Below are positions 1-64,000 of a stretch of 64,000 nucleotides of DNA, in pieces (position 1 is the stretch's first letter; each line of letters opens with the position of its first letter). The notes below the pieces were generated by a model. That model made no database searches. It was not told the origin of the DNA and saw only the letters and a program-made list of their open reading frames with translations. The position numbers were made by a program, and so were the translations under genes. The stretch is from Annona cherimola (Eukaryota > Streptophyta > Magnoliopsida > Magnoliales > Annonaceae): the NCBI GenBank assembly GCA_030490835.1, contig CM059971.1, positions 75,658,224 to 75,722,223 of the forward strand, read 5' to 3'.

Positions 1-243
1 GTGTTAATAATGCTTTAATTTGAATGAACTGTATACACTACTAGTGTGACCTAAAAAAATTACAATAGGGGCTGTTTGGCCGAATATAAGGGTCTTAAAA
101 TATTATGTGAACGAAATAAAAGACAAAGGATGAGAATATTATATTAGAAATTGAAAAGGTACTTACGAATGAAAATCACGTACCATTTAGATCCTGTTCA
201 CTACTCTTGAATACTTTGGAAAAGTTTGCTATCGATATAATTA

Positions 244-256
244 TTTATATATAAAT
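244..256 (+). promoter_or_regulatory. candidate TATA box for the VQ gene
   Basis: A TTTATATATAAAT tract lies about 420 bases before the VQ start codon. Between the two is a long CT-rich stretch (about 520-605), which is typical of plant 5' leaders. If used, it implies a leader of roughly 390 nt. The region is AT-rich, so chance occurrence is quite possible. Confidence 0.3.
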
Positions 257-675
257 GACGAGAAGAAATGCGAAGGAGAGACGAAGTCTGAGGAAGACAT
301 GCGACCATATGAGAGCAGAGGCAGAGCGTTCCAAGCCCCTGCTGGCACTGTTTGATGGCTGTTCATGTGAGCAAGCATTCTGAAATGGTGGTGAACAAGC
401 ATGTGAGTGCGGTTCAATTTTTCAAAGGGGAAAGAGAAGGGAGAGAAGACCTTGATCCGATCAGCCTTCTTCCACTCGCTCTTTTTCTCATATTTTTCTT
501 CCCCCACCCAACTAAAAACCACTAGGCCTGCCCCTCTCTCTTTCTCTCCACCCGTCTTTCTTCCTTCCTTTCTCCCCCACCTCTCTCTGTCTCTCTCTGA
601 GCTTCTTCTCCACCTTAGGTTGTCTATACTCCACGTCTCCTCCAAAAAAGAAAAGCAATCCCCGCCCGCCCATCA

Positions 676-1362
676 ATGGAAAATCCCTCGAGGCCTTTAG
701 ACAAAGACAACCCATCCATCATCCAAACCTCCCCAAACACCAGCAACAGCAGCAGCAGCGGCAGCAGCGGCAATGGAATCCCTCTCACCCCCAAAACCAT
801 CACCAGAGCTGACACCGCTCCCTACCCAACAACCTTCATCCAGGCCGACACGACCTCCTTCAAGCACGTCGTACAAATGCTCACCGGCTCCTCCGAGACC
901 ACCTCCAAGCAACCATCCAAGCCCCTCGATCCCTCCAAAACATCCTCATCCATCCCCCCCATCAAAACCGGTGGCCCCAAGAAGCCCGCTTACAAGCTGT
1001 ACGAGCGGAGGAGCAGCCTCAAGAGCTTCAAGATCAGCCCCCTCATGTCTGGATTCCACGCCAGCGGCTGCAACAGCCCCACCGCCTTCTCGCCCCGGAA
1101 GCCCCCCGAAATCCTGTCTCCCAGCATGCTCGATTTCCCCTCCCTTGTCCTGAGCCCCGTCACGCCGTTGATCCCTGATCCCTTCAATCGGCCTATGGTG
1201 ATGCTCGATTCCAGCGGCGTCGCGGCGGAGGAGCGGGCCATCGCCGAGAAAGGATTTTACTTGCACCCCTCCCCCATCACTACCCCTAGAGACTCCGAGC
1301 CCCAGCTGCTGCCGCTATTCCCCACCACGTCGCCGCGGGTGGCGTCCGATTCTTCTTCGTGA
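676..1362 (+). CDS. VQ motif-containing protein (VQ4/13/19/31/33-like group)
   Basis: This is an intronless 228-residue protein. It carries the defining plant VQ motif FKHVVQMLTG at residues 62-71. VQ proteins are nuclear cofactors that bind WRKY transcription factors through this motif, and several are MAP-kinase substrates. Around the motif are a Ser-rich N-terminus (23-32) and several Ser-Pro/Thr-Pro sites, including SP at 139-140, 148-149, 160-161 and 199-200. The conserved block LYERRSSLKSFKISPLM (108-124) and the tail with EERAIAEKGFYLHPSP (185-200) are what place it in the VQ4/19/33-like subgroup. Length and the single exon fit that subgroup. Codon use is GC-richer than the flanks. The ATG at 676 opens the reading frame just after a CT-rich leader. 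The exact orthologue number is not resolved, so no symbol is given. Confidence 0.93.
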   Translation: MENPSRPLDKDNPSIIQTSPNTSNSSSSGSSGNGIPLTPKTITRADTAPYPTTFIQADTTSFKHVVQMLTGSSETTSKQPSKPLDPSKTSSSIPPIKTGGPKKPAYKLYERRSSLKSFKISPLMSGFHASGCNSPTAFSPRKPPEILSPSMLDFPSLVLSPVTPLIPDPFNRPMVMLDSSGVAAEERAIAEKGFYLHPSPITTPRDSEPQLLPLFPTTSPRVASDSSS

Positions 1363-1700
1363 GATCTGTAAGATTTTTGGCAATGTTGATGAATGATGGG
1401 CTGTGGATTATTTGCGGAGATCTTGCCTCAACAAGCTGAATTTTTTTTCCCCTATTTTGATCTCTGGCTTTTGTTCTTCTCAGCATCGTTTCAGGATCCC
1501 ATCTTGCCCTGCTTATCAAATATAAGATGCTTTCTTTTTTGTTTTCCACTGTTCTCATCTTCCTTCTTAGAGGGGAGTGCTGTGATGGTACAAGCCCATG
1601 AGAGGAAGTGAAAAAAAAAAAAAAAGAGAGAAAAAAAAAATCCTTTTCTTTTGCACTATGCTTGTCTTCTGTCTAATTGTCTTCCAATAGGGTATTTCAA

Positions 1701-1738
<38 letters not shown>

Positions 1739-3271
1739 TTGCCAGTAAGTGGGCTATTTCCATCACCCTGAAAGGAAAAAAATTACTAATAATGAGGGGG
1801 AAGAACTTATTAATTTTCCAGAGGCACTTGACCTTGACCTGTCCTTGGGCATCAGGACAGATCAGAGAATAAATACTATGGAGTCAATCAGTGAGGGAAG
1901 AGGAAGAAGCCCAGAGTCTATTCAATCCCCATCAAACATGACCTGGGGCCATTGTTGATTTTAGCATACAAGTAACAAAGATTGTTGAAATTCCCGAAGA
2001 CTCATGAGGGAAATATATCTGATGAATTGGCATTCCATTGTCCCACATATGGCTGTGCTGCTTGCAGTTTCAGCTCAGCTAACCAGCCAGCTGGCAAAAG
2101 GTGACTGGAAGTACAGGCAAGGAATCTTGACCCTTCTGTCTTCCACATGACTTGCCAAGGAGCCATGTGGTGGGACCAACATTGGAAAGATCCAAAAAAC
2201 CATGTTACTTTCTCTGGGATGAATGTGGTTTATTTACTGGGGTTAGTTTGTTCTCTGTTTTGTTCAGGAAAAGAAAATTGTTGGGTGGCAGGAAATCCAG
2301 CATGCTGCTCCATTTTCCTTTAACATCGGTGATATAGCTAGAAATCATGGTATTGGAATAAGGGGGGAAATCTCTATTTTGTGGAAGGTTCTCGTATGGT
2401 GATAATAAGATAGTGACCTCGATAACCTTGTGGTGGACAATGAAGCAGAAGTGTGAGGGCATCCTCTTACTTTAGCTTTGTGTTTCCTAATTTTCTAGAG
2501 GTAAATGGTGTCTATTTTTATCTCTGGGGAGGGGAATTTTGGGGAAATTTTCACATGATGTTGATACCGTTGTGTGGAAGTATGTTGGTTTGTTGCGTAC
2601 TGCCCACACCATGAGCACAGCTATATCCTGGATGGGTGTTTTCCGCTTGGTTGGCATCTGAAGGACATTAGCTCACGAGCCTGGTGAAAGGGAAGGTGGC
2701 AGAGCATGGCAGTGGAGGGTGTGAAGTGAACAGTAGTGAATTGTGTTGGCAGACGTCGAAACTGTCTCTTTCAAAGTATTTCAACTCTCAACGTACGAAA
2801 TCGAAAGTGTTTGGAGGGAAGCCTGTTACATGAAAACGGGTGTTAGGACTGGAAGTCTGCAACTGATGGGGAAGTTTTGAGGGCTTTAAGATGGTAATCT
2901 GATTTCTATAACTTTCCCAAGAATTCAGCATTATATTCCTAGTCGCTGTTAATTTCATTTGATACTTCATTCCATTTATTCTGTTGTTTTCATTATTATA
3001 TAGGTTTTTAAGGGCCTTTATTTTCTGATTAAAAAAAATCTTTCTATTTCATTTTTATTCATTTTCTGGCTATCTTCTTTATTATTTTATTGATGTTATT
3101 TTGAATTTTGTTCTTTACATTTTCCTATTACATTCCCATTATCCAAGACAAGAACATTAAAATCCAAGTTCAAGAGACGGTAAAGCTCGATTATAGTTTC
3201 CAATGCACACAAGAGATTGTAACAGTAATTATAGTAATAACAGACATTGAAGGCATAGATGAATGATTAGC
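1363..3271. other. intergenic DNA between VQ and DEP1-like genes
   Basis: This stretch holds the VQ 3' flank and then non-coding sequence up to the DEP1-like stop codon, which is on the opposite strand. The two genes are convergent. Apart from a TTA microsatellite at about 1704-1738 and A-rich tracts at 1610-1640, I see no coding exon or transposon termini. Confidence 0.6.
1704..1738. repeat. (TTA)n microsatellite
   Basis: About eleven uninterrupted TTA/ATT units lie 340 bases downstream of the VQ stop codon, probably in or just past its 3' UTR. A trinucleotide array this long is normally length-polymorphic. Confidence 0.9.
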
Positions 3272-6200
3272 TCAAATTTCTGTGAAGGATTCAACTGTTC
3301 TGAAGCCATGATTTTCAGGAAGGGGGCCATTTCCTGGGCGGAGTGATATTATTACTTCAAGACCTGGATATCATAGATTAGAAGCAATTAATTAGTAAGC
3401 AGAAATGAATATATTAAAATTTTTTTTTAGATGCTAACAATCGAGAATGTCTGGCGAAAAAAGGCATCAAATAAAGTTAATTACTTTTCTTGTTTGTCAT
3501 TATCGTCCGCACGAGATTAAAATATGTGTCCAAAGAATAATATTATTGAAAATAAATAGACCAGCATTTTCTTGGTTTTTTTGCTACCTGCCGCCTTTGC
3601 AGCCACAGCTTCTTGAAAGACATCCGTCAGAAACAAGATCTGGGACGGCTGATCTACCCCCACAGATTGCCAAATCTCGAAGTAACTGCGGGATTCTTTC
3701 TTGTTTCTGCACGTTTGGATCCAAACGCAACAAAATAACAGAATAATTGTGCGCATTCCTGGCGGATGATAGATAGAATTGAAGAGACTTACCCCATCAT
3801 AGTATCAAAAAATCCACATAAGTATTTCCTTAGATCCCCATAAGCTGTATTGCCAAAGATCAGCCTTTGAGCCTCCCTACTTCCACTAGAATATATGTAT
3901 ACCTGCAAGAAATGAGAAATTACAGTCAAATACAGTTTGACAAGGAAATATTATGCAAATGAAGGAAGGGTTGATTGTGACAGCACATCTTCAGCTGTTT
4001 GAAAGAACGGGGAAGGTCTTCTAATGATATAATCTCTTTCCTTATTTAACAAAACATTTACGCTGTGCCAATTCTTCTGGTTTTTTCCATATGCTGTGAT
4101 GTTTTTTTTTTTTTTTTATCAAATTGAAGCCAAAAATCAAAATTTACTACTTATTTTGGTCAAAATATAAATTTAGAAACTATTTCGATCAAAAACTTGC
4201 ATGGACCATAGTGTATAAACAAAAAATGATCCTTCTACTTAAATAACTTTTTAATGATATATATTCTTTTCCGAAGCAATTAATAATATATAATCTTGGT
4301 GCCTCATTAAAAAACCATTTTACCCTCACCAAAGGATGCAACAAAATGAAAAGAGAGTGCATCCATCTTTTTATCATTAATAAATTGTTATCCTTTTACT
4401 GAAGTTCCACCAGTTGGAACTTCTTGGATTTGCAAACTATGCCACTTTCCCATTAGATTTAATAGTATATATTAGTTAAGATACCAAAAATACATTATTT
4501 GGACACTTCGCTGGGTCCTCATAAATACAACCTCACAAGATTGCTCTAAATTCTGAAATGACCCACCAAAGAATCCAAACAAGATGATTTTGGTGTCTTA
4601 ATTAAATAGATAATACTAAACATAATGGATGACTTGGATTTATGAAAAGTGGAAAAGTTTGCAAAATCCAAAAAGCTTGACGTGAAGAACCAATTCCAAT
4701 CATTCAACTAAAACGATCTCTTATACCATCTAACTTGTCTTCATGAAAAAAGAAAAAGAAAATTTGCTTTTCATAGAAAAAAATATAATAACTTGGGTTC
4801 AGTTCCATTGAAGAATTTTTTTTATCTTTTATTTAAGTGATTATTTTCATTCAAAAAAATCATTTATTTTATTTTTATACATTATTTTGTCGACGCTATT
4901 TTTATCCTTCCTCCTGACATCATTTTCACTCATTCACAAGGCAAGCTTTTCTTTTCACACCAACCATATAGGCTTGTCATAGAAAAGCGAGAAAAGTTAA
5001 TTTATTCTGTCATTTCAAAAGGGAATATATACGTTCCTGGATATCTCAAGAACTCTCGGACGTTCTACCCAAGGAAAGAGGAAGCTGAAAGGAATTGAAT
5101 AAGAAGGAAATGAAAGAATGAACGAAATGCATTTTCCTTGTTATCTCTTACAAGACTGACTTCCTATTTAATCCCCAATTACCACACTAGGCTCATCACA
5201 CCTTTCATGCACACGTGCCATGACAATCCACACCTTACATTTACACATGCGTATCAGAATACACCATAATAAACCTATGTTCGCTCCTTCCTCAAGGCGA
5301 CAATGACATCATTATATTGCAAACAATGACAAAAATGTCAATGCCAGAGAAATTATGAGTTTGGATATTACAGTTTTATAGCCCTAATAGTTGAAGAATA
5401 ATTACAAGTGCAAGTCAATACTGGCCAAGACTTTCAGAACTCTGGCAATAACCTGCCATTTAAGGTATGCTGGAAAAAGCCTCGCTATCATGATATTCCA
5501 CCCAATAATGGACCATAGCAATGATTTAAGATTTGTGAGAACAATGAGAGAATCCAAGTCTCATGAATGCTATACATGGCCTATTCAGGGATTTCACAGA
5601 AATCCAGGAGGTTTGATGAAGCTTGTGGACTACAGCCACAAGTTTCCTTGCAAGGATTCAATTAATAAGAGGATTTATGCCAAGAAAAGGAGTCAAAGTA
5701 AATGCTTGTCTAGCATCATTGCAACCTGCATGCAAAATCAATGTAAACTCGTCCAAAACATCCTAGTTAAAAAGCCAATCAGTCCGAAGTGCAAGGACAA
5801 GTGGTTACTGTCACTGCTCTATCAATCCAAATCATCCTAGCAAGAGCAATTAAATCATTGATTAGAACTATGAAAGTCAGCAGTTGAAGGGAGAAAGATA
5901 TAATGTTTATGAACCAGTAACTTGGAAGGTTTATATTGCTGTTCAACCGTTCAAGACCACCCATTACCTTCGGATGGTGAAAGACTAACACAGGATGGGA
6001 CTTCACTGCAGAAAATACGCAAATAGCAATCTGTCAATCTTTTAGACCTTTCCGTCTCCTACTTGACAATCAGAAAGGCCCAGTTATGGTGCTATACAGA
6101 AAATCCCTGGCATATTAAGATAGTCCCATCTGCTTTTGCGCTTGTTATTTTTTACAATTAAAAGTTACAGCCTTCCCAAATTTTATAGAATAATCCATAG

Positions 6201-9200
6201 CATTGAGAGAAGTTAAGTGAACCAAAATGGAATAACCTTAATGCCTTTTGCATGCCATCTCTTGAAGGCTCCTGGTACATCCTCAAAAACAACACTCTGC
6301 AATTCCTTACCTTCAAACCCTGTTCTCCATATATGGCCCTGCATTTATGAATAGAGAATTTTTCTTAATTATCTAGGTTATTGCCTACAGCAAGCCCTCG
6401 TTGAGTGAGCAAGTCGTTCAGATATTCAACATGGTTACCTGTAGTTGTTTTAAAGCAGTAATTTTTCTGTCCGCTTTTATCATTGCTTCAACATTGGCTA
6501 CCAAGGAGTCAATCACAGCCTCTTTACCAGCATCATCAGGTGGGATTGGCACAGAGCCATCAATGCCTTGTTCCAAATCTTCCTTTACCTGACATCGAAG
6601 TTGAAAAAATTTTCATGACCTTAATGATCGATCCATGAGCATGGACTTCAAGATAGATGAGTACGTTTCTAAAAATTTTCTCCCCTTGGCTCATGTTCAT
6701 GTCCCTTGATTAAAGTTTGGAAACTAGGTAATGCCTATTAAAAAGAGACATAAAGGAACATAGCCTGTCATGCACGGGCAGATCCCAGGAACAGAAAGTC
6801 GGAGGCTCCCCTATTTGTCCCACTTTTTCGCACAGAGTGGCAGCACTCAAGAGTCAAGACTCCAGCATGCATTTTCACCTCAGAAGCCAGAGGATCTTAC
6901 TGAAACAACACTTGCTGAATGAAAGAGAAATACAGATAATCACATGGTAATGGATTAAAATTCTCATGTCTTGACAAATGATATTCAGGATCGAAGACAG
7001 TACTAGTTAACCTTATCATGCATCAAGAGGCAAGAAAGGTCTAAGAAACCACCTGTTCGCGAAGCAGCATAATGTCATCTTTTGTTTCATCACTCTCATA
7101 AGTTGCATTTAAATGTTTGCGTACATTGTTGTTCGCATATGGGAAAAGGACATCAGTAACGAATGAAATTGGAGTTGTTGTGCCCTCGATATCAAGAACT
7201 ATACATTTCTGCAAAGAATTCCAAGTGACTAAGGAATATTTAGACTTCCAAGAGTCAAATAAAAAACTAGACTTCCTTTGCAATGTAAAAGATAGGATAG
7301 ATTGTCAGAACAAACATTCAGCACTATGAACACGAAATGCCCAATGAAAAAGTAGGATCCTAGACTGCAATGATTTCTTCATGAAAATGACCATCAGCAT
7401 TAAATAACAAGAACAAAATAATAAAAAATTAACACATATTGGACGTTTGAAACTGTTACTTACTCTTGATGGTCCTGCTGCATAATTGTCACTGAAAACT
7501 GCCTTTGTAAGCCCATGTATTTTTTGACCACCAGTCCACACACCTTTAGTGTAACAGAATAGACTGCAACTTGCATTAGAGAAGTCCAAACCTGCTTGTT
7601 GTGGCCTCATAGCAGCATCAAAGAGATAATGATAGCACCCTGACTAATAGAATTTCAATGGAACCAGGAAAAAAAATCTGTAAAGAAGCAGGAAAAAAAA
7701 TGAAAAAGAAACAGAAACTGCTGTTTTGGCATGGTTCAACCAAAGTAAATTGCAATAGAGAAAAGGATGCGGTGCTGACAACAAAATTTTCTTCCCCTTG
7801 ATGCACGAGCTGCATCTACCATGTTCTGTTTTGAACTCTTTTTGCACGTCTTGAAATAGTAAACACCATACAGGCACAAACATACAGTCCACCATTTTTC
7901 ATAATACTTTTCACAGTTTGCTAATCAAGTTCTCTAAAAGGGAATAATGGAAAGAATGAACATAGACTAATACGTGCACCCAAGAAAAGAGTGTGGCACT
8001 GAACCACATAAAATATGAAACTAAAAGATTCAAAAATGCTAATACTAATATTCTTGCAAGTGAAATCATTGCTTAGATTCACTGCGACTCTCATTCTATG
8101 AAGCTATAACCTTCTTTGAAGAAAAGGTACAAGTAAATAGAGACACAAGACTGGCATTGTCTGCAAATCAGATGTGGATAACTAAGAAATTATTTTGGGG
8201 GATTGGATTCTAATTTGGACTTTGTCATGCACTGCTTAGATTTGCTTTAACTTATGTTCATCCCAATGAGCTTTTGTAGGGAATTTTTTTTTCATCATTT
8301 TTAGATGCCTAAAATGGACCGTAGTTATTTTAACAACTTCAAAGTTGAGAATCACATATTAGTTGACAGAACGCAAATAGACATAGCAAGGGGCAAAAGC
8401 AGATCATCATCGGTAAAGTTCAAAGGACTACATGAAACCGTTTTGAGTAGGAATTGGTCATTGTCACGAAACAAGAATCCATTCCAATACTGTAAACAGC
8501 CCCAACATTTGGTATCTGATAGCGTGATGATAAAGAAAAGATTCCCATGCGTAGACTCTTCCACTACAGCAGTTCTATTTTTTTAGAAGTTCAAATTTCT
8601 CTGTTCCCCTCTTTAGCGAAACAGAATCAAATAGATTATTAAGATTACATTGGCAAATGAACTAGAAACAAATGGGAAAAATACCCAACAAAATTTTATT
8701 TTTCTGGGTTTCATTTGACATGAACTTTGTTATGAATCATCACCAATTTTTCCCAATTATTGCCCGTGTTTATTTTAACCTCATTCTACTCACGGCCAAC
8801 ATCATTTCCCAATATTGCTTTCAATCCAACCAGCCACCCCTGGGAAAAATTTAATTGAATAAATTGGAATATGTTAACTTATCGGTAACATATGGGCATT
8901 TCTAGGTTTAATGATTCGTATTTGGGTGGGATCCAACTGCCTTTTGCTAGTTAACGCATTCTGCCACTTGCCGGATTCCTAGTTATGGATTAAAACTGAC
9001 CTCATTAAGGACCAATCCACATATGCCACCAAATGGGTGGAATCATGCCCGCTTACACTCCCAACTTGCAACAAGATAAGAGGTATATGCAAAATAGACT
9101 TTTAACTTTGCATAATTTCTAGCTAACACACATTTCTGGATATTGCAAAACGGGTTTGTAAGTTTCAAAATATTGCAAAATAGACCTTGAAAGTGAAACC

Positions 9201-9871
9201 AGACGCTCAATTTCTTTCGGCTTCATTAGTTAACACTTAACAGGGTCTACTTGGCAACGTTTTGAAACTTAGAGGAACCATTATGCTAATACTCGAAACG
9301 TGCAAGCTGGTTGATAATTATATAAAGTTACAGGATCTGTTTTGCAGATATCCCCAACAAAATTACGGTCCAACTGGGCAGGTTGTAGTTAATGCAAGGA
9401 GTAGACGTTAAGGCCAATCCAAATGTCAATAGTGCATTTGAGCCCAAGCCCGCCTAAATCCGGTCCGAACAACAGCCACACCTTCACGAAGAGAGGATCA
9501 CGACCCGTACAATTCGGAGGCTTGCGAAGGTACGGTTCCCGAGCAGCCGACATTCTCTCCTTTTGAAACCCTAGAATCCGCATTCATTTGTTAGGGAACT
9601 CCCAAATCCAAAAGCGAATTCCGAAGCAAATGAGAATCCTATTCCAATTTCCGTCTGGTTTCTTGCATTTCTTACCGGTCGGAGACGCAATCAGCCAGCG
9701 GTACTGCTGTCTGGGAATGGAATCGATATCCAGTTTGACGAAGATGCCGCCTCCTCCAGCCCCGGCCATCCGTCTCGGCCAGTAGAACTGACGGCGGAGA
9801 TTAGAGGCCAGAGCTCTCCCGCTCTCCGCATTCGTCACTACGCATGCTGCGCCATTTCTCCCTGCTGCCAT
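3272..9871 (-). CDS. DEP1: DEP1-like methylthioribulose-1-P dehydratase/enolase-phosphatase, dehydratase core missing
   Basis: Plant DEP1 fuses a methylthioribulose-1-phosphate dehydratase to an enolase-phosphatase (HAD family) in the cytosolic methionine salvage (Yang) cycle. Exons read on the minus strand: 9871-9676, 9570-9482, 7639-7464, 7208-7053, 6588-6439, 6338-6237, 3902-3793, 3706-3588 and 3363-3272 (TGA). The last seven join in frame with GT-AG borders. They encode the dehydratase tail ([10 protein letters not shown]) and the whole phosphatase. HAD motif I is [12 protein letters not shown], motif II YSSGS, motif [12 protein letters not shown] and motif [11 protein letters not shown], so all catalytic positions look intact. 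The first two exons match the start of the dehydratase (RRQFY, SIPRQQ, SPTG, FQKERM, RKPPNC, DPLF). I find no exon for the zinc-site region that normally carries HSHG, HMEMI and RNHG. Splicing exon 2 straight to the 7639 exon shifts frame and meets a stop. The phosphatase call is firm. Whether a full protein is made is doubtful. Confidence 0.85.
3903..6236 (-). other. large (2.3 kb) intron of the DEP1-like gene
   Basis: This intron separates the exon ending in HAKGIK from the one beginning VYIYSSGS. Plant DEP1 introns are usually shorter, so insertion of repeats is likely. Poly-T and AT-rich stretches occur at about 4100-4120 and 4780-4880. I find no recognisable transposase or clear terminal repeats. 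Confidence 0.7.
7640..9481 (-). other. interval where the DEP1 dehydratase catalytic exons should lie
   Basis: I searched the minus strand here for the conserved dehydratase segments and found no convincing match. A short QKEFKTEH stretch near 7820-7845 faintly resembles the SKEFRITH region but is not an exon I can support. Bases about 9080-9352 form an imperfect inverted repeat built from the phrases GCAAAATAGAC and GAAACTT, resembling the family E foldbacks. An insertion and deletion event may therefore have removed the exons. Confidence 0.55.
9482..9871 (-). pseudogene. N-terminal exons of the DEP1 dehydratase, diverged and shortened
   Basis: Exon 1 (9871-9676) begins at the only upstream ATG and ends at ACCG|GTAAG. 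Exon 2 (9570-9482) starts after a TTCTAG acceptor and reads FQKERM, then jumps to [11 protein letters not shown]. The roughly 20 residues that normally separate these blocks in DEP1 (the MEPEDMYVLS region) are absent. Exon 1 is also unusual: the normal GLGWVSGTGGS region is replaced by [12 protein letters not shown]. These changes look like loss of constraint on the dehydratase half. The splice sites are inferred. Confidence 0.5.
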
Positions 9872-9873
9872 TC

Positions 9874-9878
<5 letters not shown>

Positions 9879-9917
<39 letters not shown>
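9879..9917. repeat. (CT)n/(GA)n microsatellite in the DEP1-like 5' leader
   Basis: About 19 CT dinucleotides, read as GA in the gene direction, lie only 8 bases before the inferred start codon at 9871, so they fall in the leader or core promoter. GA-rich leaders are common in plants, and GAGA tracts can act as regulatory elements there. Confidence 0.9.
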
Positions 9918-9924
<7 letters not shown>

Positions 9925-10096
9925 CTGTAGATGAAGCTCAGGCCTGAGAAGATGTGGACGGAAGCTACGACGGGCACGTAACCGCTTTGAGAGCTGCCCG
10001 ATGATGAAAAAGAAAGGATAAATAAAAAATAATATTTGGGAAATTATAAAACTTTTGTATAAAATGTTTAAGGGAGAGAAAATAACACCACATGAC

Positions 10097-11813
10097 CAAT
10101 GTTGTCTAAAGGAATTGGTCTGGTTCGACCCGGTTAATCAAACCGGTTCGAACCGGTGACGTCAGCATGACATATTTATGACATCATAAATATTAAATTT
10201 TTAAAAATTTTAAATAAATATATTGATAAACTTATGTTCTTATAAATCCAAAATATATATGTTGGATTTTAATGACCACAATATAAGAACAAAACATGTA
10301 GGAAAAAATTAATAGCGAGTTTTAAAAAATTAAGTACATTAACTGATCTGAAAGACTTAAACTTATAGGGTGTGTTTGGTTAGGGGTAAAACTTTTGATG
10401 AAAAGTTTTTGAAGTAGAAGTTGTCAAATTGATAGAAAATTATGTGATATAATAGGAGTAATGATGAGGAGTAAAGAGAATAAAGTTAAAATAGAGAGGT
10501 TAGTTGTATGGATAGTTGTGTAGAAATGATTGAAAAGTAGGGTAGTTTGTATAGGAAAATGTGAAAAAATAATTAAAAAATAGAGTAGTTATGAAGAGTG
10601 AAAAGTTTTGAATTGAAAAGTTTTGGTTGACATTTTTTTGTCCCAAACAAACGCACCCATAATAAGCTACGACCGTTGTTGCTTGGTTGTTGGTTTTTGA
10701 ATTCTTCCTCTTTATCTCGGTACCTTGATGAATTGCTATAAACATACCTGAAAAAATAAGAAATAAAACAGATCAGTAAGTGTTCAAAATTTGTATAATT
10801 AAATAACCTATAATAATATGAAAATTAAGAATATCTCTTATGTTTAGCAAAAAATGGATTGATTATATGAAGTATTTTTGCATTTTTGTAGGTCCAAAAT
10901 TTCTTAAAATTTTGAATATATGGGAGTTAATAATCATCATTCCTATATTGATTTTTTTAATAATTACGTAAGATTTTAGATTTATTTAATGACATAATTG
11001 ATATTATAGGATTGTTTAATAGCATAATTGAATCATTGATAATTACTAATTCTTAAGATACGCAAGCAAAAAAAAATTAGGCTAAATAAAAAAGGGCTAA
11101 ATAAATAAATAACGAGTACTATTTTTGTTTTTTGCCGTTTGAATTTTGATGCTGCCGGCGATTCGGCCACGAGAGGAGAGGAGACAGTCGTCGGCGCCGG
11201 GAGACGAGACAGCAGTCGTCGTTGGCGCTGGGAGAGGAGATAGCACTTAGCAGTCGTGCGGCAAGACGGCGCCGGTGCCGGGAGAGGAGACAGCACAGAG
11301 CAGCGGCAAGACAGCGTGCGGCAGATCGTCGGCGCCGCTGCAGCAGATCGTCAGCGGCAGATCGTCGGCGCCGCTGAGGCAAAACGGCATGCGGCGAGAA
11401 GGGTTGCGGCAACTCGGCAAGACGGCGTGCGAGGGCGAGGGCGAGGGCTGCCGGCTGCGGGACGACGAGCTGGCTCACTGGCTGCGGGACGACGACGGCA
11501 AGCGAGGGCGAGCAGGCGAGGGCGACGGCGATCCGGCGAGGGTAGTGCCTGCTGCGGGACGATGAACAGACGAAGCAGAGTCGGCGTCGCAGAGATCGTT
11601 TTTTTTTTATTTTTTCCCTTTAGTTTTAGGGTTAGCTGTTTAAGGGTTATCGTCCGACCGGTCGAATCCGGTCGAACCGGAAATTACGGTTCGACCGCCG
11701 GTTCACCGGTTCGGACGGTTTTATATAATCCGACCGAACCAGTGCGAACCGAACCGGAACCTGGACCGGTTCTCGGTCGGACCGGCCGGTCCGGTCCGGT
11801 TCTGATAACACTG
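10097..11813 (+). mobile_element. non-autonomous hAT element with perfect 8-bp target duplication
   Basis: The element begins CAATGTTGTC and ends GATAACACTG, and is flanked on both sides by CACATGAC (10089-10096 and 11814-11821). Sub-terminal arms are rich in CCGGTTCGAACCGG-type words. It carries a GC-rich block at about 11140-11590 inside AT-rich DNA, and a family A MITE at 10368-10658. I see no transposase, so movement would need help in trans. The GC block is open in several frames but is simple-sequence-like (repeats of GCGGCAGATCGTCGGCGCC), so I do not call it a gene. Confidence 0.92.
10368..10658 (+). mobile_element. Tourist-like MITE, family A copy 1 (nested in hAT)
   Basis: The 291-bp element starts GGGTGTGTTTGGTTAGGGG and ends CAAACAAACGCACCC. 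It is flanked by the 3-bp duplication ATA. Its interior carries the family phrases GATGAAAAG, GGAGTAATGATGAGGAGT and AGTTGTGTAGAAATGATTG. It is nearly the same version as copy 7 (49174-49464), which lies in the opposite orientation. Confidence 0.92.
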
Positions 11814-12004
11814 CACATGACACGGTAATGATGAATAAAGAAAATAAAGTAAAAAAAATTAATTAATTTTGTAGTTAGCTGATTAAAAACGATTGAAAAG
11901 TAAGATAGTTATACAAAAAAAATATGAAGAAATAATTAAAAAACATGATAATTACAGAAAGTAAAAATTTTTAACTTTATATTTCTTATCTTTTGCCGAA
12001 AACA

Positions 12005-12270
12005 TGTGTTTGAGAAGTGATGACACTTATGATGAAAAGTTTTTTGCGTAAAAATTTTTAAATGAAAGATAATAATATGATATGATAGGGGTAATGATGA
12101 GAAATAAAGAGAATAAAGTTAAACAGATAGATTAAATGTATAAGTAGTTGTAGAAAAATAATTGAAAAGTATGATAGTTGTTTAGGAATAAATTAAAAAT
12201 AATTAAAAAAGGATAGTAGTGGAGAGTGAAAAATTTTAGATTAAAATTTTTTTGTGGTAAATAAATACTC
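12005..12270 (+). mobile_element. Tourist-like MITE, family A copy 3 (worn ends)
   Basis: The interior follows the family order: GATGAAAAGTTTTTTGCG, GATATGATAGGGGTAATG, TAGTTGTAGAAAAATAATTG, then GAGAGTGAAAAATTTTAGA. Its termini are eroded. It directly follows copy 2. Confidence 0.75.
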
Positions 12271-12400
12271 CTGAATAAAAGCGGGATTTTTGCAAATGAG
12301 ACCTTAAAACTATACCATATAGAAACTACACCCTCATTTATATTGTAAAAGTAAAATAGGCTCTTTAAATAAAAAAAATATACTATTTATTTTTAAGGAG

Positions 12401-12786
12401 TGATCCTGTTAGCCCGGGCTAAGTAAATGACACTTAACCTACCTTAAAAACCTATTTACAACAACTTATTTTTATTTTTTCCTTCATATATTTGTTTATA
12501 TAATTATATTTAACATATAAACTAAGTTTTACCATTTTTTGATATGTGTATATATATTTTTTAAAGATTTTTAAAAATAGGAGTATTTTAAATACATATA
12601 TATACATAGATGTTTAAAATTATCAACAAAATATACATATCTCCAAAAATAGTAAAACTCGATTTATATGTTAAATACGCTTAGATAAATAAGTGTATGA
12701 AGAAAAAAATAAAATAAATTGTTGTAAATTGATTATTTAAGGTAGGCTAAGTAGAACATTTGTTTAACACGGGTTAACATGATCAT
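12401..12786. mobile_element. foldback element, family B copy 1
   Basis: The left arm starts TGATCCTGTTAGCCCGGG and the right arm ends ACGGGTTAACATGATCA, its near reverse complement. The inner arms carry the family core (AACATATAAACTAAGTTTTA paired with its complement). The tip holds the perfect palindrome TTAGCCCGGGCTAA. A target duplication is not clear because the right flank is a T-run. Confidence 0.75.
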
Positions 12787-12819
12787 TTTTTTTTTTAGAG
12801 CTTAGAATGGATTATGAAG

Positions 12820-13219
12820 GGGTTTGTTTCAATGCAACCGGATGCATTAAAATTTCAATGCATCCGGCTAGAAATTCCTTTTTTATTATTTTTTGAATTT
12901 TTTTTTATAAAACTCTTAATCTAAGTGTATTTAATCTATAATCTAAGTTATAACTTTTTGTAAATGTGCATTTATATTTTTTTAATTATTGAAAATAGGG
13001 GTAGTTTAGTCATTTAAAAAGTACCAAAATCCTCCTATTTTTTAAAAAATAAAAATATATATACACATTTTCAAAAATGGTAAAACATGATTTATAGATT
13101 AAATATATATAGATTACGAGTTTTATAAAAGAAATTTTCAAAAAAAAAAATAACAAATGAAATTTTCAGCCAGATGCATTGAAATTTTAATGCATTCGGT
13201 TACATTGAAACATTTTTCC
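12820..13219. mobile_element. foldback element, family B copy 2 with 9-bp duplication
   Basis: The two arms of this 400-bp element are complementary. The left tip has TGTTTCAATGCAACCGGATG, the right tip CATTCGGTTACATTGAAACA. The flanks ATTATGAAG and ATTATGAAA agree at 8 of 9 positions, the size made by Mutator transposases. The tip palindrome is ATGCAACCGGATGCAT. The centre is AT-rich and non-coding. Confidence 0.8.
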
Positions 13220-13317
13220 ATTATGAAACACGTAAAAATCCTAATTTTCAAATGTATACTAAATTCTAAGGTTTAGTTAGTTGCAAATCAGTACCAAGTT
13301 TTACGTTTAGAAAAGTA

Positions 13318-13682
13318 ATTTAATGCACTAAGGTACATTGAAACTCTAGTGTATTAGGATGAAAAATTCATTTTTAAAAATTTAAAAATTATGTATAAAA
13401 TTGTTAATGTAGGTGATTTAACATATGTATTAAATTTTATTATTTTTAGAAAATATATTTTTCTTTATTTTTTTAAAAAAGAGTGTTTTAGTTATTTTTA
13501 AATGACTAAAATATTCTTATTTTAAAAATTTATATATACACATATTCAAAAATGATAAAACTTGGCTTATATATTAAATATACTTGAATTAACGGTTTTA
13601 CAAAAAATTCAAAAATTTTAAAAGAATGGGATTTCACCACTGGTGCACTAAAATTTCAATGCACATGGGTGCATTACATCGC
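13318..13682. mobile_element. foldback element, family B copy 3
   Basis: The arms are the reverse-complement pair AATGCACTAAGGTACATTGA (left) and GCACATGGGTGCATTACATC (right). The shared core GTATTAAATTTTATTATTTT and its complement lie further in. No clear target duplication is visible. Confidence 0.6.
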
Positions 13683-13716
13683 TTCTCAAAAATTAATTAA
13701 GGGCAGTTTAATCATT

Positions 13717-13880
13717 GTTATCCAAATTGAGTTGGCGACTGAATTGTTAAAGGTACTAATTTGATTTGAATCAGTTTAACTGGCTAAATAATCCTGTTTG
13801 AACTAGCGATTTAGTATTGCATATTTAAGATGTCATAAATATCTAATTATTTTATATTAAGACATTTTAATGTCCGTAAA
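13717..13880 (+). mobile_element. degraded left end of a CCGGTT-type hAT element
   Basis: The order of words matches the left end of the intact element at 10097: CATTGTTATCC, a GTTTAACTGG segment, TTTGAACTAGCGA, then GATGTCATAAATATCTAAT. Many CCGGTT motifs have decayed to TTGGTT or CTGGCT. I could not fix its right end; a weakly similar stretch sits near 15935-15980. Confidence 0.5.
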
Positions 13881-14692
13881 TTCTATTAAAACCTATCACT
13901 CTAATGACTAAGTTATGCAGGAAAAACTAATAAAATCTTTCTGATGAAAGACTTCAATATAAGCATGCATTTTATATCTAAAGTAATGATAATGTAAAAG
14001 TGAAAACATTTTATAAATGACTTAAATTTGGCATACATAGAAAACTGGTAACTTTTTTGTAAATATATAAAATTTGATAAATATTTTCAATGATAGAGAT
14101 CACCCAAAATGTGGTTGCATGTGCACCAGAAGAGTAGAAAAAGTAGAGTTATCTTCATTCTTTTCTTAATTATTTTCGGCTGTTATTTTATGTAGTGATT
14201 TGTTCACATCTACGATGAGATGATCCTCCAAATTATGATGGAATCGAATCTCCCATTTCCTAAAAGATAACAACCTACTATTTTTATTTCCTTTATACTT
14301 TCTCTAATTCTCAATGTATAATAATACTTTTTTATTCCACGTTCTCATCCAATCCTCTTGCACACCTTGTAAGCAATGATCCATGCAAAATAGATTAACT
14401 GTGATACTACCATTTTTGTTTGTCTGAGTTTTTTTTTTTACCCCTTTCTCTCCATCTTGTAAGGCCTATTTCTACCCCTTTCTCTCCATCCCTACTCATC
14501 TCCCTTGCCTAGACTCGATTGTATTCTCTACCCTTCCCATCTTTGTATTATTTGAAACACTACCCTTAACTTCGGAAATCCACCCAATCCCATTTAAACT
14601 TAACTCTACCCTTTCAACAATCATACTCTCTATTCCTCTTTCTCAATCTCCCCCGACTTGATTTTTGTGACTTCCCCATAGTCTTTTCTATG
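13881..14692. other. non-coding AT-rich stretch
   Basis: No exon, RNA gene or transposon end is recognised. A CT-rich segment at about 14440-14660 repeats the phrase CCCCTTTCTCTCCATC twice (about 14440 and 14475). Confidence 0.4.
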
Positions 14693-14816
14693 GGCATGTT
14701 TATTTTTAACAAAAAATTTTCAAAATAAAACTTTTTAATCTAAATTTTTTCACTCTCCATAACTACTATATTTTAAAATTATTTTTTCACGTCTTCTTAT
14801 ACTAATATCCTATAAA
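14693..14816 (-). mobile_element. partial family A MITE
   Basis: The phrases TTTTCACTCTCCATAACTA and TTATTTTTTCACGTC match the reverse complement of the family A 3' half. Only one end is kept, and it lies just beside the LINE-type gag fragment. Confidence 0.6.
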
Positions 14817-14899
14817 AAAAATTCCATATGAAAATTCTCCTTCTGTTGAATTTTTCTTAGTTGATCCTTTTATATTGACGCCTCTTCAACCACGATCGA

Positions 14900-15515
14900 T
14901 TCTTCCAAAAAAAAATTGGGAAGTTTATCGTATTGAAAATTAAGCCCCTTCTTATCTTATTATTCTTCTTGGAAATAAGTTCTTCTCCTAAAGAGTTTAT
15001 GAATGTCTATCTTAACTCTAATTCTCGGGATGTGCTCGACAAAGTTACTTTGAAGCATTTTCCAAAGGAGTTCCCAATCAACTCCCCTGGAGCCTCTTTG
15101 TCAATAAGATAATATTTATCATTTACTTGAATCCAAAATGGAGAAGTGCATAAAGCTAGCTCATTCTTTCTTATTAGTTCTTTAATCACTCTAAGAACAA
15201 CCAAATGTTGGTCAAAAGCCACGATCAACCCTCCAATACCGACTGTAAATTCTCCATTTACTCAAATAAAATTAGATAGAGATTTTCCTCTACACCTGTA
15301 AGCTCAGTCTTACCCTTCATTTTCCACAAGCGCTTCATTGTAGATTTGAATATCTCCCTCCTCGTTATACTATTTTGATGCCTAAGCAGTGCATAAAATG
15401 GCCGCCTTTCCTTCTAGATCAATTTCTCTGTATATTTGATCATTAATTTTCAATTTTATTATTTCTCCCGCCAATAGCTCAGCTTCGTTAAACTCCATCT
15501 TATGACACTTTCGTC
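14900..15515 (-). pseudogene. DUF4283-type retrotransposon gag fragment, frameshifted
   Basis: Read on the minus strand, this has the features of the gag-like ORF1 of plant LINEs (DUF4283 type): an acidic opening with EFNEAELLAGEII, then RREIFKSTMKRLWK, VEENLYLILF, VAFDQHLVVLR, CTSPFWIQVN, and GELIGNSFGKCFKV. The pieces lie in order but in more than one frame and are broken by stops, so no protein is made. I find no reverse transcriptase nearby. The family assignment rests on motif order only. Confidence 0.5.
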
Positions 15516-17361
15516 TAGCAAAATCTAATAGCAAACAACCCTATCTTTTCTCACCTGAAGCCCATACTTTGTTCTTTCTCCCCAACTCCTCTCAAAAACA
15601 ACCTATTGGTTGCCCATTCTTAGTCTGCCTAAAGCCCTACTAAGAAAATAGGATGGATGGAGATGAGGAATTTCTTCGCTAGGAGTCAGGGGCTTGTTTT
15701 GCCGAATCATGGGATTTGAGTGTTTTGGTCATAATGAGACTACCGACCTAAAAAAGTCCCGGGCCCAATCCCCAAAGATGCAGGCTCTCTGTGGAGTAGA
15801 GTTGCTCTAATTTCCAAGATGGAGGCTCGCGTTGTTTTTTTAAGTTTGATTCCTATTTTTGAGTGTAGGTGGTAAAGAGAGGGATGGAGAGGGAAATACT
15901 TGATAAATGGTTTTTTTTTAAAAAAAATCTTTAAACTAGTCGAATCACCAATTGAACCAGATGATACATCCAAACTAGGTATTTAAATAGTATTAAAATC
16001 AACTTCTACATCTAGATTGTGGCCAAATGAAGCAAAAGCTAGTGAGTTGTGACACATGTACATGCAATTTGATTATCTAAATACATTAAATTAAGGATAA
16101 ATGCACATTTTTCACATTTTTTTTACTATTTTTCCTATGATTTGACAGTTTAATTACTTAATTACCTTATTTTTTAATTTTATCCATATATTCTAATTAT
16201 TTTCTTATATTTTTTCCACAAATTAAGACTTGGACACAACTGATTAAGGTTGTAATATGGGAATAGGGCGTGGATGCCGCACGTATGCATTCCTTCTCTC
16301 CTCTCCTCTTAATCTTCCCTCATGTGTGCATAGCGAATTATTCCTGCATACTATTTTAATATCCACACTATTCTAATATTCGCTCAGATTGTACAATTGA
16401 AGGCTATCCACAAACTAACTTCGTTAAAGATACTCTAGTCCATTTTCAACTCCTTTATAAAATGTTAACTCTAATCCTAATCATTTAATACAAACAAACT
16501 AGGGTTGCAGGTCACTGAAAGATTGTTAAAATGAATTGAAAACGTGTTACTAATGGTTGGGGTATGGTGACCTGATGAACTTAAAGTAAAATGAATTGAA
16601 AATACGTTATTAATGGTTGGAGTATACTGACCTCATGAACCTGAAATAAACCATGTTTGAGCATGCCTTTGCAAAATTTGAACCCATTGAACTCGAACCT
16701 AATTTGTAAAAAAGTTAATATCAAGATTTAAGCAAATCCAAGCTTAATTTTCCTATTTATATTTAATATAAAGATATATTATATAAATTGTAAGTGATAT
16801 TTACATATTTTATATTATTTATATTTTTGTTTGAATAGATTTTTGTCATGTCGAAATAATATTACAGGTATATTTACATTTATGTTTATATTATTTACTT
16901 TTATATTTATCATTTTTCTTCCTTATCTTATAATGTTTTTCTTCATTTAATTAAGCTATATATTATTATTTTCTTTTACATGACTTGTTAATTTATATTT
17001 ATATGAAAATTTAAACTTAGAACTGTTAATTAAAATAAAATTGTCGACTAAAATTTCAAGTCAAACTTTATTTACATAAATATAGTTATGGTTGAAGTTT
17101 TTCAAATAAGTAAGTGCTAGGGTTTAGATTTTTTAACTTAGGATTAGTGTTGAAGCAAATCCATATTTTATGAACTTTGCACTCCAAATTAATTAGTTTA
17201 ATAATAGAAAATTAAAATAATAAACTATTTAAAATGCAATCCTAAATACTCAATAAATGCTTTTGATGCTAACAATTTATCCAAACTTAAAAAATTATTT
17301 TTTATTTATTATTAATTCAAATGGTTATTGTATTATTAATAATTATGTGTAATTTATGAAT
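15516..17361. other. non-coding AT-rich intergenic stretch
   Basis: No exon or transposon terminus is recognised, apart from a 60-bp direct duplication at 16528-16647. A short CCAATTGAACCAGATGATAC phrase near 15950 weakly resembles hAT arm sequence. Confidence 0.4.
16528..16647. repeat. 60-bp direct tandem duplication
   Basis: Two adjacent copies are offset by exactly 60 bases. Each begins AAAATGAATTGAAAA and contains TAATGGTTGG and TGACCT.ATGAAC. They differ at about ten positions, so the duplication is not very recent. Confidence 0.85.
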
Positions 17362-17730
17362 GGATTTTGATCCTATGCACCCGGGTGCACTTAGCTTCAG
17401 TGCACCCCGTGCAAATACCCATTTTTTAATAAATTTTTTTGAACAGTTTTCTACACAATTGTCAATCTGGGTGTGTTTAAGATGTGTATCAATTTTTACC
17501 ATTTTTGAAAATTTTTAGATATTTATTTTGGATTTTTAAAACTTAGTATCATTTTGATTTTTAAAAATCCAAAATAAATATCTAAAAATTTTCAAAATAG
17601 TAAAAATTGATACATATCTTAAATACACCCAGATTGACAATGTATAAAAAATTTTAAAAATATAAAAAATGGGTATTTGCACCTGGGTGCATCGAAGCTA
17701 AGTGCACCCGGGTGCATAGGATCAATTTTC
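17362..17730. mobile_element. foldback element, family B copy 4 with 9-bp duplication
   Basis: This 369-bp inverted repeat is flanked by TTTATGAAT (17353-17361) and TTTATAAAT (17731-17739), an 8 of 9 match. Both tips carry GATCCTATGCACCCGGGTGC. The perfect palindrome TGCACCCGGGTGCA is followed after a short spacer by a second one on the left arm (TGCACCCCGTGCA). The inner arms hold the shared core TGTGTATCAATTTTTACCAT. Confidence 0.88.
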
Positions 17731-18560
17731 TTTATAAATAATCATAAAAGTAATGACAACTCTTTTAATTTATTGGTTGTAAATAGATTATGTAGGTGAA
17801 TGAGTTAAATAGATAGATTTATGGGTTGAAGAGTTGGACGAGCTCAACTCATGACCACCCCATTTATTTAAAAGAATTATAAAGGTTGTTAAACAAAACA
17901 ACAAACCCAGTTGGGTTGACTAATTCACAGTTTAACTCCAATTTGATTACACTGTGGATAGATCTTACATGATTAACTTGATAAATATTATCGTAACTGA
18001 ATCGGTGATTAAAGTAATAAAAGAACTAGTCTAGTTTGAACCGGTTAAACAAACCAATTTGAACCAATGATGTAAGCATGATATGTTTATGAATACCATA
18101 AATATTTAGTTATTTGTAATTAATTATATATTCATAACCTTTTAATCCATCCATCCATCAGCTATTATCAAGTAATCAAATTCTTTCGACATCCCTTTAA
18201 ATGATTCAATTCAATCTCTTACCTCCCTCACATTCTTTTTTAATAATTTTTTAAAATCATGATATATAGGAATTTTAAATCCATATCCAATTAAGCATAC
18301 ATATCAAACATAGCTTGAAAGTGTAATGAATTTGCAGCGTTAAATAGAATGCATGAAGTATAAAATCGCTTTATAATTTCTGATTGTGCTCTTTCAATTG
18401 CATCTTTACTAGTCACAACACTTTCTGATTGTGCTTTTTCATTTGCATCTCTAAGAGGGAAGAGATGAATTGAGTTTTTTAAACTTTCTTTGGTAATTAA
18501 AAATTTGACCCTTCTGAGGTTTGTTCCCTTGAATGAAAATATGGAGAGTAGATGGAGCAA
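17731..18560. other. non-coding stretch with a hAT remnant
   Basis: No exon is recognised. Bases about 18008-18130 repeat the left-end pattern of the CCGGTT hAT family (GTTTGAACCGGTTAAAC, then GATGTAAGCATGATATG), but no right end follows. A short local duplication (TTTCTGATTGTGCT.TTTC) occurs at about 18376-18445. Confidence 0.5.
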
Positions 18561-20480
18561 GTAAATTTACGTGCAAAGGATATAAGCAATTATAGTGGTT
18601 TAAGACAACCCTCCATACTCTATTCTTTCAAGAATACACACCCCTGTGTTTTGGATTTCATTATTTTAACAATAGTACAACTAGAGCTCTTGTTCTCTAC
18701 TAGATTATAGCCCTAAGGAAGCCTTTACAATCGTAGCACAAGTAAACAACGAGTTTCACTCTGACAGCACAACACTTGTCTTTACTTGGTTTTGGTTTTC
18801 AACATCAAGCCAAGTAACAGTACAATAAAATGAATCAGAAAATAAAATTTATACGTTAAAGATTGTGTGAAAAAGTTCAGTACAGAAGATAACTCTAGAA
18901 AGCTTGAGATTATTAGGACATTGCAGCTCTTGCAGTAAATGAGAGAGTTCTTTTTTATAGAGCACTTAATGAACACTTAAACGCTTGTAGGAGGGAAGAT
19001 GAAAGCTCAATAAATGCTCTTTCTAACCCTTATAACTCCTCTTGACATCCCTTAAATAGATGTTAAGTTATTTTGAACATTGGAGAATAGGTGACATGCA
19101 TTGAATGCATCAACGTTCGAATTTTTCTGACCATTAGAAGTAAGTCCCATTTGGAATCGACTTTGAATGAGACTTTACCCAAGTCGCGGACTGGAGTAGA
19201 CTTGGTTGCAACTTTGATCTCCTCATTCCTTCCTAATAGGTTTTCAACTCCAAGTTCTAGTATCAGATTGACTTCGTCTCAGACTTGACCCAAGTCATAA
19301 GTAAATTTGACTTGGGTTGCGACTTCACTTTGCAATATATTTTTTGGTGCTTCAAATCCTCATATCTTAAGTTCTTTGACCGTTGTACTCTAATGTCTTC
19401 ATGTTTTAGCTTTCTTGAACTCAATTCCCTTTTGATCTTCTCAATTTTCATGTGGTCTTTAGAGAGTAGTCTTCATTGATTTAAGTCTTGTACTTGAAAC
19501 TTCAATTTTTTGGGTGTGTTTGGTAATGAATAAAACTTTTGATGAAAATTTTTGAAGAATAAAAGTTGTCAAATGATGTGATATTGTAGGAATAATGATG
19601 ATGAGTAAAGAGAATAAATTTAAAATAAATAGGTTAGTTGTATTGGTAGTTGTGTAGAAATGATTGAAAAGTAGGGTTGTTGTATAGAAAGATGTGTAAA
19701 AAATAATTAAAAAAAGAGTAGTTATGAAGAGTGAAAAATTTTAGATTGAAAAGTTTTAACTTGACAACTTTTGCAAATTTCCAAACACACCATTTATGAC
19801 TTGATCATGTTTTGTTGGCATTTATCTTCATATCTTCAAGATATGTAGTCCTTGAGTTTCATTTATTGAGTACAATCGTATATTTGAGTCGACCCGGATA
19901 TGCAACTTGACTCAAGTCGCAGGTGGAGTCAACTTGAGTATGCGACTTTAGTGTCTGTTGTATACTTGAGACTTCAATGTCTTCGATCTCATGCTTGTGT
20001 TGTCCAAGTCTCATAGCTGAGTTGACTTGCTCTAGAACATCACCCAAGTCACATGTTGAAATCAACTTGGGTTGCGACTTGACTTCTTTAGATTCTTTAT
20101 AGGTGGCCTGAAGCCTTTTCAAGTCGTATGCTGAGTTAACTTGGCTTGTGGCTTAACCTAAATCGCATGCGAAGTCGAATTTGATTGCGACTTTATCTAT
20201 TCACGTATCCTCAAATTCAGATCCAACTGAAAATGTCTGTTGAAATTGATCTTGGAATTAACTTGGGTATCGACTTGACTCAAGTCGATGCCTTAGACGA
20301 CTTGAGTCAAGTCTCTGCGACTTGAGTCAAGTCTCTGCGACTTGATTTGTCATGCCTTGCTTACAAAAAAATTCTAACTTGAAATATTACAAAACCCATG
20401 TTAGTAAATTTGGATTGTTAATCATCAAAACATGAATTGTGTTTGAATTGCTAATTGAGTTCACAATAGGTTACACATTC
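18561..20480. repeat. unclassified repeat rich in ACTTGAGTCAAGTCGC-type words
   Basis: From about 19140 to 20345 the words GACTTGAGTC, CAAGTCGC and GTCGACTTGG recur dozens of times in both orientations, mostly spaced irregularly. A strict 20-bp tandem repeat (GACTTGAGTCAAGTCTCTGC) occupies 20299-20347. The short ORFs here are by-products of these words. A retrotransposon LTR origin is possible, but I cannot find both ends. A family A MITE interrupts it at 19512-19792. Confidence 0.55.
19512..19792 (+). mobile_element. Tourist-like MITE, family A copy 4
   Basis: The 281-bp element runs from GGGTGTGTTTGGTAATGAAT to TTTCCAAACACACCA and is flanked by the 3-bp duplication TTT. The interior matches copies 5 and 6 closely. 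Confidence 0.9.
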
Positions 20481-21090
20481 CCTCTTGGTCCTTTCATTTT
20501 TTTGAACTTCCTTCCATGTTTCTTTCCAATCAGAATGTGTTTATTTTTTTTCCAAATTTGAATAGATTTTTTTGCGTTTATTATTTTGCTAGTCTGTAAA
20601 TTTGATTTCCAAATTCGGTTTTAAGTAGGAGATAAGTGAGTAGTCATGTTCAAATCCGCTTATATTTGAATGTTATCTGAAAAATCTCAAATTTGATTTT
20701 TTTAAAACTTTGTTTTTTATTTATCCTAAATAATATAGCTGTCATCCAATTCATGTAAATTCATTGAAGAACATTTTCAGCTGCTCTTGTTTACTATAAA
20801 TTATGCTTTCATTTCCATCATTTACTTGATTCAAACTCTGATAAGATAGGGAAAGAAAAAAAAAAGAAAAAAAGTATTAGATTGATAGACTAAGTTGCAA
20901 AATTAAAAACACAATCATCACAGTTACGACTATGAAAAATTCTCATATAATCAAGTGCTGTCATGTATATTGGGTATTTCAAACACGTAAATTTTTTGTT
21001 TCATTTTTTATATTTTTTATGATTCTTACTTTGTTTATATTTAAATGTAATTGCTAGTCTCAGGTGTACTTGTTTAATTGTATAATACAG
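20481..21090. other. region upstream of the FAR1-type pseudogene
   Basis: This is AT-rich. It probably contains the last part of a former intron, since TTGTATAATACAG at 21078-21090 reads as a splice acceptor in frame with the downstream coding remnant. No other feature is seen. Confidence 0.4.
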
Positions 21091-23540
21091 ATGCACATGT
21101 GGTTGAGGTTCCAATGGATCTATGTATGAGTGGAGATCTAGTGGATCCGCCCATTGGTGGAGTTCAAGTAAATCAATACGTGGGGATAGATCCATCTGAT
21201 GCAGGTGTTATCAATACATGTAATGTGGAGGCAGGTGGCAGTAGAGGATTGAACTCAATTCATCTGGACTCAGCAAAGCCGCAAAATATGAGTGACAGTT
21301 TTATTCCTATCGGTCTGCCTGAAATGAGGCCAACAATTGGAATGGAATTTGCTTCATTAGATGCATACAAGTTTTATAATGAGTATGCATGGTAGAGTGG
21401 TTTTAGTATCAGAAAGGATCAAATGCGGACCATGAAGTTTGGAATTGTTGTTAAGAAGACAATGAAATCCTCCAAGGCTGGCAAACAAGATCTGAAATGG
21501 TCTGAACTCCCTAATAGGAAATGAAACCGTGCTCTTTCACATTGTGATTGCCCAGCCAAATTTGTCGTGCATTTTAAACCTAAAAATTCCACATATCAGG
21601 TCACTTAATTTGTGGAGCTGCACAATCACATTCTTTGTACTCTTAGGAATAGACATTGCTTGCGTTCGCATATGAATGTCACCGAGGAACATTTAAGCAT
21701 GATTTCAAGTATGAAATCATCTGGTATTGGGGTAGCAAAGTCCATTGATTTATGTCAACTGAAGTTGGAGGTCACAGTGAGCTAGGATTTACAAAAATGG
21801 ACATAAAAAATGTGTTGAGGAAAAAACGCCAAGCAATGTACGGGTCTGAAGCAAATGCATTACCAAGTCATTCCCAAACTAAGGGTAGGGATGGCTTATC
21901 TCATGTTTTTGGGTGGACGGGCAATCGAAGGCAGATTATATTTCTTCTAATGATGTAATGTGTTTTGACACAACATACAAAACGAATGAATACGACATCT
22001 CATTTTAGGCCTTTTGTGGGTGTCAATCATCACAAACAAACTGTGTTATTTGGTGCAAGATTGCTTTTTGGCGAAACTGTTGAGGACTTCAAGCAGTTAT
22101 TTCAGATATGGTTGAGTGCAATGGGCGGTATTCATCCAAAGACAATAATCACCGATCAAGATGCAGTCATTGAACAAGCAATTGCACAAGTTTTCCCACG
22201 CAGTCATCATATTTTATGCTTGTGGCATATTACCAAGAAGTTTCCAGAGAAGTTGTCTCATGTTTGCTAGAAGCGCCCATCATTTAAATCTACTTGGGAT
22301 TACTGTTTATATGGAGCATATACAATTGAAGAATTTGAACATTCTTAGACAAGTATGGTTGACAAGTTTGAATTACATGACCACCTCTAGATTAAAAGCC
22401 TATATGAGATTCGACATAAGTGGATTTTTGTCTTCACATCATATATATTTACAGCTGGCATGTGCAATACGGAAAGAAGTGAAAGTATGAATGCATTCTT
22501 TGATGGGTTCTTTAATTATAAATGTAATTTAGTTGGTTTTGAAAATGGTTATGAGAAGGCTATTCAAAGGAAGACGATAGTCCAAATGCACGACAGAATT
22601 TGAATGTGTAAATGAGTATCCCATTTTGAAGACAAAGTATGATCTTGAGGCTGACATGGCGAGAGTGTATACAATGAAGGATTTCAAACTTTTCAGAAGG
22701 AGGTTGAGGAAAACATCTACCTTATTGCTTGGAAGATCATGGATGAGGGTAGGTCAGAAACTTGGCAAATTTATAAACCAAATGCAGCAGATCTATTGAA
22801 GCGCAAGACAATTGTTTGGAATGTAGATGAGGAAAAAGCTTCATGTACATGTATGAAATTTGAATTTGTTGGCATTATTCGTCAGTATATATTTACCTTA
22901 TTTCATTTGAAGGGTATGTGCTCTATGCCTACATCACATGTTCTGAAATGTTGGATGCGAAATGCTAAGACTAAATTAATCAAGTCAGTAGCCTCAGATC
23001 AAGTAATAAAGGGTAATCGCTTGTTCTACATAATCATCTTATGTCGCGTACAATGTGCTATCTTCGGTAGGAGGCTTTAAAAAATGAACATGTTTATGAG
23101 GTGGTAAAAGAGAATTTGCACAATTTGAGTAAGTTGGTTCATGAGATGTAAGGAAGATGGGGTTGAACTCGGGCATGATAATGACACAGGCGACAACTTT
23201 CAGTGTATTGATCATACACAAGAGGTTCTACTCCCTGCTGTGTATGGATTATTAAGTGCAACTCTAGCCACTAAAACCTCCCAAGCACCAAGTATGACTA
23301 ACCCACATATTCATCTTAGGAAAAGGAGAACAGCTAAATGGATTAAAAGTGCTATCGAAATGTTACGTCTTAGCAAATTATGTCGTGGATGTAATAAGAA
23401 GGTGGTAAGGAACGACAAAAGGACTTGCCCTATATTCGGAGAAATTGCTTCAACTACTTCTACCGAAGATATAAGTAATGTGGTTACTAGTAGAGGGAGG
23501 GGTCATGGTCATCGAGGTGCTTTACAATCTCAATATACAT
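21091..23540 (+). pseudogene. FAR1/FHY3 (FRS) family transposase-derived gene, inactivated
   Basis: FAR1-related proteins are light-signalling transcription factors derived from Mutator-like transposases. The family order is kept: a FAR1 DNA-binding region (ASLDAYKFYNEYAW, GFSIRKDQ, HCDCPAKFVV, VELHNH; about 21340-21640), then the MULE transposase core (FDTTYKTNEYD, FVGVNHHKQTVLFG, IITDQDAVIEQAI, HILCLWHI; about 21955-22265), then ERSESMNAFFDGF (about 22475), then a SWIM-type region (SCTCMKFEFVGI; about 22830-22900). Stops interrupt it after YAW, NRK, QVT and elsewhere, with several frame changes. The SWIM cysteine and histidine after VGI are replaced (IIRQYIF). A C-terminal zinc knuckle remnant CRGCNKKVVRNDKRTCP is at about 23385-23435. 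It cannot encode a working protein. It could be a dead FRS gene or a dead MULE; no terminal repeats were found. Confidence 0.88.
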
Positions 23541-23945
23541 TCCTAAATTTCATAATACTGTTACATGGTTATTTTATTACATATTTGATTCAGCTTGCTT
23601 ACTAATTTTTTATATATTCCCTGCAGCTTGCTTACTAATACTAATATTGACCCTAATTATGCTTGTTTAGGGGCATCCTCTCCAAAGAAGTAAAATTATA
23701 ATGTACATACCCATAAAAAAATTTTAACTTTTTATGCGGCATAATGAAAGGAGACTAATCATTTTTTATAAAATCATTAATTTAAGTATATATAATTCAT
23801 GCAACTGTCTTTGGGTTGGTGGTAACAATGACCGCCCCTCATGTTGGGCATCGTTGTTTCGATTTGCGGTAACTACATCCGCCATATCAACAGTGCATGA
23901 TGTAGTATTATTGTGTGGTGGTGTTTCGTCTCCTCAATTATGTAG

Positions 23946-24145
23946 TAGCATCCACCAATTTGAAAAAAATTAGAACATGGTAGATATTTATAGGCTATTG
24001 TTAGAAATTTATCATATGTCTCAAAATTTCATTATAATATTAATTTAGCATCCACCAATTTGAAAAAAATTAGAACATGGTAGATATTTATAGGCTATTG
24101 TTAGAAATTTATCATATGTCTCAAATTTTCATTATAATATCAATT
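23946..24145. repeat. 100-bp tandem duplication
   Basis: Two adjacent units of exactly 100 bases each begin TAGCATCCACCAATTTG and end near TTCATTATAATAT.AATT. They differ at only two or three positions, so the duplication is recent. It lies 400 bases downstream of the FAR1-type pseudogene. Confidence 0.95.
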
Positions 24146-24329
24146 GAGATGATTGTAGTATATGAATGCCCATAAAAGTTACATATGATCCGTAAACCAA
24201 AATTTATTAACTTTTTGGAATTGTTTGAATTTAAGGAGTCAATAGTCTCTTCATTCCTAGGGTCGATGTCCCCAATTTTGAAATGTCAAGGCTAATAATC
24301 TCTTCATTCATACTATCTAGGCCTAATTG

Positions 24330-24625
24330 ATCTTTTCACCCTTTTCAAGCCATACTCTCATTTTTGTGTGCCTCTTCGTCTCATGGCCTCTTGGCTGCAT
24401 ACCCCTTCAAATTAGTTCTCATCACTGTATACCTCTTCAAGTCATAGTCTCATGGCTGGCTGCGGGCTACGCACCCCTTCAAGTTGCAGTTTCATGACTA
24501 CACACTCCTTTAAGCCGTAGTCTCATGGTCGTGTACCCCTTCAACTTGCAGTCAATAGTCGGGTGCCTCTTCAGGCTAGTCTTATGGCTAGGCACTCCTT
24601 CAGGCGGAGTCTCATGCCTTCACAT
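24330..24625. repeat. imperfect minisatellite, unit about 35-40 bp
   Basis: A degenerate unit resembling CTTCAAGTCGTAGTCTCATG followed by GCTGCGTACCCC recurs about seven times with variable spacing. It is CT-rich and has no sustained reading frame. Confidence 0.75.
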
Positions 24626-24997
24626 CTTGGTCCATTCTCAAGCCACCAACCATTTTATTAAATGAGTTAGAGTTGATGTTTTTTAAATAGATTAATATTT
24701 AGATATTAAATGAGTTGAGATTTTTTAAATAGATTAAGATTAGGATTAGGCTCCAACCCATACAATCCGATATGTTAATACCCCTATTCATGGATAATGC
24801 AATTTCTTATTTAATTATATTTTCGATTTTTTTACTTTTTCAAAGCTTGCATTTGAAATTAGAATTTAAACATAATGATGCACTCCTAAAATGAACCATT
24901 GGCATTTTGATATGTAGGGAAGCTGAATGAATGAGCCAATTTCACATTAGACATATATGAACCTTACCCTTAACACAACTCTATTTTTAAATATGAG

Positions 24998-25384
24998 TGA
25001 TCCTATTAGCCCAAGTTAAGAAATGCCCCACTTAACTCACTTCAAAAAATCTATTTACAACAATTTTTTTTGTTTTTTTTTCATACACTTGTTTATCTAA
25101 GTATATTTAACATGTAAACTAAATTTTACCATTTTTGGATATGCGTATATATTTTTTTGAGATTTTTAAAGATATGAATATTTTAAATACATATATACAC
25201 ACATGTTTAAAAATCTCAAAAAAATATGTACACATCCAAAAATAGTAAAACTTTGTGTCATAGTTTTTATATTAAATATACTTAGATAAACAAGTGTATG
25301 AAGAAAAAAAAAATTGTTGTAAATGAATTTTTTAAGGTAAGATAAGCGGGACATTTGCTTAGCCTGGGCTAATAGAATCATTCT
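24998..25384. mobile_element. foldback element, family B copy 5
   Basis: The left tip TGATCCTATTAGCCCAAG pairs with the right tip CTGGGCTAATAGAATCA. The arms continue through CTTAACTCACTTC and its counterpart and meet in an AT-rich centre. It is the same version as copy 1 (12401-12786). The target duplication is not certain. Confidence 0.75.
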
Positions 25385-25583
25385 TCATTTTTAAAATCTC
25401 AAATTTTATTAACCCTATTTTAAAAGATGGAGTCTGGAATGTGTTCATGTCAGATTTAGATGGAAAACTGAACCAGAATTCAAGTGGAATTTGGGTTAGT
25501 ACTCAGGCTATTCTCATTAATTTACATTTGAATTTAAAAAACATAAAGATTGCATGGTTAATCTCAAACCAAATATGTACTAA

Positions 25584-25870
25584 GGGTCCATTTGGTAAAA
25601 ACAAAAAAGTAAAAAGTAAAAAAAAATTATGGAATTTTTTTTTTAGAAAATAAGAAAGTAATGTAATATGTTAGGGATAATAACTAAAAATAAAGAGCAT
25701 AAAGCTAAATTAGATATGGTATTTGCATAGATAAATATAAAAAATGATTGCAATGTAAAGTTAATAATAGAAAAAATATAATAATTAAGTAATTAATATG
25801 TCAAATCATGTTAATTGAAAAGGTGTGTACGAAGGAATGAGAAAGAGTTTTTTTTTTAAATATATCCAAT
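25584..25870 (+). mobile_element. diverged family A-like MITE
   Basis: GGTCCATTTGGTAAAAAC opens it. The spaced phrases TAATGTAATATGTTAGGG, AAATAAAGAGCATAAAG and AAAATGATTG follow the family A order. No clear right terminus is visible. Confidence 0.4.
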
Positions 25871-26164
25871 GCAATAGAACCTAAATAACTATTTACAAAA
25901 TAACAAACCAAACTATTTGCTTATTTCAAGATAATAATCATGAATGATACAATACAAAATTATGAAATAATTATACCTATACCGGGGCTACATATGTCAT
26001 ATTCTTTTCCTAAATATAATATTATTATTTGGGTTGAGTTTCAAGTTGGGTTCCAGTAAACCCAAACCCCAACTTGATTTAAATGCAGGTTGGGTTTGAA
26101 ACTTCGAATTCAATTTCTAAACGCTAAAAAAATTGGCAAGTGGGTCTAGTTTCAAGAATGTTTC

Positions 26165-26665
26165 TATAAAAATTTTCTTCTATATAACTTCTTCTATTCT
26201 GAATTTTTTGATAATTAATGAAAAATCTACTCCATATATTCTATTTAACGTTATTTATAATATCTTAGAAACCTTTTCATTTGACTAGAATCACTATGCA
26301 TGTGCTCCATCTACGAATGTGTAAAATCAATGTAATAAAATTATTTAATGTTAATTATCAATTTTGCAATTGTATTTTTCATTTCTAAACAACTTAAAAT
26401 ATCATTTCTATGTGGATAAATAATTCTATAAAGTGCTATTATATTTTAATAAATACGTGATCAATGGATCTAAGCATTTTTCCTAATTTATACATGTATA
26501 TATCTATTTTTGAGAAAATTTACGTCAGGTGCTTATTTGATTTGGATCAAACATAGTCTCCTAGATAAATAAATAATATCAAATATAATGAACAAATTAA
26601 ATTTTCCATTAAACATTAAAAACTTAAAATTTAAAGGAGTTATATGAAACTGCTTCTATGTAACA
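26165..26665. mobile_element. foldback element, family D copy 1
   Basis: The ends carry the paired phrases TATAACTTCTTCTAT and CTGCTTCTATGTAAC. The interior holds the family D landmarks: CCATATATTCTATTTAACG, ATTATATTTTAATAAATACG, and GATCAAACATAGTCTCCTAG with a downstream AAATAATATCAAATATAATG. Confidence 0.65.
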
Positions 26666-26734
26666 AACCCAATATATTTAACCAAACTCAAGTTACACCC
26701 CTGGCCGAAGTTATGATACATGTAACTAAAGATC

Positions 26735-27107
26735 GGTTATGCCTAAATGCACCCGGGTGCACTTAGGCTCAGTGCACGTGGGTGCTTTTAACCCATTTTT
26801 TAATATTTTTTTGAAATTATTTTTTACAAAATTGTTAATCTAAGTGTATTTAACATATATATCAATTTTTACCATTTTTGAAAAATTTTATATATTTATT
26901 TTGGATTTTTTAAAATTAGTGGCATTTACTGATTTTAAAAAATTCAAAATAAATATTTAAAAATCTCCAAATTTGGTAAATTTTGATAAAATTTGATAAA
27001 AATGTTAAATGCATTTAGATTAACAATTTTGTAAAAAAAATTCAAAACAATTTCAAAAAAATATTAAAAAATAAGTATTTACACAGGGTGCATGAGATCA
27101 TAGCCCA
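26735..27107. mobile_element. foldback element, family B copy 6 with 9-bp duplication
   Basis: It is flanked by CTAAAGATC (26726-26734) and CTAAAGATG (27108-27116), an 8 of 9 match. The left tip is AAATGCACCCGGGTGCAC and includes the same perfect palindrome as copy 4. The right tip is shorter (GGGTGCATGAGATC). The shared core TTAATCTAAGTGTATTTAAC lies inside. Confidence 0.82.
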
Positions 27108-27320
27108 CTAAAGATGGCTCTACTCAACTTTGTACGGGTATAAGTAACACGTAAGTCTCAAAACAACTCTTTTAAAATAGTCTTACGAATCTAACGTTGT
27201 GTCACATTAGAAAGTCTAGCTTTTTTAAAAAAAATGGGAAGAAAGTCTAGCTTTATGCATGTACATAATGCATTCATATTGCGTGCAATCTTTGATGGGT
27301 TGTGGTCATGTACACCCATC

Positions 27321-28990
27321 TAGGGGTGGGAATCGGGGCGGGTCGGGGCAGGTCAGGGTGTGCCCAACCCTGACCCTACATTTCCAAAATCTTGTTTGAC
27401 CCTTACTTTTATACCGGGTCGGGACAAGGTCGGTTTGACCTTTACTTTTATGTACTAGGTTTCGGGACAAAATTCGGGTCGGATCGGATCAACGGGTCGG
27501 GTAAAAAATGCGGGTCAAGTAAGGATTTTTTAAAGAATTTATGAATCTATCAAGTATAACGACAAATCTATATTAAACTTAACTACTAGATGCTTCAATC
27601 TATTACTGATCAGTCAAACTAAAACTTAAATACTTAAATAAAACATTAATATTTATTTACCTATTTAAGAACAAGTTAATGAAACATACCTTGTTCAAAA
27701 TTCCCTTCACAATTTGAATATTTGAACTCGTTCCATGTCTTTTGTTATTTACCTTCAACAAAAATAATAATGGAGTCACATTTAGAATTAAAATAAAAAT
27801 TGTTTAACTATGTATTATATCCAATGCAATACCTAAAAATAAATACAAATAAAAGAAATTAAAATCCGAACATAATGCAAGCATATACCAAATATAATAC
27901 ACAATGCATATACGTACATGAAACACTTATATTACTTGCAAATAAAATATCTGAATGCAAGTTTTTGAGAGGTCTGTAGAAATGTGATCCATGATCAATT
28001 CTAATAATTAATCGATAGTATATGTGCCATTTTACCAGCTTAAATATGTTAGATTAAATGGAAAAAAATGTAAAGGAAAATAACATATACCAACTATTGC
28101 CGGAGCAGAGGCAGACCAAGTCCAAATTTCCAATAATTATTCTAGATCGTCGGATTCGTCGATGTCAGCTACTGCCTACTGCGTACTTTGGAGGGGCTGC
28201 CTTGAGCAGAGGACTTCGCGGGCGGTAGAGTGAGAGGAGGAGTAGCCGGAACTGGCCAAGACCAAGGTTCGGCAGTCGGCAACACTTTTGCTGACGCAAA
28301 AATAAATTGGGCGGAAGGAGATCTCGGCAGCAAGCGGAAGGAGCTGGTTTGGCAGAATTTCGTGACTGCTGTTGCGGAGAGGAAAACCAAAGGGAGAAGA
28401 ACAGAGATTGGAGACAATGGGCGCTGGACGATGGGCACTGGGCGCTGGACAATGAGTGTGGGGTGGGAGGCGAGAGGGGCGCTGTGCGTTGGAAGCCTAG
28501 AAGGGAGGAGCGGCACTACGTGCTGGAAGGGAGGATCGGCGAGGGCGCTGGGTGCTGGAAGCCTGGAAGGGAGGAGCGGCGGGGGAGTTGGGAGCTGGAA
28601 GGGAAGACCTGCAATGTCTGGGCACGCGTGGGGTGGGTGGCGAATGGGGGAGCTGGGCGATAGAAGCTTGGAGGCTGGAAGGGAGGAGTGGCGCGGGCGT
28701 TCGGCGTTGGCCGTTGGGTGCTGGAAGGGAGGACCGAGTGTTGGGCGAGGGGAGGAAGCAGCGCTGCTGCGGGAGGGCGTGGGCGGAAAATAGAGTGTTA
28801 GTTTTAGGGTTTAGAGAGGTGCGGGTCTGCGGGTCAGCGAGGCCGGTCCACCCCGACCCGGACTTTTGAAGAAAAATAAAATGCTTGACCCGCCCCGCCC
28901 CGCCAGGTAAATAATCCCGACCCACCCCGGTTTTAAAAAGGGTCGGGTCGGGGCGGATCACGGGTCAACCCGCCCCGATTCCCACCCCTA
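27321..28990. mobile_element. non-autonomous hAT element with perfect 8-bp duplication and GC-rich core
   Basis: The ends are TAGGGGTGGGAATCGGGGCG and CGCCCCGATTCCCACCCCTA, perfect inverted repeats. Both flanks are CACCCATC (27313-27320, 28991-28998). The arms repeat the word GGGTCGGG. Internally 27540-28130 is AT-rich and 28150-28800 is strongly GC-rich, with repeated GCTGGAAGGGAGGA units open in several frames on both strands. I see no transposase motif. It may carry captured host sequence, but I recognise no gene in it. Confidence 0.93.
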
Positions 28991-29290
28991 CACCCATCAT
29001 GTATTTTTTATTATTTTTTTCCATTTTTACGTGGAATCATGTGTGCGTATATATATGTCATATAACAAAATTTAACATTTCTAATTTTTGTAATATTTTT
29101 ATAAAATTTTAAAAAGAAGATTCTTATCAATTTTTATTTTCATGGGGTGAGATCCATGGGTGAAAATTTTTAACTTTTAAAATTTTGTAAAGATATATAA
29201 GAAGTCAAAAATAATAAAATTTGGTATATAAACTTAATACATATGATTCCGCGTAAAAATAAAAAATATAAAATGCATGATGCGGCTTAT
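28991..29290. mobile_element. foldback element, family B-like, with the hAT sitting near its left tip
   Basis: Left ATCATGTATTTTTTATT and right AAATGCATGATGCGG pair up, as do CGTGGAATCATGTG and CATATGATTCCGCG. The centre is AT-rich. About a dozen bases of the left tip appear to lie left of the hAT element (27308-27320). The hAT therefore landed inside this older foldback. Confidence 0.55.
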
Positions 29291-29656
29291 AACTAGCAAC
29301 TAACAACTGGTATAAATACGGTGGATCTAAGTATATATTTGAGACTTCATTAAGAAAAGGTATTTATTTGAGATTGCTTGCATACGGTTCGACTATTTGA
29401 GTGTTGTGATGTTTGAGATGGTAATAGCTAGCTGTACTCATTAATGTCTTGTAATATATTTACTCTGTCTATTTGCATCCCAACCACCTCTGCACCTCGC
29501 CATTAAAATGTCTAGAAGAGCATGCCTGCTCGGGCACGTTGCATGCAGTACCAGGCTACTAGCGTGGACGAGAGTTGGGCTGACAAACCCAAAAATGGGA
29601 CACTAGTAAACGTAACTGCCAAAATTACGTACCTTGCTTGCTTGGCTGGACATCAC

Positions 29657-30007
29657 GGGGTGCAATCGTATGCATCGGGTGCATTGAGCCTCAATGCACC
29701 CCAGAGTACTACATTTAAAAAAAAAAAAAAGATTTTGAAATTTTTTTCATGAACCTGTTAATCTAAGTGTATTTAACTTATGTATCAATTTTTACCATTA
29801 TTGGAGATTTTTAGATATTTTTTTGAATTTTTAAAAATTAGTAATACTAAAATGTCACTGACTTTAAAAATTCGAAAAAAATATCTAAAAATCTCCAAAA
29901 ATAGTAAAAATTGATTCCCAATGTTAAATATACTTAGATTAAAAATTATGTAAAAAAATTTTCAAAAAAATTTAAAAAATGGTTGTATGTGTATACAACT
30001 GCATCCC
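29657..30007. mobile_element. foldback element, family B copy 7 with perfect 9-bp duplication
   Basis: This 351-bp element begins GGGGTGCAATCGTATGCATC and ends GTATACAACTGCATCCC. Both flanks are GGACATCAC (29648-29656 and 30008-30016). The core phrases AATCTAAGTGTATTTAACTT and TATCAATTTTTACCATTATT lie inside with their complements. Confidence 0.92.
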
Positions 30008-30180
30008 GGACATCACACCCCTTCATACCGATCTGATTATCTACCCCACAAGATATTATTTTTCCCTCATTAAATGATACAGTAAATAGAATTTTATGCA
30101 TTGTAGATCTAAAAATTTCACTGCGTAGGAGGCTGGGAAATAGTGGGATGTAATACCTACAGCTATTAGTAATTTAACAT

Positions 30181-30428
30181 GGAACCCGGCTCAATGCACT
30201 TAGGTGTACTTCACCCATTTTTATATTTTTTTGAAATTTTTTACACAATTTTTAATCTAAGTGTATTTAACATGTGTATAGATTTTTACCATTTTTGGAT
30301 TTTTTAGATATTTTTTTGAATTTTTTAAAATCAGTGGCATTTTTAGTAATTTTAACAATTTCATGGAAAATTTTCATAAAAATATAAAAAATGGGTGAAG
30401 TACACTCGGGTGCATTGAACCGAGATCC
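30181..30428. mobile_element. foldback element, family B copy 8 with 9-bp duplication
   Basis: The smallest full copy (248 bp) begins GGAACCCGGCTCAATGCACT and ends GTGCATTGAACCGAGATCC. The flanks ATTTAACAT and ATTTAGCAT match at 8 of 9. Part of the right inner arm is deleted relative to other copies. Confidence 0.9.
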
Positions 30429-30437
30429 ATTTAGCAT

Positions 30438-31660
30438 TGGGCAAAATTCAAGCCAATTATCTTGGGTCCACCTAACTAGATAACACTCCGATAACAATGG
30501 GCTTTATGAAATTGTAAGGTCAACTTTTACATCCACGACTTTATAAGTTGTCAAATCTTCTTTTTTAAAACCTGAGGTTTTGGTATTTGAATTTGAGATC
30601 TTGAAAGATTGATATATAATCCAAACCTCTTAATGAAATACATCTTGATTATGTAGTTGACATAAATTCCAATGGTTTTGTTTAACATCATCTCTTTATC
30701 GAGATACAAATAGCTTGCCTCTAGATATTATAATGAGATATTATCCACTTTGAAACAATTTAGTTGCATCGATTTAAAAATGTGTTATATTTTGTTTAAC
30801 TGTGGTCCATTTTATATAACAAGAGGAACTTTCTTTACTTTCATTGCGAGATTCGATTATTTACTATATCAAGCTCTTTGCCCTCTATAGTTTTCAGGGC
30901 TATCATAAGTCCATCGACTTTAACTAGGTTTGTCCCTGAGTTACATCAATCGGAGCTTTTAATAATTTATTCTTGGAACTCTCTTCCCTTTTGATGTGGG
31001 ATTTAGTTATTTACTTTTCATACTCTCTACTCTTTATAGTTCTCATGTCTTTTACAAGTTCACCAGTTTCTACCTGGTTTGCGTTTAAACCATATCTACT
31101 AAGCTTTCACTAGTTCATTTTCCCTCTTTGAACCACATCTATTGGAAGAGATCTTGTTTTGGTATCAATTGTGATGTCTAATCTTGTTTTACTTGGGTTG
31201 ATTTTTGAACCTGAGTCAAAACTTGAAAAATATATTGAGCCCTAGGTCCCACAATGTGCTATTATCACTTTGGCTTATTTGCTCAATTGCATAGTTTTAA
31301 AATACATTATATTTTGTTTAATCTTAGACTCGCTTCATAAATCACCTAGATCTCTCTCCCTTTTTTCGATATGAGATTCATTTATTTACTATATCATGCT
31401 ATCTATCGTTTATAGTTTTCACTCTCATCACAAAATTAGTTCAATAAAAGTCTTGGATAGGTGATAGCTTAAAAAATATATTATCTGTGTATAATATGAT
31501 CAAAGTCGCTTAAAAATTCATATATATTAAAATTTTATAATAATTACTCAATGTAAATCAAATGATTTTATTTTATTAATTTTACAGTTTTATCAGATAA
31601 AATTAATGAAATATATTTGATTTTGGTGAAACTTGTTTTCCTAGTTAAACAAATAATTTT
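30438..31660. other. non-coding stretch with a diverged repeated phrase
   Basis: The phrase GAGATTC.ATTATTTACTATATCA.GCT, followed by CTATAGTTTTCA, recurs in diverged form near 30845, 30990 and 31370. This suggests an old dispersed or tandem repeat. No exon is recognised. Confidence 0.4.
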
Positions 31661-31667
31661 AAATATA

Positions 31668-31858
31668 GGGTATATTTGTTTTTCAATAAAAAATTTTAAT
31701 ATGAAATTTTTACTCTCTACAACTACTTTATTTGTTAATTATTTCTGCACATATTCCTATGCGAACTATCCTATTTTTCAACCATGTTCATACAACTATC
31801 CATACAACTAACTTATTTATTTTAACTTTATTTTCTATACTCTTCATTATACTATATA
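31668..31858 (-). mobile_element. partial family A MITE
   Basis: It opens GGGTATATTTGTTTTTCAAT and carries, in reverse-complement sense, CTCTACAACTACTTTATTTG and CTATCCATACAACTAACTT. The far end is missing after TATACTCTTCATTATAC. Confidence 0.65.
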
Positions 31859-32568
31859 TATAATCATCAAAGTGACCCTGACGAAGAGGTTTCATGAATT
31901 TGTTTATACCAAATATGTTTCTAGAAGCAAAGCACATGACTTAATGTTTTCAAGAGCTCTTAATTAGGGAAATAATTTCGTTTTTTGTAGGCCTATATAC
32001 AAGATAACCTTTTAGAAATTTTTTCAAAGGAAGAAACAATCCCCATGGCTTGTAGTTTGATTAATGCAGACTTGAAGTGAAAATAGATTATTTGTCACAT
32101 TCATTCCTTAAAATTTACCTTGAGTAGGGAAATCAAGTAATGGTCCCTCATATTTTTAATTAGGGCAGTAATACAAATATCTGGCGATTGGCAAAGCCCG
32201 TCCGTGAAAAGCCATATGCATCACAACAGTATCCACAGATGGCAGAACAGTCCTAGAGAGTGCCAAAACCCACTGAAATTGGAAGAATGTAAAGTTCTTA
32301 ATTCTGAACATTTTTACTAGGAACGTGCACTTTTCTGTATTCACTTCTAACTGTTTAATTCTAGGGCAGAAGTAACAAATGTGCAGTTTGGATTGGTATT
32401 AATTCAGTGTCTCGGGTCCCGTGATCCTTTATCCATCCAGACTGTCCATCTGACACATATGTCACCTTGAATTTCGGGCAATGGCTGAAAATTCCTGCAA
32501 TTACTTAATTTGCATTTGGAAAGTGAAAAAGGACGAAAGATTTTGAAATGGAAGTACGTGATACTCTT

Positions 32569-32850
32569 GGGTGTGTTTGGTAATGAATAAAATTTTTGAT
32601 GAAAAATTTTGAAGAATAAAAGTTGTTAAATGATGTGATATGATAGGGGTAATAATTAGTAGTAAAGAGAATAAAGTTAAAATAGATAGGGTTAATTGTG
32701 TGGATAGTTGTATAGAAACGATTGAAAATTAGGGTAGTTGTATAGGAAAATATGAAAAAATGATTAAAAAATATGATAGTTGTAAAGAGTAAAAAGTTTT
32801 AGATTGAAAACTTTTAATTTGACATTTTCTATCAATTGTCAAACACACCC
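32569..32850 (+). mobile_element. Tourist-like MITE, family A copy 5
   Basis: The 282-bp element runs from GGGTGTGTTTGGTAATGAAT to CAATTGTCAAACACACCC. Its interior is very close to copies 4 and 6. The flanking triplets (CTT and TGT) do not match, so either the duplication has mutated or the end is displaced by a base or two. Confidence 0.88.
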
Positions 32851-32869
32851 TGTATAAGTAACGGCCAAG

Positions 32870-33020
32870 AGTAAATAAAATTAAATTAAAATAGATATAT
32901 TATTTATACCGGCAGTTATATTGAAATGATTTAAAAATAAAGTAATTACATAAGAAAATGTTAATAAATAATTAAAAAAATAAGATAATTATGGAGAGCA
33001 AAATATTTTAGTTTAAAAGG
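32870..33020 (+). mobile_element. partial family A MITE
   Basis: AGAGTAAATAAAATTAAATT, then GGCAGTTATATTGAAATGAT, then GATAATTATGGAGAGCAAAA follow the family A 3' half. It lies directly after copy 5. Confidence 0.5.
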
Positions 33021-33054
33021 TTATTTATAGAAAATATTCAAGCATAGATGCAAT

Positions 33055-33372
33055 TTTCCCCAAAATGGGCCCACATATATTAAAATTAACATCTATTCCA
33101 CTCATTATATTTAAAATTATTTATTTTGATAGTATACCAATTTTCATCCAAATCTAGCATGCGTCTCATCTTAAAATGGTATGAAATCAATATAATAAAA
33201 TAATTTAACATAAATAGCAATTTTAAAGTAGTTTTTTCAAGATCTAAACGACCAAAAATGTGCTATTTATATTAATAAATGTTTATATGAAATATTTTAA
33301 TATTTTAAATATGTGTATAACCCATTTTGTAGCGGACTACATCATAATTATGGTGCAGTCCGACTGCACTAG
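33055..33372. mobile_element. foldback element, family C copy
   Basis: It contains the family C landmarks AAAATGGGCCCACATATATT, ATTTTCATCCAAATCTAGCA and ATTATGGTGCAGTCCGACTG. The terminal word TGGTGCAGT and its complements recur in every C copy. Confidence 0.6.
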
Positions 33373-33384
33373 AGAAGTTCTCTC

Positions 33385-33745
33385 TCTTTATGCAGATAAC
33401 TACACCGTAAGTTATAGTGTAGGTACCTCAAAATAGGCCTACATGATAATAAAATTATAATCTATTTCACCTATTGTATTTAAAATTATGTATTTTATTA
33501 CCATACTAATTTTCATCCAAATTACATATATGTATGAACCTCATCTGAAAATGGTACAAATTCAACGTAATAAAATATTTTAACATAAATAAAAAATTTA
33601 AAATTATTTTTTCAACATGTAAACTATCTTGGATATAATTTTGTATATGGATAAATAATTGCAAAAAATATCAATCCATTTAAGCATATATGGGGCCCAT
33701 TTTTGAGATAGTTGCACCGTAGCTTCCGGTGTAGGTACCTGCATC
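33385..33745. mobile_element. foldback element, family C copy
   Basis: The left end AACTACACCGTAAGTTATAG and the right end GTTGCACCGTAGCTTCCGGT are related tips. The interior holds CTCAAAATAGGCCTACATG and ATGGATAAATAATTGC. It abuts an AT-dinucleotide array. Confidence 0.6.
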
Positions 33746-33747
33746 GG

Positions 33748-33749
<2 letters not shown>

Positions 33750-33784
<35 letters not shown>

Positions 33785-33801
33785 ATATATATATGTATAT
33801 A
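33750..33801. repeat. (AT)n array
   Basis: About 15 uninterrupted AT units are followed by interrupted ones. Similar arrays at 34942-34998 and 35712-35746 also mark the joints between C and D elements. Confidence 0.85.
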
Positions 33802-33802
33802 T

Positions 33803-34062
33803 AGGACTCCGTTTCTGTATAACCTGATTATTTTCTAACAAATACTACTTTAAAATTAATATTTTAGCATTTTTCATAATTTACACATAAATATATACAT
33901 TTTCTAACAAATGTGGCCCATAAACATACTTGGTTGGGATAAAACTTAATCCTCTAGATAAACAAATGATGTTAAATACAATGAATGGATTAAATTTCCA
34001 TCAAAGATCAAAATGTTAGATTTTGAAAGGCTTACATGGGTCTGCTTCTACGTAATTGGGTG
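33803..34062. mobile_element. family D foldback, internally deleted
   Basis: GGACTCCGTTTCTGTATAAC at the left and CTGCTTCTACGTAATTGG at the right are D-family tips. The interior goes directly to AACAAATGTGGCCCATAAAC and AGATAAACAAATGATG. About half of the full-length element is missing. Confidence 0.6.
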
Positions 34063-34398
34063 GAGTTCATATATATCCAAAATGGACTTTATATGTACTT
34101 AAATATATTGATACTTTATACAATCATTTATCTATATATAAATTTTATAGCAAATAGTTTACATATTGAAAAAACAACTTTAAAGTTGTTGTTTATATCA
34201 AAACTATTTTATTACGATGAATTTGTAACATTTTTAGATGAAGTCCATATACGTATCCAATTGGGATGAAAGTTGGTATGGTAACAAAATACATAATTAT
34301 AAATAAAATGGGCGGAGTAGATTATAATTTTATGATCATATCAGGCCTATTTTAAGGTAACTGCACAATAGTTGTGGTGCAGTGAAGTTGCACCTAAA
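34063..34398. mobile_element. family C element, half copy
   Basis: It contains AATCATTTATCTATATATAA, TTATTACGATGAATTTGTAA, CATATACGTATCCAATTGGG and the C tip GTTGTGGTGCAGTGAAGTTG. This is the right half of a C element, inserted among D copies. Confidence 0.6.
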
Positions 34399-34418
34399 TA
34401 TTTTTATATATATTGGTC

Positions 34419-34945
34419 CCGTTACATAGAAGTGGACCCATATAATTCCTTCAAAATCTAAGATTTTGATTCTTAATGAAAAATCTAATCCATTCATTGT
34501 ATTTAACATTATTTGTTTATCTAGGAGACCAACTTTCATCCTAATCAAGTATATTTATGGGCGACATATTTTCAAAAATATATATAGATTCATGTGTAAA
34601 TTATGAAAAATGTTTAGATCTATTTACACATGTATTAGAATTTAATAATACTTATAGAATCATTATTCATATAAAAATGATATTTTGGATGGTTTACATG
34701 CGAAAATACTACTTTAAAATTGATATTGTAGCTTTTTCATAATTTACACATGAATATATAGATTTTCTAACAAATGTGGCCCATAAACATACTCGATTGG
34801 AATAAAACTTGATCCCCTAGATAAACAAATGATGTAAATACAATAAATGGATTAGATTTTCTATTAAGGATCAAAATCTTAGATTTTAAAAGGATTACAT
34901 AGGTCCACTTCTATATAACTTAGTTACATAAAAACAGAGCCCTAT
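34419..34945. mobile_element. foldback element, family D, near full length
   Basis: The left tip GTTACATAGAAGTGGACCC and the right tip GGTCCACTTCTATATAACTT are complementary. The arms continue through ATCTAATCCATTCATTGTAT and its counterpart. The centre carries TACACATGTATTAGAATTTA. Confidence 0.7.
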
Positions 34946-34998
34946 ATATATATAGATATATATATATATATAGATATATATATATATATATATATATT
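34942..34998. repeat. (AT)n array
   Basis: TATATATA runs are interrupted by AGATATATA steps. The array lies between a D element and the large C foldback. Confidence 0.85.
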
Positions 34999-35007
34999 CA
35001 GGTGCAA

Positions 35008-35640
35008 CTTCACTACACCACAATTACGGTACAGTTACCTCAAAATGGGCTCCACGTGATCATACAATTATAATCTACTCCATCCATTATATTTAGAATT
35101 TTGTATTTTATTACCATCCTAATTTTCATCCAAATTGGATATGTATGTGGACCATATCTTAAAATGATATAAATTCAACGTAATAAAATAGTTTAACATA
35201 AATAACAACTCTAAAGTTATTTTTTCAACATATAAACCATTTGCTATAGAATTTATATATGGATAAATGATTATATAAAGTATGTAATGAAATTGGACTA
35301 AAAAAGTGGTGCAGTGGCAAAAAAAAGAGTATCACATATATTATAATGTACTGAAACTTTATATAATCATTTATCTATATATAAATTTTATAGAAAATGG
35401 TTTACATGTTGAAAAAAAGCACTTTAAAGTTGTTATTTTCATCAAATTATTTTATTACGTTGAATTTATACAATTTTCAGATAGGGTTCATATACATATC
35501 CGATTGGGATGAAAATTGGTATGATATTCATTCTAAATACAATAGGAGAAGTAGAGTATAATTTTATGATCATGTGAGGCTTATTTTGGCGCAATTGCAC
35601 CGCTGTTATGGTGCAGTTGCGCTACACTTGAATATATATA
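35008..35640. mobile_element. foldback element, family C, complete 630-bp palindrome
   Basis: The left half (GTGCAACTTCACTACACCAC, CTCAAAATGGGCTCCACGTG, TTTCATCCAAATTGGATATG) is mirrored by the right half (CATATCCGATTGGGATGAAA, GAGGCTTATTTTGGCGCAAT, TATGGTGCAGTTGCGCTAC). It is flanked by AT-rich DNA, so the duplication cannot be read. Symmetry this long can extrude a hairpin and may be hard to clone. Confidence 0.75.
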
Positions 35641-35711
35641 ACCAAACATGCCTTAACTCTAATGCATTTGATTTCTTCTCATGTTCACGTCAAAATTAAA
35701 TTTAACTATTA

Positions 35712-35712
35712 T

Positions 35713-35746
<34 letters not shown>
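35712..35746. repeat. (AT)n array
   Basis: About 17 uninterrupted AT units lie between two C-family elements. Confidence 0.9.
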
Positions 35747-35749
<3 letters not shown>

Positions 35750-35754
35750 TGAGA

Positions 35755-35990
35755 ACTCTTCAAGTACAGATGGACTGCACCATATTAGGATGCAGTCTGT
35801 TGCAAATAGGCTCCATGTGTATTAAAATGTAATAATATATTATATAATTATTTATCTATATAAAAATTATATTTAAATAGTTTAAATCTTGAAAATACAA
35901 TATTAAAATTATATTTATGTTAAAATATTTTATTACATTAATTTTGTACAATTCTAAAATGAGGCACATACTAATGTTTAATTGGAATAT
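35755..35990. mobile_element. partial family C element
   Basis: It opens with a C-type tip (GGACTGCACCATATTAGG) and AATAGGCTCCATGTGTATT. It then carries TATAATTATTTATCTATAT and TTATTACATTAATTTTGTAC before ending near the next family B remnant. Confidence 0.55.
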
Positions 35991-36160
35991 GATCCTATGC
36001 TCGGGTGCATATACCCATTTATTTTTATTTTTTTGAAATTTTTTTTACGAAACTGTTAATCTAAGTGTATTGAACATGTGTATTAATTTTTATCATTTTC
36101 GAGATTTGTAAATATTTTTGAACTTTTAAAAATCAGTGACATTTTAGTAATTTACATTAA
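35991..36160. mobile_element. family B foldback, left arm only
   Basis: It begins GATCCTATGCTCGGGTGCAT and runs through TTAATCTAAGTGTATTGAAC to the symmetry centre (ATCAGTGACATTTTAGTAAT). The right arm is missing. Confidence 0.7.
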
Positions 36161-36329
36161 TCCTACTCCAACTTTTTTTTTATGGAAAATCCTACTCCAA
36201 CTTTTAATAATCTAAGTTTCGATTTAGTTACTTTTAAGTACTATAAAAATCAGTTTGGGTTGGTTGGGTTTGGTTTCAAGTTTCAACCTAACCCAAGTCA
36301 TTTAAAAAAATATATAGAGAGAATATTTC

Positions 36330-36690
36330 CTGTGTAGTAAAGCTGTACCATAATTAATATTGCATTTTGCCCAAAAAGGGCCCCATGTGTACTTAAATGT
36401 ATTCATATTTTATATAATCATTTATCCATATATAAATTGTATGACAAATAGTTTGCATTTTGAAAAAAAATAATTTTAAAGTTGTTATTTACATCAAATT
36501 ATTTTATTACGTTGAATTTGTACCATTTTCAGGTGAAGTTCATACACATATCCAATTTGGATGAAAATTGGTATAGTAATAGAATATATAATTTTAAATT
36601 CAATGGATGATATATATTATAATTTTATAATCATGCGGAGCCCATTTTGATGTGCAGAGAAGTTGCAACCAAATATTTCTCATATATATA
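36330..36690. mobile_element. family C element
   Basis: It contains AAAGGGCCCCATGTGTAC, TTTATCCATATATAAATTG, ACATATCCAATTTGGATGAA and AGAGAAGTTGCAACC. The order matches the C family. It ends in a TATATATA run 650 bases before the PDF1-like start. Confidence 0.6.
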
Positions 36691-37280
36691 TATATATAAT
36701 CTTGAAATTCAATGCTAATATTGCTGTGAAAGGGCGAATTATATAGGGTACATCCGGATTGTCAATTGCACAGGCACAGAGGAAGACCAAGAATAGCACC
36801 CTAGCTAGCTGTACTAACACATATATGTGAAGCACACATCGCCCACAGTAAAAAATAAATAAATACACCCGTTAAAAGGCCTGACCATCCATTAAATATC
36901 CTTTGACCCAAGACTCGAATTCACGTGTCCCGCGAGATGGACGGTTCAAACACACCAACCGCAAAGCGATTGACATAATTGCAAAGCCACCCAAAAAAAA
37001 AAAAAAAAGGTAAAACAGAGGAAGAGAAATATATTGTGAATTATCAGCTCCTATAAATGACTATGCAACACCAACTCGATCGCCACATGGCCAACTGCCT
37101 GAGTTGGTATTAAAGACGTGATATATTCACCCACCTCCATTTATTAATTTCACGCAACAATCGTCCATTTCAGAAATTAAATGGGTATACGATTAATGTT
37201 CTTTTCTCACTTCCAAAATGGCCAAAGTGGGTAAAATATTAAAAAAAAAATCAACGTGGGTTGGCTGGGGCTAAGCTTTG

Positions 37281-37290
37281 TATATATATA
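37281..37290 (+). promoter_or_regulatory. TATA box of the PDF1-like gene
   Basis: TATATATATA lies 53 bases before the start codon, implying a leader of about 25-30 nt. I looked for the epidermal L1 box (TAAATGYA), expected for a PDF1 promoter. I found only imperfect matches (TAAATGAC near 37055, TAAATGGG near 37180). Confidence 0.6.
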
Positions 37291-37342
37291 GCAACTCAAA
37301 TGGTAGGACTTGAGTATATGCGTGTTTGGCCGTGGCATAGAG

Positions 37343-40300
37343 ATGGAGAGGAAGAGAATGAGAAGCAATGCTGCGTTGATGTGGGTAGTGCTAGTGGGTT
37401 TTGTTTCACAGAATTTGGTAATGCCGGTGATGTGTGGAAGCTTGGATGTAGCTGCTGCAGGAGATCAGAAGAACTCCAACGGCAACACCGTCCAGCATTG
37501 GAACACTCCAAGAAGTAAGCCTTTCTCCCTCTCTCTCACGCACACCCGCACTCCCATTTACTGTACTAATTTGTTGGGCCAAATATAAGCGAATTACATT
37601 CTACCAACACCAAGGCCCAATGTTGCCAAATAGTTTCGGTGGCACTCACATGCCTTGGTGTGTTTGGTCATGGATTCTCATGGGTTCTCGAAATTCTCTT
37701 TATTTATTGAATGTTATATCTATTAATTTCAATTTGTCTCTCTATCTTTTTGAAATTCTAAAATTTTAACTCCATAATGATTACTTTCAAAAAAATGCCC
37801 CACTCACAATTTTATTTGCAAAAAGAAAATGATCAATTACAAATTTTATTTTAAAAAATATATATTATAGTGAATTTTGACTGAATTTTATGGTGTGCGT
37901 AGATTGCGCACTACCTGTGAGTATTTTTGGAGAACTAACAATTATGAGAAAATATTACAAAAATAAAAAGGGGGCAACTGAATTACTGATTTTAACCACT
38001 GTCCATATTCCAAACCCCATAAAATTAAAGAATTTCCCAACTCCTTTCAGTACTACAAAAAATTTGACTTTTGGCAACTATTATTTGTTGCAAAAGGCTG
38101 AAATTTGGTTGTCAAACAAAAAGTTGTCAATAATTTTTAGCATTTTCATACAGAGACACCAAAAAAATTTTGGTTACTAATTGTTCATGAGTTTTTGTAT
38201 TTATGCAACTACATTTTTGATTTGGTTGCCAATGCATTATCGTAAGGAAGAAAAAATTTTCGTCTTGCAAGGTATCATCATATGCAACGAATTTTTTCTT
38301 CCCATAATAGCGTTATCAAATCTTCATAAGTAAAGAAAATTTTTCTTTTTTCTTGTATATGTAGGGTGTGTTTGGGAATGGATAAAACTTTTGATGAAAA
38401 GTTGTAGAGAATAGAAGTTGTCAAATGATGTGATATAATAGGAGTAATGATGAGTAATAAATAAGATAAAGTTGAAATAGATAGGTTAGTTGTGTTGGTA
38501 GTTGTGTAAAAATGATTGAAAAGTAGGGTAGTTGTATAGAAAAATATGAAGAAATTATTAAAAAATAGGATAGTTATGAAGAGTGAAAATTTTTAGATTG
38601 AAAAGTTTTAACTTGCCAATTTTCATTTATTACCAAACACACCCGTATTTTCCTTAATAGTAAAGATTTTTTTTTTTTTCTATATATATTTTGTGCTGGT
38701 GTTTGACAAAAAATGATACAGTTACTCTACCTTTACTGATGCAATGCTGGTTGCATATATATGCAGGTCACCCCAAAGACCCTCAATGTAAGACTCCTTC
38801 TCATGGGTCAGGTGGCGGTCATGGTGGAGGCAACGGCGGCGGCTATGACCCTACTCCGCTCACTCCTTCGAGTCCCACATACAATCCTGTCACGCCCTCC
38901 CTCCCTCCTCCAACTCCCACTTTCGATCCTGTCACGCCATCCATTTCTCCTCCAACTCCCACTATCGATCCTGTCACGCCATCCATTCCTCCTCCAACTC
39001 CGACGTATAATCCGATCACGCCATCCATCACTCCTCCCACTCCAGCATTCAACCCTGCGCCGACTGTACCTGACCCCAATATACAGCCATCTTATCCGGG
39101 CACTTGCACGTAATTCCTCTCTTTCTCATCGAGAAACAATCGCTATTGAAACACGTTTAACATGATAACAAGATACATTTTCTTTTTGGTTGGCCAAATA
39201 CTCTGTATTCTATGATTTTGTAGGGTAACAAAATCTTGGGTTTAGAAGTTCGAATCTGACCTTTTGGCTCGACGTTAAATAGGGAATTTGCAAATATACT
39301 TACTTAGTTCGATTATAATTTCAAATATGCCCCATAGTTTTAGAAATCCCAAGTAATTCCCACATAGTTTGACCATAATTACAAATATGCCTAAACTTTT
39401 GTGACGTTGTTATTGCAATGTTACGACATAGATATATTTGTAAAAATATACAAACTACGTAGGTATATTTGTGAAAATCAAATATACTTATATAATTTTG
39501 AAATTATAAATATACCCATATTGTGACAGTATAGTGAAGGCGCTATAACAGCGTGGGTATATTTGCAATTATGGCCAACCTATGTGGGAGTTGTCTATAA
39601 TTTTTGAAATTATGTAGGTTTTTTGCAATTATAGTCAAAGTAAGTAGATGTATTTGCAAATCATCCATTCAATTAAGGCCTATTCTAAATATATCGACAA
39701 GTTTTATCCTTAATTCCAGATACACCTACTAACTTTCATTAATTTTAAATTTACTTACATAATTTGCTTAAAATTTTATTTATACTTCTACCATTAGAAA
39801 TTTATCAAACAAGTTGTTAGCTGCTCTATAAAATGAAGAATATGCTCAAAAGCCATAATATGATTTAAGTTTGGTTTGCTCATAGTTAAAAATACATATG
39901 CAAATAATATATAACCCTATATCCATAAAAGTACTAAATTATAAAATCATAATTAGGACTTAAGTATATTCATTATTTTACGGAGGAGCTAACAACTCAT
40001 TTAATAGATTCCTAATGTGACTAGTGCGAATAAAAAGTATGGGGTATTTGTAATTAGGTATAAAACTTATGGGGATATCAAAGATTTGCCAGTTGGAAGA
40101 TTATGACTTATTTGGCCCTATCCTGCCCAACAGAACCGCTATAAATGCGGTCAGAGTTAGAGTGAAGCTAAAAAGTGTTTAATTGAGTTATAGATATGAA
40201 TTTTTAATCATTTTTGTTGGGAAATTAATGAATTTGATGGATGTAGTTTCTGGGGCACGCACCCTGCGCTGATATGGGGGCTGTTCGGCTTTTGGGGCAA

Positions 40301-40571
40301 GATGGGAGGCATCTTCGGACCGGCCTGTACATCTGCGTTCGGCAGCAACCTGAACCTGCAAGAAGCGCTGCTCAACACTCGCAACGACGGCGTCGGATCG
40401 CTGTTTCGAGAAGGGACGGCATCGCTGCTGAATTCAATGGCCACCCGCAACTTCCCCTACACAACCCAGCAAGTGAAGGAGCACTTCGTGGCAGCTCTGG
40501 TCTCTGATAAGGCGGCTGCTGCCCAAGCCCAACTATTCAAGAAAGCCAATGAAGGCCATCTTAAGCTTTAG
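37343..40571 (+). CDS. PDF1: protodermal factor 1-like secreted proline-rich protein
   Basis: There are three exons: 37343-37514, 38767-39109 and 40247-40571 (TAG). The junctions are AGAA|GTAAGC, GCAG|GTCACC, GCAC|GTAATT and TGTAG|TTTCTG; they join in phase to 279 residues. The protein has an N-terminal signal-like hydrophobic stretch (about 12-31, ALMWVVLVGF) and a short Gly-rich linker (GGGHGGGNGGGY). Next come four exact-length 14-residue Pro-rich repeats (residues about 96-151, PVTPS..PPTP). The PDF1 C-terminal domain follows (173-279: WGTHPALIWGLFGFWG, LLNTRNDGVGSLFREGTA, KKANEGHLKL). PDF1 is an extracellular protein of the shoot epidermal (L1) layer, thought to act in the cell wall. The start at 37343 is preferred over 37310, which lies too close to the TATA box. 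Each intron carries a transposon (38364-38644 and 39286-39664). Confidence 0.93.
38364..38644 (+). mobile_element. Tourist-like MITE, family A copy 6, in PDF1 intron 1
   Basis: The 281-bp element runs from GGGTGTGTTTGGGAATGGAT to ATTACCAAACACACCC and is flanked by the perfect 3-bp duplication GTA. It lies 120 bases before the splice acceptor of exon 2. Confidence 0.93.
38880..39047 (+). repeat. 42-bp coding repeat, four units
   Basis: Four in-frame units of exactly 42 bases begin at 38880, 38922, 38964 and 39006, each encoding (Y/F/I)(N/D)P(V/I)TPS.(P/S/T)PPTP(T/A). A fifth start at 39048 (TTCAACCCTGCG) is truncated. Equal lengths suggest growth by slippage or unequal crossing-over. The Pro/Thr-rich units resemble wall-protein glycosylation modules. 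Confidence 0.92.
39286..39664. mobile_element. foldback element, family E, in PDF1 intron 2
   Basis: The left arm (TTTGCAAATATACTTACTTA, CCCACATAGTTTGACCATAA) is mirrored by the right arm (AATTATGGCCAACCTATGTG, GTAGATGTATTTGCAAAT). A shorter internal palindrome lies between. No coding capacity is seen. Confidence 0.75.
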
Positions 40572-41702
40572 ATCCACCCATAGCAAGTTATATATATAAC
40601 TTGCAATGGATTTTATCTGCCTTGCTGTTGTTGTCGTATTTTTATTTGGATTTGATTAGCTAGATTAATATGTGGTGTATTGTCAATTAACGGTGTTAAT
40701 TTGTCATGATAATGTCGTTATTCATTAAGAAATTAAAACATGTATTAGATGGATTTCCCCATTAACCTGTTTTTCCGGCTATTGGGCAGAGTTATTGTAT
40801 TCTAGGCTTCGATAACAGTTGTTGAGTGTTTATAGGCTTTTTTAACCTCAAAAACCAGTTGAGGTGAGGCTTTTTCGCACACTGTAACGGCACACTTAAC
40901 TCTTTTAGAAGTGATGTAGGATAATCTAATAATTTTTTCTGAAAATAAATTAAAAAATCGAAGTACAAGGGTGTACAGGTAGACTACTAGCTTAGCTTGT
41001 GTTGCCCATATGCACTGCAACAAAATTTATTATATATAGACCGTTTAGCAAAACATGGCTACAGTCGACCCCAACTTCTAAGTTTTATAATAACTGCGGA
41101 CAAAATTTTATTATTACTTATACTAAAATATTAATAAGTGCATTAAATATTATTTTTTACTGCATTTTGATATAAAAAATTGTTACATTTAAACAAATAT
41201 CATCGCTTGAAAGCAACCAAATATTTTTAATTAGATAATTAATTATAGTCAAAATACATAATTTAATCAAATATATATTAATAATATGTGAATAGAAATT
41301 AGCAACATAAAAATAATCTGTTACGGTGTCACTTTATTGGTCGTAAACTCTTAATTACATATATCCAACCGAGTTGATTGATGTGGATTAAAAATATATA
41401 ATCAATACTCCATTTTAGCTTACATTTATCATTAAATCAAAACATAAGCGATTCATTTTGTTTAAAATTATTTATTTTACTTGGACAATTGAAAATCATT
41501 ATGTAGATAATTAAAAATCATTATGGTCAAAGTTTTGCTTAGGCCTTACCATTCTTAAATATTTATAATTATATGTAGAATATAAAAATTATTTGGATAT
41601 ATTCATAGATTTATTAGGTTGTTATATATATAATGTTTTAGATGATGTATAGATGTTGAATTTAATATTTTAAAATAGATATATAAATTAGAAGCATGAT
41701 CT
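40572..41702. other. PDF1-like 3' flank and AT-rich intergenic DNA
   Basis: The first 200 bases probably hold the 3' UTR. The rest is AT-rich, with no exon, RNA gene or transposon terminus that I recognise before the Mutator-like element. Confidence 0.5.
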
Positions 41703-44700
41703 ATGTTTTCTGTATGGTAAACCCTTTAACTTTGGTCATTTGCGTTTTAAACTCCAAACTTTGCCCATTTGCATTTTGACCCTGAACAAATTTTAATCTT
41801 TTGCACTTTGAACCTGGCTCGTAATGGCGTTGAAAAATACCGTTAAGTTTTGTGAAATGTCAGAAATAGCCTTAGATGTTAAAAAATGAAAATTATGAGT
41901 TTTAACTCAGCTCTTCTTCTTTTTTTCTCTTCTTTTTTTTTATTGCTTGAAGAGTTGTCGGCTACATCTTGATTAATGGCTGCTAATCCTCAGTTGGTTG
42001 GTTGTCTATTGGTGATTTGTACAAAGAACCACAACTGCGATTTTTCAACACTTGCTTGCTAGATTCTCAATTAGGTTTGGGTGGCGTTTGGAGTTGAAAG
42101 TTGATTGGGCGCCGCGGTTAAAAATGGTGTTGTGATTGTGATTGCTAGGGAGGCAGGACGTCTTTTAGCCAGTCGGTGGTGAGCTTGATTTTTGGATTTG
42201 GCCTGCCGCTGTGTTGCTGGGGCAACGATGGTGGGTGCACGATTGCTTGGAATTTCATGGCTATCTGCAACTTCAGTGGCTGACTACAACTTTAAAAAAA
42301 GGCTGGTCAAGTGGATTAGAAAGGGCGGTGCATGGCTATCGAATTTCTGTATTTTTGGTTGCTGCCATGGTCACCAAAAATAAGGGAGATGCAGGGGCAG
42401 TGGGAGACAATGCTACGGGAACCAATAGCAGCGATGCACTAGAGCTTCTTGGCTTAGATTTGTGTAATTCCTGGTCACGTCTTCATGCTACTTTGCTACC
42501 GAAATTCAAGGGGGCTGCCAACGTTTGCTGCGAGTTTGTTTTTATTGCCAGTGATAGGCTGCCGTTGTACGAAAGAAGGCTGAAAACGGTAAGATGGGTT
42601 TTGATTGCTTGGTTGGCTGGTTTTTCTATAGTGCTTGGGGCTATAGTCGGTTATGGAAGAATGAGTTTGGCAAAATTTTCCATGACTGTCAGAATTAATT
42701 GCAGGTGTTGGTGAATGAGAATGGCTATTTTCCTCTACAATTTTGGGTGGCCGAATAGAGGTAGCTTGCAATTGACAACGTGCTCGGTTTGGGTGGTTAA
42801 CCACTGCCTGATTCTAGCTACCGAAGCTGCAGATAGGGAAGCAGTGTGCGACGCCCCGTTGCTTAGATATCTGTAATGGTTAGTCAACAGGTGTCATATA
42901 ACTTTAAAAAAAACGGCATTATCTCCCCATAATATATAAGGGGTGGTATGAAATAAAAGACCTATTATTTATAAATCTCAATCTCATCTTGTAATATCAT
43001 ATTCCATTATACATTTATGCATTTGAATTCTCACGCCATAAAAGCATTCATATAATAAGTAAATCATAGTAATTCATCATTCACAACAAGTACTCCAAAA
43101 AATCATTTACATATGTGTCAATGTAGATTGCAATCAAGTCCAAAATATCTAAGTACAATATATTTTGTCACGGTTGGATTTGACTAAGTAAGTATCTATA
43201 GGCATTAGTACAAAAAAGAATATAAAGTCTAAAATAATCGGAAGCACAAATTCTAATCTAATGGTCTTCAACATTGTGCCCTCCCCCTACGCCATTTTGA
43301 GGCTCCTCACCTGGCCTATGATTTAAAAATAAAATAATAAATTTTATGAGTCTAAATAGACTCAGTAAGTAGATAACAATTATCACAATATGGAAATGAG
43401 TAAGATTTCGGATGCATATGTCATGATAGAGTTGTAAAAAGATGATTCTTGAATAACCATATAAGACACATGGGTCCGTCACCCACACCCAAGAATGTAT
43501 GTATAAAGTCATGTATAAATAGAAAGATCACAACAGTTCTCTCCTCACGTCGATCAAGGGTCATGAACAATCCTCTCCTGATATCAACTAAAGGCTATGA
43601 ACAACCCTTTACAACCATCCATCTTCAATAATACATCATACATAACAATAATACATCATCCATAAAGTAAAGGAACGAACACCACACAGCGCACATACAA
43701 CATTAGCAAGGTTAACAAGGTGTACTCTAAATATAACATACTTACTATTACATAGGTTTTTCATCGAACACCTGATAGATACCAAGGGTGGGACCTATAG
43801 TTTCACCTCTCGGTTTACCCCACTGAAGCAAGATCATATTCTAATGATATAAAACTGCTAATGGGTCATCTATTTTATAAAAATCACATAACAATATTCG
43901 TTTTCCCCATAAACCCTATTAACCATAAGCTACCACGATCCCTAACTCCTCAAACACGAGATTGTTGAATACTGCCTCTCCTCGCCAGCCCTATTTTATG
44001 TTTAAAACAGAATTTCATCACTAATTTGAGAAGAGATGATATCTACTTACCTCGATCTCAATTTTTTCCCAAGAAAAACGGCCTTAAACTCGAATCTTTG
44101 GGATTTCGAGCTTCCTTGAGGTGAATCGATAATCTACAAAGAATCTTGAAAGAGCTTTTGACATGGTTTAAGGCTAAATCGATACTGGGAAGAAAAGGAA
44201 AAAGAAAGTGGAAGAAACAGTGGGAGGGAGAGGAGGAGAAGAGAGCAAGGGGCGCGCGCGAACTAAGCCCTAGCAGGGTCGAACCCCGAACCTACTCTGT
44301 AAGGTGGAAGATAGTCATAATGGCCCAGACAGTGCATCAATTATACACCTCTAAATCAAATATCCAATAATCATATCATAAACAGGTGGTGCCACTACAG
44401 AAACATATTAATGCCACAACTCGTACTTGTGTTTAACGTGCTCATGAATGTGCCTCATACAACCCAATATGTCAAAATATCATTTATTCCTAGCAGCATA
44501 TTTATAAACTTTCTCATAGTTAGGAATGAATTGTAATAATAATAATAAAAAAAAATATCTGGTCCTCACACATTGAGCATGGCTTCCCTTCCAAACAATG
44601 GCGGCCCCTCGCCACCGGAAACCAGCAACCATCGGCACCAATTAGTGCATCCAGCTCCACCTTCCCTATCATCTCTCCCATCTCATCAGTGGCTACAAAA

Positions 44701-45665
44701 CCCGTCTTGCAACTATGCAAGCATGGAAATCCCAAATAGCAAGTTGGCTTGCTCCAAATCCAACCAATGAAATTACGGCCACAACATTTGCAGCTAGTCA
44801 CCCAAATCAATAGTCGTTGACTCCACGACCGACCACCCAATGCTCTGAATTAGAAACATTAACAAAAAAGCCTACTTTTAATCACTGGCCGACACCCAAA
44901 TATAAGACAATGGTGAAAAAAAATCCAACTATTAAACCCACCATTAGCAGCACCAGCTCTCCCAATTCGTAGCAAGAACCCGTCTCCCCCTAATTCCATC
45001 TCTTTGACCTAGTTCTCACCCATCTGCCAGGCACCGACTGCAAGCAAATGCACCCAAATCAAACCCACCAGCAGCCTCCACCCATTTCATCCGATTCAAG
45101 CAATTTCCATTAATCAAACTCATCAAGCTGCAGTTTCAATCGCTAATCAGAGCATCCCATCTCCTAAATTTCAACCATCACAATCAACAACCAAAAATTC
45201 AATTTTAAGTAAAAACCTAATCTAAGCGATAGCTGTTAAAATTCGACAATCTTCTCCAAGCACCCATTAATCAAACGAGCGAGCAGCTCTTAAAAAACAT
45301 GGCAGCAGTTCTCTGCTTCAATCCCATTGAATCTATAGCAGCTTTCATTCAGACAGCAAATAAAAAAAACTAAGCAGCCATGCTCTAAAAATAGTCATGC
45401 ACCCACCTTCAGCAACCCCTTTGTTTCTTTTTGTTCCAGGCTCGTCTTCAATAATGGGTATAGCTTGTTCTTTTGAAGGTTATGTTCGTCATTTTAAAAA
45501 AATGAGCGTGTAAAGGTTGGAATTCACGTGTTTTGAAACGTCATTATGACTCGGGGTTCAAAATGCAAATGACCAAAATTTCCAGGGTTTAAAATGAAAA
45601 CAGGCAAAGTTTAGGATTTGAAATGCAAATGGCCTAAGTTAGAGGGTTTGTTATGCAAAAAACCC
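41703..45665. mobile_element. Mutator-like element, about 4 kb, no transposase seen
   Basis: Terminal inverted repeats of roughly 130-150 bp match. The left has TAAACCCTTTAACTTTGGTC, then TTTGCCCATTTGCATTTTGA. The right end read in reverse gives CAAACCCTCTAACTTAGGCC, then TTTGCCTGTTTTCATTTTAA. The flanks GCATGATCT (41694-41702) and GCACGATCC (45666-45674) agree at 7 of 9. The interior has two G/T-rich, gene-like but unrecognised segments just inside the repeats (about 41900-42850 and, inverted, 44560-45480). A middle block, about 42842-44420, has its own composition and may be a nested insertion. Short ORFs such as 42211-42714 match no family I know. It is a candidate Pack-MULE. Confidence 0.75.
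42842..44420. other. possible nested retro-element inside the Mutator-like element
   Basis: The block starts near TGTGCGACGCCCCGTTGC and differs in composition from both flanks. It contains segments such as ACCTCGATCTCAATTTTTTC and GTCGAACCCCGAACCTACTC, reminiscent of LTR or processed-transcript sequence. I cannot identify matching ends or a coding domain, so the boundaries are approximate. Confidence 0.3.
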
Positions 45666-46020
45666 GCACGATCCTCTTACGCCGCACAAAATTTATTTTA
45701 TTTATTTTTTATAAACATGTAAAATTGGATATATTTAATCTATAAATCAAGTTTTAACATTTTTATATATGTTTTTATATTTTTATTTTAAATAAGGGGC
45801 ATTGTCGTAATTTTTTGCCTTGTATTTAAAACTAAAAAATTACGACAATGACCTTGTGTTTAAAAACAAATATATATATAAATATATTCAAAAATGATAA
45901 AACTTAATTTATAGATTAAATACACGTAGCTAAACATATTTATAAAAACAAAAAAATAAAAAGAATAGGTAAATGACTAGCCTGGGTTGGCGCCCAACTA
46001 CAGGCATCCGTAAATGATCA
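45666..46020. mobile_element. foldback element, family B-like
   Basis: GATCCTCTTACGCC at the left pairs loosely with GCATCCGTAAATGATC at the right. The inner core (TATAAATCAAGTTTTAACAT and its complement) is family B. It touches the right end of the Mutator-like element, so that element may have inserted at its edge. Confidence 0.6.
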
Positions 46021-46885
46021 CAACACTATAAATTAAATAATTTCATTACATTAATTCTATACTTTTATCAAATGTGTCCTATAAAATTTGTATTCGGCTA
46101 AAACTTTACTTCCTGATTAAACAAAGATTGGATTTTAATTTTTAATCATCAAGGCAGGCCAAAAAATGATAACAGCAGCCAAATTTTCAATAATATGAGC
46201 ATCATAGGATTATTTTCCTTAATATAAAGATAAATAATAACATAACAAATCTTAACAGGGACATGTATATCTTCTTGCACTAGCATGCATAAGAGAATTA
46301 TACTAATGGAATAATATTATGATATCTCTCTCTCTGTTTTTTTTAGCTGGTATTTCGTCATTGGTTACTCTATTCGATAATAATGTGAACAGCTATAGAC
46401 TATAGTGGACCATTTACTGCTGAGCCCCCACACGAGTTCGACAGATATTGTCATCTCTCTATGCATGGGAGCAATTGTCTCCGATGAGAGCAGTAGTCTT
46501 CCTATTAAGAACTCCAGTCTCCTCTTTAATATAATTCGGAAAATTTGTAAGGATTTACGGAGTTTATCTGTGATAATCTGATGGAAAAATGAGATGTTAT
46601 GATGCAACCAAAAAAAAAAAAAAAAAAAAAACGAGTCAGTCTTATGGAATGAGAAAAGGATCCCAATTTCTCTGCTCGATCTCATGTCAAGTCGTTTCAA
46701 ACGAATGCATCAAGATCAAAGGGATCGATTCGGTACATGGGCTAATGGGCCTTTGGCTTTCGTGAAAGTTTAGGTCAATGTCCGTGCAGAATTCATGGAC
46801 CACGAGAAGAAGAAGATGATGAGAAGAAAAAAAAGCAAGGTAATTAACAGAGAACGTGTGCAGTGTATGATTTTTACTTTCCGTT
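46021..46885. other. AT-rich intergenic stretch
   Basis: No gene is recognised. A minus-strand frame at 46365-46700 contains an artificial poly-Phe run from a 22-base poly-A tract (about 46611-46631) and shows no known domain. Confidence 0.4.
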
Positions 46886-47021
46886 TATGGAGGAGTTTTA
46901 TAGCTTCTCCTTGGAGGGAGGTATTATATATAAAAAAAAATGTCTTTTTATTGTGTGAGGGTTGTTAAAGTATTTTATTATAATATTAATGTCTCAGTCT
47001 ATACTACTAATAAAAAAACGT
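46886..47021 (+). mobile_element. SINE family G, 5'-truncated copy
   Basis: It carries the family G 3' portion: GTTTTATAGCTTCTCCTTGG, TGTGTGAGGGTTGTTAAAG, then CAGTCTATACTACTAATAAAAAAA. The A-rich tail fixes the orientation. Confidence 0.6.
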
Positions 47022-47867
47022 AAATAATGCTAAGGAGAAAAAAAAAGCAGAGTTTAAGATTGTCAAACACTAATTTATCAAAAGAAGGTGAAGAAAATAG
47101 AAAAAAAAGTTTTCAGGTTTTTTATTAAGACAATTAAAAAAGGTATTTTTATTAACAAACGTACAAAAATGAAATTAATAAAAATAAAAAGTCTTGAAGC
47201 AATTTGATGTAACCTTAGCTATTTCTCTCATCTCCATGATGGATAGAAATTGATGTGCATGGTTGCATTTATTTAATTATATATTTGTGCAAATTACAAA
47301 ACATATATAGATCTATTAGAATGTAATAATTCTTTATAGAAAATCGTTTGTCATTACAATAATGATATTCTATTCAATTCAAATATTAAGAATATAACTT
47401 TAAAATTAATATTTAGCATCAAAAAAAATTTAATTATGTTGATATTTAACATTGGATGGAGTCCTCGAGTGAAAAAAAGGTGAATAAAATAGGTTTTCAG
47501 GTAATTTTTATTACCAAATGCACTGAAATGAAATTAATAAAAAAATTAAAAGTTGTTTCGCCTAACTTCATCCTTTTTTTTAACCTTAACGAGCTATCGG
47601 AATTTTACTTTGTGCATTGTATCTAGCATAATTTAATTCGCTAGAAAACTAAATTTTATCAAACTTAAATATATACATGGCCACATATGCGCCGAGTGAT
47701 TGTTTATGAATCAAAGAAAATATATACATATTTATAAAAATGGTAAAACTTAAGTTATAAATTAAATAAATTTAAATTAACAGTTTTATAAAAATTTTAA
47801 AAAATAATAAAAAATTATATTTCATACCATATATATTTAGAAAATATTTAGCATCTTAACAAGAACG
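47022..47867. other. AT-rich intergenic stretch
   Basis: It contains an eroded half of a family B-like arm near 47735-47810 (AATGGTAAAACTTAAGTTAT). Nothing else can be supported. Confidence 0.4.
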
Positions 47868-47882
47868 GGTACACTTCAATTC

Positions 47883-48090
47883 TTTTTTTTTTTTTTTGTT
47901 AGTAATACAACGTGACATCTAATTATTATAATAAAACATATTCACAACCCTCAAATAATGGAGGGAATTTTCCTAAAAAACTCCACTTTCAAGAGGAAAA
48001 TTGTAAAAACTTCTATATTAGGAAACTAAATTGTAAAATCTCCTTTAAGAAGGAATTGCCCCTGTGGGAGCTGCAGGAATTGCCAGTGGC
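47883..48090 (-). mobile_element. SINE family G copy, first of two at one target site
   Basis: Read on the minus strand, it ends CTAACAAAAAAA... (poly-A) preceded by TTATAATAATTAGATGTCAC, matching the family G 3' end. It is flanked by GGTACACTTCAATTC (47868-47882) and GGTACACTTCAATTTC (48091-48106). The 5' part is diverged or partial. Confidence 0.75.
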
Positions 48091-48106
48091 GGTACACTTC
48101 AATTTC

Positions 48107-48403
48107 TTTTTTTTTTATGGTTTATATTTACATACATCTCAACACAGATTACATTGTAATTCTGAGACATTCTTACAAACAAGGAGATACATAACTCCTT
48201 CAAAAAAATCTAGAGACACAGCTCCACTAACGAATTAGAAAGAACAGCTTCCATCCAGCCCAAGAGAGACAACAGCTCCCATCCCACCTCAAAGAGAGAC
48301 CACAGCTCCCACACCATTTTTCCGGATCGAAATCCCAACATAAGATTTTAACCCACGACCTACGGAGCCAACGCCCCCTGCCACTGCGCTAGCCGCAGGT
48401 GAC
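48107..48403 (-). mobile_element. tRNA-derived SINE, family F copy 1
   Basis: On the minus strand the head shows a Pol III A box-like TAGCGCAGTGGC (48391-48380) and a B box-like GGTTAAAATCTT (48353-48342). The 3' end is a poly-A tract, seen as T-run 48107-48116. Repeated GGAGCTGTGGTCTCTCTT-type phrases occur inside. It is flanked by GGTACACTTCAATT (48091 and 48404), the same target used by the SINE beside it. Confidence 0.8.
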
Positions 48404-48418
48404 GGTACACTTCAATTC

Positions 48419-48689
48419 CTGATTGCAAACGACAGCAGCGAACAGCATGATGTGGCGGGAGCCGAGTAAATGGCTAAATGCGAGCTAGCCGGGAGCTAAT
48501 TAAATTTTAATTGCTGAAGTCGGTAGAAAATGTGGAGGGATGGCACGCCGTACGTGTATCTGAATGTTGCAGTCATCGTAATACTACGTTTGGCCACGCA
48601 ATCTACGAGTGGTCCACTACATATCCTCGTAGGTTATTCCGTAACCATGATTTCCACCTACTTCTACAGTCTACGAGTGACGCTGCATT
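48419..48689. other. unassigned stretch
   Basis: This is non-coding as far as I can see. The direct phrase CTACGAGTG occurs at about 48603 and 48672. Confidence 0.35.
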
Positions 48690-48840
48690 GGAACAGCAGT
48701 ACAGTGGGCTCAAAATGAGCCCCATATGATCATGAAATCATGATCTACTCCACTCATTGTATTTAAAATAATGTATTCTATTACCACATCAATTTTCATC
48801 CCAATCAGAATCCATATAAAGATAAATAGATATGGACTTG
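48690..48840. mobile_element. partial family C element
   Basis: GGGCTCAAAATGAGCCCCAT, CTACTCCACTCATTGTATTT and CATCAATTTTCATCCCAATC match the left half of family C. The rest is replaced by the neighbouring SINE. Confidence 0.6.
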
Positions 48841-48873
48841 TATTTAGAATACGAAAAAAAGCATGATGACTGA

Positions 48874-49143
48874 CCACCGAGGTTGGGCATTAACTCCGCC
48901 GGTCGTGACATCGATCCCCGCCTCGTGCGAAGTATCGATTATTATTTTTCCCTCATTTTGTGGCAGTTTTATAGCTTATCCCGGGATAGACGTATATAAA
49001 AGTGTCCCTCCATTATGTGAGGGTTACAGGGATTTTATAGCTTTTCCCAGCATGGACTAATATAAAAGTGTTCCTCCTACTTTATTGTAATATTCAATGT
49101 TACAGTGTATACTACTACTAATAAAAAAAAATAAAAAAAAAAG
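48874..49143 (+). mobile_element. tRNA-derived SINE, family G, complete copy
   Basis: The 270-bp element has a tRNA-like head (CCACCGAGGTTGGGC as A box, GACATCGATCCCCGCC as B box) and an A-rich tail. It is flanked by 13-base direct repeats GCATGATGACTGA (48861-48873) and GCATGATGAATGA (49144-49156), 12 of 13 identical. The interior repeats TTTTATAGCTTATCCC and TTTTATAGCTTTTCCC. The long target repeats and tail are typical of LINE-driven insertion. Confidence 0.82.
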
Positions 49144-49173
49144 GCATGATGAATGATAGGTTTTAGAGACTGA

Positions 49174-49464
49174 GGGTGCGTTTGTTTGGCACAAAAAAAT
49201 GCCAATTAAAACTTTTCAATCCAAAACTTTTCACTCTTCATAACTATTCTATTTTTTAATTATTTTTTCACATTTTCCTATACAAATTACCCTACTTTTC
49301 AATCATTTCTGCACAACTACCCATACAACTAACCTATCTATTTTAACTTTATTCTCTTTACTCTTCATCATTACTCCTATTATATCACATCATTTTCTAT
49401 CAATTTGACAACTTCTACTTCAAAAATTTTTCATCAAAAGTTTTACCCCTAACCAAACACACCC
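49174..49464 (-). mobile_element. Tourist-like MITE, family A copy 7
   Basis: The 291-bp element from GGGTGCGTTTGTTTGG to CTAACCAAACACACCC is the reverse complement of the copy 1 version (10368-10658), including its distinctive long end. The flanking triplets are TGA and AGA. Confidence 0.9.
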
Positions 49465-49559
49465 AGAGTGTCCAGCGACTAGCAGAGCAGCAGCTTCGCC
49501 TGCCATTTGGAGCCGTGTGTAAAACTGAGGTCCACCTTGCGTAGAAATAAAAGAGATCC

Positions 49560-49874
49560 GATCCTATGCTCCTCGGCTGCCTTCTGCATATATCTATTTT
49601 TTAATTTTTTTTAAAACTTTTTTTATGAAACTGTTAATCTAAGTGTATTTAACATGTGTATCAATTTTTACCATTTTTTGATATTTTGATATTTTTTAGA
49701 TTTTTAAAAATTAATAGCATTTTAGTAATTTAAAAATTCGAAAAAATATCTAAAAATATCCAAAAATTCTAAAAATTAATACACATGTTAAATAAACTTA
49801 GATTAGCATTTGTGTAAAAAAAAATTTTGAAAAAATAAAAAAAATAAGTATATGCATCCGGGAGCATAAGATCA
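49560..49874. mobile_element. foldback element, family B copy 9
   Basis: Left GATCCTATGCTCCTCGG and right CCGGGAGCATAAGATC are complementary tips. The inner arms hold TTAATCTAAGTGTATTTAAC and GTGTATCAATTTTTACCATT with complements. No clear 9-bp duplication is visible. Confidence 0.78.
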
Positions 49875-49924
49875 GACCTCAAAACGAAAATCTCGCGGAG
49901 GCGCAAATGCATGCCTTTTGTGAT

Positions 49925-50195
49925 CAGGTATGAATGGTATTGTTCTCTTGTTTTTGATAAAATAGTTAACCTTGTTGTGTAGAATTTATAATTGATTAAG
50001 TTTTACTATTTTTTATAGATATGTATATCAATGATATTTTAGTTATTTTTAACTCTTAAAATGATTAAAATACCCTTATATTTGAAATTGAAGAAAAGTA
50101 TATTTATACATCTCTATAAATGGTAAAATTTGATTTATGCATTATATGCACATAAATTAACTATTTTATAAAAAATAAAAAATTATATTTTTATA
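49925..50195. mobile_element. old diverged foldback
   Basis: AAAATAGTTAACCTTGTTG at the left and AATTAACTATTTTATAAA at the right are weakly complementary, with AT-rich arms between. It resembles family B in layout but not closely in sequence. Confidence 0.45.
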
Positions 50196-50683
50196 AGAAA
50201 AATGTGTATCTATTCACATACCCTCGGAGCGATCCCAAGACAAAAAGTTGACAGTAGAGTTGGGTGGGTAACCCTACCACATATGACAAGAAGTAGAAGA
50301 ATTAACAGTAATATTAGCTATATAATGAGTGCACTTGGTCTCCCTTTCCTCCCCCTCTCCCCCCAAAAAAGCACATGGGTGAAAACAATTAAATCAAAAT
50401 CTACCACAAAAGATTGTATCACTGCCACTTTGTGGCCCACATTAGAAACAATATGACAATCACTATAAAAAGAAGCTCACAAGAATGCTCAAATCAAATT
50501 TCACAATAATCTTCTTAACCTACATAGACAAGCATCATTTGATGCCAAAAAGTACGGCCAAGGCTTCCATGTCCAACACCTATGAGGGTTGTTCTTCGGA
50601 TTCATTGGAGCAATTTTATTGGTGCGAAATGCGGGAAAAAATTGTATTTTAGATCAATAGGAAATGGGGAAATTTCTAACTAG

Positions 50684-50945
50684 GGGTGTGTTTGGTAGTG
50701 TGTAAAAAAATGTTAAGTTAAAACTTTTGACTCTCAATAATTACTCTATTTTTATGCATTTCTTCACATTTTCTTGTTCAACTATATTACTTTTCAATGA
50801 TTTCTATACAACTACCTACACAACTAACCTATTTATTTTAATTTTATCATCTTTACTTCTCATCACTACCGCTATCATATCACATCCTTTTCTTTCGATT
50901 TAAAATTTTTTCATTTAAAATTTTTATCAATTTTTAAACACACCC
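50684..50945 (-). mobile_element. Tourist-like MITE, family A copy 8
   Basis: The 262-bp element runs from GGGTGTGTTTGGTAGTGTG to TTTTTAAACACACCC and is flanked by the perfect 3-bp duplication TAG. It is internally shorter than other copies and lies in reverse orientation. Confidence 0.9.
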
Positions 50946-51482
50946 TAGGTGTAAAAGATAATGCCCATACCTTAAAAGTCTCCCTATTAAGAGCTATAAT
51001 AATTAATTTTCTATTTATTTAAGGTTAATAGATCTATGCAGGTAAAACTTAATAAGTTTTAAACCTTCAATACATATAAAAACTTTATTCTAAACATAAT
51101 GGACTGAGGTATGATCTTATTAGTCCTTGCTAACAATTTCATTTGTTAATTCGGCTATGAAAAGATTTTTTTTTATAAAATTGTAATCCCAAGTGTATTT
51201 TATCTTATATATCAAGGTTTACCATTTAGGAGAGCATATTCGATTTTGCAGAAGCGGCAGTGATGACATTTATAATAACTCATCAAGTCATGTTCTTTTT
51301 TCCTTATGAAACATCAAATCATGTTCTTAACATGGTGCTTTTATCTCCAAAAATATGAAATATTTAATTAAAAGATTAAAAAAATTCCAAGTTTCGATCA
51401 ATTTCAAGTTGTGAAAGTTCATTTTAGAAGTTATAGGAGTCAATGTCTTCATAGAAGAACTGAAGCACTGCAATAACACTTA

Positions 51483-51972
51483 CGGTTCTGCTTCTATGCA
51501 ACTCTTTTTATATTTGAAATCTTAACAAACGATGGAAAATTCACACTATCTATTATATTCAACATCATTTATAGTATATTAAAAACTCTTTTATTTGTCT
51601 AATATAATTATGCATGGGCCCCATTAAAAATCAGTGTAATAAAATGGTTTAATGCTAAATATCAATTTTAAAATTGTATTTTCAACATCTCAACCATTTA
51701 AAATATCATTTCTATATGGATAAATAATTTTATAAAGTATTATTATATTCTAATACAAATGTAAATAGATCTAAGCATTTTTTATAATTTACACATGAAT
51801 ACATATTTTTTTTCAACAAATGTGACTCATAAACATACTTGATCGAGATGAAACTCGGTCTCCTAGATAAACAAATTATGTTAAATACAATGAAGAGATT
51901 GAAATTTTCTTATCAAGGATCAAAATATTAAAAATTAAAGGAGCTAAGTTATATAAAAGCGGAGTCCCAACA
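51483..51972. mobile_element. foldback element, family D copy
   Basis: The left tip CTGCTTCTATGCAACTC pairs with the right tip AGTTATATAAAAGCGGAG. The interior carries TATTATATTCAACATCATTT, ATTCTAATACAAATGTAAAT and ACAAATGTGACTCATAAACA, in D order. Confidence 0.68.
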
Positions 51973-52249
51973 ACTAATAGTTCTTCCAGTTGCTAAACAA
52001 AGTAGCAATGACTCAAAACTCATTAAATGTAGTTTGAAAATAGTTGCTTGGATCCAATAAAAGTAAAACAAAGCTACTAATGAAAAAAATTCCAAGTGCA
52101 ACAACTTAAAATAATCAAATAATTAAAAGTTCAAAACAACTAAAAACTTGTGTATTCAAGCTTTGCGCCAACTCTACTCATACAAAGCTTTCAAGATTCA
52201 TATTTTATTCAATTTCTAAAACTTTGAGAATGTGTTTCAAATGTGACAA

Positions 52250-52769
52250 AACTTTTGGATAAAAATTTTTAAAGTGTATTTGACAATGAGGAAAAATACC
52301 AAGCTAAATTTTTTTATTCTGCATAACTATCCTATTTTACTTATTTATTAACGTATTCTTATATAATTATCCCACTTTTCAATCAATTCTACATAACTAT
52401 CCACATAACTAACTTATCTATTTTAACTTTATTCTCTTTATTCTTCATCATTATCCTTATCATATCATATCACATCATTGCTTTCGATTCAAAAACTTTT
52501 ATACTAAAAACTTTTCATCTAAAAGTTTTATCACTTCCCAAACATAAAAATTTTTAAATAAAAAAATGATGTGATATAGTAGGAATAACGATGATGAATA
52601 AAGAAAGTAAAGTTAAAATAGATATGTTGGTTGTATGTGTAGTTGTATAGAAATGATTGAAAAGTATGGTAGTTGTATAAGAAGATATGAAAAAATAATT
52701 TAAAATAGGATAATTATAAAAATTGAAAATTTTTACTTCGAAAAGTTTTTTTGAATTGCCAAACATGCC
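52250..52769. mobile_element. two family A MITEs, head to head
   Basis: Bases about 52265-52545 are an A copy in reverse sense (CAATCAATTCTACATAACTA, CTTTATTCTTCATCATTATC). Bases 52525-52768 are an A copy in forward sense (GATGTGATATAGTAGGAATA, GTTGTATAGAAATGATTGAA), ending GCCAAACATGCCC. Together they make a large imperfect palindrome. The inner termini are lost. Confidence 0.75.
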
Positions 52770-53224
52770 CTAGAGCATAATGCTCTCAACTTATATCATT
52801 TTACGTAAATTTACTTGTGTACTATCGACTTGTTTAGAAACGTTTTTTTATATACCCCTGTCTTTCTATTTCTAAAACTTTTGATTTTCTCTTTGCTAAC
52901 ATTTGAGCTAATAGACGCTGATTTTGCATTAAATTCGTTGGTTAACTCAAAAATCAGCGGATTATAAGGAATTTGGTGTCTGGGAGTAGTTGAGTAAATA
53001 GGGTCGTGTTGCATTGAACCATTATTATTACAAGAATTATTTATATGCAATATGGATATGCAACAACCTACAACTTTGCTTCCTACAACATTATTTGCAA
53101 CATAAAAGTGCTGGATATAACATTTTATGCCGCCATCAATCACTTGTCGTGCATAACAATTACATGTAACAACCTTATGATAAGACGTTGTGGCTCTTAT
53201 GCAGCTAACACATCTTTGACCTTG
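52770..53224. other. unassigned stretch
   Basis: Short frames exist on both strands but show no family motif. The minus-strand frame at 52811-53227 has no recognisable domain. Confidence 0.35.
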
Positions 53225-53415
53225 CATGAATGCAAGGGTTTTATTTCAATGTCTCTCCATAGGTGGGTTTTTTTTAGTTCTCCTGTAAGTAAGGTCTTTA
53301 TAAATTTCACCCGGAGATGCGGGTATAGAAAAAATTTACTTCATAATATTAAGATTGTGAAAATGTCTAATTGTAATATCGATTGTTACACTGTATACAT
53401 ACCAATAAAAACACC
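53225..53415 (+). mobile_element. SINE family G, 5'-truncated copy
   Basis: The 3' portion is TGTAATATCGATTGTTACAC, then TGTATACATACCAATAAAAAC. It matches the tail region of the complete copy (48874-49143). Confidence 0.55.
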
Positions 53416-53541
53416 TTATAGCATATGCAAATAATTTTTGTTTCATGATATTCTATTTGCACCTAGTGCACCTATTGTTGCGTCTACTTCTATGCGACCA
53501 TGAATATACACACATATGACAAAATATATTTGCTGTATATG

Positions 53542-53787
53542 TTTTTTTTTTTTTTTGATTGGAGTATATTTACAACATATCTCAACACATATCACATTCA
53601 AAGTTCTGAGACAATTCTAACAATATTTCTAAAAGGAGACCACCAGCTCCCAACCGAACAAGAAGGACCATACATGCCCCCATGAAAATTTTTGGTTCGA
53701 AATCCCATGCGGGATTTGAACACGCGACGGGCGGAACGAAAGTTTTCGTTCCGCTCCCGTCGACCAAACGAGCGCCGCTCGTTTGGC
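53542..53787 (-). mobile_element. tRNA-derived SINE, family F copy 2, with hairpin-rich head
   Basis: On the minus strand the B box-like GTTCAAATCCCGC is near 53719. The body matches copy 1 (TGTCTCAGAACTTTGAATGT-type phrases and GGAGCTGGTGGTCTC), with a poly-A tail seen as a T-run from 53542. Flanking repeats are ATTTGCTGTATATG (53528-53541) and ATTTGCTGCATATG (53788-53801), 13 of 14 identical. The head consists of three consecutive hairpins. Confidence 0.82.
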
Positions 53788-53801
53788 ATTTGCTGCATAT
53801 G

Positions 53802-54879
53802 TTGATTTGCAATAAATTCAGCATTACCTACATTCCTAATTGCAATAACATGTGATAACAAAATATATGCTGCATATATTGATATGCAATTCAGCACTAC
53901 CTGCATCCAAGCTTGGTTGCATAAGCTGATTTTTTTTTTTGTAGTGTATGCATTTTTGTATTCTTGTGTGTTGCACTTTTTCTTATATAAATTCGTCCTT
54001 CAAAGTAATTTTTAATGTCATGAATTAATACATATGAATGAACATAATAATTGTTTTGGATTTTTTTGATGAGTATATATGTTACAATCATCTTAATTTG
54101 TATTACAATTAGGCTCCATACACTCATATAAAAACTAGGGAGACTGTTGCCACTACCACTTGATTTCCTGCCACCACTGTGGCATTATGTGGTGGTACCA
54201 ATCAGATAACACGTAGTTAGCATAAATATTTTAGATTTGATAAAAATTAAAATAATAAAAGTGAGGGATTTATATTTTAGATGGATCACTACCTTTTAAT
54301 AGACCCTTTCGGTCCTAACCTAATTTTTACAATTTGGGATTAGTCAACATTCAAATTTATAATTTAAACTAGTTTTTTATTGTTTAATTTAAACTACTTT
54401 TAAATAAACAAGTTGCACCATTTATTAAAATTTTAAGCGCAACACGGGATCTGTTATCTATATATATGTGTAGACACTATATTAACGAGTTCCAATATAC
54501 TTCGCTAGCTAGGATCGGTTCAGGTTAGTTAATTACTTTGTGAATCCCGACATAAACACAAAGATGATGACTTTAACCACCCTTGAAAGACAAAAATCAT
54601 GAACTTAACAAGCTGTTGAAGTTATTAATGCATGCATCTTTATATCATTAATTCAATTCCACTCATGTGACATGCATGTATGATCAACTTGCACTTTCGT
54701 ATATCTATTCTTCAATTACTTCCGGTTTTAAAGCTAGCTAGACATTACTTAGTTATAGTGGTGGCATATGTTTATCAAATGTACTTTCAGTAACATTATA
54801 CAGGTACCTGTTTGGTAAGATGAAAATATTGAAGAGAAATCAAAAGATTAGAGTAAATTATAGGAGGGTAAAAGAAGGA
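53802..54879. other. AT-rich intergenic stretch
   Basis: No exon or transposon terminus is recognised. The phrase TGCTGCATAT.TTGATTTGC echoes twice near 53790 and 53868. Confidence 0.35.
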
Positions 54880-55306
54880 CAATTTGCATATGTACCTACA
54901 TGTTTAACGCTAATTACAGATATACCCCATGTAGTTTCGCAAATTGCATATTACCCCCATATAGTTTCACCAAAATTGCATATTACCCCATACCGTTACC
55001 TACCGTTAATATCTGACGTGATTTTTAAAAAATGATGAAAATGCCCTCATAAGTATACATAGTTTCATGGGATAATATGCAATTTTGGTGAAATTATGTA
55101 AGGATGATACGCGATTCCTAAAACTATTGATGACGATATTTTCGTCATTTTCCAAAATATCACGTCAGACATTAATAGCAGGTAATGACGTTGGGGTAAT
55201 ACGCAATTTTAGTAAAATTATGTGGAAGTAATATGCATTTCGTGAAATTACGCGGGTATATTTATAATTACCGTCAAACTACGTGAATCTAAATGCAAAT
55301 TATCCA
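54880..55306. mobile_element. foldback element, family E copy 2
   Basis: Left AATTTGCATATGTACC and CCCCATGTAGTTTCGCAAAT are mirrored by TGCATTTCGTGAAATTACGC and GAATCTAAATGCAAATT. Central segments with AAAATGCCCTCATAAGTAT and their counterparts complete the palindrome. Confidence 0.7.
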
Positions 55307-55651
55307 TAAAAGAATACAAAATTTGCCCAAGTTGGGCAACTTTATATTTTTCTGTTTTGTAATATCTTGATGCAGTGGCAAAGGGGTGTACTTGAAAATT
55401 TTCAGAGGTCATCAGGTGGTGGTTAAGTATAGTTAATGCTTGCGTACTCGTTATAACATGCAGAAAGCTCTTTCGTTTTTATCCCATTGGTTTGTACCTT
55501 TGAATACAAGCCATCAATTTACGTATTCGATTGATGTAATTCGGAAGGGGAAAGTATTAAAATTTAGAAAATTTTCCGAATTTAAAATTAAAAAAAATGA
55601 GGCTGCGTTGTGTTAAAATAAAAAGTGTACCGGCATTGCCCTATAAAAATT

Positions 55652-56053
55652 GGGACGCAATCTCCTGCGACGCAATCTCCTGCGCCCGGGAGCAAGCAGC
55701 GCTCCCTGCTCCCGGGCGCATATACTTTTTTTTTTATTATTTTTTTTTTTAAATTTTTTTCATAGAACTGTTAATTTAGGTGTAGTTAACATGTGTATAA
55801 ATTTTTACCATTTTTAGAGTATTTTAGATATTTATTTTTTATTTTTTAAAATCAGTGGCATTTTAGGTAATTTTAAATTACGAAAATGCCACTAATTTTC
55901 AAAAATCAAAAATAAATATCTAAAATATCCCTAAAATGGTAAAAATTTATACACATGTTAAATACACCTATATTAACATTAAAAAAATTCAAAAAAAAAT
56001 AATAAAAAAAGGTGTGTGCGCTGCCTGCTCCCGGGCGCAGGAGATTGCGTCCC
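55652..56053. mobile_element. foldback element, family B copy 10 with perfect 9-bp duplication and GC-rich tips
   Basis: This 402-bp element runs from GGGACGCAATCTCCTGCG to CGCAGGAGATTGCGTCCC. It is flanked by ATAAAAATT on both sides (55643-55651, 56054-56062). The left tip carries a 16-base internal duplication (GACGCAATCTCCTGC twice) and a nested hairpin with arms GCCCGGGAGCA and TGCTCCCGGGC. The inner core (CATGTGTATAAATTTTTACC) is the common family B sequence. Confidence 0.94.
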
Positions 56054-56062
56054 ATAAAAATT

Positions 56063-56646
56063 AGAACTAACAGCATTTTTAACAGTTTCTAGATTTCGGG
56101 ACCCACTTTTGTTACTGTATTGAAAAATAAATATTTAGAGCACATGGAATTCATGCAATTAAAAAAAATTTTGGGCCCCACCTTAAAGTTCCGAATAGAC
56201 CGGTTACTGTTTTGTAGCGCCCAACCGAAAGCGACTTAAGGCTCATTAGTTAATTTCAATGCGTCGGTGCAAGCAAATGGCCCATAGGTCGACACACATC
56301 CCACGCGTCACTTCCAAGCTACACGAGCTTTGTTCCAAGAATAAAAAAGGGGGGTCTGTCTGGTGGTTTGCGCGTAGATAAGTTCAATGCATTCAACCCA
56401 ATTATTATGAATCCATAAGACACATGCATAAACAGACTATCCTACGTTTTTTTTTTTAATTAATAGAAATGGTCAAGACGAACAGACAACGTCTGTAAGG
56501 ACAGAACTCAATTTTTTTTTTTTTAAGGGAATTAGCTTGATGTTCAAGGGATTGATTGGCACTATATCTTTCAAAAAGTTGTTTGTGGAGTGGTGCTCAG
56601 TAATGCATTTGTTTCCCGACATTTAAAAGTTTTTACCAACATATCT
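56063..56646. other. unassigned stretch
   Basis: This is non-coding, with A/T-rich runs at about 56446-56463 and 56510-56524. I recognise nothing in it. Confidence 0.35.
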
Positions 56647-56834
56647 ATTATGTTTAACCCCAATTTTAAATATATCATAAGTTTCAAATATACCTAGCAC
56701 ATTTGTATCCAATTCAAAAAATTACATTATAGATATGAATATTATGTTTAACCCCAATTTTAAATATATCATAAGTTTCAAATATACCTAGCACGTTTGT
56801 ATCCAATTCAAAAAATTACATTATTTATATGAAT
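56647..56834. repeat. 94-bp tandem duplication
   Basis: Two adjacent 94-base units each begin ATTATGTTTAACCCCAATTT and differ at about two positions, so this is a recent event. It is not associated with any gene. Confidence 0.95.
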
Positions 56835-59464
56835 AAATGACATTAGCTGATATATGAACTTACCAGCCTACTCATTAAATTTAGAACTGAATTGAAAGAG
56901 TCGAACCATATAACTAATTCTTAGCTCTAATCCTTTCTAGGCTTCCTAACTTGTCCAAGTAATGTTTTTGCATCCTCGAATTTATTTTTATTGTTTTATT
57001 ATTATTTTTTTTTTTGCCCCCATCATTGGACACCACCTGTAGGAAACGACTTCAACAAGTCTCTAAGACTCAAGATGAAAGCTAGAAAGAATTCTCTCAA
57101 GGTTGTTACCCCTCGAGGAACCCCTCCCTAGTATTGAGGAAAGTAACCTAAGTTCAACAATATGCCAAAGCACCAACAACCAATCCCACGAATTTCAAAG
57201 TTCAAAGTAATTAGCATGGTTTTTCTCTAAGGAAAATGCAAATGCCTAATGGTATCCTCCACTATTTATTAAGCAGAATTCGTGACCCTAATTGATCGTA
57301 TAGTCCACCATAGCAATTGACCCAAACATGACTTGAGTTTGCTGATGCAGCCCCAATTTTTACTTAAGCAACAAATGCCCCACTCCCTTCAAAGGCTGGC
57401 ATAGCATTTTTGACTACCCTTGCTCTTAAATAACCATTTCACCTCCACCTATGGTGGTCTCTCTTCAAAAAAAAATTTCGTGGCCACCATTTCCCTGGTG
57501 AGAGCTCATTTTTAAGCTAATGTTCCTTATCAAGGCACTGCCATGATCACATATTCATATCAAACTTAGGAGGTCCTTTCATATGTTTGGTTGGATGCTA
57601 TCAACTTTCTCACTCCCCAAGCTTCAAACATTGTTCCCTTACTCCCAAATCTAGAGCATCACATAGTTGACACTCAACGTATCTTAGCCAACTATACTTC
57701 CCTACCAATGTTTGTAGCCTCGACTCATGTAGCTCATTGACTTATCAGTTTCGAGTCCATCCAATACTTAAAAAGAAGATCCAAATTTTTTTAAAAAAAA
57801 TACTGATTTTTAGTGCAAAATCCGACCCCGTAAGACATGCAATAAATCATACATGGGCCTCCGAAAGATATAAAGATTAACTACAAACTTAACTCTTTTT
57901 TTCTACTCTTAAGAAACGAGGAAAATCGTCTAAATGGTCTATTTTTAATTCAATTTTCTTTAAAAAAAAAATACTCAGGGTTAGAAGGAGGTCTAATTGG
58001 TGCTGGGATCATGTAATTCCGTCCTTGCCGTGTATATTATATCATTGCATCTTCAATTAATCCTTCTTTCAAGAGCTTCAAGTGTATGCACGGTTTTAAA
58101 GACATTTTATTCGTTATTTTTCTTATTTATCTGACATAATCTTGATCAATGGTTTACAGTTTATCTGCATTCTGTTTTAAATACAAGATTATCTTAGGTT
58201 ATCTTAGGTTATCTTCAGCTTCACTCAAAGTTGAATCATTAATAAAATAATAGTCTTTTAAACATTTTTTCTTTCCTTTTCTTCCTTTATCTGATGAAAA
58301 AGCCCACGTACAAAAAAGCTGCGGTGACTCGCGCGAGTAAAGATCGCGGTAGACACGCAGATGTGCGGCGCTTGAACATGCACCCAATTGCAGAAGTCCT
58401 CCAGCTAAATTTGGTGAACTCATTGCTCATCATGTCAAGCAATGCATTTCAAGGCCGCCCACAATCCAAACTAATATGAAATGTTTAATCCCTTCTTTTA
58501 TATTAATTTGAGCCGAGTGGGTTACATTATTTTAAAATAAAATTGCATATTTAATTTGAAAATCACTTAAATTGGTTGGATTCACTTCAATCAATGGAAT
58601 GATGTAAAGATTCACTAAACAATTCATCAAATACAAATTTTCAATCAAAATTCACATTTTGCATAAGGATGAAATCATTTTAATAAGTTTATGTTCACAG
58701 TTAAATGATCTTAATTTTTCATAAATAGTATAAAAATTAATTTAAATAACTTTGAAATTTTGACTAAACAACGAAATTAATATGATATGATAATCGGATT
58801 AAAATTTTGTCAAATTACCAAGACAAAACTAAACAGTGAAAAATTCATGGAAACATTTTGATGAAACCCATTTTATAGAATTAAAACTTATATTAAAAAA
58901 AAAATTATATGAAATGTTGAGGTCACCTAAGTGGGGCCACTGACTGAAGGGATGAATCTCTGCCCATGAACCGAAAGACTACCAACCACTTTATTTTATT
59001 GGTCTAGTTTGTCCTTGCACATAATCCACACATGCTTTTCATATTGATTATGAAAATGATGTAAACCTCCTTGTTCGCATTATTCACTTTATTCTGCATA
59101 TTTACTATTGCGGCCTATAGTTATTATTTTTATTACGACCATTTTTTTGATGAACCATAGTTATATTAAAAATTAAATAAGCATAACATTGTCCAATTAT
59201 GGTACAAAAAATATAATAGTTGAGATAAACCGCAATTATATAAGTATAAAATAAATGAAGAAAAGAATACCCAACTATGGTCGTATTATAAATATGTTAG
59301 GTATTCCTTGCTTCATTTATTTTATATTTATATAATTGTGGTCTATCTCAACATTATATTTTTATCATAATTGGACAATGCTATGCTTATTTAATTTTTA
59401 ATATAACTATGGTCCATTTTTTTTTATAGAGATGGTCCATATTAACATACATCAATATATATAC
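56835..59464. other. long non-coding stretch
   Basis: From about 57030 to 57760 the composition is less AT-rich and CCT/CAA-rich, possibly an old retro-element, but no reading frame or terminus can be supported. Bases about 59130-59420 form an imperfect inverted repeat (ACCATTTTTTTGATGAACCA at the left, ATGGTCCATTTTTTTTTAT at the right). Confidence 0.4.
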
Positions 59465-59985
59465 GTCTACGCTTCTATGTAGTCAAGTTACATAGAATCA
59501 ATCTCTCATAACCTTATCAATTTTTAAGATATTGATTATTGATGCAAAATCAAATCATTCATTGTATTTAACCTTACTATTTTAGCTAGAAAATACTAAG
59601 TTTTTATCCAAATCAAGTATGTGCATAGGTTACATTTGTTCAATAATATATATCTGTGTGTGTGTACAGTATGAAAAATGTTTAAAACTATTTATATATG
59701 TATTAGAATATGATAATACTTTATAGAATTATTTATCCATATAGTAGCAATATTTTAGATAATTTTGATGTTGAAAATACTACTTTAAAATTAATATTTT
59801 AGCATTAAACCATTTTATTATGTTGATTTTGCACATTTATAGATAAGACCTATATATAATGATACTAGACAAATTAAAAGATTTTCATAATAATATAAGT
59901 AATGCTAAATATAATAAATAGATTGAATTTTCATCAACTATCTAAATATTAAAAATGAAGAGAGATAAGCCCGGCATATATAACT
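59465..59985. mobile_element. foldback element, family D copy
   Basis: It opens with GCTTCTATGTAGTCAAGTTA. It carries CATTCATTGTATTTAACCTT, ATTAGAATATGATAATACTT and AAATATAATAAATAGATTG, in D order. The right tip is worn. Confidence 0.6.
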
Positions 59986-60027
59986 ATTGTACATGTCGAT
60001 AATTATATTTTCATATTGTAGTTGTCT

Positions 60028-60240
60028 TTTTTATTAGTATTCTATACATTGTGACAATTAATATTACAATCAAGTACCTTCATTACTTTTATGTCATGGA
60101 AGAAATTTTTCTATAAGTACCCCACTACAGAGAAAATTTTTAACCCTCTACATTCAGAGAGGAAATTGCAAATAATTACTCCCACACCTGGTGGGGATCA
60201 AAACCGCACCAACCACGAATGACACCCCAATGGCTAGCAG
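60028..60240 (-). mobile_element. SINE family G copy
   Basis: On the minus strand the head has GCTAGCCATTGGGGTG (A box region) and GCGGTTTTGATCCCCACC (B box region). The tail GTATAGAATACTAATAAAAAAG matches the complete copy. Possible flanking repeats are GTAGTTGTC and GCAGTTGCC. Confidence 0.65.
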
Positions 60241-60423
60241 TTGCCTTTTCTGATCGAAAGGATTGCAAGTTCTGATGCGAACTCCTAAGCTCACACCCAC
60301 TTGTAACATGATTGTTGAATGAGTTAGGGATGGGATGGGCATGCGATGAAAATTTAAGATAAAAGTGTTAGGGAATTTGTAAAATTGTATTGGGATTGAG
60401 TAAATGTAAATGTGTATTGAGAC

Positions 60424-61495
60424 TAGTGTTGTTAAAATCGGACCGGACCGGCCGGTCCGAACAGTCTGATCGGGAACCGATCCAAAGTCCGGTTCGTATG
60501 CATGCGGTTTAGTTTAATAGTCGTTCGAACCGGTGAACCGGCGGTCGAACTGGATATTGCGGTTGGACCGTATGCGACTAGTTTGGCGGATACAAAAAAA
60601 AGTCGTCCTCATCACTCCGTCAGTCGTCCTCACTAGTGTTGTTAACTCCTCACTCGTCAGTTGTCCTTTCTCAGCAAGTTTAGATCTTCTTTTTAGTTTA
60701 ACGAATCAGATCTGCAAATGATCGGCATAGATGGTCAAATTTGAAAAATACAGGGACTGCCGGATATGGAGATTTTCATGTTGTTTGTTGCTTGGTCTCA
60801 AAGGAGATGCCATCTATAGAAAAATTTGCTTGCTTAGCTTTTTTTTTTTTCACTTGATTTGGCTGGCTTTGAAGTCGATGAGGAGCGGTGGGTGATGAGG
60901 AACGGTGGGTTGTCTCCCTTGGCAGCCACGGCCAAAACTTGTGGATTCGGTAGTCCAGCAGACCACAACAACGCACGTGCACGCGACCGATTTTACAATT
61001 ATAGTCAATTCAATATGTTTTTACAATTTTGCCCCAAAAACTTAATAAAACTCACCTAAAATAGATAAATAAAGACTCTTAGTAAGAATATAATATTATC
61101 AATGATTTTCATCTAAAAACCCTTGTAAAATACATTTTTCCATATTATAAGGGTAGAAAACAGTGTAAAATATATGTAAAAAATTACAATTATCACTTAC
61201 CCACCTACCTTGCAGCTAGGAGTGCAACTCAAGCCCATGAAACTCGAGTTCACCTCAACCCTAACTCTAACCCTATTTACAAGATATTAAATAATTTAAA
61301 AGTCATATTAAGGTTGAATTATTTTAATTAGAAATTTAACACATATATTTAGGATTTATGAAAATACAATTTTATCAATATATTTATTTAAAATTTAAAA
61401 ATAATTTAATATTTATGACATCATCAATATGTCATACTGATGTCGCCGGTTCGAACCAGACCAGTTCCTTTACCGGTTTGGTTCTGACAACATTG
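60424..61495. mobile_element. non-autonomous hAT element, CCGGTT family, perfect 8-bp duplication
   Basis: This 1072-bp element begins TAGTGTTGTTAAAATCGGAC and ends GGTTCTGACAACATTG. Both flanks are ATTGAGAC (60416-60423, 61496-61503). The arms share CGGACCGGCCGGTCCG-type words and the GTTCGAACCGG phrase with the 10097-11813 element. An internal moderately GC-rich segment (60590-61010) has no recognised coding sequence. Confidence 0.92.
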
Positions 61496-61503
61496 ATTGA
61501 GAC

Positions 61504-61865
61504 TGAAAAAATAAACTATTATTTTTTTTGAAACAGGAAAATATTTTTAAAAAATGTGAGACTCGTTTCCATACTTATCCCATATCGGGTGTGAATAAGT
61601 GTCAACCACTAGTCATGCAAGTTTTGGAGTGTAGTTATTTTCTATTATGGACAATTGGTTTAACAATTGTACCGATGACTTTTTATCTCTAGTGATCAGT
61701 AATATAAGTTATTTATTACTTCTAGGAATTTAAGTTATTTTAGGAGATCATCGCCACTTGCACTTTACAATATTATATGTCCTATTTTTTAACGCTTTAT
61801 CAAATATGTAATAAATTATTATCTTTTTCAACTAATTCGTAATTTGGTATACTAATTCTAAAATA
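61504..61865. other. unassigned AT-rich stretch
   Basis: I see no feature here. Confidence 0.35.
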
Positions 61866-62156
61866 TATGTGTGTCTGGAAATGATAAAATTTTTGAATAA
61901 AAAGCTTTTGGTGTAAAAATTTTTGAATTGGAAAAAACTGATGTGATGTGATGGGGTAATAATAAATAGTAACGATAATAAAGTTAGAATAAATTTATAA
62001 GTTTTATTGATAGTTGTGTAGAAATGATGGAAAGATAAAATAGTCGAATAAAAATATGCGAAAAATGATTTAAAAATACAATAGTTCTAGAAAGGAAAAA
62101 ATTTTAGATTAAAAAATTTTAGTTCGAAATTCTTTTGTCTGTGAAACAAGCATGCC
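61866..62156 (+). mobile_element. Tourist-like MITE, family A, worn copy
   Basis: GTGTGTCTGGAAATGATAAA opens it. GATGTGATGTGATGGGGTAA, GTTGTGTAGAAATGATGG and GAAACAAGCATGCC follow the family order. It lies about 370 bases upstream of the RHM1 TATA box, so it is part of that promoter region. Confidence 0.75.
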
Positions 62157-62525
62157 TTATAATTAAAATTTTGGAATAAAATCAACATCATTTTTTAGGC
62201 CCTTGATACTATATGATTCCCAATATTCATTTATATTTTTCTTTCTATAAAATTTCACAAGTTTTTAAATTTATTTGCAGTATTTTCTTTTTTTGAAAAT
62301 TATAAAAGGCGCATGAATATATGCGCATTTATTGATATTTAAAAATCAAAATAAAGTATCACATAAATTTTAAAAATGATTATATTTCTGGTGCCGCCAC
62401 TGGGTACCGACCTAATTCCCTCACTGTACAGCAGCACTGGATGACAAGATTAACCGCTCGCTTCAGACGTCCGCCGCGAATACCATCTTCCGAAAAATAA
62501 ATAAAATCTTCTTCCTCCCTCCGCA

Positions 62526-62533
62526 TATAAATA
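62526..62533 (+). promoter_or_regulatory. TATA box of the RHM1-like gene
   Basis: TATAAATA sits in otherwise GC-rich, CT-rich sequence typical of a plant core promoter. Transcription would begin near 62555-62560, giving a short first exon before the intron donor at 62612. Confidence 0.75.
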
Positions 62534-62611
62534 GCGTCGCTTCTACGACGCCTCTTCAATCTGAGGATCGTCTTCCGCTCTCTCTTCCCTCCAAATCTCC
62601 ATCTCAAACTG

Positions 62612-63663
62612 GTAATTCCGCTTCTTCTGTCTCTTCGGATTGCATTTTCAGTCTCCCTGCGCATCGCGATTTCATTCTTCTTTTTTTCCTCTCCAATTTT
62701 GCCGTTGAATCTCGGCGAACAGACCTGCTCCTGAGATCTCAAGATTCCCGCTTCCAACGCGATTCTCTCCCGCATTTCGGAAGATCTCGGTGGACATCTG
62801 GAGTCACGATCTGTTGTCCATCTCTGCTTTTCAAGTCGCTTTCGCCCGGGACAGATCTTCGAATAGGGCTGTCTTTTGTGTTTTTGTCGCTGTTTTGCTT
62901 CTGCATTACTGAAATCTACGCTTTTTAGTGGAAATTCTTGGCTTATTTCCTTGTTTGTGTCCTTGTTGTGGCTTAAGTTACGGAGTAAGGGGCACAGGGG
63001 AACTTGGAAGTTCGATTGACGGACTTTGCCGCTTTGTGGTTGAATTTGAATTGTTTTCTAATTTTGATGGCGGACTTCTGTTGGGCTCCGAATTCAATGG
63101 TTAAGATTCTCGTGTTGTGGAGATGATCAACGGAGCAGCGGCACTAATGCACTGCCGTGCTGGGTTTGAAACGGAAGTCGCCGGTTACCATGTTCGACGG
63201 TCTCTTTGGTCCGTCTTCCAGTGGAGCGTGTGCCGTCAAGATCTTTGGAAATACTTCAATTTTTAAGTCGAATCTCGTTAGCGATAGTAGATGCTAGATT
63301 TCTGTAGTCTGGTGCTGATTTTCCGCAGTTCTCGCTATATCCTGATTTATAAGTACTTATTGGAATGCCTTTAAATTAACTGACTTTGTTTTGCCTCATG
63401 TGACTGGACAACCTTAATTTTTCTTTAATATAAAAATAATTCCTTTTATGATGTTTTTTATGCGGGGGCTTATTTGGGAATTCTTTCTAGGTAGCAATCC
63501 TTTTTTACAAGTTTGATATCTTTAGGGGCAAATATTTACTATTCTATTTCTATCGTGTTCTGATTTTACAAATTTTTCCAATGGGTTCTCTCTTATCAAG
63601 ATCTGTGTCTAATTATTGTCTAACTAACTATGGTTCTGTTTTGTAATCTGCACAAATCTGTAG
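62612..63663 (+). other. 5' UTR intron of the RHM1-like gene
   Basis: The donor is ACTG|GTAATTCC at 62612 and the acceptor CAAATCTGTAG|TGATAAA ends at 63663, seven bases before the start codon. The intron is T-rich. A leader intron is known in Arabidopsis RHM1 and can raise expression. The donor choice is inferred; other GT sites nearby could be used. Confidence 0.65.
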
Positions 63664-63670
63664 TGATAAA

Positions 63671-64000
63671 ATGGCAACATACAAACCAAAGAACATTTTG
63701 ATCACTGGTGCTGCCGGGTTCATTGCATCCCATGTTGCCAACCGTCTCATCCGGCACTACCCAGAGTACAAGATAGTTGTCCTTGACAAGCTTGACTACT
63801 GCTCTAATCTGAAGAATCTCCTCCCTTCCCGATCTTCCCCCAATTTCAAGTTTGTCAAGGGAGATATTGCAAGTGCAGACCTGGTTAACTTCCTTCTGAT
63901 CACGGAGTCTATTGACACCATAATGCACTTTGCAGCCCAAACCCATGTTGATAACTCCTTTGGAAACAGCTTTGAGTTCACCAAAAACAACATTTATGGT
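63671..64000 (+). CDS. RHM1: UDP-L-rhamnose synthase (trifunctional RHM), N-terminal part
   Basis: The frame is open for 110 codons from the ATG at 63671 to the window edge. RHM enzymes convert UDP-glucose to UDP-L-rhamnose in the cytosol for pectin and flavonoid glycosides. The N-terminal half is a UDP-glucose 4,6-dehydratase. The visible part holds the NAD-binding motif GAAGFIASHV (residues 14-23, GxxGxxA), the acidic strand end VVLDKLDYCSN (37-47), GDIASADLV (64-72), and MHFAAQTHVDNSFGNS (85-100), the extended-SDR signature before the active-site segment. The start is confirmed by the family N-terminus (MATYKPKNILITG) and the acceptor seven bases upstream. RHM1 rather than RHM2/3 is the best guess from this part only. 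Confidence 0.95.
   Translation, partial: MATYKPKNILITGAAGFIASHVANRLIRHYPEYKIVVLDKLDYCSNLKNLLPSRSSPNFKFVKGDIASADLVNFLLITESIDTIMHFAAQTHVDNSFGNSFEFTKNNIYG

What the first reader, a model, noticed from the sequence alone, without database searches (positions are those of the whole stretch)
12401..56053. A foldback transposon family whose tip palindromes change sequence but keep pairing
About twelve family B foldbacks share the same inner arms (TTAATCTAAGTGTATTTAAC, GTATCAATTTTTACCAT), but their outer 30-60 bases differ between copies. In each copy the tip contains a short palindrome centred on CCGG or CCCGGG: TTAGCCCGGGCTAA (12401), ATGCAACCGGATGCAT (12820), TGCACCCGGGTGCA (17362, 26735), and GCCCGGGAGCA with its complement (55652). 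The flanking halves change together, and the left and right tips of one element match each other better than other elements. This covariation suggests selection for a hairpin, or copying of one arm from the other during transposition or repair. Six copies show 9-bp target duplications, pointing to Mutator-type mobilisation. I know of no described family with this tip behaviour, but I could not search.
Basis: partly seen in the sequence, partly recalled or inferred. Interest (0 to 1): 0.75.

Follow-up and report, generated by a model that had tools for sequence, protein, structure and literature searches.

The report
Plant foldback transposons with covarying tip hairpins
This is a family of small plant transposons whose end sequences differ from copy to copy while a short hairpin near the end stays able to pair, more likely because DNA copying errors at hairpins rewrite one side from the other than because the hairpin is needed.

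Summary
The window (a plant, nearest Annonaceae) holds 11 two-armed family-B foldbacks; 8 of 11 have a 9-bp flanking duplication at 8/9 or better, 4 perfect (control 4 of 110). They look like short Mutator-type elements; no transposase was seen. Tips share one skeleton with four alternating half-sites, H1-H2-spacer-H3-H4. Between elements tips differ more than inner arms, while left and right tips of one element resemble each other. The hairpin H2-spacer-H3 covaries better: 8 of 9 pairs in 14 arms, 7 of 9 with one arm per element, 5 of 9 inside the main class. B8 lacks this hairpin on both arms yet has an 8/9 duplication, so the hairpin may be dispensable. With one inverted spacer and deletions across the hairpin, this favours replication template switching over selection, moderately. 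One window only; the own-genome search did not complete.

The parts
12396..12788 (.). element B1 (TTAG tip class); hairpin units 12409-12447 (+) and 12737-12777 (-)
   Evidence: (8/9 duplication, low complexity)
12819..13218 (.). element B2; duplication 12810-12818 / 13219-13227 (8/9); hairpin units 12833-12872 (+), 13165-13204 (-)
13305..13691 (.). element B3, no convincing duplication; hairpin units 13324-13363 (+), 13634-13673 (-); spacer matches B2 better when inverted
17362..17730 (.). element B4; duplication 17353-17361 / 17731-17739 (8/9); hairpin units 17376-17414 (+), 17678-17716 (-)
24992..25386 (.). element B5 (TTAG tip class); duplication ATTTTTAAA at 24983-24991 / 25387-25395 (9/9); hairpin units 25006-25045 (+), 25332-25372 (-)
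26734..27106 (.). element B6; duplication ACTAAAGAT (9/9); left arm long with hairpin unit 26748-26786, right arm short
29657..30007 (.). element B7; duplication GGACATCAC (9/9); left arm long with hairpin unit 29671-29708, right arm short with a different 7-bp hairpin at 29982-29999
30181..30428 (.). element B8; duplication ATTTAACAT/ATTTAGCAT (8/9); both arms short, without the H2-H3 hairpin
45640..46000 (.). element B9, approximate ends, no convincing duplication; tips do not follow the family skeleton
49553..49880 (.). element B10, no convincing duplication; both arms short
55652..56053 (.). element B11; duplication ATAAAAATT at 55643-55651 / 56054-56062 (9/9); left hairpin unit 55681-55720 pairs over 14 bp; right arm lacks the inner half of the hairpin
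35984..36136 (+). one-armed copy B12 (short tip)
51108..51233 (+). one-armed copy B13 (TTAG class); hairpin unit 51120-51159, register chosen by pairing
17383..17407 (+). example of the covarying hairpin H2-spacer-H3 (B4 left arm)

Best explanation
These are short non-autonomous Mutator-type foldback elements (248-402 bp for those with a target duplication). Most arms end in a tip of four alternating inverted half-sites, H1-H2-spacer-H3-H4 (main type TGCACCC GGGTGCA spacer TGCACCC GGGTGCA, variably decayed), followed by an AT-rich inner arm. Because H2 and H3 (and more weakly H1 and H4) are inverted repeats, the strand can fold there during replication or repair. Template switching between the two sides then (a) rewrites one side from the other, so sequence changes but pairing stays, (b) can invert the spacer, and (c) deletes the hairpin between repeated half-sites, giving the short arms. 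New lineages start from an element whose two arms are alike, so both tips carry the lineage's version into new copies; after insertion the tips decay. Shown here: target duplications, half-site anatomy, paired changes in H2:H3, element-specific tips, short arms. Inferred: the polymerase mechanism, the direction long to short, the founder model, and a Mutator-type transposase elsewhere in the genome.
For: H2:H3 has changes on both sides in 8 of 9 pairs over 14 long arms (11 of 500 shuffles), 25 of 125 cells (0 of 500); sliding the partner by 1-3 columns drops pairing from 87% to 25-41%. The count is 7 of 9 with one arm per element (11 of 500), 7 of 9 with B13 also left out (2 of 500) and 5 of 9 inside the TGCA class (7 of 500). 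Pairing of H2 with an arm's own H3 is 0.77, with H3 of other elements of the same class 0.67, permutation p 0.003. Neighbouring positions differ as one block, TGCA against TTAG, in H1 and H2 and partly in H3. The B2 and B3R spacers match at 11 of 12 as reverse complement against 9 of 12 forward; random substitution at the observed forward distance gives this in 0.5% of trials. Arm homogenisation and spacer inversion are described footprints of template switching between short inverted repeats (PMC8604942, passages), and template switching can make compensatory changes and maintain stems (PMC8794818, abstract and section 7). B11's right arm lacks 17 bp of the hairpin that its left arm has, between GCGC repeats, and B6's right arm fits a deletion between H1 and H3. 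B8 has both arms short and an 8/9 duplication. Folding: 7 of 24 family-B tips at z below -3 against 6% of 150 random 72-mers; of 12 tips from 6 other foldback intervals (one is the inner part of B9) 1 is below -2 and none below -3.
Against: One window only; 14 long arms from 9 elements; shuffle controls do not remove relatedness. I chose the hairpin boundaries knowing that they pair; in the alignment of whole arms H3 of the TTAG class sits about one column off the register used in A1, and B13 is aligned there as a short arm. The outermost 14 columns, outside the hairpin, are as variable between elements (0.48) as the hairpin (0.52), so a hairpin hotspot alone does not explain tip turnover. The transversion excess of between-element hairpin changes (ts/tv 0.80) comes mostly from the class split: 0.65 across classes, 1.02 within a class, against 1.10 for inner arms. 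H1:H4 pairs in 61.9% of cells, with 4 of 7 pairs changed on both sides (93 of 500 shuffles reach that). Seventeen of 24 tips do not fold at z below -3; B1 left folds no better than shuffles. The inverted-spacer case rests on one pair of elements, and over the whole 26-nt hairpin the margin is 20 against 18; B13 against B1/B5 is mixed.
Confidence: 0.47

Rival explanations
1. Selection for a hairpin or cruciform: the tip hairpin is recognised by shape (by transposase or a host factor), so compensatory changes are favoured whatever the sequence.
For: Changes on both sides in 8 of 9 pairs. B11, with a perfect duplication and 0.94 identical inner arms, has a 14-bp stem on its left side.
Against: 8 of 22 aligned arms lack the hairpin or its inner half, among them both arms of B8, which bears an 8/9 duplication; B6, B7 and B11, all with 9/9 duplications, each have a short right arm. 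Loss after insertion cannot be excluded for these. No function was tested.
Confidence: 0.21
2. Ordinary subfamilies: the ancestor had a palindromic tip, a few lineages fixed different tips, and the pairing is inherited; the covariation counts a handful of old events many times.
For: The TTAG class (B1, B5, B13) accounts for all both-sided changes of H1:H2; permutation of arms goes from p 0.0002 to p 0.07 for H1:H2 when kept inside classes.
Against: H2:H3 still shows 5 of 9 pairs changed on both sides inside the TGCA class (7 of 500 shuffles; 7 cells, 3 of 500), and the loop-side pair (columns 15/27) has four standard pair types across both classes.
Confidence: 0.24
3. Several distinct Mutator-type families with their own transposases and ends, which share inner arms through recombination or nested capture.
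For: Tips diverge more than inner arms between elements (between minus within 0.26 against 0.08).
Against: Tips of both classes align on one recurring skeleton, TGATCCTA-half-sites-AATACCC, so they share descent; B9 is the exception.
Confidence: 0.08

Closest known systems
MuTAnT, a Mutator-like foldback family of Medicago truncatula (PMC4486113; passages and one section seen)
   Same: 90% of copies are 200-300 bp, foldback built from four similar segments, GGGG-type ends, 9-nt target duplications, Mutator-type assignment.
   Different: MuTAnT targets TA microsatellites and has a putative autonomous partner; the parts seen describe no covarying tip hairpin. None of the family-B duplications seen is a TA repeat, and no partner was found here.
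FARE foldbacks of Arabidopsis and Jittery of maize (as mentioned in PMC4486113; the FARE paper is not held)
   Same: Long palindromic or inverted arms, classed with Mutator-like elements.
   Different: Their tips were not compared here; that autonomous or coding members exist in those families is recalled, except that Jittery's transposase is named.
Tm1 of root-knot nematodes (PMC3169594, passages)
   Same: Composite inverted repeats, 8-10 bp (most often 9) duplications in 45 of 53 complete copies, MITE-like short forms, Mutator-type transposase in one copy.
   Different: Arms made largely of a variable number of 13-15 bp units with named outer motifs, whereas family B has a shared inner arm and variable tips.
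Helitron 3' hairpins (recalled, no call)
   Same: Hairpin near the end whose sequence varies between families.
   Different: Helitrons have no inverted repeats and no 9-bp duplications; family B has both.

Membership tests
Mutator-like elements (MULE), non-autonomous | 9-11 bp target site duplication (PMC3310237 passage) | tested here: met
   8 of 11 elements at 8/9 or better, 4 of 11 perfect; control 4 of 110
Mutator-like elements (MULE), non-autonomous | long terminal inverted repeats (100-500 bp typical, PMC3310237 passage) | tested here: met
   self-inverted matches span B1-B5, B10 and B11 nearly end to end; they cover 278 of 373 bp in B6, 235 of 351 in B7 and only about 64-bp arms in B8
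Mutator-like elements (MULE), non-autonomous | G at the outer end (recalled as usual for the superfamily; GGGG in MuTAnT) | tested here: met
   12 of 14 ends of the 7 elements with a clear duplication start with G (exceptions B5 left T, B6 left C)
Mutator-like elements (MULE), non-autonomous | mobilised by a mudrA-type transposase | not testable with these tools
   8 of 25 listed window ORFs scanned against Pfam gave no transposase; the own-genome search did not complete
Foldback elements | arms so long that the strand folds back on itself | tested here: met
   self-inverted matches span most elements (B8 only in part)
Helitron | no inverted repeats and no target duplication (recalled) | tested here: not met
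   both present
Template-switch (quasipalindrome) mutation | homogenised arms in blocks | tested here: met
   TGCA/TTAG block in H1 and H2, partly H3; H2:H3 covariation; the pattern fits but does not prove the mechanism
Template-switch (quasipalindrome) mutation | spacer inversion | tested here: inconclusive
   B2 against B3R 11/12 inverted, 9/12 forward; against B3L 9 and 7; B13 against B1/B5 mixed

The most novel reading that the evidence does not exclude
The tip of a Mutator-type element is a self-rewriting hairpin: template switching keeps regenerating an end that pairs but has no fixed sequence, so lineages acquire new end sequences on both arms while staying mobile, because the enzyme reads the inner arm or the shape rather than the tip letters. 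This would be a route by which a transposon changes its ends without losing mobility.
Probability: 0.2. Interest if true: 0.7.

Novelty: new variant of a known kind. Interest (0 to 1): 0.42.

Why it matters
Compensatory change is usually read as proof of function. Here is a natural DNA case, in elements with no known function for the hairpin, where paired change goes with a likely spacer inversion and with loss of the hairpin in inserted copies. It could serve as a test bed for separating mutation-driven from selection-driven covariation, and it bears on how transposon ends, normally the most constrained part, can diverge while inner arms stay alike.

Tried and rejected
Pairwise identity without counting gaps was dropped because gapped alignments inflated it; the column-based measure replaced it, after a first script failed. 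The H1:H2 palindrome as the main covarying unit was rejected. H1:H4 as an outer stem is weak: mis-specified its seventh pair, and repeats it correctly. Three pairings were counted on A1 in all. A transversion bias as support was withdrawn after one search showed that it comes mostly from the class split; I lowered the best explanation from 0.50 to 0.47 for that. Tip-specific left-right copying after insertion was rejected because tips are no more alike than inner arms within an element. Exact-pattern scans found 0 in viral contigs and 0 in genome contigs, which are not plant collections. Rfam gave no match at gathering scores. Literature: in the 10 searches made I saw listings only, capped (12 of 65; 12 of 26); none of the titles or abstract starts shown described a covarying tip hairpin in a Mutator-type element. 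Most subscription papers are not held, so this is no proof of absence.
Full report
What is there. The window is plant DNA: a VQ-motif gene at 619-1359 (Pfam PF05678) is 90% identical to a protein of Asimina triloba, with Magnolia next, so the organism is probably in or near Annonaceae. A self-comparison on the opposite strand shows many foldbacks. A profile of the inner arms finds 26 stretches at E below 1e-5. I group them into 11 two-armed elements (B1-B11), two one-armed copies with tips (B12, B13) and degenerate remains (B14 at about 49950-50196, B15 at about 47700-47830).

Target duplications. With a search limited to nearly matched offsets, 4 of 11 elements have a perfect 9-bp duplication (B5, B6, B7, B11) and 4 of 11 have 8/9 (B1, B2, B4, B8; B1 is low complexity). 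Pairing the left flank of one element with the right flank of another gives 8/9 or better in 4 of 110 cases. A wider search gave no convincing duplication for B3, B9 or B10. Long arms, 9-bp duplications and G at 12 of 14 ends of the seven clear cases fit non-autonomous Mutator-type elements. No transposase was seen in the 8 of 25 listed ORFs that were scanned.

Tip anatomy. Aligning 22 arms (24 minus the two of B9, whose tips do not follow the skeleton) shows a recurring, variably decayed skeleton: a G-rich start, TGATCCTA, then half-sites H1 (TGCACCC), H2 (GGGTGCA), a 7-9 nt spacer with two closing bases on each side, H3 (TGCACCC), H4, then AATACCC and a T tract. I count 14 arms as long, with all four half-sites (B13 by my own register; MAFFT aligned it as short), and 8 as short (B6R, B7R, B8L, B8R, B10L, B10R, B11R, B12L). 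In short arms the part from H2 to H3 is missing or cut; B6R fits a deletion between H1 and H3, and B11R lacks 17 bp relative to B11L between GCGC repeats. B1, B5 and B13 carry TTAG in place of TGCA in H1 and H2, and TTA in H3.

Are tips element-specific? Yes on average. Within/between identities are 0.74/0.48 (outermost), 0.75/0.52 (hairpin) and 0.81/0.73 (inner arm); in 5000 shuffles of which right arm goes with which left arm, the observed mean was reached with frequency 0.0000, 0.0002 and 0.0000. The left arm's best match is its own right arm in 5, 4 and 4 of 10 elements. Between-minus-within divergence is 0.255 (outermost), 0.263 (hairpin) and 0.079 (inner): tips had diverged about three times more than inner arms, apparently before insertion and on both arms together. 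Tips are not more alike than inner arms within one element, so there is no sign of later tip copying between arms.

What covaries? On a MAFFT alignment of 14 long-arm hairpin units (A1; unit boundaries chosen by me), H2 plus two bases against two bases plus H3 forms standard pairs in 87.2% of 125 cells against 66.1% in shuffles; 8 of 9 pairs have a change on both sides (11 of 500 shuffles reach it), 25 cells (0 of 500), covariation score 0.603 (0 of 500); sliding the partner gives 25-41%. With one arm per element: 88.9%, 7 of 9 pairs (11 of 500). Without B13 as well: 91.7%, 7 of 9 (2 of 500). Inside the TGCA class: 91.4%, 5 of 9 pairs (7 of 500), 7 cells (3 of 500). So its covariation is the TGCA/TTAG split. 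H1:H4 is weak: 61.9% paired, 4 of 7 pairs (93 of 500), score reached by 6 of 500. The shuffles ignore relatedness, as the tool warns. My own permutation of arms gave the same order: H2:H3 p 0.003 and H1:H2 p 0.07 inside classes.

Folding. Of 24 tips of 72 nt, 7 have z below -3, against 6% of 150 random window segments; inner arms of the same elements average z 0.05. Twelve tips of six other foldback intervals (one of them the inner part of B9) give 1 at z below -2 and none below -3. I folded 6 of the 14 hairpin units alone: 5 have z of -4.8 to -5.8 and B1 left has 0.27. So the hairpin is strong in some copies and decayed in others.

Mechanism. Two results lean towards mutation-driven pairing. 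First, B8 has both arms short and bears an 8/9 duplication, and B6, B7 and B11 with perfect duplications each have one short arm; the hairpin seems not to be needed on every mobile end, unless all deletions came after insertion, which I cannot exclude. Second, the spacers of B2 and B3R match better inverted (11/12 against 9/12; 0.5% by random substitution), though over the whole 26-nt hairpin the margin is only 20 against 18. Arm homogenisation and spacer inversion are described outcomes of template switching between short inverted repeats (PMC8604942, passages), which can also make compensatory changes in stems (PMC8794818, abstract and section 7). A third argument, a transversion bias, failed its check: ts/tv in the hairpin is 0.65 across classes but 1.02 within a class, close to 1.10 for inner arms. 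I therefore prefer template switching (0.47) over selection (0.21) and over plain subfamily inheritance (0.24). The outermost bases, outside the hairpin, vary as much, so something more general also lets the tip drift; one possibility is that the enzyme reads the inner arm. Maize MURA binds a conserved motif of about 32 bp within the inverted repeats (PMC3310237, passage; its position inside the arm is recalled).

Comparison and verdict. The element type is known: MuTAnT of Medicago is the nearest in size and build that I saw, and Tm1 shares composite arms and 9-bp duplications. The covarying tip hairpin in such a family is what may be new; ten searches of the open-licence library listed no such report, but most of the transposon literature is not held there. 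The key test, all copies in the genome, could not be run: the search did not complete 13 times. I rate it a new variant of a known kind with interest 0.42.

Noticed in passing
55654-55683: B11's left tip holds a tandem duplication of GACGCAATCTCCTGC; the right tip has one copy (56037-56051).
   Followed up: partly
29982-29999: B7's right tip forms its own hairpin, GTTGTATACACATACAAC (minus strand), unlike the left tip; it may be an inner stretch rewritten from the outer one.
   Followed up: partly
45980-46005: B9's right tip has a quasi-palindrome, GCCTGTAGTTGGGCGCCAACCCAGGC (minus strand), that does not fit the family skeleton.
   Followed up: partly
39286-39661 and 54877-55305: A second kind of foldback with similar AATTTGCAAATATACC / AATTTGCATATGTACC-like arm starts; of its 4 tips one folds at z -2.3, the others do not stand out.
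   Followed up: partly
31560-36653: A dense nest of mutually inverted repeats, including a 1.2-kb self-inverted stretch at 34111-35283.
   Followed up: no
619-1359: VQ-motif gene, 90% identical to an Asimina triloba protein.
   Followed up: yes
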